39,790 nucleotides of DNA from Candidatus Latescibacterota bacterium (GTDB taxonomy: Bacteria; JAAXHH01; JACQVL01): positions 1 through 39,790 of the forward strand of contig JACQVL010000267.1 in assembly GCA_016209865.1 (NCBI GenBank), read 5' to 3'. The position numbers and the translations under genes were made by a program. Under the pieces are notes generated by a model. It did no database searches. It saw only the letters and a program-made list of their open reading frames with translations, and had not been told where the DNA came from. Positions 1 to 39,790 of the stretch are shown in pieces (within the stretch, counting starts at the first letter, position 1; every line of letters starts with the position of its first letter).

Positions 1-447
1 GAGAAAGTCCGCGTCGAAGATGGCGATGAACTCCCCGCGAGCGTGCCGCAGGCCCTCGTGCAGCGCGCCCGCCTTGTAGCCATGCCGCTCCGTCCGGTGG
101 AGGTAGTGGATGTCCACGCCCCGCGCCCGGTGGCGGGCGACACACGCCGCCGCGAGCGGCGCGGTCTCGTCGGTCGAATCATCGAGCACCTGCACCTCGA
201 GGCGGTCGGGGGGATAGTCGAGCTGGCAGACCGCGTCGATCAGTCGCTCGATGACGTGCCGTTCGTTGTACACCGGGAGCTGCACCGTCACGACCGGCCA
301 GGCGCCGAGGGCGTCGGGGGGCGGGAACCCCGGGCGTGGATATTTGTAGTACAGGAACACCATCAACGCCCGGTGGGCACCGTACAGCGCGAGCCACGCA
401 AGGACGAGAAAAGAGAGGATGAGGAAGGTGAGCTTGAAGGAGGTCAT
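1..447 (-). CDS. Glycosyltransferase family 2, cellulose synthase-like (N-terminal part, cut by window edge)
   Basis: The 149 visible codons begin with an N-terminal membrane segment (about residues 5-32), followed by a GT-A fold start with VTVQLPVYNE, the nucleotide-binding LDDSTD motif and FDAD at the cut end. This order is typical of processive GT2 synthases, closest in flavour to the CslA/glucomannan-synthase-like group that uses UDP- or GDP-sugars at the inner membrane. The catalytic TED and QxxRW motifs would lie beyond the window. The ATG at 447 directly precedes the membrane helix and has no clear Shine-Dalgarno. It lies only about 18 bases from a divergent reading frame, so the two were probably one divergent envelope-glycan locus. 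The exact product is unknown. Confidence 0.85.
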   Translation of the reverse strand, partial: MTSFKLTFLILSFLVLAWLALYGAHRALMVFLYYKYPRPGFPPPDALGAWPVVTVQLPVYNERHVIERLIDAVCQLDYPPDRLEVQVLDDSTDETAPLAAACVARHRARGVDIHYLHRTERHGYKAGALHEGLRHARGEFIAIFDADFL

Positions 448-465
448 CGAGCGTTCCGTTCACGG

Positions 466-678
466 TTGACAGGAATTCTGCCGCTCATCGCACTGGGCGC
501 GATCATCGAGGCGGCCTGCCTGGAGATCGTCCGGATCGGGGATTTGCGAACCAGTCTGGCCACGGTGTGGGTTGGAGACTATCCGGTCATCATCCTGGTC
601 TTCTGGCTCCCGTTCCTTGCCGCGTTCCTGACGTACCTGGTCGTCGTGGACCCTCACAATCCCCCCGACCCCCATTAA
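466..678 (+). pseudogene. Detached N-terminal membrane segment of the downstream mannosyltransferase
   Basis: This 70-codon stretch from TTG 466 to TAA 676-678 encodes two hydrophobic helices (ILPLIALGAIIEAACLEIV, and VIILVFWLPFLAAFLTYLVV) with GC-rich third positions like real genes here. It is in the same reading frame as the GT87-like protein that resumes at 760, and no other stop lies between. Proteins of that family normally have extra membrane helices before their DDLYRYVWDG loop, which fits this fragment. The TAA sits at the edge of a short dispersed repeat. I infer gene splitting by repeat insertion. A real separate small membrane protein, or a sequencing error in the TAA, is also possible. 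Confidence 0.45.
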
Positions 679-770
679 CTCCCACGAGGGGAGAGAAAGG
701 GGGAGGAGTCAGAGGGAACGAATGTCTCCCCTCTCCCCGCTGCGGGAGAGGGGCCGGGGGTGAGGGGCGC
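670..770. repeat. Dispersed palindromic repeat inside the mannosyltransferase gene
   Basis: The stretch contains CCCCTCTCCCCGC (728-740) facing GCGGGAGAGGGG (742-753), a strong hairpin with one bulged base, flanked by purine-rich GGGGAGAGAAAGGGGGAG. Repeats of this CCCTCTCCC-GCGGGAGAGGG type are common in GC-rich bacterial genomes. It separates two in-frame halves of a membrane glycosyltransferase and supplies the GTG at 760. Confidence 0.6.
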
Positions 771-1842
771 CGTCATCCTCGTCTTCGCCGTCCTGTTCCG
801 CGTCACCCTGCTCTTCAGTCCGCCCACGTTATCTGACGATCTCTACCGGTACGTCTGGGATGGGCGGACGCAGAACCACGGGATCAACCCGTACCGATAT
901 CCCCCCAACGCGCCCGAACTCGCCGGACTGCGGGATGCGTACTATCCGGGCATCAACAACAAGCCCATCCCGACCGTCTATCCCCCGCTGATGGAGATCG
1001 TCTTCCGGGGCGTCGACCGAATCGCCCATACGCCGATGGCGATGAAGGTCGTCTTCGTCCTGTGCGACCTCGGCGTGATCGTCCTGCTCGGCCTGCTGCT
1101 GAGAACGCACCATCTACCCATCGTCCGGATGGTGATCTATGCCTGGAACCCGCTCGTCCTGGTCGAAGTGGCGGGCAGCGGCCATAACGACCCCCTGGCC
1201 GTCGGCCTGATGCTGGCCGCCCTGCTCGCCCTGACAGCCGGCCGGCCCATCCTGTCCGTCGTCTCCCTGGCGCTGTCCGTCGTCTCTAAATTGTTCGCCG
1301 TCGTCCTGCTCCCCTCGGTCGCCCGCGCGATGCCGCGAAAACGGGCGCTGTTGCTGTTTCCGGTCGTCGTCGGCCTCTTGTATCTCCCCTACCTCGACGC
1401 CGGGCGGCATCTGACGACCGGACTGTTCGTCTACGGAAACAAGTGGCGGTTCAACGACAGCCTGTTCACGCTGGCTCTCTCCGTGACCGGCGACCTGACG
1501 CTGGCGAAAGTGATCGTCGGAGTCTTCTTTCTCGGTGTCGTCATCACCCGTTTGCGTGGACCAGAATCCCCTGTCCGCACCGCCTATGTGCTCATCGGCG
1601 CCTACCTCATCCTCACCCCGACCGTCCAGTCCTGGTATCTCCTCTGGCTCCTCCCCTTCCTCTGCTTCTTCCCGAACCGCGCCTGGCTGCTCCTGTCCGG
1701 CCTCATCATGCTCTCGTACCACGTGTTGATTCAGTTCACCCGAACCGGACTCTGGCGGGAAGCCCTGTGGGTGCGGTATGTTGAGTATATTCCATTCTAT
1801 GCCCTATTGATGTTCGACGCCATCAAAGGGCGAAAAGGGTAA
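760..1842 (+). CDS. GT87-like polyprenol-phosphate-mannose-dependent mannosyltransferase (body)
   Basis: This is a polytopic inner-membrane protein of 360 residues with about 8-9 hydrophobic helices. The first periplasmic loop carries LSDDLYRYVWDGR and INPYRYPP, the acidic signature of DUF2029/GT87 and related GT-C mannosyltransferases. These enzymes transfer mannose from polyprenyl-phosphate-mannose to glycans on the periplasmic face. A late SWYLLWLLPF segment is also typical. The GTG at 760 is the first start after an in-frame TAA at 676 and falls inside a repeat, so it may not be the ancestral start; upstream helices in the same frame look like the missing N-terminus. The gene is divergent from a GT2 synthase, so both may build one surface glycan. 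Sugar specificity is unproven. Confidence 0.75.
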   Translation: MRGAVILVFAVLFRVTLLFSPPTLSDDLYRYVWDGRTQNHGINPYRYPPNAPELAGLRDAYYPGINNKPIPTVYPPLMEIVFRGVDRIAHTPMAMKVVFVLCDLGVIVLLGLLLRTHHLPIVRMVIYAWNPLVLVEVAGSGHNDPLAVGLMLAALLALTAGRPILSVVSLALSVVSKLFAVVLLPSVARAMPRKRALLLFPVVVGLLYLPYLDAGRHLTTGLFVYGNKWRFNDSLFTLALSVTGDLTLAKVIVGVFFLGVVITRLRGPESPVRTAYVLIGAYLILTPTVQSWYLLWLLPFLCFFPNRAWLLLSGLIMLSYHVLIQFTRTGLWREALWVRYVEYIPFYALLMFDAIKGRKG

Positions 1843-1937
1843 ACGGCGAAAAGGCGAAAGGGGTAAAAGACAACAGAGAGAACACCGCTTCCGCCTTCTC
1901 TGTTCCCCTTTCCCATTTTCTATTTCCCCTTTCCCAT
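1829..1937. terminator. Hairpin-rich spacer between convergent genes
   Basis: The convergent stops at 1842 (+) and 1939 (-) are separated by nested inverted repeats. AACAGAGA (1872-1879) pairs with TCTCTGTT (1897-1904), flanked by GGCGAAAAGG/GGCGAAAGGGG runs on the left and CCCCTTTCCC runs on the right. The arms are tandem short motifs, as in other spacers of this window. A bidirectional termination role is inferred from position; there is no perfect U-tract. Confidence 0.45.
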
Positions 1938-1938
1938 C

Positions 1939-2733
1939 TTACAGCTCCCGCATCACGCCGACCCGATGCTGCTCCGCCGCGCTGACGGGCATCTGCAGCC
2001 GGCCGGCCCGGTCGAGTGCCTCAGAAGCCGCCTCGATGGCCAAGTCGGGCCGATTGTTCTCCTGACTGAGGTGGGCGAGGATGACCTCCTGGATGTCAGC
2101 GTGTACGAGATGCTCGATGGCAGTGGCCGCCGCGCCGTTGGAGAGGTGGCCGTATTGACCCAGGATGCGCTGCTTGACCGGCCAGGGATACCGTCCGTTC
2201 TTCAGCATGGCCTCATCATGGTTGGCCTCAAGGATGAGCAGGTGTGCGTGTTTCAGCCGCTCCAGGACGAGGCCGCTCACGAACCCCAGGTCCGTGGCGA
2301 TGCCGACGCGAACCCGGCCGTCCGTGATGGCAAGGCCGAACGGGTCGGCCGCGTCGTGCGAGACGGTGAACGGTGAACAGACGAGGTCGTGGATGGCGAA
2401 CGAGTGACCGTTCTCGACCCAGCGGATCGCTTCCAGCGGGAGGGCAGAACGAAGCGAACTCTCCCACTGGGGGCCTGTCATGGCCGCATAGGTTGAACGG
2501 TTCAGGTACAGCGGAATGCGCCTGCGGGCGATCGGACGGAGACCCTTGATGTGATCGGTGTGCTCGTGGGTGATGATCACGCCGTCCAATTCGTCGAATG
2601 TGCGGCCGATCTGCGCCAGCCGCCGCGCGAGGTCTGTCCCGCTCAGTCCCGCATCGATCAGCAGACGTGCCCGCCTCGACTCGACGTAGATCGCGTTCCC
2701 CGCGCTGCCGCTGGCTAAGATGCAGACGTTCAT
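1939..2733 (-). CDS. MBL-fold metallohydrolase, YycJ/WalJ-like
   Basis: The 264-residue protein opens MNVCILASGSAGNAIYVE, the start typical of the YycJ/WalJ (VicX) branch of metallo-beta-lactamase hydrolases, and carries the zinc-binding ITHEHTDHIKG at about residues 53-63, a later VSHDAADPFG and a C-terminal LAHLSQENN. Its length fits the family. YycJ-like proteins are cytoplasmic and are linked to exonuclease or RNase-like activity and cell-wall signalling in Firmicutes; the substrate here is unknown. Its ATG overlaps the pyrF stop by four bases (ATGA at 2730-2733), so it is translationally coupled as the last gene of the pyrimidine-containing operon. Confidence 0.88.
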   Translation of the reverse strand: MNVCILASGSAGNAIYVESRRARLLIDAGLSGTDLARRLAQIGRTFDELDGVIITHEHTDHIKGLRPIARRRIPLYLNRSTYAAMTGPQWESSLRSALPLEAIRWVENGHSFAIHDLVCSPFTVSHDAADPFGLAITDGRVRVGIATDLGFVSGLVLERLKHAHLLILEANHDEAMLKNGRYPWPVKQRILGQYGHLSNGAAATAIEHLVHADIQEVILAHLSQENNRPDLAIEAASEALDRAGRLQMPVSAAEQHRVGVMREL

Positions 2734-3545
2734 CGTACGCTCCGCAACCGGTTCATCTCGTCCCGCAGGGTGATGACGGCGCTCCGCGCTGCTGTGGCGA
2801 AGTCGGCGGCGGCGGCGTAGAGGATGCTCCGGGAGGCGTTGACGAGGATGCCCTCGCCGTTGCGGTCAGTCCCGTGTGCGACGACCGTCTGAAGGTCCCC
2901 GCCCTGCGCCCCGATCCCCGGGATGAGCAGGGGCATCTCCGGGACGATCGCCCGGATGCCGCCGAGCGACTCCGCGTTCGTCGCTCCGACGACGAGGCCG
3001 CAGTTGCCGTGCGCGTTCCATTCGTTCACCATCTCCGCGATCCTCAGGTAGAGCGGACGGCCATCGACGGTGAGGTGCTGGATGTCATGGGCGGTCGGGT
3101 TGGAGTTCAGGCAGAGGACGAACACCCCGCGATCCCGGTAGTCGAGGAACGGCTGGACGGCGTCCCGTCCCATGTAGGGGTTGACGGTCGCCGCATCGAA
3201 CCGGTAATACTCAAACAGGGCACGAGCGTACATCCGGGCGGTGTTGTCGATATCCCCCCGTTTGGCGTCGGCAATGACGGGCACGTCATCGGGAATCGCC
3301 TTCACCGTCCGCTCCAACGCCTCCAGGCCGGCCGGCCCGGCCACCTCGTAGAAGGCCAGGTTGAGCTTGTACGCGCACACGGCATCCGCCGTCTGCTCGA
3401 TAATCGCCCGGTTGAACGCGAAGATCGGGTCGGCGGCGTCACGCACCGCCGGGGGAAACCGGTCGGGGTCGGGGTCGAGGCCGACGCAGACGAGGCTGCG
3501 ATTCCGCCGGACAGCGGCCTGGAGTTTCTGGAGAAAGGGGGACAT
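2730..3545 (-). CDS. pyrF: Orotidine 5'-phosphate decarboxylase (type 2)
   Basis: The product decarboxylates OMP to UMP, the last step of de novo pyrimidine synthesis. The 271-residue length and opening FLQKLQAAVRRNRSLVCVGLDPDPDRFP are characteristic of the longer type 2 PyrF family. VIADAKRGDIDNTARMYA supplies the Asp-x-Lys-x-x-Asp catalytic signature, and LIPGIGAQGGD lies in the phosphate-binding region. It follows pyrD in the same operon after a spacer filled with inverted heptamer repeats, and overlaps the MBL-hydrolase gene by four bases. I see no attenuator. Confidence 0.95.
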   Translation of the reverse strand: MSPFLQKLQAAVRRNRSLVCVGLDPDPDRFPPAVRDAADPIFAFNRAIIEQTADAVCAYKLNLAFYEVAGPAGLEALERTVKAIPDDVPVIADAKRGDIDNTARMYARALFEYYRFDAATVNPYMGRDAVQPFLDYRDRGVFVLCLNSNPTAHDIQHLTVDGRPLYLRIAEMVNEWNAHGNCGLVVGATNAESLGGIRAIVPEMPLLIPGIGAQGGDLQTVVAHGTDRNGEGILVNASRSILYAAAADFATAARSAVITLRDEMNRLRSVR

Positions 3546-3552
3546 GAGGAAG

Positions 3553-3628
3553 CCTTTTCGATTTTGGATTTGGGATTTTAGATTTGGGATTGTTCAATCT
3601 GCAATCCGCAATCGGCAATCCCCAATTA
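3553..3628. repeat. Inverted pair of heptamer arrays between pyrD and pyrF
   Basis: On the minus strand four GATTGCN-type heptamers are followed directly by AATCCCA/AATCTAA-type heptamers, so the two arrays can fold on each other. The array begins at the pyrD TAA (3626-3628) and fills nearly the whole gap to the pyrF ATG at 3545. The 7-base period and sequence resemble the cyanobacterial STRR class. Confidence 0.8.
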
Positions 3629-4576
3629 AGGGACGCGCGCGCTGCCGATCAAGGACCGGATCGACGTGATGCCTTCCTGCGCGCAATACGTGTCGAGTCC
3701 GGCGACGATGTCCGTCCCGGTCTTCGGGTTGACGAAATTGGCGGTGCCGACCTGGATGGCCGCCGCTCCGGCGATGAGGAATTCCAGGGCGTCCTCGGTG
3801 CTCATGATCCCGCCGATCCCGATGATAGGAATCGTGACCCGCCTGGCAATACTCCAGACGGCCGCGACGGCGACTGGCTTGATGGCCGGGCCGGACAGCC
3901 CGCCGGTGATCCCGCCTAATTTCGGCCGCCGCGTCTTCACGTCGATCGCCATCCCCCGGAGCGTGTTGATGGCCGAGACCGCGTCCGCGCCCGCCTCCTC
4001 GACGCTGCGGGCGATCTCCCCGATGTCGGTCACGTTCGGCGTGAGCTTGGCGATGAGCGGAAGGTCGACGACCTTACGGAGCCGGGTGATGAGCTGAGCC
4101 GCCCGGCGGGGGTCTGTGCTGAAGTCCATCCCCCCCGCGACGTTGGGACAGGACATGTTGACTTCGATCCCGTCGATGCCGTCACAGTCGGCCAGGCGCT
4201 CCGCCACGGCGACGAATTCCTCGATCGGCCCGCCGCCGATATTGACGATGACGGCGGTGTCCACCGTCTGCAGGTACGGCAGCTTGTCCCGGATGAACCC
4301 CTCGACGCCGACGTTCTGCAGGCCGATCGAGTTGAGCATCCCGGCGGCGGTCTCAGCCGCGCGAGGCGGGTCGTTCCCCGGCCAGGCCTCCGGAGTGAGC
4401 GTCTTCGTGACGATCCCACCGAGCCGTGAGAGATCGACCAGTCCGGCGTACTCTGTCCCGTACCCGAACGTCCCGGAGGCGACGAGCACCGGGTTCTTTA
4501 ACCGCAACGACCCGATGGTGACGGAAAGATCAGGGGTCAGGGGTCGGGGGTCAGGGGTCAGTGTAGACCTACTCAT
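3626..4576 (-). CDS. pyrD: Dihydroorotate dehydrogenase, class 1B catalytic subunit
   Basis: The 316-residue protein oxidises dihydroorotate to orotate using FMN and passes electrons to PyrK. It shows LKNPVLVASGTFGYG near the N-terminus, the active-site EVNMSCPNV with the class 1 catalytic Cys, and the FMN-phosphate region IIGIGGIMSTEDALEFL with AIQVGTANF. The ATG at 4576 overlaps the pyrK stop (ATGA, 4573-4576), which fixes the start even though the frame is open further upstream. Residues about 5-16 (LTPDPRPLTPDL) are the translation of four AGGGGTC heptamers, an N-terminal addition not seen in typical PyrD proteins. Pairing with pyrK points to an NAD-linked B-type enzyme. Confidence 0.95.
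   Translation of the reverse strand: MSRSTLTPDPRPLTPDLSVTIGSLRLKNPVLVASGTFGYGTEYAGLVDLSRLGGIVTKTLTPEAWPGNDPPRAAETAAGMLNSIGLQNVGVEGFIRDKLPYLQTVDTAVIVNIGGGPIEEFVAVAERLADCDGIDGIEVNMSCPNVAGGMDFSTDPRRAAQLITRLRKVVDLPLIAKLTPNVTDIGEIARSVEEAGADAVSAINTLRGMAIDVKTRRPKLGGITGGLSGPAIKPVAVAAVWSIARRVTIPIIGIGGIMSTEDALEFLIAGAAAIQVGTANFVNPKTGTDIVAGLDTYCAQEGITSIRSLIGSARVP
4532..4559. repeat. Four tandem AGGGGTC heptamers inside the pyrD coding region
   Basis: AGGGGTC, AGGGGTC, GGGGGTC, AGGGGTC follow each other without gaps, just inside the pyrD start. Two more copies of the reverse complement (TGACCCC) lie near 39393-39406 at the end of the acyltransferase gene. Confidence 0.85.
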
Positions 4577-5439
4577 GGGAGGATCACCTCCTGGAGGTCG
4601 AAGACTGGACCGGAGACACAGACGCGTTCGTAGACAGTCCCGGCGGGCGGGCGGACGCACGGCACGACACAGGCCATGCACACTCCCACGCCGCAGGGCA
4701 TGATACCTTCGAGCGACATCTGGCCCAGCAGCCCCGCTTCCTTCGCCAGGGCCGCGCTCCGGCGCATCATCGGAGTGGGCCCGCACACGTACAGGTAGGC
4801 GCACCGCGACGGGTTCTGCCGGAGGAGGTCTTCCAGGAGGACGGTGACGAACCCATGAAAACCGGCCGTCCCGTCATCCGTAGCAAGGGAGACGTCGATC
4901 CCCATCGCCCGGAACTTGTCTGAGCCGCTGAGCAGGCTGGCGGTCGCTGCCCCGAAGAGCACGGTCATGTCCTGCGGCCGTGCCCGGCCAGCCTGGATGG
5001 CCTCCTGGGCAAGGAAGAAGAACGGCGCGATGCCCACCCCACCGGCGATCATGACCACCGGACGGCCTGATTGGATCGGGACGAACGTTTGGCCGAGCGG
5101 GCCGAGGACGTCGAGCGACTCGCCCGCCCGCCGCGTCGAAAGGATGTGCGTCCCGCCGCCGACGACCCGGTAGATCAGGCTGAAGGTGCCCCGCGCGCGG
5201 TCGTGTTCAGCGATACTGAACGGCCGGCGGAGGAGGGGCGTGTACTGCATCCAGACCGGACAGGGACTCTCCGGGGTGGTGTCGGAGACGACCAGGTGGA
5301 CGAAATGGCCCGGCCGGGCATGCTCCACGATCTCCGGGGCGGCCAGGTCGATCCAGTAGAGTCCGGGACCGATCTGACGGTTTGCGACGACCTCAGCCCG
5401 GACTTGAAAGACAGGAGATGGGGAGGATGGAGGGGTCAA
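4573..5439 (-). CDS. pyrK: Dihydroorotate dehydrogenase electron-transfer subunit
   Basis: The 288-residue iron-sulfur flavoprotein transfers electrons from PyrD to NAD+. It has the ferredoxin-reductase order: an N-terminal FAD-binding barrel with RRPFSIAEH, the NAD-binding MIAGGVGIAPFFFLAQ and CGPTPMM, and a C-terminal [2Fe-2S] cluster with cysteines at about 249, 254, 257 and 274 (CGVGVCMAC...RVC). Length and motifs match PyrK. It overlaps pyrD and the upstream TPR lipoprotein gene by four bases each, so all three are probably co-translated from one operon. Confidence 0.94.
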   Translation of the reverse strand: MTPPSSPSPVFQVRAEVVANRQIGPGLYWIDLAAPEIVEHARPGHFVHLVVSDTTPESPCPVWMQYTPLLRRPFSIAEHDRARGTFSLIYRVVGGGTHILSTRRAGESLDVLGPLGQTFVPIQSGRPVVMIAGGVGIAPFFFLAQEAIQAGRARPQDMTVLFGAATASLLSGSDKFRAMGIDVSLATDDGTAGFHGFVTVLLEDLLRQNPSRCAYLYVCGPTPMMRRSAALAKEAGLLGQMSLEGIMPCGVGVCMACVVPCVRPPAGTVYERVCVSGPVFDLQEVILP

Positions 5440-7487
5440 TGATCTGGTTTTCCTTTTTCTTTTTTCTGCTGATTGCCCGACTGCCGGATGGTCGCGGCGC
5501 TGTCGGAGACCGCCGGTGAGACGGCGGGGCCCGGTGTCTGCGGAGTTGGCTGCGACGCCGCCTGCTGGCTCTGCACCGCCTCGTCTGGCCGCTTTGGCTC
5601 CTTCGGTGGGTCTGTGTGTCTGGTCGAATCAGCCGCGACGCTCTTCGTCGTATCGTGGGACACTGCCCGGCCAGACGCGCTGTCGCGCGCCGCGTTCGTC
5701 CGGACGGTGAGCTCCTCGATGGCCTTGAGCTTCAGTTGCGCCATCCGTGTCTGTTCCGTCTTCGGGTAGGCTTTCGTCAGGTGCCGGTAGATGGCCAATG
5801 CGGAGTCGGGGGACGCCTGGAGCGTTTCCGCGATCCATCCGACGGCGTAGAGCGCACGGGCCGCATAGGCTCCGGCTGAAAACCGCTCGACGACCTGCCG
5901 GTAGTACACGAGGGCAGAGTCCGGGTTATTCTCGGTGAACAGCCATCGCTCCGCGTTCCGGAACAACTCCGCGTCAGAGGGACCGGCCGAGTCGGCCGGG
6001 GTGAGGGCCAGGGCTCGGGCCGCGATCAGGCCGTAGGGGGTATCGGCGTACTGCGCCATGATCGTCCGGTAGGCGGCACGGCTGGCGGTCGTATCCTTCA
6101 CGGTCTGTTCCATCACCCAGGCAGCCGCGTAGGCGGCCCTGGCCGCCGTCTCCCGGTCGGGCGCGTCCTGCTCGGCGTGACGGTACTGCGCCAGGGCCGA
6201 GTCGGCTAAGTTGAACCGAAACAGAAACGTCTCGGCTAACTGAAACCGCGCTTTGATGACCTTGTCGCGCTGCTTCCGGCCTGGAGCTTTCGTCGAGTCA
6301 CTGGACGTGCCGGCGTGCCTGGTCGAGTCGCCGGGCGTGGCTTGCGTGCTCCGCGTCGTGTCCTCACGGGATGCGCCCTGCAGTGTGTTCAGGGCGGACT
6401 CCAGGTCGGTCTGGTATCGCTTCAGTTGATGGATGTCCGTGCTCTTCGTGGCGGCCTGTTCGCCGACCCAGAATCCTTTCGGATTCCGGGTTTTGGCCTC
6501 ACTGTACATCTGTTCCGCCTTGTCCAGGTCCCCCTGGCGTTCGTAAATCTGTCCCATCTCGTAGAGAGCTTGCGCGACCTCCGCTTCATTCTGGCGGGCA
6601 GGAGCGAATTTGGCGGTGATCGTCTGGTAGTGGACGATGGCGGTGTCGGCATGGCCGAGGGCGGTCTGACACGCGGCGATAGCGAGCAGGAGTTTGGGGG
6701 TGTATTCCTGGTATTGAGAGCGTTTCAAGAGCTGCCGGAACGCCTGGAGGGCCTGATCGAATCGCCCCTGAGCGCGGAGGCACTCCCCGGCCATGAAATG
6801 CGCCCGGAAGGTGAGTCGACGGTCTTTGATCGAGGACGCGGCCTGTGTGAAGAGGGTGAACGCCTGATCGTACTGCTTGAGGGCGAGCGTGGCTTCCGCG
6901 ATGTGCAGCCGGGCTTCGTGACGCCGGCGGTCGTGAGGAAACGCGGCCAGCAGGCGCGTGTACTGGTCGATCGCCTGTTCGTACTTCTGCTCGGCCAGGT
7001 ACAGCGTCCCCAGCGCGAGCCGCCCTTCCGGGACCCATTCGGCTTTGGGGTACTGCTCGATGAAGTCGAGCAGAGCGGTCTCGGCCTGAGCGGAATCGCC
7101 CGCCGCGAGCGAGGCCCGGCCGGCCGCGAAGGCGCAGTAGGGGACGAAGCGGCTGTCGGGGTAGTTCTCCAGGATCTCTTCGTACTTCCGGGCGGCACGG
7201 ACGTAATCGCGTTTGCCGTAGAAGGCGTCCCCGATCAGGAGCAGGGCGTCATCGACCAGGTCGCTGGTGGGATAGTCTCTCAGAACGCGTGCGGCGTTCT
7301 CGATCGCCTCGTCGTACAGCCGGTCCGCCTGATCATTGGCGGTACTGCCGCGCGCCAGCGTCTCTTTCCGTAGGGCTTCCGCTTTCTTGAACGACTGTTT
7401 CGCGTTGTAAAAGGTGTTGTAGTACGGACACCCGACGAAGAAGACGAGAGAGACTGTAAGGAGCAACAGACGCTTCAACGGGACCAC
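5436..7487 (-). CDS. TPR-repeat outer-membrane-type lipoprotein
   Basis: The 683-residue protein starts with a short lipoprotein signal (LLLLTVSLVFFVGC) with the lipidated Cys at 20, followed by PYYNTFYNAKQSFKKAEAL, an opening I associate with TPR lipoproteins of FCB-group bacteria. At least eight TPR-like repeats fill residues about 50-340. A Thr/Ser/Asp-rich linker (about 370-400) leads to a second TPR block (about 405-590) and a low-complexity Pro/Ser/Thr tail. TPR lipoproteins of this kind, such as BamD and YbgF, scaffold envelope complexes; no specific partner can be named. It lies between a sirtuin gene (13-base overlap) and pyrK (4-base overlap), an odd location in a pyrimidine operon. 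Confidence 0.82.
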   Translation of the reverse strand: MVPLKRLLLLTVSLVFFVGCPYYNTFYNAKQSFKKAEALRKETLARGSTANDQADRLYDEAIENAARVLRDYPTSDLVDDALLLIGDAFYGKRDYVRAARKYEEILENYPDSRFVPYCAFAAGRASLAAGDSAQAETALLDFIEQYPKAEWVPEGRLALGTLYLAEQKYEQAIDQYTRLLAAFPHDRRRHEARLHIAEATLALKQYDQAFTLFTQAASSIKDRRLTFRAHFMAGECLRAQGRFDQALQAFRQLLKRSQYQEYTPKLLLAIAACQTALGHADTAIVHYQTITAKFAPARQNEAEVAQALYEMGQIYERQGDLDKAEQMYSEAKTRNPKGFWVGEQAATKSTDIHQLKRYQTDLESALNTLQGASREDTTRSTQATPGDSTRHAGTSSDSTKAPGRKQRDKVIKARFQLAETFLFRFNLADSALAQYRHAEQDAPDRETAARAAYAAAWVMEQTVKDTTASRAAYRTIMAQYADTPYGLIAARALALTPADSAGPSDAELFRNAERWLFTENNPDSALVYYRQVVERFSAGAYAARALYAVGWIAETLQASPDSALAIYRHLTKAYPKTEQTRMAQLKLKAIEELTVRTNAARDSASGRAVSHDTTKSVAADSTRHTDPPKEPKRPDEAVQSQQAASQPTPQTPGPAVSPAVSDSAATIRQSGNQQKKEKGKPDH

Positions 7488-8218
7488 TCGGCTTTCAAGG
7501 TTTCGATCAGGTCGGGGAGGATCACGCCCGCCGGGCCGATGAGACAGTCGTCAGCGTACGGGGAGAGGTCGGTCCTCTCGATATTCACCTCCACGAGCCG
7601 GGCGCCGTGTTGTTTCGCCAGGGTCGGGAGGGACGCCGCCGGGTAGACGACGGCGGAGGTCCCGACCGACAGGAAGACATCGCACGAGGCGGCGGCGTTG
7701 GAGGCGGCGTCGAACGCCTCGGTCGGCAGCAACTCCCCGAACCACACGACGTCCGGGCGGATGAGCCCCCCGCAGTGGCACTGTGGGGGCATCGTCGACG
7801 ATGGCAGCTCTTCCTGGGTCGAGACCTGACGGCACTGCATACAGATGTTCCGATGGATGTTTCCGTGCAATTCGATGACGTGACGGCTTCCCGCCTTCTG
7901 ATGGAGGCCGTCGATGTTCTGGGTGATGAGGGAGAGTCGGGGGACGCACGCTTCCAGGTGGGCCAGGGCGTGATGGCCCGCGTTGGGGACGACTTCTCGG
8001 ATGATCTTCCGCCGTTCTGCGTACCAGGCGGAGACGAGAGCCGGGTTCCGGATGAACCCCTCGAACGTGGCCAGTTCCTCTGGCTTGAATTGCTTCCAGA
8101 GACCGTCGTTCGACCGGAACGTGGGCACTCCGCTCTCCGCCGAGATGCCGGCTCCGGTCAGGACGGCGACATGCTGGGCAGATCGTAAGGCGGTGAGCAG
8201 TCGTGTCGAGAACGGAAT
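7475..8218 (-). CDS. cobB: NAD-dependent protein deacylase, sirtuin (apparent ATT start)
   Basis: The sirtuin core is complete: GAGISAESGVPTFR, TQNIDGLH with catalytic HG, and four zinc cysteines (CMQC and CHC-G pattern CxxC...CxC). AWYAERR contains the Tyr-x-x-Arg pair of class III sirtuins that remove succinyl or malonyl groups, as in E. coli CobB. No ATG, GTG or TTG exists in frame between ATG 8314 (deep inside the upstream cyclase gene) and the sirtuin fold. An ATT at 8216-8218 lies 7 bases after AGGAG and just downstream of the cyclase stop, giving a normal 247-residue CobB. I chose it; starting at 8314 would add 32 residues that look like out-of-frame cyclase sequence. Confidence 0.88.
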   Translation of the reverse strand: MPFSTRLLTALRSAQHVAVLTGAGISAESGVPTFRSNDGLWKQFKPEELATFEGFIRNPALVSAWYAERRKIIREVVPNAGHHALAHLEACVPRLSLITQNIDGLHQKAGSRHVIELHGNIHRNICMQCRQVSTQEELPSSTMPPQCHCGGLIRPDVVWFGELLPTEAFDAASNAAASCDVFLSVGTSAVVYPAASLPTLAKQHGARLVEVNIERTDLSPYADDCLIGPAGVILPDLIETLKAEWSR

Positions 8219-8219
8219 C

Positions 8220-10982
8220 TCATTTCTCCTTCGCGGTCCAGACGGGGAAGTCTTCGGGGACCGGTTCGGCCTTGAACCGTTCGCACCGGTCGATGTAGAG
8301 CTTTGAAGGACCATCGTTCGGGTCGAGCTTCAGGGCGGCGAAGAGCTTCTCCAGGGACTCGTCCCACTGTTGCGCCCGGTACAACTGGAGGCCTTCGTTG
8401 TACAGTTGGACGATCGCCGCTTTGTCCGGCGCGAGCGCGCCCTTCCGGCTGAGTATTTCGTAGATCGTGACGGGTTCAACCTTGCCCACGACGCGCAGGA
8501 GGTCCAATTCGCGCGCTTCGACGACGTCCTGCGCCATCTTGTAGGTGTTCTCGCTGACGGTGATGTGCGTCCCGTACGGTTTGCTCCCGCTCTCCAGCCG
8601 GGAGGCGAGGTTCACCGTATCCCCCATGACCGTGTAGTCCATCCGTTGCGGACACCCCATGTTCCCGACGACCGCCGGCCCGGTGTTCATCCCCATCCGT
8701 GCGCGGATCTTATAGACGTAGTCCGGACGGCCATCGGCTTTCCATTGATCACGGAGTTGGGTCAGTTTCTCCTGCATCGTCAGGCAGGCCATGCAGGCAT
8801 GCACGGCGTGGTCCGGGTCGTCCAGGGGGGCGCCGTAGAACGCCATGATCGCATCGCCTTCATACTTATCGACAGTGCCCTGATGCTGCATGATGATTTC
8901 CGTCATCGCCCCGAGATAGACGTTCAACAGGCCGACCAGCTCTTCGGCCGACATCTTCTCGGAGACCGACGTGAACCCGGCGATATCGGAGAAGAAGACC
9001 GTCAGCACCTTGCGCTGACCGCCCAAGTCGAGGAGGCCGGGGTCACGGGCGATTTGATCGACGACGGCCGGGGACAGGTACATCTTGAACGAATTCTGGA
9101 TGTACGACCGCTCCCGCCGTTCGACGATGTAATTGTTCACGCTGATCGTCAGGTACGAGAGGATGATGACACTGATCGGGCCGACGACGTCGACCCAGAG
9201 GCCGCTCAGCGTGAACAGGTAGTACGCCGAACTGAGCTGGGCGGCCAGGAGGCCGGTCACGACGAGCGCTCCGCTGAGCGGGCCGAACAGCGGGACGATC
9301 AGCCCCATGATCACCCCGAGCGACAGGATCACGGCCAGGCGGTACGGCCGGTCTATCCGGTGAAGGAATTGCCCGGTGATCATCGTGTTCAACGCGTTGA
9401 CGTGATACCCGAGCATCGGATAACGGGGGTTGAACGGGGTCGGGTTCAGGTCCTGAGTGCCGGTCGCGGTCAACCCGTAGATGAGGACTTTGTCCTTCAG
9501 GTCGGCCGGGAGGAGTTCTTTCCCCTGATGGATGACGGTGAAGAAGATCAGCGGGTGATCTTCCTGATGGATCCCCCCGTGTCCCATCAGGTTCTTCATG
9601 GCGTAGAAGCTGTGTTCGATCGTATCGAGCCGCTTGATCCCCAGACGCGCCGCCACCTGCTCCAGGGTGATGGAGGAGTTCTGCTTGAGCAACGCCTCGA
9701 TCCGCAGGCTGTTCTGGATCGTCTCGAAGAACTGGCGGAGGTCGGGTGGGATGTCTGGCTCCGCAATACCCTGGGCGGCGAAGAAATTGACGAGGGTCAG
9801 GTTCTGGTTCTGCGTGAGGGCCTGCTCGATCTGGTTACAGAGCCAGACCGTTCTGTAGGCCGTCTGCACCGTCTCTGGAGGGCCGATGTTGTAGGCCGTT
9901 GCTTCCTGCAGGAACAATTCGGGGTTCGCCAGGAGTTCCGGCTTCTTATAGACCAGCCGTTTGACATCTCGGAGTACGACGTTCTCGGCGTACATCGTGG
10001 CGAGCTGTGTCAATCGCGCGTACGGGTAATGGGAGAACGTCTCCTCATAGTCGCCCGCCCAGTTGACGAGCATCTTGCCCTGGTCGTCGATCGGGATGTC
10101 CAGGTCCTTCACGGTGCCGTCCGGGTAACGGGCCTTGGGGAGCCGAATCCGCTTCCCGGGCACGACCTGGATCGTCTTGAACGGCACATGGAAATAGTCG
10201 CAGAGCATGATCAGGCTGATGGAGGGGTACAGCTTCTGATCATAGATCCGGACGAGCTGGTACCAGCGCACCACCCCATCGATGTCGACGATAGGCTGCA
10301 CAAACCCGACCCCTTTGACCGCACGGATGAACTGCGGGAGGGGGGGATCAAGATCGACCGCTTTGAAGAAGTTCGTCTGCTTCCCCTGCGGATAGTCGAG
10401 GTAAAAGCCGCGCTCTGTGAACGCCTGGTAGGCATCCTCCTTGCGCGGAGTCCGTTTCACGGTGTTGTTGAGGACAAAGTCCCAGTCGGGGTTGGGCGAT
10501 CTCATGAGATAATACGAGAAGTACGCATTCCCGGCCTGACGGCTGATTTCTTCCAGCTCTTTATCGTAGTCTCTAAATAGACTCTGGACCTTCTCAGGTG
10601 TATACTCATTCAGGACGTCTAACTCCTGCCGTTTAATCATACTCTCACTGGGTTCGATGAAGAAGATATCGAACCCAACCATCCGCACGCCGAAGTCCGC
10701 CAGAATCTTGACCAGTCGGGCGTGCTTGTCCCGCGTCCAGTCTTGGAAGCGTCCTTCTTCTCCGACCGTCTCGTCGTCGATGTCGACTGATCCGAGGTTC
10801 GGGTCAGTGGGAATCTTGCCGCGCAGGACGAACCGTTCATCGAGGGTACGCAATTCCAGCCGTTCGTACGCTTCGAGGTAACTCCAGGCGACGACGAGCA
10901 GGCTGACCCCGATCCCGAACCCGAGGTAGCGGGGCCAGTCCAGCCGTTTTTTCTTCTTCGACGGTTTGGAATCCGTGTTCAT
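8220..10982 (-). CDS. CHASE2-domain class III adenylate cyclase with C-terminal TPR
   Basis: The 920-residue protein has an N-terminal helix (about 22-34), a large extracytoplasmic CHASE2 sensor (about 45-535), three helices (about 547-615) and a cytoplasmic class III cyclase domain (about 640-840). Metal-binding Asp are in FFSDIAGFTS and YEGDAIMAF, the purine Lys in VDKYEGD, a Thr in DYTVMGD at the base-selecting position, and Asn/Arg in VNLASRLES. Lys plus Thr points to ATP as substrate, so cAMP is the expected product. A helical insertion (about 330-480) makes this CHASE2 larger than usual. A short TPR-like pair ends the protein. ATG 10982 was preferred over GTG 11009; neither has a strong ribosome site. 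It heads the sirtuin-TPR-pyr operon. Confidence 0.92.
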   Translation of the reverse strand: MNTDSKPSKKKKRLDWPRYLGFGIGVSLLVVAWSYLEAYERLELRTLDERFVLRGKIPTDPNLGSVDIDDETVGEEGRFQDWTRDKHARLVKILADFGVRMVGFDIFFIEPSESMIKRQELDVLNEYTPEKVQSLFRDYDKELEEISRQAGNAYFSYYLMRSPNPDWDFVLNNTVKRTPRKEDAYQAFTERGFYLDYPQGKQTNFFKAVDLDPPLPQFIRAVKGVGFVQPIVDIDGVVRWYQLVRIYDQKLYPSISLIMLCDYFHVPFKTIQVVPGKRIRLPKARYPDGTVKDLDIPIDDQGKMLVNWAGDYEETFSHYPYARLTQLATMYAENVVLRDVKRLVYKKPELLANPELFLQEATAYNIGPPETVQTAYRTVWLCNQIEQALTQNQNLTLVNFFAAQGIAEPDIPPDLRQFFETIQNSLRIEALLKQNSSITLEQVAARLGIKRLDTIEHSFYAMKNLMGHGGIHQEDHPLIFFTVIHQGKELLPADLKDKVLIYGLTATGTQDLNPTPFNPRYPMLGYHVNALNTMITGQFLHRIDRPYRLAVILSLGVIMGLIVPLFGPLSGALVVTGLLAAQLSSAYYLFTLSGLWVDVVGPISVIILSYLTISVNNYIVERRERSYIQNSFKMYLSPAVVDQIARDPGLLDLGGQRKVLTVFFSDIAGFTSVSEKMSAEELVGLLNVYLGAMTEIIMQHQGTVDKYEGDAIMAFYGAPLDDPDHAVHACMACLTMQEKLTQLRDQWKADGRPDYVYKIRARMGMNTGPAVVGNMGCPQRMDYTVMGDTVNLASRLESGSKPYGTHITVSENTYKMAQDVVEARELDLLRVVGKVEPVTIYEILSRKGALAPDKAAIVQLYNEGLQLYRAQQWDESLEKLFAALKLDPNDGPSKLYIDRCERFKAEPVPEDFPVWTAKEK

Positions 10983-11021
10983 GGGCGTTGCGCGAGGTGA
11001 GAACAGCACGAACGGTGAGAC

Positions 11022-11065
11022 GACGGGGGCAAGGGGAGCGACCGCCAGAGACGCTTACCCCCGTC
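11022..11065. terminator. Hairpin between the TPR gene and the cyclase gene
   Basis: CGACGGGGG (from 11021) faces CCCCCGTCG (to 11066) with about 28 bases between. It lies downstream of the periplasmic TPR gene and upstream of the cyclase on the same strand. A second pair, GCCCGTC and GACGGGC, lies between about 11078 and 11123. No T-run follows on either strand, so a terminator role is only suggested by position. Confidence 0.3.
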
Positions 11066-11149
11066 GCCGGTCAGGGTCGCCCGTCGCTCGAATCGACAAA
11101 CCCCTGACGGGCTGGCGTGCGACCCGGGTGCTCGGATGGGAGAACTCGA

Positions 11150-11692
11150 CTACTTGCCGAGGCGTTTCTTCTCGGCGCGGGCTTTCTCCGCCCACACGGA
11201 TTTCGGGGCGAGCTTGATCACCTCATCGAAGGCGGCACTCGCCTTCTCTTTCACGCCCAGTTCGATGTAACACTGGCCGACGTAGAAACGCATCTCCGCC
11301 GTGCTCGCCGGGTCGGTCGTATCCGCTTCCGCCACCGCCGCCGTCAGGAAATCAATCGCACTCTGAATCTTGGCACGGCTCGGATACGCGGTCCCCCCCT
11401 TGTAGTACATCTGATCGATGATCTGATCTTCCGCTTCTTTCCCCCGCACTCCGGCGGTCTCGACGCCTTGCGCCACTTTGGAGGTTCGCTTCTTATTGAC
11501 CGTGCCCTGGATCTGCTTCCAGGTATCCAGGAAGGCCGGGTTGGTCGCCTTCTGCGCGGCCGGCGCCGGGGCCGCTTTTTCTTTCTTCTCCGTCTTCTCC
11601 GTCTGGGCGGATGCGGACTGGCTGAGTGTCACCATGATGACCATACCCACAAACAGGAGACTGGCCGTTATGAACACCGTGAAACGTCTCAT
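11150..11692 (-). CDS. Periplasmic TPR-like protein of unknown function
   Basis: The 180-residue product starts with a Sec signal peptide (TASLLFVGMVIMVTLSQSASAQ), a Lys/Glu/Ala/Pro-rich linker, and then a helical region with one or two TPR-like units (AEMRFYVGQCYIELGVKEKASAAFDEVIKLAP) near the C-terminus. No enzymatic motif is visible. The start is secure: AGGAGG at 11700-11705 lies 7 bases before ATG 11692. It sits between the barrel-transglutaminase gene and the cyclase operon on the same strand. Its role is unknown. Confidence 0.75.
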   Translation of the reverse strand: MRRFTVFITASLLFVGMVIMVTLSQSASAQTEKTEKKEKAAPAPAAQKATNPAFLDTWKQIQGTVNKKRTSKVAQGVETAGVRGKEAEDQIIDQMYYKGGTAYPSRAKIQSAIDFLTAAVAEADTTDPASTAEMRFYVGQCYIELGVKEKASAAFDEVIKLAPKSVWAEKARAEKKRLGK

Positions 11693-11840
11693 CGTGAACC
11701 CTCCTCATGAAACGTGCGTGTGAGTCCATCTCAACGCACAACGAGCACAGTGATATCAAGTTTCTCGACGCATCGTGTCGGAGAGACGGCGCGTTTAAAC
11801 CTCTCGACACACATCAACATACATCCCCCTGATCCTCCTG

Positions 11841-11870
11841 ACTATGACCCCTATCCCTATCAACAGTCAA
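11841..11870 (-). promoter_or_regulatory. Weak sigma70-like promoter upstream of the periplasmic TPR gene
   Basis: On the minus strand TTGACT (11865-11870) is followed after 18 bases by CATAGT (11841-11846). The boxes match 5/6 and 4/6 of the consensus. The predicted transcript would start near 11834, about 140 bases before the ATG at 11692. The rest of this 224-base gap shows no recognisable gene. Confidence 0.3.
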
Positions 11871-11916
11871 TGAGGACGATCACAATCAGACTCTTTCCAT
11901 TAAAAATAACCTGCCG

Positions 11917-14265
11917 TCACGGTTCGTCAAGGATTCCTTTCAACGCGTCCTGGAAGCGGGTGTCTTGCTGGGTCGCCTGTTTATATTCCTGCAAGGCCCG
12001 GTTCTTATCCCCTTTCAGGATGTACACGATGGCGATGTTGAATCGAGCGCCGGCGTTCGAGGGATCCCGCGACAGGACGGTGTTGAACGCATCCAGCGCC
12101 CGGTCGTACATCGCCGGATCGTACCGTCCCATCTTGGTGTAGATGACCCCCCTGGCGATGTGCGCATCCAGGAAATTCGGGTTGAGGGCGAGCGACCGGT
12201 CCATCAGGCTCATCGCTTCCCGCAGACGCCCAATCCTGAGGTAATGGGTCCCGGCGTCGTACAGGCCATCCGGGGTGTTCTGCGGCTCCCCGACGAGCTG
12301 GCGGATTTTGTTGGAATACTGCTGCAAGTCGGCGGCGAGCAGGGGATCGATCTCCGCTTTCGTCGGCGGGGTAAGGGCGGCGGAGGCGATCCGGCCGGGC
12401 GGGTACTTGACCAGCCGGGCGGTGCGCAGGTCGATTTCATTGATCGTCCCTTCCGCTTTCCGCTGGTGGTACTCCTGCACCCCGTTCCGCCAGGCGGTGT
12501 TGAAATCGCCCACCCCAAACAGGGTGGTCTCGACGGGAATCCAGGCCCGTCCCTGCCACTCGACGTACTCATTCGGCAGGAAGTAGTCCCGGGCGTTGTC
12601 TGCGTTGATCCCGCCGTCGAACATCATGTAGACATGCCCCGCTCCGGGCGCGTTGACGTCCAGCATCACGGTCGGGATGTCCAGGCTCTCCAGCAGCGAA
12701 CAGAAGAGCACGGTGCAGTCGTCGCAGTCGCCCACTTTGTCGCGGAGCAGTTCGTACGGATACCGGATGCTGTCGAAGATCGTCCGGTCGCCGGAGACGC
12801 TCAGGAAGGGGGTCGTCGGGTCTTTTTTGTACGTGACCCCGTACCGGCTGATGGCATCGAACAGCACCATCGCCTGGCCGATGTTGGAATTTCCGAAGTT
12901 GTCGTACAGAATCGGCTTGAACGCCTGCAGGATGGGGTTCACGAAACTGGACACCGCGATATCTTCGGGGGTCACAAACGCCCCCATGCGTGAGGGATCG
13001 TCCCAACTCATCTTGCCACGACCGAGGACATACACCGGCGCGACGCTGCGATCCGTTCGCTTGGCCACATTATCCTTCACATAATTGACCGTGACCTTCG
13101 GCTGCACCAGCCGGTCGTACGCGGAGGCCTCGGTGATCAGCAGGCTGTCCGGGAAGACGACCTTCATCGCGTGCGTCGTGGTCGATTGCGGGGGCAGGAT
13201 CATGTTCTCCTGGTAGGGCCGGTCGAGCAGGCTGGGCATGTCCAGGCTGACCGTGACGGGCAGGGGTTCCGGGGCGGAGTTCTTCAGGACGACGTCGGCG
13301 AAGTCCTCCTGCTGGTACGAGACGTAGAGGGATCGGAAGATCGATTTGGGGCGCAGGACAGCGTCTTTGATCGTCACGAACGTCGGGTTGATAGCCAGGG
13401 AGAGAGAGACGCGCTGGGTGGCCGGGAGGAACGGATGGCGTTCGTACGCGTAGTCGGCCTGAAGCAGACGGTACCGAACCCCGACGCCGCCGCTGTAGAT
13501 CAGATCGCCATCGTACGCGCTCCTCGCTTCCGGGCTCAACGCCCGCTGGATGCCGCCCCGCAGGCCGAGGAGGTTGAACAGCCAGTATTCCACGCCCGCG
13601 TGGATGCGGTCGTCGACATCGACCGCCACCGTCAACGGGTCGAGCGGTTTATACGCCACGCCGCCTCGGATGTTCGTCCCGAAGAGTTTTTCAGACACCC
13701 CGCTGCCATGCTTGACGGACGTGCCGCCGATATCCTGGGCCACGACTCCGACGCGGAGCTTCGGGTGCGGAGCCACCAACAGTCCCACGTCGACCCCGAC
13801 CCCACCAGCGTTGTCCAACGTCACGTTATCCTGTCCGGTGTTGGCGCGGACGTACTTCACGGTCGCGCCCCCCGACAGAATCCGCCGCCAGCGGTAGCCA
13901 TACGACAGGTTGACCTTCAATTGCCCGTACTGCAGCTCAGTGTCATCGAAGCCGATATGGTAGGTATCGACGCCCACGGCGTTGTTGTCGGAGACAGGAA
14001 ACACGTACCCGCCGTACAGATGTTTGACTCCGAGCCCGAACAGGTCTGAGTACATCGACGTGACTTCCTGACGCTGCAACTGCGGAAGCCCGGCCGGGTT
14101 CCAGGTGATCGCGTTGGCATCGTCGGCGATGCCGACGAACGCGCCTCCCAGTCCCATCGGGCGGGCCCCGACGAGCACTTGTCTCAGCGCCTGGCTGCGC
14201 GCCGGGGCAGCCGAGAGTGCGAGGACGACCCACGCCAGCAACGCACACTGCAGACCGCGCTTCAT
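11917..14265 (-). CDS. PorV/UPF0164-like barrel fused to a transglutaminase-like domain and TPRs
   Basis: The 782-residue protein has a signal peptide (cut near residue 24) and then about 270 residues of beta-barrel sequence opening with PMGLGGAFVGIADDANAITWNPAGL, the hallmark of PorV/PorQ/UPF0164 outer-membrane proteins. A beta-rich Ig-like stretch follows (about 305-410). Next is a transglutaminase/papain-like region with GDCDDCTVLFCSLLE (Cys514), GHVYMMF (His544) and WIPVETT (Glu579 where Asp is usual), giving a plausible catalytic triad. The C-terminus (about 665-782) holds three TPRs. The start has GAGGAGGG close upstream. The periplasmic half could bind or process proteins delivered to the barrel. 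The family functions are established; the fused role is inference. Confidence 0.85.
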   Translation of the reverse strand: MKRGLQCALLAWVVLALSAAPARSQALRQVLVGARPMGLGGAFVGIADDANAITWNPAGLPQLQRQEVTSMYSDLFGLGVKHLYGGYVFPVSDNNAVGVDTYHIGFDDTELQYGQLKVNLSYGYRWRRILSGGATVKYVRANTGQDNVTLDNAGGVGVDVGLLVAPHPKLRVGVVAQDIGGTSVKHGSGVSEKLFGTNIRGGVAYKPLDPLTVAVDVDDRIHAGVEYWLFNLLGLRGGIQRALSPEARSAYDGDLIYSGGVGVRYRLLQADYAYERHPFLPATQRVSLSLAINPTFVTIKDAVLRPKSIFRSLYVSYQQEDFADVVLKNSAPEPLPVTVSLDMPSLLDRPYQENMILPPQSTTTHAMKVVFPDSLLITEASAYDRLVQPKVTVNYVKDNVAKRTDRSVAPVYVLGRGKMSWDDPSRMGAFVTPEDIAVSSFVNPILQAFKPILYDNFGNSNIGQAMVLFDAISRYGVTYKKDPTTPFLSVSGDRTIFDSIRYPYELLRDKVGDCDDCTVLFCSLLESLDIPTVMLDVNAPGAGHVYMMFDGGINADNARDYFLPNEYVEWQGRAWIPVETTLFGVGDFNTAWRNGVQEYHQRKAEGTINEIDLRTARLVKYPPGRIASAALTPPTKAEIDPLLAADLQQYSNKIRQLVGEPQNTPDGLYDAGTHYLRIGRLREAMSLMDRSLALNPNFLDAHIARGVIYTKMGRYDPAMYDRALDAFNTVLSRDPSNAGARFNIAIVYILKGDKNRALQEYKQATQQDTRFQDALKGILDEP

Positions 14266-14287
14266 CCAACCCTCCTCGGAGTGAAGA

Positions 14288-15838
14288 TTACGGGAAAACC
14301 GTGTTCTCGTTTTCCTTCACGATCAGCGTTTTCCCACCAGCGACCGCAATCCCGCCGTATTTCGTGGCATTATCGTTTTTGTCGATGACGACGGCGCCGC
14401 CCGGGGTCCCGTTCCGACTGGTAAACTGGACGACCACGTCGTACGTCCCGCCCGCTGGCAGGCCGAAGAGCGCCTCTAAGGCGTCCGCCGCCGAGATGAT
14501 CTCCTGGTAGCCCCGGAGGGTGGTCGTCCCGGCGTCATACACCCAGATCTTGGCGCCGATCCCGTCCGCGCTGCTGTCGCTTGGTGCTTTGCCGGTCCGG
14601 AACGGGCGCACCTTCAGGAACGCATTCCCGCCTGACGGTGCCGTGCCATTCAGGTACAGCCTGTCTGAGCCATAGTTGAGGACGTACAGGTCGGGGTCGC
14701 CGTCGTTGTCGTAATCTCCCCAGGCGCTGGCGGCGCTGCTGTCCGTGGCCACGAAGGACACGGGGGTCACGTCCGTGAACGTGCCGTTCCCGTTGTTAGC
14801 GAAGAGGGTGCTCCGTTCCCCGGCAGCCGACTCTGCCCCGGACGCGATGAAGAGGTCCGACTTCCCATCGAGGTCGTAGTCGGCCCATCCGGCGAACCAG
14901 TGTACCCAGGCCGTCCCCGTCTGGGCCACGCCAGCCGGGACGGAGACGCGGGTGAACGTCCCGTTCCCGTTGTTCTGGTACAGGATGTTCGCCCCGATGT
15001 TGGCGACGAACAGATCGAGGTCGCCGTCGGTATCGTAATCCGCCCAGGCGGAGTGTTTCCCGATGCCCGCGCTCCCGACGCCGGCGGTGGCGGTCACGTT
15101 CTCGAACGTCCCGTCCCCTTTATTCCGGAAGAGCTGGCTCTCCTGGTTGTGGTTCACGACGAACAGGTCGGGGTCGCCGTCGTTATCGTAATCCACCCAG
15201 CTCGCCCGATCGCTGTCCCGCACATCCCCGACTTTGGCGGCGGTCGTCACGTTCGTGAACGTGTTGTTCCCGTTGTTCTTGAACAGCAGGTTTTCACCAT
15301 TGAACCGGGCGAGATAGAAATCAAGGTTGCCATCAAGATTGTAATCTCCCCAGGCGGCCCAGAGGGGGTTGCCCTTCACCGTGTTGGGCAGTTGGATGCC
15401 GAACCGCCCTCCGCCCAGATTCTGGTACAGAAAATCCTGTTCCTCGCGGAGGAAGTTCGTGACGTACAGGTCGAGTTTCCCATCGTTGTTGTAATCCGCC
15501 CAGGCCCCGCTTGAGCTGAAGTTGTTGAACCCCGCGACCCCGGCCGTCGTGGCCACCTCGGTGAAGGTTGCGTCCCCGTTGTTCCGGTAGAGTTTGTTGA
15601 GCGGCGACCCGCCGACGAGCGTCCAGGCGGTGATGTACAGGTCGAGATCGCCGTCGCCGTCGTAATCACCCCAGGCCAGACCCGGTCCCCGGAGCGGGTT
15701 GGCGATGCCCGCAGTCCCGGTGATATCAGTGAACGTCTGAGCCTGAACGGGGATGGCGGCCAGCAGCAACCAGCCGCACACCAGTGTGACACTCACTCCG
15801 ATGGTCATTGTTCTTCGTTGTGCATGGTATAGCATCAT
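14288..15838 (-). CDS. Secreted FG-GAP/VCBS seven-bladed propeller with ASPIC/UnbV domain
   Basis: After a signal peptide (about 1-34) the 516-residue protein contains exactly seven repeats of the type AWGDYDGDGDLDLYI, each with a DxDxDG calcium loop at about 55-65 residue spacing, which fits one seven-bladed integrin-alpha-like propeller. The C-terminal 120 residues (FLKVRPFRTGKAPS...IGAKIWVYDAG...GYQEI) match the ASPIC/UnbV domain common in CRTAC1-like exported proteins. Binding to polysaccharide or protein at the cell surface is typical; the ligand is unknown. Tandem ATGs at 15838 and 15835 follow a GAGG, and the second has the better spacing. Its likely promoter lies between two heptamer arrays upstream. 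Confidence 0.87.
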   Translation of the reverse strand: MMLYHAQRRTMTIGVSVTLVCGWLLLAAIPVQAQTFTDITGTAGIANPLRGPGLAWGDYDGDGDLDLYITAWTLVGGSPLNKLYRNNGDATFTEVATTAGVAGFNNFSSSGAWADYNNDGKLDLYVTNFLREEQDFLYQNLGGGRFGIQLPNTVKGNPLWAAWGDYNLDGNLDFYLARFNGENLLFKNNGNNTFTNVTTAAKVGDVRDSDRASWVDYDNDGDPDLFVVNHNQESQLFRNKGDGTFENVTATAGVGSAGIGKHSAWADYDTDGDLDLFVANIGANILYQNNGNGTFTRVSVPAGVAQTGTAWVHWFAGWADYDLDGKSDLFIASGAESAAGERSTLFANNGNGTFTDVTPVSFVATDSSAASAWGDYDNDGDPDLYVLNYGSDRLYLNGTAPSGGNAFLKVRPFRTGKAPSDSSADGIGAKIWVYDAGTTTLRGYQEIISAADALEALFGLPAGGTYDVVVQFTSRNGTPGGAVVIDKNDNATKYGGIAVAGGKTLIVKENENTVFP

Positions 15839-15899
15839 TACATCCTCGCTGGAAAATCAGTGACGAGTGACAAGTGGCGAGTGACGAGTAAAAGACTGG

Positions 15900-15919
15900 A
15901 TTCCCGCTTTCGCGGGAAT
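15900..15919. repeat. ATTCCCGC-TTTC-GCGGGAAT palindrome
   Basis: Two perfect 8-base arms flank a four-base loop, with GG before and GACA after. Similar units occur at 29466-29485 and 39363-39382. GGATTCCCGC...GCGGGAATGAC palindromes are widespread REP-like bacterial repeats. Confidence 0.8.
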
Positions 15920-15942
15920 GACAACCTGGCTTATGTACCAAT

Positions 15943-15970
15943 CTTATAGAGAACTGGTCTTACTCGTCAC
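15943..15970 (-). promoter_or_regulatory. Sigma70-like promoter whose -35 lies in a heptamer repeat
   Basis: On the minus strand GTGACG (15965-15970, part of a heptamer copy) precedes TATAAG (15943-15948) by 16 bases. The boxes match 4/6 and 5/6. It would drive the FG-GAP/ASPIC gene at 15838, placing the ATTCCCGC palindrome and the left heptamer array in the untranslated leader. Confidence 0.4.
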
Positions 15971-15998
15971 TGATCACTCGTCACTTGTCACTGCTCTT

Positions 15999-18900
15999 TT
16001 AATCATTCAACACCGAGATCGGCAATTTCTCCTGGTGGCCGCCAGCATCGATGATGATGATGTATAATCCACTCCGGACGAAACGCTTACCATCGTCCTT
16101 TCCATCCCACACTTCCACCATCGCGCCGGGCCCCATCGTCTGGTTCCGGCAGAGGACGCGCTCGAGCCGGCCGGCCAGGTTGTAGACCTCGACCGTAACC
16201 GGCATCGACTGGCCGAGTTTGAACGAGATCGCGGCCTCTTGGGTGTTGAACCGATTGCCTTGGGGCGACAGCACACGCGGCTGGGCGCGGAACTCCGAGA
16301 GCGCGACTCCCGTCGGCTGCGGACTGGTATCCTCGAACACCGCGTATGTTCCCAGCTTAATGACGACCGTGGTGACGGTCTTGGCGGTCTGGTTCACCGA
16401 CCCGCCGATCCGATCCCACGTGGTCGGCGTCGTGTCGTTCTGGCGGAAGATCGCCAATTTTGAAGCATCGACCCCGGACGGGAGCGTTCCGTATTTCATC
16501 GTCAGGGTGGCTGGTTTGGTCCCCTTCACCTGGAGATCCGCCGGGAGGAACCGGAACGCCGGGCCGACGAACCGCAGGGCTGCCGCGCTGCCGGGCCCCA
16601 CCACTTTTGGGAGGAAGGGGGCCAGAGCCGTCGAGTCGACCGGCTCGAGGGATAACTCCTTGTCCGCATCGAACGCGTTCGGTGGAATATAGAGACTGAC
16701 GTCGTTCGCTTCATCCTGAAATCGGCCGCCCTGGCTGGTGCTGACGACTTTTGCCGTCCGGAACGTCCACCGTTTGTCAGCCGACAGACGGTTGCCCACG
16801 ATATCTTTAATGCCCGCCGTTGCGACGACCTCGTACTCGGCGTCGGCGGCGAGTTTGGTGGACGGCGTAAACAAGGCGGTGTACGTGGCGGCATCATACG
16901 TCAGCGTACCCGTCACTGAGCCGGGCTGGTCGAGCCGGCGAGCCTTGAAGGTGTCTGATGTCAGCGATAAAGGGTCGATCGGCTTGGTGAACGTCGCCTT
17001 GATCGTGATAGAGGCGGATACCCCGAGTTGGCCGTCCGTCGGAACGGTTGAAGCCACGACCGGGATCGCGGTGTCGACGCGGAAGGTTCCGGCTTCCGTC
17101 ACCGGACTCATCACATTGCCTGCCAAATCTTTCGTCCCGCTCACGGCGATCACGGCCGTATCGGTCGGCACAGCGGACGTGATCGTCACTTTCCCCGTCC
17201 AGATCGGCCCGTTATACGAGAGCTGCTCCACCGGCACGGTCGGGCTCTTGTGGAGTTTCGGCGTAAACTCCACAGCCGGGCTGGCGGTGTTATCGACCCC
17301 GACCTTCTCATCGAAGTTGATGACGATCGTGACGACCGCCCCGATGCCCGCGATCGGGGGATCGACGCTCACGCTCGCCACCCGCGGCGGGGTGGTATCG
17401 ATGATAAACTGGCGTTCCGCCGACTCCGTCGATGTGGCCAGGCCAGCATCGATCGCCCGGACAGCCCAGTAGTACGTGCTATCGGCCAGGTTTTTCAGGG
17501 TATCGACGTTCGCATGGCCCTGACTGCCGAACCCGACCTGCCGGATTCCCGACACGATGTCGTTCTTGCCCGGCGCGGTGCCCACCCGCAGCGAGTACGT
17601 CAGGCCTGGCGCGACGGTCTCTGGGTCGGTGCCGTCATTCCAGGTGAACCTGACGGTGTTCCCGGTCGGCTGTGCGGTGAGACTGAGCGGGGCGGTCGGG
17701 GCAGAGTTGGGAGCCGTCTGGCCGGTGAGGTTGTCGAAGACCTGGGAGAACTCTTTAAAATTCGACCCCGTGCCCCCGGTCAACGCCAGGTCGAGGTCCC
17801 GGTCGTTATCGTAATCCGCCCAGGCGGCGGCGCTGAAGACCGAGCCGGGCAGCACCGCCACTGAGGTCTGTGTGAGCGTCCCCCCATCGTTCCGGTACAG
17901 AATCGTGACGACCTGGGAGTTGACGTCTTGACCGGTCAGGATGAGGTCGAGATCGCCATCGTTATCGTAATCGCCCCACGCGACCGTCCCGCCAAACGTC
18001 CCGGTGAGCGTTTGGGCGGCGGCGTACGTCCCCGTTCCGTTATTCGTGTACAGGGTCGCACGAGGAATGAACGAGGCATCCCCTCCAGTAATAGCCAGGT
18101 CCACATCTCCGTCGTTATCGACATCCCCAACGGCGAGGGCGGACGAGAACAAGCCGGTCAACGCCTGAGACGAATCGAGTATCCCACTGGTGTTCTTATA
18201 CACCTTCAGGATAGGGATAAACTCACTCGGCGAGCCGCTCTCCCCGCAGATGACCAGGTCGAGATCGCCGTCGTTATCGATATCCGCCCAGGCCAGTGTC
18301 CCGTTCGCCGTGCCAGTGATCTCCTGCGCGACGACCAGGGTGTCCCCAGGCCCCACATTCTTATAGATATAGGTGCTGCGGGCCCCACTCCGGTTCAATC
18401 CGGACGCGGCAAGGTCGAGCCGACCGTCATTATTATAGTCCCCCCAGGCAGCGCCCCCTTCTTTGAGATGGCTCAGATGCGTTGAATCATACTTTTGATT
18501 CGTATCGACCTGGAACGTCCCGGATGTATTTTTATAGAGGTACGTGAACGCGTTCCCGAACCGGTCCTCTCCCGACTGGAGCAGATCGAGGTCGCCGTCG
18601 CGGTCGTAGTCCCCCCAGACGAGTGCCCCGTTCTCCAGTCCGTTCAACGTGGACGTATTGTCCTGCGTGAGGGTGCCGACGTCATTCCGGTAGAGGAGGG
18701 TCCTGGCGTCCCCGTTGATGTCCTGACCCCCGATGACCAGATCGACCCATCCGTCGTTGTTGTAGTCGCCCCAGGCGGCCGCCTGGCCGAGGATGTTCTG
18801 GCGGAGTCCGACGAGTTGCTGTTCCGAGTTGACGAGACGCTGGATGATGATCGTATCCTGGGTCGCAAACGCGGATCGCTCGAACCCGCCGTCCACCGTC

Positions 18901-20405
18901 TGGACGCTCCAGTACAGGGAATCGACGCTGACCGGAAAGCGGAGCGTCTTGATGAGCGTCCGGCCGACGTTGCCCGGTCCGGCGCCTTTGTTCGCGTTCG
19001 ACCCGATGACGGCGGCGGAGAGCAATTCGTTGCCCCCTGGCGTCGTCCCCAGCCGCATGTTGTAGGTCAGGCTGGCCGCCGGGGTTTCAGCGGGAGCATC
19101 CGTCCCTTCCGTCCACCGGAAGACGATCCCTTTGCTCGTCACGAATGGTTTGGTCAGGGTCGGCGCGCCCGGCAGGGTGTTGGCCGTCCCGCTGTTGGTG
19201 TAGAGGGTGGTGAGCAGAGAGCCGTCGTCCCGCTCGCCGGTGACCAGCAAGTCGAGCCGGGTATCGCCGTTGACATCCCCCCAGGCGATCGCCCCGTTCA
19301 TCTCCCCGATCAGGGCGGGTTCGTTCGCTAAGGAGAAGCTGGCCCCCCCGTTGTTGAGGAAGACGGCAGTCGAGAGGGTGGTGAACTCATTCCGGCCGGA
19401 GACGCCCAGGTCGAGGTCGCCGTCGTTATCGAAGTCTCCCCAGGCCATCGTGCCGACCAATCCCTTGCCCCCGACCTGCAGGGAAGCCGCCTCCTCCAGC
19501 GTGCCCCGGAGCGCGTTGTTGTGGTACACCTTGAGGACGGCGTTCCAGTGCTCATCCCACCCGGAGATGGCCAGGTCGAGGTTCCCGTCGCGGTCGTAGT
19601 CGCCCCAGGCGAGCGACCCGCCGTACACCGGGGTCAACGAGATGTTGGACGCTTCGATCAGGAGGCCGTCCTGATTCAGGTAGACTTTGGTCGTCCGGAG
19701 GCCGTCGTTGCCCAGGCCCATCATCGCCAGGTCGGGCAATCCATCCCCGTCAAAATCCCCCCAGGCCACCGACCCGTTGCGCACCGCGACGATCGACTGG
19801 GTGATGTCTTCTGTCAGGATATCGTGGTCATTCCTGTACAACTTTGTCGCCACGAACCCGTTCTTATCGATGCCCGCGATCAGGAGGTCGAGCCGGCCGT
19901 CGTTCGTGTAGTCCGCCCAGGCGACTGCGCTGTACCGGAGTTGTTTCGTCTCGAAGAACGGCGGAGGACCGATGAGCTGAGCCGGGTCTTTCGTCAGCAC
20001 CCCGTTGACGTTCCGGTAGACTTCAGACACCCCGAAGACCGCGTCCCCGCTCGATCCCTGCCCGCTGATCGCCAGGTCGAGTTTCCCGTCGTTATCGACA
20101 TCCCCCCAGGCCAGGGAGCCCCAGATGAGACCGCTGAGTTGTTGTGCGGTATCTTCGGTCAGCATCCCGGCCGCGTTCTTGTACACCTTCGTGACCGCCT
20201 GGCCGGTGGCATCCAGCCCGGCGATCGCCAGGTCGAGGTCGCCGTCGTTGTCGATATCCCCCCAGGCGACCGCGCTCGCGCGCAGGTTTGGAAGACCGGG
20301 CGCGGTTTGGGTAAGCTGCGCACCGTGTGCTTCAAACCTCAACCCGGCCAGACCGAGACACAGAAGGACTGCCGAGAGCCATCCCACCTTTCGAGCGTAT
20401 GCCAA
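15999..20405 (-). CDS. Giant secreted protein with two seven-bladed FG-GAP propellers and a FlgD-like C-terminal tail
   Basis: The 1468-residue protein has a signal peptide (about 1-29), seven FG-GAP blades (about 35-405), an Fn3-like domain (about 410-530), seven more blades (about 540-905), a second Fn3-like domain (about 915-1010), Big_5-like Ig domains (about 1015-1220), a beta-rich stretch with a YIPPNAF motif, and a FlgD-like Ig tail (VTVEVYNLAGRLERVLC...VWDGKDDGKRFVRSGLYIII). Blades read AWGDIDNDGDLDLAIAG with calcium loops. Such tails resemble type A T9SS sorting domains, and PorV-like proteins are encoded nearby. TTG 20405 is the likely start, with AGGAG 8 bases upstream. It is probably exported to the surface as an adhesin or binding protein; its ligand is unknown. 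Confidence 0.87.
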   Translation of the reverse strand: MAYARKVGWLSAVLLCLGLAGLRFEAHGAQLTQTAPGLPNLRASAVAWGDIDNDGDLDLAIAGLDATGQAVTKVYKNAAGMLTEDTAQQLSGLIWGSLAWGDVDNDGKLDLAISGQGSSGDAVFGVSEVYRNVNGVLTKDPAQLIGPPPFFETKQLRYSAVAWADYTNDGRLDLLIAGIDKNGFVATKLYRNDHDILTEDITQSIVAVRNGSVAWGDFDGDGLPDLAMMGLGNDGLRTTKVYLNQDGLLIEASNISLTPVYGGSLAWGDYDRDGNLDLAISGWDEHWNAVLKVYHNNALRGTLEEAASLQVGGKGLVGTMAWGDFDNDGDLDLGVSGRNEFTTLSTAVFLNNGGASFSLANEPALIGEMNGAIAWGDVNGDTRLDLLVTGERDDGSLLTTLYTNSGTANTLPGAPTLTKPFVTSKGIVFRWTEGTDAPAETPAASLTYNMRLGTTPGGNELLSAAVIGSNANKGAGPGNVGRTLIKTLRFPVSVDSLYWSVQTVDGGFERSAFATQDTIIIQRLVNSEQQLVGLRQNILGQAAAWGDYNNDGWVDLVIGGQDINGDARTLLYRNDVGTLTQDNTSTLNGLENGALVWGDYDRDGDLDLLQSGEDRFGNAFTYLYKNTSGTFQVDTNQKYDSTHLSHLKEGGAAWGDYNNDGRLDLAASGLNRSGARSTYIYKNVGPGDTLVVAQEITGTANGTLAWADIDNDGDLDLVICGESGSPSEFIPILKVYKNTSGILDSSQALTGLFSSALAVGDVDNDGDVDLAITGGDASFIPRATLYTNNGTGTYAAAQTLTGTFGGTVAWGDYDNDGDLDLILTGQDVNSQVVTILYRNDGGTLTQTSVAVLPGSVFSAAAWADYDNDRDLDLALTGGTGSNFKEFSQVFDNLTGQTAPNSAPTAPLSLTAQPTGNTVRFTWNDGTDPETVAPGLTYSLRVGTAPGKNDIVSGIRQVGFGSQGHANVDTLKNLADSTYYWAVRAIDAGLATSTESAERQFIIDTTPPRVASVSVDPPIAGIGAVVTIVINFDEKVGVDNTASPAVEFTPKLHKSPTVPVEQLSYNGPIWTGKVTITSAVPTDTAVIAVSGTKDLAGNVMSPVTEAGTFRVDTAIPVVASTVPTDGQLGVSASITIKATFTKPIDPLSLTSDTFKARRLDQPGSVTGTLTYDAATYTALFTPSTKLAADAEYEVVATAGIKDIVGNRLSADKRWTFRTAKVVSTSQGGRFQDEANDVSLYIPPNAFDADKELSLEPVDSTALAPFLPKVVGPGSAAALRFVGPAFRFLPADLQVKGTKPATLTMKYGTLPSGVDASKLAIFRQNDTTPTTWDRIGGSVNQTAKTVTTVVIKLGTYAVFEDTSPQPTGVALSEFRAQPRVLSPQGNRFNTQEAAISFKLGQSMPVTVEVYNLAGRLERVLCRNQTMGPGAMVEVWDGKDDGKRFVRSGLYIIIIDAGGHQEKLPISVLND

Positions 20406-20428
20406 GGCTGCGTCTCCTTTGAAAAGCG

Positions 20429-20551
20429 GTGACGAGTGACGAGTAAAGATCAGGCTAAAGTTTAGGTTAAGATCGAGGAATGGTCAAAGATTATCACCCT
20501 CAACCTCAATCTTACCCTTTTTGTTCACTCGTCCCTTGTCACTCGTCACTG
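20429..20551. repeat. Paired inverted GTGACGA arrays with nested TTGAGG-type arms
   Basis: The left array is two GTGACGA copies (20429-20442). The right array is TGTTCAC, TCGTCCC, TTGTCAC, TCGTCAC (20522-20549), ending 4 bases before the stop of the response-regulator gene. Inside, GTTTAGGTTAAGATCGAGG faces CCTCAACCTCAATCTTACC, a second imperfect inverted pair. The interior contains a good promoter. The space holds no gene. Confidence 0.85.
20459..20487 (-). promoter_or_regulatory. Sigma70-like promoter inside the heptamer pair
   Basis: TTGACC (20482-20487) and TAAACT (20459-20464) on the minus strand are separated by exactly 17 bases and match 5/6 and 4/6. It would transcribe the giant FG-GAP gene from about 20452, leaving the left heptamer array in a 46-base leader before the TTG start. 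Confidence 0.5.
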
Positions 20552-20553
20552 CA

Positions 20554-21321
20554 TTACTCGCCAAACTTATACCCGACCCCCCGAACCGTCTGGATGAAGA
20601 CCTGGCCGCCTCGTTCGATCTTCACCCGCAGCCGCCGAACGTGGACGTCGACGGTCCGGGTTCCTCCGTAGTAGTTGTAGCCCCAGACCTCGGTCAACAG
20701 GTGTTCACGGGTGAAGACCCGTCCCTGTCGAGTCGCTAAGTATTTGAGGAGTTCGTACTCTTTCAGCGTGAGGTCGACCGGTTCGCCCCGGACAGTCACC
20801 TCGTAATTGCCGAGGTCGATCACCAGGTCGCCCCGCATGATGATGTCTTTGACCTGCACCCCGTGGCGGCGCCAGACGGCACACCGGATGCGCACTTCGA
20901 CTTCGCGGGGATCGTAGGGCGCGCAGACGAAATCATCAAACCCACTGGTTAAATCTAAGTATCCGATGGCTTCCCGTGTTGTGAGCAAGATCACGGTCGC
21001 CTTCCGGCGGTCTTTGTGGTGACGCAGCACGTTGGCCAGGCGGGACAGGCTGAAGTCCGACGACGTGCAGTGCAGGAGCAGGACGTCTGGGGATTCAGCA
21101 ACCGGGGGGAGCCGGTCGATCGATTCGAACGGGACGACTCTGAGCGGGTACCCGGAGCGCTGCAGCCAGCGGTTCACCGGCTCCACGATGTCGAGCGTCT
21201 CGGTCAGGAGGAAGACTCGGGGAAGTCCCGGCCCGTCGCCCCCGACGGAAGAGAGGGGAGGGATGTGGGGCGCAAGGGAACTGTAGGCCAGGACGGACTC
21301 CGGCTTCTTCGGCGTGGGCAT
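20554..21321 (-). CDS. OmpR-family response regulator with a degenerate receiver domain
   Basis: The C-terminal half is a clear winged-helix OmpR/PhoB DNA-binding domain: VDLTLKEYELLKYLATRQGR, FTREHLLTEVWGYNY, RTVDVHVRRLRVKIE and QTVRGVGYKF. The N-terminal half keeps the receiver fold rhythm but not its chemistry. The phospho-acceptor strand reads PDVLLLHC, with His84 where Asp is required, the acidic pair is lost (FLLTETLD), and the Lys-Pro motif is APYDP. It probably does not use Asp phosphorylation. ATG 21321 gives 255 residues; an upstream ATG at 21372 lies inside a palindrome and was not chosen. ssb is just upstream on the same strand, and no histidine kinase is nearby. The target genes are unknown. 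Confidence 0.88.
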   Translation of the reverse strand: MPTPKKPESVLAYSSLAPHIPPLSSVGGDGPGLPRVFLLTETLDIVEPVNRWLQRSGYPLRVVPFESIDRLPPVAESPDVLLLHCTSSDFSLSRLANVLRHHKDRRKATVILLTTREAIGYLDLTSGFDDFVCAPYDPREVEVRIRCAVWRRHGVQVKDIIMRGDLVIDLGNYEVTVRGEPVDLTLKEYELLKYLATRQGRVFTREHLLTEVWGYNYYGGTRTVDVHVRRLRVKIERGGQVFIQTVRGVGYKFGE

Positions 21322-21352
21322 GGACGATCCCGATGTCTGCGAGGGATGTGGC

Positions 21353-21390
21353 GAGACGCCCCGACAGGGCATCCCCTGACGGGGCGTCTC
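21353..21390. repeat. Long palindrome between ssb and the regulator gene
   Basis: GAGACGCCCCG (21353-21363) pairs perfectly with CGGGGCGTCTC (21380-21390), and the loop adds a CAGGG/CCCTG extension. It begins about 10 bases past the ssb stop. No T-run follows, so it may be a mobile palindromic repeat or an mRNA-stabilising hairpin rather than a classical terminator. Confidence 0.7.
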
Positions 21391-21399
21391 TACGGGACA

Positions 21400-21816
21400 C
21401 TAAAACGGCAGATCATCATCCGTCTCGAACGTTGACGGCAACTCCTCGGGCGGCGACGCGGCGGCCTCCCGGCTTTCTCCAGACTGTCGAGGGCCGAGCA
21501 TCTGAAGATGGTTGGCGACGATCTCGGTCATCCATTTCTTCGTCCCGTTCTGGTCTTCCCAGGATCGCGTCTGGATCCGCCCCTCGACATAGACGGAACT
21601 CCCCTTCTTCAGGTATTCAGCGCACGTCTCCGCCAGTTTATCCCAGGCGACGATGCGATGCCATTCTGTCTGCTCTTTTTTCTCCCCTTCTTTCGTCGTC
21701 CACTGGTTCGTCGTGGCCATCCGGAAGTTGGCGACGGCCCGGCCCGCCGGGGTGTATCGCAACTCAGGGTCGGCACCCAGGTTGCCGACCAGGATGACTT
21801 TGTTGACACTGGCCAT
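21400..21816 (-). CDS. ssb: Single-stranded DNA-binding protein
   Basis: The 138-residue protein has the bacterial SSB OB-fold ([54 protein letters not shown]), a short flexible linker, and the acidic C-terminal tip DDDLPF that binds replication and repair partners. It coats single-stranded DNA during replication and repair. The start is firm: AGGAG at 21825-21829 lies 8 bases before the ATG, under a near-consensus promoter at 21864-21892. The linker is shorter than in E. coli SSB but within the family range. Confidence 0.97.
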
Positions 21817-21863
21817 CTGTCTCGCTCCTTTCTTTTTCGTGTAACTTTGATTCTTAATACGTG

Positions 21864-21892
21864 AGTATAGTAGAATTTCGTGATCGAGTCAA
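21864..21892 (-). promoter_or_regulatory. Near-consensus sigma70 promoter for ssb
   Basis: TTGACT (21887-21892), a 17-base spacer and TATACT (21864-21869) on the minus strand match 5/6 and 5/6. Transcription would start near 21857, about 41 bases before the ATG at 21816. This is the strongest promoter I see in the window. Confidence 0.8.
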
Positions 21893-21987
21893 GCATTTTT
21901 CCCGCGTGGCTCGAAGATTCTTGAGCAGGACGGACTGCGTGTCCCCCTTCACCTCCCGACGCCGTCCAGATGGGGAAGAAAAACCAC

Positions 21988-22017
21988 TTGCCCTTTGAAA
22001 AACCTGTACGGTATATT
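21988..22017 (+). promoter_or_regulatory. Possible promoter for lptF
   Basis: TTGCCC (21988-21993) and TATATT (22012-22017) are 18 bases apart on the plus strand. It is divergent from the ssb promoter and would give a leader of about 160 bases containing the octamer repeat pair. Confidence 0.4.
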
Positions 22018-22054
22018 GGAAGAGTCGGAAAGAAGGGGAAATTATCGTAAAAGA

Positions 22055-22159
22055 AAGAATGGGAGAGAGGGAGAATGGGAGAGGGGGAGTAATGCCCATT
22101 CGTCTCTTCGTTCATTCGTCTTTTCGCCCACTCACCCATTCTCCCATTCCCCCGCTCTT
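22055..22159. repeat. Inverted pair of GAATGGGA-type octamer arrays in the lptF leader
   Basis: The left arm (about 22057-22089) is GAATGGGA, GAGAGGGA, GAATGGGA, GAGGGGGA. The right arm (about 22131-22159) is CCCATTCT, CCCATTCC, CCCGCTCT, its complement. The period is 8 rather than 7. The 367-base space between ssb and lptF otherwise holds only two divergent promoters and no gene I can support. Confidence 0.7.
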
Positions 22160-22183
22160 TTCTCTCGAATCCCGGATTTACCC

Positions 22184-23476
22184 ATGCGTCTCGTCTCCCG
22201 CTACATCCTCATCGCCCACGTCGGCCCGTTAGTGTTCGGGTTCAGCGTGATCACCTTCGTGCTCATCATGGATTTTATCTTCACGATCGCCGACCTGATC
22301 GTGGGCAAAGGACTGGATGCCTGGATGGTCCTGGAGGTGTTCGGGCTGAACCTGGCCTGGATCGTCGCGCTGTCCGTCCCGATGGCGGTGTTAGTGGCGA
22401 CCCTGATGGCCTTCGGCCGGCTCGCCGCCGACAATGAGATCACCGCGCTCCGGGCGGGCGGTGTCAGCCTGTACCGGATGATCCTCCCCGTCTTCATCGC
22501 CAGCGGATTTTTAGCGGTCGGGTTGATCTATTTCAACGATGTCATCCTTCCGGAGGCCAACTACCGGGCGCGGGGTCTGATGACGGACATCCATCGCGCC
22601 AGGCCGACTCTGGCGTTTAAGGAAGGCATCTTCATGACCGACTTCCCGGGGTACAGCATCCTGATCGACCGGCTGAACCCCCGGACGAACGACGTCTCCA
22701 GCGTCACCCTGTATGAGACGAGCGAGGCCGGGGCGCCGCGCGTCCTGATCGCCCGCCGGGGGCGATTCGACCTCTCGCCCGACGGGAGTGTCATTACGAT
22801 CAGTCTGTTCGACGGGGAAGTCCACCAGTTCGACGCGAAGGTGCCGGGCCGGTACCTCAAGGAAGTCTTCGCCCGGCAGCGGATCACCATTCTCGACACG
22901 CCGCGCGGGGTGCTGCGGACCGAGGCGGGGGCGCGCGGGGATCGGGAGATGAGCATCGCCATGATGCGCGCCCGCATCCGGCAATGGCAGCAGGACGTCG
23001 AGCAGAGCCGCGGCCGAATCCGGCAGATGCGGGCGGCGGAGCAGACGGAGCAGCGCGTGACTCCATCTCCCGCTCCGCTCCTGGACGCTCCCCCGACCCA
23101 CCCGCAGAGCCGCGGCCAGCAGATGAAACAGGAAGAGCAACTCCTGAGCGCCCGCCAGCAACAGGTCGACGCCTATCTGGTCGAAATCCACAAGAAATAT
23201 GCCATCCCCGTCGCCTGTCTCGTCTTCGTCCTGATCGGCGCGCCGCTCGGCATGATCGTCAGACGAAGCGGGATCACTATCGGGGTCGGAGTCAGTTTGG
23301 GGTTCTTTTTGCTCTACTGGGCGTGCCTGATCGGCGGCGAGGAGCTGGCCGACCGGGGGATACTCAGCCCGCTCTGGGCGATGTGGTCGGCGAATTGCCT
23401 GATCGGCGGAGCCGGACTGGCGCTCGTCCTTCGGCTCGCACGTGAACGGCCGTTCTTTAAAATCAGTGACAAGTGA
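22184..23476 (+). CDS. lptF: LPS export ABC transporter permease LptF
   Basis: The 430-residue inner-membrane protein has the YjgP/YjgQ layout: three N-terminal helices (ILIAHVGPLVFGFSVITFVLI onward), a periplasmic jelly-roll of about 200 residues, and three C-terminal helices after a Gln/Arg-rich stretch. GRLAADNEITALRAGGVSLYRM matches the cytoplasmic coupling region that contacts LptB. With LptG and LptB it extracts LPS from the inner membrane. ATG 22184 was chosen because upstream codons are translated octamer repeat. No good ribosome site is visible. The TGA lies inside a GTGACGA array, so its last residues are repeat-derived. It is unlinked to lptABC 15 kb away. Confidence 0.9.
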   Translation: MRLVSRYILIAHVGPLVFGFSVITFVLIMDFIFTIADLIVGKGLDAWMVLEVFGLNLAWIVALSVPMAVLVATLMAFGRLAADNEITALRAGGVSLYRMILPVFIASGFLAVGLIYFNDVILPEANYRARGLMTDIHRARPTLAFKEGIFMTDFPGYSILIDRLNPRTNDVSSVTLYETSEAGAPRVLIARRGRFDLSPDGSVITISLFDGEVHQFDAKVPGRYLKEVFARQRITILDTPRGVLRTEAGARGDREMSIAMMRARIRQWQQDVEQSRGRIRQMRAAEQTEQRVTPSPAPLLDAPPTHPQSRGQQMKQEEQLLSARQQQVDAYLVEIHKKYAIPVACLVFVLIGAPLGMIVRRSGITIGVGVSLGFFLLYWACLIGGEELADRGILSPLWAMWSANCLIGGAGLALVLRLARERPFFKISDK

Positions 23477-23597
23477 CGAGTGGCGAGTGACGAGTAAAAG
23501 AAGGTTGAGATTGAGGTTAAGAACCTTATAGTTGTCCCTTAATCGGAACCTGATTTTACCTTGTCACTTGTCACTCGTCACTCGTCACTCGTCACTG
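23466..23597. repeat. Paired inverted GTGACGA arrays between lptF and lptG
   Basis: The left array (23466-23493) is GTGACAA, GTGACGA, GTGGCGA, GTGACGA and contains the lptF stop codon. The right array (23561-23595) is TTGTCAC twice and TCGTCAC three times, ending 7 bases before the lptG ATG. The interior carries GGTTGAGATTGAGG and a promoter. Confidence 0.9.
23505..23532 (+). promoter_or_regulatory. Sigma70-like promoter for lptG inside the heptamer pair
   Basis: TTGAGA (23505-23510), a 16-base spacer and TATAGT (23527-23532) match 5/6 and 5/6. The -35 box is made by the TTGAG-type inner repeat. Transcription would start near 23539, putting the right heptamer array in the lptG leader. Confidence 0.5.
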
Positions 23598-23602
23598 CTT
23601 CT

Positions 23603-24685
23603 ATGCGCCTCCTCAGCCGATACGTCCTTCGACAGTTCTTCGCCGCCATGGGCCTGAGCCTGCTGGCGTTTGTGATGATCTTCGTGGTCGTCGACCTGAT
23701 TCAGCGGCTGGATAAGTTCCTCGACCACGCGGTGGCGCCATCGCTGATTGCCCTCTATTACTTGAATTTCCTTCCGTACATCATCGTCCTGACCATCCCC
23801 GTCAGCCTCCTCTTAGCCAGCCTCTTCACGGTCGGTCAGCTCGCCAAATACGGCGAGTTGACGGCGATGAAAGCGTCGGGGGTGAGTCTGTACCGCATCT
23901 TCATCCCGGTCCTGGGGATGAGCGTGCTCGTCGGCCTCCTGGTCTTTGTCGCCGGAGAGTGGGTCGTCCCGGCGTCGAACCAGCGGAAGGAACGGATCAA
24001 CAAGGTGTATGTCGAGCAGCAGGGACTGGAAGAGCACACGCAACGGGAGCACGTCTATGTCAGGGGAGAAGGAGGTCGGCAGTACGCGCTCACCCAGTAC
24101 GATGGGCGGCAGCGCCGGGCGTCCGGGGTACTGGTCGTGGAGTTCCAGGACGGGGCGATCGTCGGGGTGATTCGGGCGGAACGGATGGATTGGGACGGGA
24201 ACCGCTGGCTGCTCCGGCGCGGGACGGTCCGCCGGTTTCAGCCCGGAGGCGGGCTGGTCGCGTTCCAGTCGTTCGAGACCCTGCCGCGTCCTGATTGGAA
24301 CGAGCGGCCGGACGATTTTCTAAAGGAACAGAAGGGCCCTCAGGAGATGAACTACGGGGAGCTCAAGCGGTATATCCAGCTCGTCCAGCGCAGCGGCGGG
24401 GATGTGCAGGGGTATCTGGTCGATCTCTACCTGAAGTTCTCGTTCCCGTGCGCGAACGCGATCATCGTCCTGTTCGGGGTGGCGATCGCTTCACACATCC
24501 GGAAGAGCGGGGCGGCGGTCGGGTTCGCGCTCAGCATCGGGATTTGCTTCATCTACTGGGGGATGATCCGGATCGCCCAGGCGTTGGGGCATGCGGGGAC
24601 GCTCTCCCCCCTGGTGGGCGCGTGGGGACCGAACGTGGTGTTCGGGTTGCTGGGACTGTTCCTGCTCTTCCGGGCGCCGAAATAG
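23603..24685 (+). CDS. lptG: LPS export ABC transporter permease LptG
   Basis: The 360-residue YjgP/YjgQ permease begins MRLLSRYVLRQFFAAMG, with three N-terminal helices, the coupling segment GQLAKYGELTAMKASGVSLYRI, a periplasmic jelly-roll, and three C-terminal helices ending LLGLFLLFRAPK. With LptF and LptB it forms the LptB2FG LPS extractor. ATG 23603 is preferred; the frame continues upstream for 14 codons (SLVTRHSSLVT) that are translated heptamer repeat. No ribosome site is evident. It ends at a perfect palindrome shared with the convergent barrel gene. Confidence 0.9.
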   Translation: MRLLSRYVLRQFFAAMGLSLLAFVMIFVVVDLIQRLDKFLDHAVAPSLIALYYLNFLPYIIVLTIPVSLLLASLFTVGQLAKYGELTAMKASGVSLYRIFIPVLGMSVLVGLLVFVAGEWVVPASNQRKERINKVYVEQQGLEEHTQREHVYVRGEGGRQYALTQYDGRQRRASGVLVVEFQDGAIVGVIRAERMDWDGNRWLLRRGTVRRFQPGGGLVAFQSFETLPRPDWNERPDDFLKEQKGPQEMNYGELKRYIQLVQRSGGDVQGYLVDLYLKFSFPCANAIIVLFGVAIASHIRKSGAAVGFALSIGICFIYWGMIRIAQALGHAGTLSPLVGAWGPNVVFGLLGLFLLFRAPK

Positions 24686-24705
24686 GGGCGGGGTCACCCC
24701 GCCCC
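24685..24705. terminator. Perfect GC palindrome between convergent genes
   Basis: GGGGCGGGG and CCCCGCCCC form a 9-base stem with a TCA loop exactly between the lptG stop (24685) and the barrel gene stop (24714). Its position suits a bidirectional terminator, although T-tracts are absent. Confidence 0.55.
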
Positions 24706-24713
24706 TGCGGCAC

Positions 24714-25808
24714 CTACCAGCCCCAGCCGAATTTCAACTGGACTTCGTGCTGTCCCTGGCTGTCCTGGCCGGTGAACCGGCCCCGCTCGACCTGATAGTA
24801 GGCGTAGTCGAGCTTGATGATCTTGATATTCAGACCGCCACCGAATGACGGGTAGCCCTGGTAGAACCCCCCGCGGATGCTGATCAGGGGAATCCGGAAC
24901 TCCGCCCCCAGGTATACTCTGTTGAATAGAGAGACCCCGTCTTTGTTCAGCAGGTCGACGACATCCCCGGCCAGGAGCAGATGGTTCCGCCACATCGTGT
25001 GGGCGATCCCGGCCTTGACGTTCACCGGGAATTTGTCGTCCCCGACCTTCCCGGTCAGGTCCTGAATCACGAACCCCACCCTGGTCCGCTCCCCCAGAGA
25101 ATACAGCGACCCGACGTCGAGGGCGAACCCCGTCTTGCTGACCTGCAGGGAGTCGAGCACCTCATCGAACGTATCACCGATCTTCGAGACACCGACGCGG
25201 AAATGCGTCTGACGCCGGTTGATGACCTTCGCGTTGACCCCGATGGCGAGTTTTTCTGAGGCTTTCTTGGCGAACCCCATCGCCACGACCACGTCTAACA
25301 CGCCGTCCGCCGAGACCCGGGGTTCATAAATCCCCTTATCGACCGCGACGCCGGCCTTGACCACGCCGTACGCGGCCAGCCCAAAATTCCGGACGGCCAG
25401 GTTGAACATCGGGGCGATCCGGACGTTGATCGGGAGGCCATCGATCGCGGTCATATCCTGATAAATCTTATCCTGGTCAGCCGGAGCCAATTCATCGAAC
25501 TTCTGAAGTGAATCCGCATTATCAGACAGAAACTCGAACACCTTCTGCGTGTCCTGGTTCACCCCGATGCTGATGGGCAACCCGATATCCACATGCGACT
25601 GCGTCAGCAACGCCGGGTTGTACAGGAACGCGTTCGCGTTCCGTCCGGCCGCAAGGTAGGCGCCGCCCATCCCGAGCGCCCGGATATCAGGCCGGAACGG
25701 GACCTCCGTGGTCTTTATCGTCGAGCCGGCCAGGGCGTCTGTGGCGGCGATCAGGACCGCCAGCACAGCCACAAGCCGACAACACTGTTGGAAAGACCGT
25801 ACGATCAT
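24714..25808 (-). CDS. PorV/PorQ-like outer-membrane beta-barrel protein
   Basis: The 364-residue protein has a signal peptide (about 1-28, ending ALAG), then FRPDIRALGMGGAYLAAGRNANAFLYNPALL, the N-terminal signature of the PorV/PorQ/UPF0164 barrel family, followed by alternating beta strands and the aromatic C-terminus KFGWGW expected for an outer-membrane barrel. In Bacteroidota PorV shuttles type IX secretion cargo; in other phyla the family is mostly uncharacterised. ATG 25808 has GAGGAG 5 bases upstream. It lies 75 bases downstream of a TPR lipoprotein gene on the same strand, a likely outer-membrane pair. Confidence 0.82.
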   Translation of the reverse strand: MIVRSFQQCCRLVAVLAVLIAATDALAGSTIKTTEVPFRPDIRALGMGGAYLAAGRNANAFLYNPALLTQSHVDIGLPISIGVNQDTQKVFEFLSDNADSLQKFDELAPADQDKIYQDMTAIDGLPINVRIAPMFNLAVRNFGLAAYGVVKAGVAVDKGIYEPRVSADGVLDVVVAMGFAKKASEKLAIGVNAKVINRRQTHFRVGVSKIGDTFDEVLDSLQVSKTGFALDVGSLYSLGERTRVGFVIQDLTGKVGDDKFPVNVKAGIAHTMWRNHLLLAGDVVDLLNKDGVSLFNRVYLGAEFRIPLISIRGGFYQGYPSFGGGLNIKIIKLDYAYYQVERGRFTGQDSQGQHEVQLKFGWGW

Positions 25809-25883
25809 GGTTGCTCCTCTTTCTCTCATGGGGTTCATCTCACTCTACCGGCTGGTGTGCCCGATGCATCCAACGTTCGGGGA

Positions 25884-26843
25884 CTACGGGAAATGGCTGT
25901 CCTCATCGACCAATCCATCACCATCATCATCGAACCCATTAATCGCCTCTTCGTCCACACGACCGTCACCGTCGTTATCTCCGATCCCCAGGTTACCCGG
26001 CTGGCCAGTGTTGATAAAGTATTTGGATGCGGAATTGCCCAGATCATCGATCGCCTTTTCGAGCTCGTCCACATCGATGGCGGAATCTTTTGTCAGGAGA
26101 CCGGCCTGTCTGAGGTTGTCGAGAACCTGCTGGACGAGGCTTCTGCGCTGTCCGCCTTCTGATTGGGTGAGGTCCCTGATCAGGGTGTTGAAGGAGGACG
26201 CCTGATCCGGGGAGGTAATGACGCCGCCCAAATCGAACGAAAAGTTCTCATCCGTGGTTCGATTGATATCAAAGAAAAAGTCAGCGGAGTTAATCACCTC
26301 ATCCCCGTTCGTATCCCGCAGCCGGAGGAACGAGCGGATCGTGTTGGCGATCGCTAAATCCAGCCCGATCGAGGAGGAGTCGAATGACCCGTGCGTGAGA
26401 CCTTGAGAGATCGGCTCCAGGTCTTTGACGATCGTGATATTGGCCTGGTAGATGCGCGTCTTCTCCGCATCATCCTCAGCCCTCGGTTTCGTCGGGTTTG
26501 GGCTGAACAACGGCAAACTGGCCCCTGTTTTGTTCGCGTTATTCGTCACGTCTCGAATCAGCGTCACGATACTGAACCCGGAGGCCAGGAGCGATGCCTT
26601 CGCATGATAAAACCGCGCGTCGCTGTTCTGAGGGTCGGCGAGAATCGCCTGGGCAAACGTCGATTCCGCCTGAGCGAACTGCCCATCCCGGAGTTGTTCC
26701 TGTCCCTTGACGATCAAATCACCGCTGTTCTTCTTGTCCGCGCTCTTGAACCCAAAGATGTTGCCGCCCTTGCAGCCGCCTAAGACGACCCCGGCGAGCA
26801 ACACAGCCAGCCCCATCCACTGTCGAAAGACTCTCTTCTTCAT
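25884..26843 (-). CDS. TPR lipoprotein with EF-hand-like and Asp-rich C-terminal calcium loops
   Basis: The 319-residue protein has a lipoprotein signal ending LGGC (Cys24), a TPR pair (about 40-90: QLRDGQFAQAESTFAQAILADP), and a middle helical domain without recognised family. DTNGDEVINSADFFFD is an EF-hand/dockerin-like loop. The tail DNDGDGRVDEEAINGFDDDG plus GLVDEDSHFP gives two further DxDxDG loops like thrombospondin type 3 repeats. It is probably anchored in the outer membrane and calcium-bound. AGGAGGGAG precedes the ATG. Its start overlaps a possible 33-codon ORF by four bases. The function is unknown. Confidence 0.78.
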   Translation of the reverse strand: MKKRVFRQWMGLAVLLAGVVLGGCKGGNIFGFKSADKKNSGDLIVKGQEQLRDGQFAQAESTFAQAILADPQNSDARFYHAKASLLASGFSIVTLIRDVTNNANKTGASLPLFSPNPTKPRAEDDAEKTRIYQANITIVKDLEPISQGLTHGSFDSSSIGLDLAIANTIRSFLRLRDTNGDEVINSADFFFDINRTTDENFSFDLGGVITSPDQASSFNTLIRDLTQSEGGQRRSLVQQVLDNLRQAGLLTKDSAIDVDELEKAIDDLGNSASKYFINTGQPGNLGIGDNDGDGRVDEEAINGFDDDGDGLVDEDSHFP

Positions 26844-26941
26844 GCTCTCCCTCCTGACCATGAACCAACCGTCACAGCAGCCAATCGCTGTAGTGATTCT
26901 AACGAGTACGAACGGCCCCCCAGTTCCGCCATTGTCGACAA
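26840..26941 (-). CDS. Possible 33-residue ORF coupled to the lipoprotein gene
   Basis: TTG 26939-26941 lies 9 bases after AAGGAGGTG (26951-26959), a nine-base match to the complement of the 16S rRNA 3' end. The frame runs MSTMAELGGRSYSLESLQRL and on to a TGA that overlaps the lipoprotein ATG as ATGA. The perfect ribosome site 13 bases after the ahcY stop and the 4-base overlap are the only evidence. The peptide has no signal, helix or known motif and might be a leader for translational coupling, or chance. Confidence 0.35.
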   Translation of the reverse strand: MSTMAELGGRSYSLESLQRLAAVTVGSWSGGRA

Positions 26942-26972
26942 CCGAGCAACCACCTCCTTCGGATGATTCCGA

Positions 26973-28250
<1,278 letters not shown>

Positions 28251-28260
28251 TTATCCTTCC

Positions 28261-28284
28261 CGAACCCCGAACCCTGAATCCCGA
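28261..28284. repeat. Three tandem heptamers (CGAACCC type) between metK and ahcY
   Basis: CGAACCC, CGAACCC and TGAATCC follow each other at 28261-28281. They are a single-arm heptamer array within a 59-base spacer. No SAM or SAH riboswitch fits in this gap. Confidence 0.65.
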
Positions 28285-28291
28285 GTTGTCT

Positions 28292-29431
28292 CTATCCTCG
28301 CTTCAACTCGTCCACTTTATCGCAGTGCTCCCACGTAAACTCTGGCTCATTCCGGCCGAAATGGCCGTACGCGGCGGTCTTCGCGTAGATCGGCCGGCGC
28401 AGGTCGAGCCGGTCGATGATGCCGGCCGGGGTGAGGTCGAAATGCTTGCGAACCAGCCGGGCGACCTCGGTGTCGGGCATGACGCCCGTCCCGAACGTGT
28501 TGATCATGATCGACACCGGGTCGGCCACCCCGATGACGTAGGCTAACTGAATCTCGCACTGGGCCGCCAGTCCGGCGGCGACGAGATTCTTCGCCACATG
28601 GCGCGCGGCATAGGAGGCCGACCGGTCGACTTTCGTCGGGTCCTTGCCCGAATACGCCCCTCCGCCATGACGGCAGAACCCCCCGTACGTATCGACGATG
28701 ATTTTACGCCCGGTTAACCCCGTATCCCCGTGCGGGCCTCCGATGACGAACCGTCCGGTCGCATTGATAAAGTACTTGATGCGACCCGGATCGATCAACT
28801 CCTTCGGGATTTCCAGGAGAATCACTTTGGAGATGATGTCATCCCGAATCTGTTCACTGGGCACATCCGGGTGGTGTTGGGCGGCGATGACGACCGTATC
28901 GACGCGGGCCGGTTTCCCGTTCACGTACTCCACGGTCACCTGCGTCTTCCCGTCCGGCCGCAGGTACGGGATCGTCCCGGTCTTCCGGGCTTTCGCCAGC
29001 CCCATCGCCAGCCGCTGCGCTAAGGTGATGGGCGTGGGCATGAGCTCCGGGGTCTCGTTCGTCGCGTACCCGAACATCATCCCCTGATCCCCCGCCCCCA
29101 GCCGGTCGACCCCCATGGCGATATCGCTCGACTGACGGTCGATCGTCGTCAGGACGGCGCACGTCTCCCAGTCGAACCCGTAGCTGGAGTCCGTGTAGCC
29201 GATCGTCTTGACCATGTTCCGGGCGACCGTCGGCATATCGACGTAGGCCGACGTGGTGATCTCCCCCCCGATGATCGTCAGGCCGGTCGTCACGAACGTC
29301 TCGCAGGCGACGCGCGCATACGGGTCTTTCTCGATGATCGCGTCGAGCACGGCGTCCGAGATCTGATCGGCGATCTTGTCGGGATGGCCTTCCGTGACGG
29401 ATTCAGAGGTGAACAGATAACTCGATGGCAT
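28292..29431 (-). CDS. metK: S-adenosylmethionine synthase
   Basis: The 379-residue enzyme makes S-adenosylmethionine from methionine and ATP. Signatures seen are [20 protein letters not shown] with the ATP-site His, [30 protein letters not shown] and [22 protein letters not shown] at 29440-29445 lies 8 bases before the ATG. The gene leads a metK-ahcY pair. The upstream 66 bases hold an ATTCCCGC palindrome but nothing resembling a SAM riboswitch. Confidence 0.97.
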
Positions 29432-29465
29432 GCGGTTGACTCCTAAGAAAAGATAGGCTGAAAGG

Positions 29466-29485
29466 ATTCCCGCTCGCGCAGGAAT
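29466..29485. repeat. ATTCCCGC-type palindrome between the nucleotidyltransferase and metK genes
   Basis: ATTCC and GGAAT arms surround CGCTCGCGCA, followed by GACA as in the 15900 copy. It occupies the short gap between a stop codon and the metK ribosome site. Confidence 0.65.
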
Positions 29486-29497
29486 GACAGGCTGAGA

Positions 29498-30475
29498 TTA
29501 AAAACTCACCTCCGACGAATCTCCCACGTTGAGGTGAAGATAGGACCCTTTGACGACCGCTCGATCCCCGATGAGCGAGCCTTCCAGCAGGCAATCCTGG
29601 ACAGTCGCACCTTCGCTGATGATCGAGTTGCTGATGACCGAATGCTGGACGATCGCCCCGCCCGCGATCGAGACGAACGGGCCGATAACCGACGCCATGA
29701 TCTGGGCGTCATCGGCGATGGAGACGGGCGGCAAGATGATCGAGCCGTCGATCCGGCGGGGTGTCGCGCGCAGCTCCAACAACCGCCGATTCGTCTCCAG
29801 TAACGTCTCCGGCTTCCCGCAATCGTACCACTCATCGACGGTGAACGTGATGAGCGGCTCGTCCCGTTCGACCATCAACTGGAGGGCATCGGTCAGTTGA
29901 TACTCCCCCCGCGTCGTCCGCCCGGTGCGAATGAGGTCGTCGAGACACTGGGCAAACACCGGAGTGCAGGCGATGTAGTACACCCCGGCGATCACTAAAT
30001 TCGACCGGGGATGCTCCGGCTTCTCGACGAGACGGACGACCCGGTTGTCCTCCACTTCGACCACCCCGAACCGCCGGATGTCCCCCTGCATCGGTTTCAC
30101 TCCGATCGCGCTCAAATTTGAGTGAGCGCGCAGGTGGGAAAAATCGGAGTTGAAGATCGTGTCGCCGAGGATGATGAGGACCGGTTCGTCGTCGAAGTGC
30201 TCCCGGCCGAGATGGATCGCATGGGCGATCCCGCACGTCTCGTGCTGGACGACGTAATGGGCGTTGAACGCGTACTGGGTATTCACGTAATCGATGATCT
30301 TCTGGCCCATGTTCCCGATGATCAGGGTGACCTCCTGGACGCCTAACGCCACCAGCTCATCCAGGATATACCCCAGGATCGGCTTGCCGGCGACGTGCAT
30401 CAACGCCTTCGGCGTGGTATGCGTGTGCGGTCGCAGGCGGCTGCCGATCCCGGCCACGGGGATGATCCCTTTCAT
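29498..30475 (-). CDS. Sugar-phosphate nucleotidyltransferase with left-handed beta-helix tail
   Basis: The 325-residue protein opens MKGIIPVAGIGSRLRPHTHT, the NTP-binding signature of the GlmU/RmlA/ManC-like superfamily, and has a metal-site Asp in LIILGDTIF, GVYYIACTPVF, and a C-terminal hexapeptide-repeat beta-helix (about 235-315: IMASVIGPFVSIAGGAIVQH and following). It should make an NDP-sugar for surface glycan or LPS; glucose-1-phosphate thymidylyl- or uridylyl-transfer and mannose-1-phosphate guanylyl-transfer are all possible. The start at 30475 has a weak GAGG. A CRP-like palindrome and a TATACT -10 box lie just upstream, so cAMP control is plausible. Confidence 0.88.
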   Translation of the reverse strand: MKGIIPVAGIGSRLRPHTHTTPKALMHVAGKPILGYILDELVALGVQEVTLIIGNMGQKIIDYVNTQYAFNAHYVVQHETCGIAHAIHLGREHFDDEPVLIILGDTIFNSDFSHLRAHSNLSAIGVKPMQGDIRRFGVVEVEDNRVVRLVEKPEHPRSNLVIAGVYYIACTPVFAQCLDDLIRTGRTTRGEYQLTDALQLMVERDEPLITFTVDEWYDCGKPETLLETNRRLLELRATPRRIDGSIILPPVSIADDAQIMASVIGPFVSIAGGAIVQHSVISNSIISEGATVQDCLLEGSLIGDRAVVKGSYLHLNVGDSSEVSF

Positions 30476-30504
30476 CGAGCGCCTCGTCGTGTTACAACAC
30501 AATC

Positions 30505-30635
30505 GGTGGTCGGTAGTCAGTAACACCAGAAAAGTTAGTATAAAATCATTCAAAGAGAGAAAACGGATGTGATGAAAATCACATTTCCCAGACCACCTGC
30601 TCTCACCGACCACCGACTACCGACCACCGACCACC
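30505..30635. repeat. Facing GGTGGTC/GACCACC heptamer arrays
   Basis: The left array is GGTGGTC and GGTAGTC (30505-30518). The right array (30608-30635) is GACCACC, GACTACC, GACCACC, GACCACC and contains the TAG stop of the inositol-phosphatase gene. Between them lie a -10 box and the CRP-like site. Confidence 0.85.
30537..30583 (-). promoter_or_regulatory. CRP-like site and -10 box upstream of the nucleotidyltransferase gene
   Basis: TGTGA-TGAAAA-TCACA at 30568-30583 is an exact match to the TGTGA-N6-TCACA CRP consensus, and the symmetry extends one base each way (A...T). On the minus strand a TATACT -10 box follows at 30537-30542, without a good -35. The site is centred about 45 bases upstream of the predicted start near 30530, roughly where an activator would replace a -35. 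CRP/FNR-family recognition is inferred. Confidence 0.6.
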
Positions 30636-31576
30636 GAATCTTTTACATACGCCACGAGTGCCTGGTGAACCGCCGGGGTGGCGCTGGCTGCGCACGAGAG
30701 CACGTTCTGCTCCGTCGTGTCGAGCACCGGGACGCTCCCCAGGTCAGTCCCGTCCGCGTCCGTTACCACCCCGCCCGCTTCCTGGACGATCAGGACGGCG
30801 GCCGCGATATCGTACGGAAACAGGCCGAGCACCCGCCCCTGGCCCGCCGCCAGGAAGTCCGCCCGGCTCTCCGGCCGCTGGGCGAGGATCCATCCTCCGA
30901 CGTCCAGGTACGCGTCGAGCTGGCCGGTCGTGAGACGGGTGAGCGCATACGACGAACTGTTGAACACGAACACCCCGGCCCGGACGGACGACCGGTCGAT
31001 CAACGGGCCCAGGACGTCGATGACGTGCTGAGCGGGACGCCCGACCAGTTCAAACCCCCAGAAGACCTCGCCGAGGTCCGCGCCCGTCGCACGCGTCGGG
31101 ACGAGACACGGCCGGCCGTCGAGCCGGGCGCCGCGCCCGCGCTCCGCCGTGAAACACCGGCCGGACTGGATCTCGATCACACACCCGGCCCGGACATCCC
31201 GGAGCCGGGGGGTCTCAAGACACGGGCACACGGCGACCGACACGCACGCCTGCTCGAACCCGACGGCGGCGGGCCGGGTCCCGTCGATCGGGTCGACGAT
31301 AAGCAGCCAGTCGGGCGAAGGGGCGACCTCGACCAGTCCCTTGTCCTCGGAGTAGTACGCCACCTGGACATCCGTCCGCTGAAGGTAATCCTGCAAGGCC
31401 GTCTCGGCCACCCGGTCGATCTGGAACGTCGCATCCCCGCTGGCCGCGGTCCCGACCACCTCCCGTGCGGTCCGGTGGCCGGCGAACGGGAGGACGGCCG
31501 ATCGGATGGCGCGCGCCACGGCCTGAGCCAGGCCGGTCACCGAGCTCGTTTCGTCAACTCCTCCCAGCCTACTCAT
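30617..31576 (-). CDS. Inositol monophosphatase family protein
   Basis: The 319-residue protein has the IMPase/FBPase-IV metal sites: SEDKG (Glu), WLLIVDPIDGTRPA (Asp-Pro-Ile-Asp-Gly-Thr), and FPYDIAAAVLIVQEAGG. It should be a Mg-dependent phosphatase for an inositol, fructose-1,6-bis- or 3'-phosphoadenosine phosphate; the substrate cannot be chosen. It is about 50 residues longer than SuhB because of insertions in the middle. The ATG overlaps the ptsI stop by eight bases, and it ends the PTS operon. Its last residues and TAG (DSVVGGR) are the translation of a GGTGGTC heptamer array. Confidence 0.85.
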   Translation of the reverse strand: MSRLGGVDETSSVTGLAQAVARAIRSAVLPFAGHRTAREVVGTAASGDATFQIDRVAETALQDYLQRTDVQVAYYSEDKGLVEVAPSPDWLLIVDPIDGTRPAAVGFEQACVSVAVCPCLETPRLRDVRAGCVIEIQSGRCFTAERGRGARLDGRPCLVPTRATGADLGEVFWGFELVGRPAQHVIDVLGPLIDRSSVRAGVFVFNSSSYALTRLTTGQLDAYLDVGGWILAQRPESRADFLAAGQGRVLGLFPYDIAAAVLIVQEAGGVVTDADGTDLGSVPVLDTTEQNVLSCAASATPAVHQALVAYVKDSVVGGR

Positions 31577-33332
31577 ATCCGATCGCGTTCTTGAAGCACA
31601 CCTGAAATTCCGCCTGGGTATAGTCCTGGATATCCTTCGACGTGGAGAGGGTAACGGCGTACTGAGCGATAGCCTGTGCCTTCGAGAAGGTGACAGATCG
31701 GATGATTTTCTTGATTTCGGGAATATCGATCGTGCTCATGCTCAACTCATCCACCCCCAGGCCGAGCAGCAGGAACGCAGTGATGGGATCCCCCGCCATC
31801 TCGCCGCACACGCCCACCCAGAGACCTTCATGATGCCCCGCCTCGACGACCGAGGCGATCAACCGGAGGATCGCCGGGTTGAATGGGTCGTAGTACGCGG
31901 CGATCTTTGCGTTGCTCCGGTCGACTGCTAAGGTATACTGAATCAGGTCGTTCGTCCCGATGCTGAAGAAATCCACCTCACGCGCCAGGTCTCGGGCGAT
32001 CAGCGCCGCCGAGGGGACTTCGATCATCATCCCGACCGGGATGGAGCGATCGTACGGGATGCCCGCGCCATCCAGCTCAGCCCGGGCTTCATCGAGGATC
32101 TGTTTGGAGTGCCTCAGGACGGCCAGCCCGGAGATCATCGGGAACATGATCCGGAGGTTGCCCATCGTGCTGGCCCGGAGGATCGCCCGCAACTGGGCTT
32201 TGAAGAGATCGGGCCGCTCAAGACAGATCCGGATGCCCCGGTACCCCAGCGCCGGGTTGGCTTCGTGCGGGAGGTCCAACTGATGGAGGACTTTATCCGT
32301 CCCCAGGTCGAGCGTCCGGATGATGACGGGCTTCGGAGCCAGGCGTTGGGCGATATCCCAGTACGAGGCGTACTGTTCCTCCTCGGTCGGCAAGGTCGGG
32401 CGTAAGATGTACAGGAATTCGGTCCGGTAGAGGCCGACCCCGACCGCTCCGGAGGAGAGCACCCCATCGATCTCGCTGGGGAGTTCGATGTTCGCCGACA
32501 CGTCGACCGCATGACCATCCGGAGTCACGGCCGGGAGGTCCTTCAGACGGGTCAACCCGCGTTCGACGGCGGATTGTTTCGTCCGGGCTTCCTCGAAACG
32601 GCGCAGGGTGTCCTCGTCCGGGTTGAGGTAGATCGCCCCGTCATTCCCGTCGACGATGATGAGCGAGCCGTGCTCGATCTCACGGGTGGCAACGTCAACC
32701 CCGACCACCGCCGGGATGGCCAGGCCGCGAGCGACGATCGCCGCATGGGCGGTGCGTCCCCCGCCGTCGGTGACGAACCCGAGGACGGAGTCCCGGTGCA
32801 TCTCCGCCGTGTCGGAGGGGGAGAGGTGATGGGCAACGACGATCACCGGGGAGGTGAGGTCGGCGAGCGGAAGCCGCTGTTCCCCCCGGAGATGGGCGAG
32901 TACGCGATGCCGGATGTCTTCAAAGTCGGCCGTTCGTTCGCGGAGGTAGGGGTCGGTGGCCGCCGCCATCGTAGCGATGCCGCGTTGCATGATGGCGTTG
33001 AACACCCACTCCGCGTTCTTGCGCTCCCGACGAATCCGGGCGATCGTCGCGCCGACCATCTCCGGGTCGTCCAGGAGCGTCAGGTGGGCGCCGAAGATAT
33101 GAGCGATCTCCTCGCCCACATCCCCGGCGATCCGCTCCTGCAGGACGATCAGGTCGTCCCGGGTGCGCACGATCGCCTCCTGAAACCGGTCGACCTCCCG
33201 TTCCACGTCTCCTTCCGCCAGGTCGCGCTCTTGGACGCGGAATTCCTGCCGGTCGAGCAAGAAGGCCGGGCCGATGGCGATCCCGGGCGACGCCGGAATC
33301 CCGGACAGGGTGCGGACAGAGGAAGTGCTCAT
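31569..33332 (-). CDS. ptsI: Phosphoenolpyruvate-protein phosphotransferase, enzyme I
   Basis: The 587-residue cytosolic enzyme takes phosphate from PEP and gives it to HPr. The active-site segment GGGRTAHAAIVARGLAIPAVVG contains His196 (Ala replaces the usual Ser before it). The PEP-binding barrel has GLYRTEFLY, EVPSAALIA, DFFSIGTNDLIQYTLAVDR and GVCGEMAGDP with the conserved Cys. It overlaps ptsH by four bases and the phosphatase gene by eight. No sugar-specific EII gene is seen nearby. Confidence 0.96.
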   Translation of the reverse strand: MSTSSVRTLSGIPASPGIAIGPAFLLDRQEFRVQERDLAEGDVEREVDRFQEAIVRTRDDLIVLQERIAGDVGEEIAHIFGAHLTLLDDPEMVGATIARIRRERKNAEWVFNAIMQRGIATMAAATDPYLRERTADFEDIRHRVLAHLRGEQRLPLADLTSPVIVVAHHLSPSDTAEMHRDSVLGFVTDGGGRTAHAAIVARGLAIPAVVGVDVATREIEHGSLIIVDGNDGAIYLNPDEDTLRRFEEARTKQSAVERGLTRLKDLPAVTPDGHAVDVSANIELPSEIDGVLSSGAVGVGLYRTEFLYILRPTLPTEEEQYASYWDIAQRLAPKPVIIRTLDLGTDKVLHQLDLPHEANPALGYRGIRICLERPDLFKAQLRAILRASTMGNLRIMFPMISGLAVLRHSKQILDEARAELDGAGIPYDRSIPVGMMIEVPSAALIARDLAREVDFFSIGTNDLIQYTLAVDRSNAKIAAYYDPFNPAILRLIASVVEAGHHEGLWVGVCGEMAGDPITAFLLLGLGVDELSMSTIDIPEIKKIIRSVTFSKAQAIAQYAVTLSTSKDIQDYTQAEFQVCFKNAIGYE

Positions 33333-33598
33333 TCCGGCTCTCCGAATCGATCCTCGACGAGCTGAGCCAGGGTCGCGATCGCGTCCGCCTCATCCTCGCC
33401 GGTTGCCTGAATCGTGATCGCGCTGCCGTACTCGGCGGCAAGCATCATGACCCCCATAATGCTCTTTCCGTTCACCGTCAGATCATCTTTACTGATGAGA
33501 ATCTCAGAGCGGAACTTCGAGGCGGTCTGGGCGATCTGCTCGGCAGGGCGCATGTGGAGTCCTGTCTTATTCCGAATCGACACCGTGATTTCAGCCAT
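33329..33598 (-). CDS. ptsH: Phosphocarrier protein HPr
   Basis: The 89-residue HPr has the catalytic His15 in KTGLHMRPA and the regulatory Ser46 in GKSIMGVMML, the residue phosphorylated by HPr kinase. It receives phosphate from enzyme I. The presence of Ser46 agrees with hprK just upstream. The gene overlaps ptsI by four bases; the 65-base gap to hprK, where an EIIA gene sometimes lies in other bacteria, holds none. Confidence 0.96.
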   Translation of the reverse strand: MAEITVSIRNKTGLHMRPAEQIAQTASKFRSEILISKDDLTVNGKSIMGVMMLAAEYGSAITIQATGEDEADAIATLAQLVEDRFGEPE

Positions 33599-33663
33599 TG
33601 ACCGAGACGCGAATTCCTCTCACGGCAGACACCCTGGCGAGAGAGACACACGACCGGGCAGCC

Positions 33664-34629
33664 CTACTCAAAGTCCTCACGCAGGTACTTGCTATCGGCT
33701 GCCCGGAGTTTCATCAGATCGACGAGGCGTCGGTTCAAGTCCTGCGCGGGGTTCTGGCCGACCAGCTTCAGCAGATGATTCAGGGCGATGACTTCGGCAA
33801 TGACCGTGATATTCTTTCCGGGGACGATCGGAGTCATCACGAAGGGGATTTCGACGCCTAAGATCGTCTTCGTTTTATCTTCGAGGCCGATGCGTTCATA
33901 ATCAACTTTGTCGTCCCATTCCACCAGATGGACTTCCACTTCGACCCGTTTCTTCAGCCGGATGGCGCGGATGCCGAACATGCTGGGGATGTCGATGATC
34001 CCGATCCCACGAATCTCCATGTAGTGCTGGAGGAGCTCATTCCCGGTGCCGATCAGGACCCCTTGTTTCATCTGGTAGATCGTGACGATATCGTCTGCGA
34101 CTAAGCGATGGCCGCGCTCGACCAGGTCGAGGGCGGTCTCGCTCTTCCCAATCCCGCTCTTGCCGGTAAACAACAGCCCGATCCCGTAGACATCCACCAG
34201 CGAGCCGTGGACGGACGTCCGGGGCGCGAAATACGCCTCCAGGTAGTCGGCGAGTTGGTGGGTAAAATCGACTGTCGAGAGCGAGGTGCCCAGGACGGGG
34301 GTGTCCAGTCGGGTCGCGGCCGTCGCCAGTTCGACCGGCGGCGGGATGGCCTTCGTGATGATCACGCAGGGAATCCCGAACTCCAGCATCGTCTCGATCG
34401 ACTTCAAGCGGTCGGCCGAGGACAGACTGGAGAGGTACATCATCTCCGTCTCGCCCAGGACCTGGATGCGGTTGTGGGCGAACCGAGCGGTGAACCCGGC
34501 CAGGGCCAGTCCGGGCCGGTTCACCTCACTGTTGGCGATCTGCCGGGTGAGGCCGACATCGCCGGTCTGCGACGTGAGCCGCAAGTCCGCCCGTTTGAGC
34601 AATTCGCTGATTGACAGGGTTCGAGGCAT
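33664..34629 (-). CDS. hprK: HPr kinase/phosphorylase
   Basis: The 321-residue protein has an N-terminal HPrK domain (about 1-130) and a C-terminal kinase domain with His in HGSLVDVYG, the P-loop GKSGIGKS (about 156-163), LVADD, and the family signature MEIRGIGIIDI. It phosphorylates Ser46 of HPr with ATP or PPi and reverses the reaction with Pi, linking carbon or phosphate status to regulation. It starts directly after hpf and precedes ptsH-ptsI. Confidence 0.95.
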   Translation of the reverse strand: MPRTLSISELLKRADLRLTSQTGDVGLTRQIANSEVNRPGLALAGFTARFAHNRIQVLGETEMMYLSSLSSADRLKSIETMLEFGIPCVIITKAIPPPVELATAATRLDTPVLGTSLSTVDFTHQLADYLEAYFAPRTSVHGSLVDVYGIGLLFTGKSGIGKSETALDLVERGHRLVADDIVTIYQMKQGVLIGTGNELLQHYMEIRGIGIIDIPSMFGIRAIRLKKRVEVEVHLVEWDDKVDYERIGLEDKTKTILGVEIPFVMTPIVPGKNITVIAEVIALNHLLKLVGQNPAQDLNRRLVDLMKLRAADSKYLREDFE

Positions 34630-34630
34630 G

Positions 34631-34972
34631 CTACTCCGGGCTCGGTTCGGTCGGGATCGTCTCCGCGAGCGCGTTTCGTTTCACGCGATGGTTCTGCAGC
34701 TTGTCCTTGTATTTCTTCAACTGCCGTTCCATCTTCACTGCAGCCTGGTCGATGGCCGCGTAGACGTCCGCGGCTTCTTCCTTGCTGGTCAGGACGGCGC
34801 CATCGACCTGCATCGTCATCTCGACGGTGTACCGGTATTTCTCGTGGATGAGCGTCAGGTCAGTGCTGAGGATATGATCGAAATACCGGCCCAGGCGTTT
34901 GATCTCCTGCTCGGCATGGTGCTTGTGCGCGTCGGCAAGGTCAAAATGTCGGGCCGTGATCGTGATCTGCAT
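34631..34972 (-). CDS. hpf: Ribosome hibernation promoting factor, short form
   Basis: The 113-residue protein begins MQITITARHFDLADAHKHHAEQ and has the RaiA/YfiA fold with a conserved Lys/Arg-rich helix (AAVKMERQLKKYKDKL). It lacks the C-terminal dimerisation domain of long HPF. It would bind idle 30S subunits in stationary phase. Its place after rpoN is the classical rpoN-hpf arrangement, although here a heptamer repeat pair of 170 bases separates the two. Confidence 0.95.
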   Translation of the reverse strand: MQITITARHFDLADAHKHHAEQEIKRLGRYFDHILSTDLTLIHEKYRYTVEMTMQVDGAVLTSKEEAADVYAAIDQAAVKMERQLKKYKDKLQNHRVKRNALAETIPTEPSPE

Positions 34973-34995
34973 CGACTACCCCTTTCTGAGAATCA

Positions 34996-35142
34996 GTGAC
35001 AAGTGACGAGTGACGAGTTAAGGCTCACATTGAGGAATGGTTGAGGTGAATGAGAAATGACCGAAAGTCCTCAACCTCAACCTTTACTGCCCCGCAGCTT
35101 GCTACAGGAATTGTTTGACTCGTCACTGGTCACTCGTCACTG
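34996..35142. repeat. Paired inverted GTGACGA arrays between rpoN and hpf
   Basis: The left array is GTGACAA, GTGACGA, GTGACGA (34996-35016). The right array is TCGTCAC, TGGTCAC, TCGTCAC (35120-35140), ending 5 bases before the rpoN stop. Inner arms GGTTGAGGTGAATGAG and CCTCAACCTCAACC form a second inverted pair. I find no convincing promoter in this copy. Confidence 0.88.
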
Positions 35143-35145
35143 CTT

Positions 35146-36585
35146 TTAGACTTTTTTCCGGTATCGGGCGGGCATGATGCCCAGTTGGTCCCGGTATTTG
35201 GCGATCGTCCGCCGGGCGATGTCCACCCCTTGCGCGTGCAGGACGTCCACGATCTTCTGATCGCTCAGCGGGTCGTGAGGGTCTTCCTCTTTGATGAGTC
35301 GGGCGATGCGGTCTTTCACGCTCTTCGTGGACAGTTCTTCCCCGTCTTCGGTCTCGATCATCCCGTCGAAGAAGAATTTCAGCGGAAACACCCCGCGCGC
35401 GGTCTGCACATACTTGCTGGCGGTCACCCGGCTGACCGTCGCCGGATGCATGTTGATCGCGTCCGCGACCTCCTGTAAGACCATCGGCTTGAGGGAGGGG
35501 AGGCCCTTGTCGAAGAAGCCGCGCTGGGCCTTGACGATGTAATTCATCACCTTCAACATCGTCGTCCGCCGCTGCTCGATCGAGTGGACGAGCCAGCGGG
35601 CGTCGTTCAGCTTCTGGCGGACATACTGGCGGGCATCGTCTGACGCGTGACTCGACCGGTTGAGAATCGTGAGGTACGTCCCGTTGATCCGCAACCGCGG
35701 CAGGTTCCGGTCGTTCAGCATGACGACGTACTCCCCGTCCACTTTCTCGACGATGAGGTCCGGGATAATCGGGATGGCGGTCTCACTCCCGATCGAGAGG
35801 CCCGGTTTGGGGTTGAGCTCAGCGATCTGCTGGAGCGCGTCCTGAATCGCTTCCTGGGACACCTTCAACGCTTTCTTGATCACCGCATACCGGCGATTCT
35901 GCAGGTCATCCAGGTGGTCGTGGATGATGCGGGCGGCGAGGGTATCTTCCTGATCGTCGGCCCGGAACTGGATCAAGAGGCATTCCCGAAGATTTCGGGC
36001 CCCAACCCCGACCGGCTCGAGGGTCTGCACCACCGTCAGGATCTGTTCGACCGTGGCCGGGTCCGTCCCGAGTTTCTCGGCGATCTCCTCGACCGGACAG
36101 GTGAGGTACCCGTCTTCCCCCAGGTTCCCGATGATGTACTCGCCGATCTCCGTCTCATAGACCGAGAGGCTCAACAGATGGAGCTGGGAGATCAGATGGT
36201 TGGCTAATGTCGTCCCCGTCTTCCCCTCGCGGTCGAGGAGATTCCGGTCTTCATCCCTCTCAGTCTGTTCGTGATGCTCGTATTCATACGCCACGCCATC
36301 CCGGAGGTACGCATCCCAATCGATCTCGTTCGACGTGGACTTGAGTCCGAGCTCTGCCGAGTCAACTTGCCCGTTCGTCTCGACGGGACTCTCGACGCTG
36401 TCGGCGCTCTGTTCCAGCTCATCCGGCTCGGTCGTCTCGTCCTCCTCTTCGAGCATCGGGTTGGTCTGGAGCTCCTGTTTCATCACCTGCTCGAGCTCCA
36501 GCAGCGGGATCTGGAGCAGCTTGAGCGACTGGATGAGCTGAGGCGAGATCGTCTGTGAGAGTTGGGTTCGTAATCCGAGTTCCAT
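35146..36585 (-). CDS. rpoN: RNA polymerase sigma-54 factor
   Basis: The 479-residue sigma factor has the Gln/Leu-rich activator region I (LSQTISPQLIQSLKLLQIPLL), an acidic region II, the core-binding domain, and the DNA-binding C-terminus with the RpoN box ARRTIAKYRDQLG. It directs transcription from -24/-12 promoters with enhancer-binding activators. ATG 36585 is preferred over ATG 36591 because AGGTGA (36593-36598) is 7 bases from the first and only one base from the second. It follows lptB by 28 bases. Confidence 0.96.
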   Translation of the reverse strand: MELGLRTQLSQTISPQLIQSLKLLQIPLLELEQVMKQELQTNPMLEEEDETTEPDELEQSADSVESPVETNGQVDSAELGLKSTSNEIDWDAYLRDGVAYEYEHHEQTERDEDRNLLDREGKTGTTLANHLISQLHLLSLSVYETEIGEYIIGNLGEDGYLTCPVEEIAEKLGTDPATVEQILTVVQTLEPVGVGARNLRECLLIQFRADDQEDTLAARIIHDHLDDLQNRRYAVIKKALKVSQEAIQDALQQIAELNPKPGLSIGSETAIPIIPDLIVEKVDGEYVVMLNDRNLPRLRINGTYLTILNRSSHASDDARQYVRQKLNDARWLVHSIEQRRTTMLKVMNYIVKAQRGFFDKGLPSLKPMVLQEVADAINMHPATVSRVTASKYVQTARGVFPLKFFFDGMIETEDGEELSTKSVKDRIARLIKEEDPHDPLSDQKIVDVLHAQGVDIARRTIAKYRDQLGIMPARYRKKV

Positions 36586-36613
36586 GACCATATCACCTGA
36601 CGATGAGGATGGA

Positions 36614-37351
36614 TCAATCCAGCCTGAAACGTTCGCCTAAGTACACCCGCCGGACGTCCGGGTCGTTCGCCAGCTCCGTGGCGGTGCCGGATTTCAGGAT
36701 CTGGCCGTCGGCGATGATGTACGCCCGGTCTGTGATCTGGAGGGTCTCGCGCACCGTATGGTCGGTGATGAGCACCCCTAAATCCCGTTCTTTCAGCCGG
36801 CGAATGATCGACTGAATATCCTCGACGGCGATCGGGTCGATCCCGGCGAACGGCTCATCGAGGAGGATGAACTTGGGGTCGGAGGCCAGCGCCCGGCTGA
36901 TCTCGGTCCGCCGTCGTTCCCCGCCGGACAGGGTATACGCGGTGCGTCGGGCGAGGTGCGCGATGCCAAAATCCTCCAGCAGGCCTCGCATCCGTTCCCG
37001 CCGTGCCCGTGACGACAACGGCATCGTCTCCAGGATGGCCCGGAGGTTGTCTTCGACCGTCATCCGCCGGAAGATCGAGGGTTCCTGCGACAGATACCCG
37101 ATCCCCTTGCGGGCGCGTCGATACATCGGCCAGGCAGTGATATCCTCCAGGTCGATCTTCACCCGCCCTTCGTCCGGCTTGATCAGCCCGACGATCATGT
37201 AGAACGTCGTCGTCTTGCCCGCCCCGTTCGGGCCGAGCAGTCCGACGACCTCCCCCCGGCCCACCCGGATGCTGACGGTATCCACCACCCGGCGTTTCTG
37301 GTACACCTTGACAAGACGATCAGTCCACAAGTACAGCGGGTCCCCAGTCAC
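36614..37351 (-). CDS. lptB: LPS export ABC transporter ATP-binding protein
   Basis: The 245-residue ATPase has Walker [18 protein letters not shown]-loop [17 protein letters not shown], signature [16 protein letters not shown], Walker [14 protein letters not shown] and the switch [18 protein letters not shown] and PFAGIDP are typical of LptB rather than branched-chain amino-acid transporters. It powers LptF/LptG, encoded by genes 13-15 kb away. The gene starts 12 bases after lptA. Confidence 0.96.
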
Positions 37352-37363
37352 GCCGGCATCCTT

Positions 37364-38683
37364 TTACTGAACGGACGCCCCACGACGGGGGCTCAGGCCG
37401 TTCCCCTGACGCGGCGTCGTCTGGCCCGGAGCCTGGTACGTGCCGACCACGCTCCCCTCGGCCGCGACCCGCACCAGTCGTCCCCGGTCGATGAACAGGG
37501 TGATCTGGTTGGCACTGACCCGATTCGGCCCACGCGCCTCGGTCCCCTGCCGTGGCGGGTAATACAGGCTGGTCGCGTTCTGCGACGCGATGATCTCCCG
37601 GACGATATCCTGGTCGAACGACACGGTCAGGACGCGCCCCTGGATCGTGCTCTTCCGCGACGACCCCGCCGCGCTATCATCTGGGGCGTACGACCCCGAC
37701 GCATTCCCCGTAATCACCGCCCGGGTGACTGTCTCCTCCGTGAGCGACAGGACGGCTTCTTGTCCCCGCAGCTCGCTCGTCCCTTCCCAGAGGACCGGCG
37801 ACCCGGTCAGCCCCGCCCGTTTTTCCCGGCTGTCGTACGTCACCGCCTCACACCGGCCGCGCAGTTGCCCACGAGTCACGACTACCTGGCCCTGTGCCTC
37901 CGCCCGCTTCTCCAGGAACGCGTAACTCATCCGCGTCCCCGTCACGATCACATCCCGATCCGATCCCTGGACGGCTTTCACTAAACGAGGCTGCCCCGTC
38001 AGGATCGCCCGCTCCGGTTTCCGGGTGTATTCCGCCCGCTGGCAGGTGACGGTGATACGTTCTTTCCGGTCGATGACCGTCACTGAGTCTTGCGCCACCG
38101 CGCGCTTCGCGGAATCCGCGTCCGCGAAGAAGTACTCCAGACGCCGGCCGGTGATGACGACTTCTTCGCCGTCGTGCGCCCTGACCAGTTGAGGCGCCCC
38201 GGTCAGCACCGCCCGACGCGGGCTGGAGAAATACTCCGCCTGCCCACACGTGATTGTCGTGCTCTCTTTCGGGTCGAGGATCGTGACCGCCCCGTGCGCG
38301 ACCGCGCGACGATCCCGTTCGAAGTACATCACGTGATCAGCCGTGAGAGTGCCGTCGCGATGGGCCATCCGGACACGGCCGTCGAGGATGACCTCCCCCC
38401 GGCCGCGGAGATACCGGGCCTGTTCGCAGGTCAGGGTCGTCTGACCATGCGTAATGCGGACGTGGCCGATCAGGTCGAACTGCTCGTCGACGCTCGTCCC
38501 GCGCCAGGTGTCCGCATGCTCGACGACGATCGGGGGGGACGGGGCCGGCGCGGCGGCGGACGCCCTCGGCGGGAAGCCGAACAGCGTCACGACCCCAACC
38601 AGACCATACGGGATGTATCTCCCGCCTCGAACGATCCGCGACATTAATATAAAAGGGAATAGGAGTCTCGTCAAGACTATCAT
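37364..38683 (-). CDS. lptA: Long LptA/OstA-type LPS bridge protein
   Basis: The 439-residue exported protein has a signal sequence (hydrophobic VGVVTLFGFPPRASAAA) and about six OstA-like beta units, each with the pattern of a tag such as DGTLTADHVMYFERDRRAVAHG, VTCQRAEYTRKPERAILTG or LRGRCEAVTYDSREKRAGLTG. E. coli LptA is about 185 residues, so this version would give a longer jelly-roll stack across the periplasm. ATG 38683 overlaps the lptC stop by four bases; an internal ATG at 38644 is the alternative. The C-terminus is low-complexity. Confidence 0.88.
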   Translation of the reverse strand: MIVLTRLLFPFILMSRIVRGGRYIPYGLVGVVTLFGFPPRASAAAPAPSPPIVVEHADTWRGTSVDEQFDLIGHVRITHGQTTLTCEQARYLRGRGEVILDGRVRMAHRDGTLTADHVMYFERDRRAVAHGAVTILDPKESTTITCGQAEYFSSPRRAVLTGAPQLVRAHDGEEVVITGRRLEYFFADADSAKRAVAQDSVTVIDRKERITVTCQRAEYTRKPERAILTGQPRLVKAVQGSDRDVIVTGTRMSYAFLEKRAEAQGQVVVTRGQLRGRCEAVTYDSREKRAGLTGSPVLWEGTSELRGQEAVLSLTEETVTRAVITGNASGSYAPDDSAAGSSRKSTIQGRVLTVSFDQDIVREIIASQNATSLYYPPRQGTEARGPNRVSANQITLFIDRGRLVRVAAEGSVVGTYQAPGQTTPRQGNGLSPRRGASVQ

Positions 38684-39354
38684 CGCTCCCGCAATTCATC
38701 GACCCGTTTCGAGATTTCCTCCCCCCGGTCGAACCGTCCCTGCACATTCCGCGTGATCTCCCACCGCTCCAGGTTCGGGTCGGCTTCGAACCCGATGCCC
38801 GTGATCACGTCTTTGTCGGTCGAAATCCGCACCGGCGCGTCAGTCCGAATCCGGTTGAGGTTCTCGACCCATTGCAGGGAATCCGTCTCCAGTGTCCCGC
38901 CCCGGGTGTTCGTGACGACGACATGACCGATCGCGGACATCGTGCGGGTCTGTTCGTCGATCGTCCCCCGGTCCGCCGTCAACGTCGAGGTCCGCTGTCC
39001 ATCCTGGTCGTAGAACTCGATCCGAAGACCCTGCTCGAGCTTCGTCTGTCTCGACCTGGAAGAGTGCGCGATGTAGCTCGCCGTCACGACGACCCGCTGC
39101 TTCCCATCCTGCAGCAGATAGATCGTCGCGTCCCAGGTCTCCTGGTCGGGCGCGTCCGCGTTCCGCGCAGGGGATTCGGGGATCGACGGGCTGCTCCCGC
39201 ATCCACCGCAGAGCCAGAGGGCGGAAGAGACCAGGAGAATGAGCCAGCGTCTCGGTGGTCGGTGGTCGGTGGTCGGGAAAAACAGTGACGAGTGACGAGT
39301 GACGAGTGACGAGTCAGGCGGCCTTTTCATCGGACATCTATCGTTCGTTGTCAT
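38680..39354 (-). CDS. lptC: LptC-like LPS export protein with repeat-encoded N-terminus
   Basis: The mature part (WDATIYLLQDGKQRVVVTAS through IEFYDQDGQRTSTLTADRGTI and EITRNVQGRFD) is an LptC beta-jelly-roll, upstream of lptA-lptB. A hydrophobic segment (WLILLVSSALWLCGGC) suggests a lipoprotein or anchored form. Between the possible starts (ATG 39354 or 39330) and this segment, codons SSLVTRHSSL and TTDHRPPRR are translations of GTGACGA and GGTGGTC heptamer arrays. No ATG, GTG or TTG exists after the arrays, so they are probably translated as the n-region of the signal peptide. Confidence 0.85.
   Translation of the reverse strand: MTTNDRCPMKRPPDSSLVTRHSSLFFPTTDHRPPRRWLILLVSSALWLCGGCGSSPSIPESPARNADAPDQETWDATIYLLQDGKQRVVVTASYIAHSSRSRQTKLEQGLRIEFYDQDGQRTSTLTADRGTIDEQTRTMSAIGHVVVTNTRGGTLETDSLQWVENLNRIRTDAPVRISTDKDVITGIGFEADPNLERWEITRNVQGRFDRGEEISKRVDELRER
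39254..39312. repeat. GGTGGTC and GTGACGA heptamer arrays inside the lptC 5' coding region
   Basis: Three GGTGGTC copies (39254-39274) and four perfect GTGACGA copies (39285-39312) lie side by side, ten bases apart, within the N-terminal codons of lptC. There is no facing partner array here. Confidence 0.9.
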
Positions 39355-39360
39355 TCGTTG

Positions 39361-39790
39361 TCATTCCCGCGCACGCAGGAATCCATGTTTTCCTGACCCC
39401 TGACCCCCGTCTTTCGCTGGTTTCGTCTTCCACCGCTCGTGCATCCAGACCCACTGAGTCGGCGCCTGGCGAATCAGCCGCTCGATCGCCCCGGTATACC
39501 GCCGGGTCGCCTCGTGCATGTCCTCGTCCCACCGCCCGGACCGGACCGGCTCGATGGGCGGAAGCACGGTGATCAGGTGGGTGTCATCCGGCTGCCGGTG
39601 GATCGCCATCGGGACGACCGGGGCGTCAGTCCGGAGCGCGATCACCGCAGGGCCGACCGGGGTATACGCGGGCTGCCCGAAGAAGTCGACGAACGTCCCC
39701 TGCACGCGCGTGTCCTGGTCGATCAACAGCCCGACGACATCCCCGCGGCGCAGGGCGCGCAGCACGGCCGGCGTCGCCCGGTCGCGCGGC
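39361..39790 (-). CDS. LpxL/HtrB-type lipid A acyltransferase (C-terminal part, cut by window edge)
   Basis: The visible 142 codons contain LLIDQDTRVQGTFVDFFGQPA, PVVPMAIHR and the C-terminal QWVWMHERWKT, all typical of the LpxL/HtrB/MsbB family that adds secondary acyl chains to lipid A at the inner membrane. The catalytic HX4D/E motif would lie beyond the window. It lies upstream of lptC on the same strand, linking lipid A acylation with LPS transport. The last residues (HGFLRARE) are the translation of an ATTCCCGC-type palindrome, so repeat DNA forms its C-terminus. Confidence 0.88.
   Translation of the reverse strand, partial: PRDRATPAVLRALRRGDVVGLLIDQDTRVQGTFVDFFGQPAYTPVGPAVIALRTDAPVVPMAIHRQPDDTHLITVLPPIEPVRSGRWDEDMHEATRRYTGAIERLIRQAPTQWVWMHERWKTKPAKDGGQGSGKHGFLRARE
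39363..39382. repeat. ATTCCCGC-type palindrome at the end of the acyltransferase gene
   Basis: ATTCC and GGAAT arms surround CGCGCACGCA. It is oriented opposite to the copies at 15900 and 29466 (GTC before, CC after) and overlaps the stop codon of the acyltransferase. A duplicated TTCGTTGTCA (39344-39363) abuts it. Confidence 0.65.

Follow-up and report, generated by a model that had tools for sequence, protein, structure and literature searches.

Hairpins with facing heptamer arms at gene edges in a Candidatus Latescibacterota genome and in other bacteria

In a stretch of 39,790 nucleotides from a Candidatus Latescibacterota bacterium (hereafter the window, meaning this whole stretch), short tandem arrays of the heptamer GTGACGA lie between genes in pairs that face each other. 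What are these pairs, how did they arise, and are they a peculiarity of this genome? An earlier note on this DNA had described four such elements as a single GTGACGA family and had left their role open, naming transcription termination and mobility among the candidates.

Facing heptamer arrays in the window and its genome

All four elements are present, with their arms located by scoring, and further heptamer arrays occur beside them (window coordinates):

15860..15991, no strand: GTGACGA hairpin element 1, arms 15860-15892 and 15959-15991, flanked by two FG-GAP repeat genes
15900..15919, no strand: nested ATTCCCGC...GCGGGAAT palindrome, a separate dispersed repeat within element 1
20429..20549, no strand: GTGACGA hairpin element 2, arms 20429-20447 and 20524-20549; its inner pair is approximate and of GGTTGAG type
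23466..23595, no strand: GTGACGA hairpin element 3, arms 23466-23498 and 23563-23595, separating two LptF/LptG permease genes
34996..35140, no strand: GTGACGA hairpin element 4, arms 34996-35021 and 35115-35140, in the rpoN/hpf gap, with an inner GGTTGAGG/CCTCAACC pair
39285..39317, plus strand: single GTGACGA array inside the N-terminal coding part of the minus-strand gene lptC
39252..39276, plus strand: TCGGTGG heptamer array adjoining the lptC GTGACGA array on the outside in the same direction (two words in a row)
3555..3626, no strand: facing pair with related but differing arm words (GGATTTT type and GGATTGC type) and a 3-bp centre
4530..4561, plus strand: single TCAGGGG heptamer array of the CAGGGGT family
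28259..28284, minus strand: single CCCGAAC heptamer array of the CGGGGTT family
30604..30637, minus strand: single CACCGAC heptamer array of the GGTCGGT family

The interiors lie between facing arms as described, although they are slightly shorter than the 75-105 bases given earlier (66, 76, 64 and 93 between the scored arms of elements 1 to 4). A nested TTGAGGT/CCTCAACC pair had been reported for three copies; it is clear at 34996 and only approximate at 20429 and 23466, and in the copy at 15860 a ATTCCCGC/GCGGGAAT palindrome stands in its place. The single array within lptC (window 38680-39330) was recovered as well. Together with the adjoining TCGGTGG array it is translated, in the lptC frame, into a basic extension of the N-terminus (DSSLVTRHSSL...TTDHRPPRR), which precedes the lipoprotein-type signal of LptC. 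The description of the elements as holding promoters is weak: eight promoter-like sites were found over 20 kb against 3.9 +- 1.4 expected, and three of these (23505, 23581 and 20487) lie inside elements.

The arrays are far in excess of chance, and they are not restricted to this contig. Allowing up to two mismatches, the degenerate 14-mer GTGACGAGTGACGA has 24 matches in the window, compared to 0.64 +- 0.86 in dinucleotide shuffles. Across the window's genome, which is a fragmented draft of 3.75 Mb and 83% complete, exact GTGACGAGTGACGA occurs 239 times and the reversed-word control 0 times. Several contigs (L032, L071, L074, L083, L086 and L107) end in or near heptamer arrays; the assembly probably breaks at such arrays, and genome-wide counts may thus be underestimates.

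To describe orientation we used a 915-kb sample consisting of the window and 80 loci, of which 20 regions were picked because they had matches, a choice that cannot bias orientation. The sample contains 125 arrays, more than half of them single (71). Neighbouring arrays less than 300 bp apart face inwards in 27 of 27 pairs, with none pointing apart and none in the same direction; facing is one of the four classes that random orientation would produce. Neither of the outcomes named earlier as speaking against the family, random relative orientation and restriction to this contig, was thus observed. Facing pairs are also six-fold more frequent than independently placed arms would produce (22 vs 3.7). 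The genome holds about a hundred or more intergenic hairpins whose arms are rows of facing heptamers.

Read from the outside, the arm consensus is AAAA-[GT]CA-GTGACGA-GTGAC[GAC]A-GTGACGA(-GTGACGA)-GTAAAA, mostly with three to four units. The interiors of the 27 pairs are unrelated and have no common backbone; what they have in common is other dispersed repeats, chiefly the TTCCCGCGAAAGCGGGAA palindrome. Folding all 27 pairs as RNA gave a median energy of -62 kcal/mol, and the median z relative to mononucleotide shuffles was -7.0. Arm variants showed no excess of covariation within elements over between-element or shuffled arms, and hairpin-templated correction of the arms was rejected on this ground. 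Single arrays are not more decayed than paired ones (unit purity 0.89 vs 0.87), so that an arm may itself be a unit, and the idea of singles as dead halves fits poorly. The earlier picture of a dispersed, hairpin-forming element with facing heptamer arms, variable copy number and nested interiors is thus borne out.

Two further dispersed repeats accompany the arrays. The palindrome TGTCATTCCCGCGAAAGCGGGAATCCA, which we take to resemble Neisseria dRS3-type repeats, is a separate repeat that often lies inside or beside heptamer arrays; it matches up to about 40 times across the 915 kb sampled. Another hairpin, (T)GTAGGGGCGAATCTTGTATTCGCCCCGATGCGGGCGATCACAAGGATCGCCCCTACGG with TTTTGATCATCAAAATTCATCA-type flanks, often adjoins single GTGACGA arrays (for instance at L070:10139, L074:107, L079:11014 and L080:22388, among others).

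GTGACGA is one word among several, and the claim of a single family was too narrow. Tandem Repeats Finder gives period 7 as the commonest period in the window's genome (285 of 503 merged arrays), with words that include GTGACGA, GGATTTT, AAGGACG, GGTCGGT, CGGGGTT, CAGGGGT, GGATTGC, GTGAAGA and TGAACGA. About ten of the heptamer words share the facing-hairpin plan. When all words are considered, there are 54 inverted and 2 direct cases of same-word neighbours, and G excess falls on the left arm in 50 cases, with no C-first case. The same polarity holds elsewhere, with G-first to C-first counts of 62:1 in Pyrinomonadaceae loci and 46:4 in other carrier loci. A few pairs carry different words on their two arms (window 3555-3626; L071:16725-16792), and two words may stand in a row on one arm, as at window 39252-39317.

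Position at gene edges

Gene starts are predictions from a simple codon-usage gene caller. With these, the median distance from the outer arm end of the pairs is 4 bp to a stop codon or 22 bp to a start. Of 25 pairs whose position could be assigned, 22 lie between co-directional genes. After removal of the element, the remaining gap has a median of 21.5 bp, and 86% of the remainders are 53 bp or shorter, compared to 6% at random intergenic positions. As the arms abut stops (about 4 bp) and end about 22 bp before starts, the hairpin fills a short operon gap, for instance in lptF/lptG and rpoN/hpf. The functions of the genes at the junctions we looked at are diverse.

Several arms overlap the stop codon, with the heptamer's TGA serving as the stop. 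Many genes with stop-edge arrays in the window's genome end in this way, on the TGA inside GTGACGA. Since 7 is prime to 3, three GTGACGA units stop all three frames; as a general feature, a three-frame stop cassette was rejected, because it holds for GTGACGA and fails for several other words.

The short gap at rpoN-hpf can be compared to that of relatives. In members of the same order it measures 35-67 bp and contains no element; the arms and loop of element 4 are thus an insert of the window's lineage.

A classic role in termination, which had been left open earlier, is not supported. Intrinsic terminators were called at 13 sites against 12.9 expected, none of them on the arms, and about 4.5 of the 10 nt that follow an arm are T; with calls not above chance, we rejected the terminator reading. 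No Rfam family matched at the gathering score in the window and four carrier loci. Among the roles proposed earlier, those of an mRNA-level hairpin and of copying between loci are the best candidates that remain.

Replacement, nesting and copying at orthologous junctions

Evidence on how the hairpins change comes from Pyrinomonadaceae rather than from the window's genome. Here we compared the sisters BP_15 and BP_17, which are about 97% identical at the loci, and the more distant MAG110 and MGR_bin132 (roughly 70-90%). Between the sisters the heptamer family is kept at most sites, and four hairpins are swapped whole:

L128:7243 GTGACAA vs L353 GTGATGA
L128:4149 vs L351 GTTGTCA
L120:1511 vs L348 TAAATGG
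L185:1965 vs L289 AAAGGTA/AAGGGGG

At two more sites (L350 vs L121; L364 vs L164) a second hairpin of an AATCGTG word sits in the loop of one sister. Against the distant pair, by our reading, the junction carries a hairpin of another heptamer in roughly 17 of 28 comparisons (e.g. L306 AGTGCTG, L264 TTTCAGT and L370 GTACTGA), the family is kept in about 6 and there is no hairpin in about 5. At one junction, a hairpin of 140-144 bp in both BP_15 and BP_17 corresponds to a gap of 2 bp in MAG110. A MAG110 hairpin (L384) has arms of period 8, ACGCGGGG ACACGGAG ACGCGGCG ACGCGGAG, and the plan is therefore not strictly limited to seven bases.

Between the sisters, identity is 97% in the flanks, 94% in the arms and 86% in the loops, so that the idea of arms reshuffling faster than loops was wrong; unit number differs between orthologues at 7 of 17 sites. 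Several BP_15 loops are closer to another BP_15 locus than to their BP_17 orthologue. Loop-comparison scores are noisy for very short loops, and that of site 2, where one locus was set against itself, was disregarded; sharing is clear for sites 7 and 16, which have GTTAAAGCAGCACTCCGGTCTTTAAACTTGTCTTG in common, and for sites 10 and 18, which share most of a nested hairpin.

Could such hairpins grow where they stand, without any mobility? Period-7 slippage together with template switching around a small palindrome would build them in place, and abundant arrays would convert each other. The dominance of period 7 among tandem repeats, the variation in unit number between orthologues and the existence of arms with different words fit this explanation, as does the failure to find a transposase, a reverse transcriptase or target duplications in the genomes searched. 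It does not account well for the exchange of whole units between sisters that are about 97% identical, with no intermediate, for loops and inner hairpins common to distant loci, or for one word in about a hundred places. We therefore see growth in place as a possibility on the unlikely side.

The explanation that we prefer, and hold with about even confidence, is that these are non-autonomous hairpins similar to REPINs or foldback elements, which spread by copying and act as intercistronic hairpins. It is supported by the orientation of the arrays (27 of 27 facing, 54 inverted to 2 direct, 50 G-first to none), by gene-edge placement together with short remainder gaps and the element-free rpoN-hpf gap of relatives, and by swaps, nested gains and loops shared between loci but not with the orthologue. 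The higher sister identity of arms than of loops, the fold z-score and the excess of facing pairs support it further. It is weakened because Y1, RVT_1 and target-site duplications were not found in the genomes searched, because the loops in the window's genome are unrelated and because singles show no more decay than pairs.

According to this proposal, a facing pair would be one non-coding unit composed of an arm, a loop and a second arm. Such units would have been inserted, or rebuilt, where co-directional genes leave a short gap. The tandem-heptamer arms would be kept, and the loop would be free to vary and able to receive another hairpin. Units would spread within a genome by copying, loops included, possibly through a hairpin or single-stranded copying intermediate or through template switching of the repair type. 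At a given junction an old hairpin could be replaced by one from another heptamer family, such that junction and architecture persist and the sequence does not. In the mRNA, the unit would fold into a long intercistronic hairpin between an A-rich start and a T-rich end. Such a hairpin may be tolerated, and be partly useful, as a spacer that affects segmental mRNA decay or readthrough; it is placement and folding that suggest this role in the mRNA.

Selection might instead be the primary cause: a hairpin would be needed for segmental decay, readthrough control or start shielding, any heptamer would serve, and words would turn over. The precise position taken within operons, from a stop to a start region, the very strong folding, the occupancy that is kept while words change and the better conservation of arms than of loops would all be expected. 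Base occupancy is high in these genomes, however, and shared occupancy alone is thus no proof of selection on the sites. Moreover, arm variants do not covary within elements, over half of the arrays stand alone, some orthologous junctions have no hairpin and gene functions at the junctions are diverse. We consider such a selected regulatory RNA structure improbable as the main cause.

Returning to spread by copying, we looked for its usual drivers. The search for mobility enzymes covered Y1 and RVT_1. The Y1 transposase (PF01797) was not found in the 83%-complete window genome, in BP_15 or in BP_17, three rich carriers, and mobilisation by RAYT/Y1 was rejected for this reason; PF01797 is present in 13 of 17 other carriers. 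For the window's genome, a fragmented draft, the absence of an enzyme is not certain. The reverse transcriptase RVT_1 was not found in four genomes. Reverse-transcriptase or telomerase-like addition of heptamers at DNA ends had been considered because it would explain both the facing polarity and the hybrid arms; it was rejected on this result and because the elements interrupt conserved operons and do not mark rearrangement junctions. Terminal inverted repeats, a feature of MITEs and foldback elements, are present. Flank words are no longer than in shuffled sequences (3.96 vs 4.00 in the window's own genome, 4.31 vs 4.22 in Pyrinomonadaceae), giving no sign of target-site duplication. As the usual hairpin drivers were not found, template switching by the replication or repair machinery is a serious alternative to transposition.

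Relation to known repeats and distribution across phyla

Heptamers in cyanobacteria, the STRR sequences, are reportedly described as direct arrays that occur with small dispersed repeats. The earlier comparison to STRR holds for the unit length, and small palindromes nested in arrays are a further likeness, whereas the facing plan is not known from STRR. The foldback (FB) transposons of eukaryotes have a variable or unrelated loop between inverted-repeat arms, and these arms are built from short tandem sub-repeats. The sub-repeat arms are alike; the hairpins here are bacterial, far shorter and show no target duplication, and no transposase is known for them.

Of the two closest precedents, one is found in Xanthomonas and Nostoc, where GGGAATC and GGGGA(C/T)T heptamers are mostly intergenic and mostly between co-directional genes, with 70 and 75 convergent GGGAATC pairs in two Xanthomonas genomes (Rehm et al. 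2015, PMC4692102). There the G-rich strand is sense near stops and antisense near starts, a quadruplex was proposed and no role was found (PMC4692102). Both the convergent close pairs of tandem heptamers and the gene-edge rule, with sense arrays at stops and antisense arrays at starts within 50 bp, recur in our data (inverted 54 to direct 2; medians of 4 and 22 bp). The hairpins had been called undescribed, which holds only in part, as convergent pairs and the gene-edge rule are on record for Xanthomonas. The Rehm repeats are one G-rich word, compared to many words, nested hairpins, word swaps at orthologous junctions and many phyla here.

Structures of the G-quadruplex or i-motif type, as proposed for the GGGAATC arrays, would agree with the unit length, the convergent pairs and the gene-edge rule in PMC4692102, and some families here are G-rich (CGGGGTT, CAGGGGT). 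A quadruplex needs the GGG tract of the Xanthomonas word, however, and GTGACGA contains no G tracts at all, not even GG, while most other words, AAGGACG and GGATTTT among them, lack GGG and follow the same plan. We therefore rejected the quadruplex, which is very improbable as a common explanation. One plan covers about ten words in this genome and many others in further phyla; its cause must therefore be a general one.

Hundreds of intergenic arrays of the heptamer TAACTGA lie near gene ends in Beggiatoaceae and are patchy across phyla (MacGregor 2015, PMC4679880). Unlike the hairpins described here, they form 169 direct sets and one inverted, with the forward orientation close to start codons. 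REPINs, the other of the closest precedents, and BIMEs are associated with transposases of the RAYT type (Bertels and Rainey 2011, PMC3116915; Di Nocera 2013, PMC3733652). They have in common with our hairpins the inverted doublet, the variable spacer, the long hairpin, the extragenic position, the high copy number and the copying within a genome. Their arms are palindromic REP sequences, whereas those here are tandem heptamers, and three REPIN features fail: a Y1 in the genome (it was not found in the genomes richest in heptamer hairpins), compensatory arm changes and singlets that are more decayed.

The distribution shows how far the plan extends. Genomes of 15 same-order relatives yielded one GTGACGA 14-mer, and facing pairs of other heptamers occur in two relatives (G011 and G013); within one order, the plan is thus common to families that use different words. 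We scanned one genome per species (257 Gb) for the pattern GTGACGAGT-N(41-101)-GTCACTCGTCACT and found at least 114 stretches with a GTGACGA facing pair, compared to a chance number estimated at a few. By record title, the matches listed come from at least 11 phyla: Acidobacteriota, Chloroflexota, Bacteroidota, Nitrospirota, Pseudomonadota, Desulfobacterota, Cyanobacteriota, Planctomycetota, Verrucomicrobiota/Lentisphaerota, Cloacimonadota and Fibrobacterota. Aligned matches from other phyla have similar arms and, in many cases, the same placement from stop to start. Among 20 genomes drawn across the domain, one 20-kb piece had a facing pair; the feature is therefore widespread but not general.

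Relative to the open-licence literature, what is new is that the plan extends across phyla and to words unable to form quadruplexes, that hairpins nest, that loops are copied and that words are swapped at fixed junctions. Bacterial heptamers have so far been treated word by word (STRR, GGGAATC, TAACTGA), each with its own story, quadruplexes among them. More tentatively than the preferred reading of copied hairpins, we propose a class of bacterial hairpins in which architecture rather than sequence is inherited: arms and loop would be replaceable wholesale, and what would persist across many phyla is the period of 7, the facing of the arms and the leading position of the G-rich arm. This would imply that whatever copies or builds the hairpins, or selects them, recognises plan and gene edges instead of sequence. 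Because sister species can differ in the whole word at a fixed junction, the origin of the arrays is open to direct testing. Should the hairpins be mobile, they would rank with the smallest mobile elements for which no transposase is known; should they be selected, they would be a frequent unannotated part of operon structure.

Lastly, ten IMG/VR contigs (L410-L419) carry a GTGACGA facing pair. They may be phage, prophage or misassigned host DNA, and they could be a pointer to a vector.

Follow-up and report, generated by a model that had tools for sequence, protein, structure and literature searches.

A candidate CRP-type operator ahead of an NTP-transferase–metK–ahcY unit in a Latescibacterota genome

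A perfect palindrome at positions 30567–30584 of the window (the whole 39,790 bp stretch of DNA analysed here) is, with a probability that we put at roughly 0.6, an operator for a CRP-type regulator of E. coli-like specificity, likely activating an NTP-transferase–metK–ahcY unit. We infer that a dimeric regulator of the CRP type with specificity AAATGTGATCTAGATCACATTT would bind the palindrome, 100 bp before the unit, and most likely activate it, that the active form of this regulator is probably cAMP-bound, and that the protein is most likely an orthologue of the canonical CRP of related bacteria (RS..TN pocket, RETVSR helix). The orthologous gene would lie in the ∼ 17% of the genome (G000) that is outside the assembly. 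A CRP-type operator is an ordinary, known kind of switch. The features of the window that bear on this proposal are as follows.

8220–11009, minus strand: CHASE2 and class III adenylate cyclase, assigned from motifs in the translation
26973–28232, minus strand: ahcY, S-adenosylhomocysteine hydrolase, probable third gene of the unit
28292–29431, minus strand: metK, S-adenosylmethionine synthetase, next after the NTP-transferase
29498–30475, minus strand: NTP-transferase (sugar-1-phosphate nucleotidylyltransferase), first gene after the operator
30537–30542, minus strand: −10-like hexamer TATACT, predicted from sequence, with no −35
30567–30584, no strand assigned: candidate CRP-type operator ATGTGAT-GAAA-ATCACAT, from its consensus match and top matrix score in G000
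30617–31540, minus strand: gene of the inositol-monophosphatase family; 34 bp separate its end from the operator

An earlier note on this DNA had reported an exact match to the ten specified bases of the CRP consensus at 30568–30583. The match is confirmed (TGTGATGAAAATCACA, zero mismatches against TGTGA-N6-TCACA), and the palindrome is even longer than described, since it continues by one base on each side (ATGTGATGAAAATCACAT). All 14 specified bases of the extended E. coli CRP consensus, ATGTGAT-N4-ATCACAT, are present, as in the cAMP-CRP operator of that species. The note's chance rate of 0.04 per window was slightly too high, as Markov models of G000 predict the ten-base core 0.015–0.026 times in the window. 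Across the whole genome (3.75 Mb) the core was seen three times against 1.1–2.4 expected; all three copies are intergenic, where 0.5–0.7 are expected. The extended 14-base form, present in the window, is expected only ∼ 0.007 times per G000 genome by the same models. On its own, the evidence from G000 gives moderate support for an operator.

The palindrome lies in a 141 bp intergenic gap and both flanking genes are on the minus strand, so only the NTP-transferase is downstream of it, on the right strand for control and with its start (30475) 100 bp away. The inositol-monophosphatase-family gene, on the same strand, ends ahead of the operator and is therefore not a target. The NTP-transferase resembles RmlA-long and its kin, with scores below every NCBIfam cut-off, and is adjacent to metK in every member of the order searched and in some genomes outside the order. 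The earlier note had proposed as target an NDP-sugar enzyme linking cAMP to surface glycan synthesis. The glycan link in particular is not supported: with an operon of NTP-transferase, metK and ahcY, surface glycan is a weak reading. The unit would belong as much to SAM metabolism as to sugar-nucleotide synthesis, with surface glycan as one possibility among others. The data suggest the metK–ahcY unit, rather than surface glycan as such, as the target of a cAMP-type signal.

G000 has a second ahcY (L149 2466–3722), 67% identical to that in the window, and a weaker, sixth CRP-like site (16.8 bits) lies ∼ 250 bp before it on contig C181. Each of the two ahcY copies thus follows a CRP-like site, one directly and the other as third gene of a unit. 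That a CRP-type regulator might control the activated methyl cycle, through the top operator before NTP-transferase–metK–ahcY and the C181 site before the second ahcY, is a tentative and rather doubtful extension.

The earlier note had also read the layout as that of an activator-dependent promoter. There is a −10-like TATACT and no −35, but the predicted spacing falls between the two E. coli classes: the hexamer places the predicted operator centre at −44.5 to −47.5 (about −45.5) from +1, whereas CRP sites in E. coli are usually at −41.5 (class II) or −61.5 (class I), and activation from near −50 is weak at σ70 promoters of that species (PMC2859248). This predicted spacing weighs only mildly against control by CRP. 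The note had treated absence of the site from orthologous promoters as evidence against its proposal, and absent it is: no site within two mismatches was found at the orthologous promoters of G001, G011 and G013, relatives that share only the order with G000. An operator need not be conserved from one family to another, so this absence weakens the claim but is compatible with it, and such control would be particular to the G000 lineage. An apparently closer relative, L099 (80% identity over 35 residues), was rejected for this comparison; its upstream gene differs (methyltransferase/reductase) and there is almost no promoter gap.

We compared 16 genomes of the order, in which the nearest relatives of G000 are at order level. 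G011 and G013 each encode two CRPs whose cAMP pocket is intact (PRSAS or PRSAT, plus TN) and whose recognition helix reads RETVSR, and G001 has the N-terminal piece of a canonical CRP, 54% identical and ended by a contig edge. Exact sites number 15 in G013 (3.4–4.8 expected from Markov models) and 13 in G011 (1.0–2.4 expected); all 13 in G011 and 12 of the 15 in G013 are intergenic. The seven in G001 are, taken alone, not above chance (5.4–8.3 expected). In G013 and G011, TGTGA is followed by T in 18/24 and 18/26 half-sites (∼ 70%), a base that the search had left free. Searches of the 12 genomes of genus g3 found no canonical or full-length CRP match, and a single exact site occurs among them. 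Genus g3 lacks canonical CRP as well as the corresponding sites, both of which are retained by its family members G011 and G013.

The 28 G011/G013 sites were combined into a 22 bp matrix, whose consensus, AAATGTGATCTAGATCACATTT, is identical to that published for E. coli CRP (PMC2859248). The identity rests mainly on A-TGTGA-T, since the outermost and inner bases of the matrix carry only 0.01–0.18 bits each. These comparisons support the existence of CRP-type operators in this order; they indicate a CRP regulon with the E. coli 22 bp consensus in a poorly sampled group, present in some of its genera and missing from others in step with the crp gene, and so offering a natural experiment in the loss of a global regulator. 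When G000 sites with at most one core mismatch are scored by this matrix, the window site ranks first, and its 25.1 bits fall within the range of the 28 training sites (16.4–29.7 bits). The site itself and its fit to the CRP motif of the order are thus established.

The earlier note had looked to several further sites for support. Five sites in G000 score at least 18 bits, all of them intergenic, with ∼ 0.3 expected between genes (Poisson P = 1.6 × 10⁻⁵). Counted over both compartments, the expectation is 0.6–1.5, and under the order-1 model (1.5 expected, P ∼ 0.02) the whole-genome count of five is only mildly unusual. Both P values are weakened by the choice of the 18-bit threshold after the scores had been seen. 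Apart from the window site, this small set comprises:

C213: between divergent oxidoreductase and metallo-β-lactamase-fold genes
C265: 77 bp before ccmF
C133: between genes for a molybdenum-hydroxylase FAD subunit and a fibronectin-type protein
C296: intergenic

The looser sites do not extend this picture. Those with at most one core mismatch number 47 genome-wide in G000, against 43–76 expected from Markov models, and matches to the extended motif with at most two mismatches number seven (5.4–6.9 expected), so there is no excess of either. An apparent threefold excess of the looser sites over the reversed pattern (47 vs. 16) was dropped as dinucleotide bias because the Markov models predict 43–76 for the motif and 17–40 for the reversed pattern; the reversed-pattern control is misleading for site counts in this genome. 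Overlap at the gene level between one-mismatch sites and the targets in G011 and G001 (4/29 genes vs. 0/259) was likewise set aside, with the exception of the divergent gene pair on C133, which has an exact site in G011 as well, though at a position that is not alignable. The sigma-factor and dockerin-like cases were discarded because their matrix scores are poor (9.2 and 11.4 bits), and the positions of the overlap-case sites did not align with those of their G011/G001 counterparts. Contig C35 also has, close to its end, two CRP-like sites 39 bp apart (L136 1995–2049 and L137 2017–2032). An inverted copy of one of these lies towards the end of contig C184, which probably reflects an unresolved assembly repeat.

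No canonical CRP was found in the G000 assembly (83% complete), which, with the different target genes, sets the window site apart from the E. coli system. The assembly contains one complete protein with a cNMP-binding domain and a Crp-type helix-turn-helix (C101:8408–9091). The earlier note had called for a CRP/FNR gene with a cAMP pocket and the conserved RE..R helix: a family member is therefore present, but three pocket features are missing and the recognition helix, RETTSL, lacks the last R. The pocket has RE for RS/RT and IE for TS/TN, and the protein departs from the canonical cAMP receptor pattern (RS/RT and TS/TN pocket, RE..R/K helix). The nearest solved structures are GlxR of Corynebacterium glutamicum and Rv3676 (CRP) of Mycobacterium tuberculosis; these share the RE of the recognition helix with the C101 protein but, unlike it, keep an RT and TN pocket and a RETVNK helix. 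The best NCBIfam model is NtcA, at 109 bits far below the family cut-off of 245. The gene has the genome's two best GTAAG-N4-CTTAC palindromes on either side, at C101:8270 and 9190 (L135 2771–2786 and 3691–3706). This arrangement suggests that the protein regulates its own gene through a local operator dedicated to it, probably TGTAAG-N4-CTTACA. Such an operator would fit the GTA-N8-TAC type bound by NtcA in cyanobacteria (PMC3898017), whereas the window site is a different motif. In view of the altered pocket and helix and of these different flanking palindromes, we regard the C101 protein as a local regulator with another operator.

A source of cAMP can be predicted in the window itself, where the complete adenylate cyclase gene mentioned by the earlier note is indeed present. 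It is one of four cyclase genes in G000, and its motifs SDIAGFT, DKYEGDAIMAF and DTVNLASR supply the two metal Asp residues, the substrate Lys and the transition-state Asn and Arg. This cyclase is a possible source of the signal, with no direct link to the palindrome.

The palindrome could instead be bound by the C101 protein without cAMP or with another ligand. It is the only two-domain CRP/FNR protein found in G000, its recognition helix retains R and E, and there is a precedent in DdrI of Deinococcus radiodurans, a CRP-family protein that binds TGTGA-N6-TCACA without cAMP and has an altered cAMP pocket, as in the C101 protein, and an altered R185 position (PMC11253593). The helix of DdrI, however, reads RETV followed by Thr-Lys, and the C101 protein has Leu at the position of R185, the residue with which CRP contacts G4, the second G of TGTGA (PMC11253593). 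Together with the flanking palindromes and the NtcA-like score, which both point to GTA-N8-TAC, this makes binding by the C101 protein unlikely. We give a similarly low probability to chance, that is, to a palindrome in AT-rich intergenic DNA that happens to match the consensus and was singled out through a reader's familiarity with CRP. The near-expected genome-wide count of the core, the ordinary number of looser sites in G000 and the orthologous promoters without a site are what a coincidence would predict, but the rarity of the extended form and the intergenic position of all five sites of at least 18 bits are not.

A relic, left behind after loss of CRP in the G000 lineage as in g3, would account for the absence of a canonical CRP match from the assembly. 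We consider it highly improbable: a perfect 14-base match should decay in the absence of selection, the g3 genomes, which have lost CRP, retain almost no sites, and G000 is only 83% complete. Least credible of all is an RNA hairpin, for instance one that terminates transcription of the inositol-monophosphatase gene upstream. A stem of 6–7 pairs is possible and a pyrimidine-rich stretch follows, but there are few G-C pairs; this reading was rejected because folding was no better than for shuffled sequences (z = 0.35) and a terminator scan gave no terminator-like site. A CRP-type operator is, by comparison, very probable given the CRPs and site excess of G011 and G013, the matrix rank of the window site, the intergenic sites of G000 and the scarcity of sites in g3. 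A role for cAMP and a canonical CRP at the palindrome is plausible in this organism.

On either side of the palindrome, at window positions 30503–30521 and 30612–30630, lie copies of a short repeat (TCGGTGGTCGGTAGT...) in inverted orientation to each other. The repeat TCGGTGGTCGGT, inverted around the site, was considered and set aside, as it has eight genomic copies and the others are without the palindrome; exact copies of GGTCGGTGGTCGGTAGTC, also eight across G000, are mostly intergenic. Genes for PTS enzyme I, HPr kinase and sigma-54 cluster just upstream (31569–34629 and 35146–36591), possibly a regulatory PTS beside the site, and a small gene in this cluster (33329–33598) perhaps encodes HPr.
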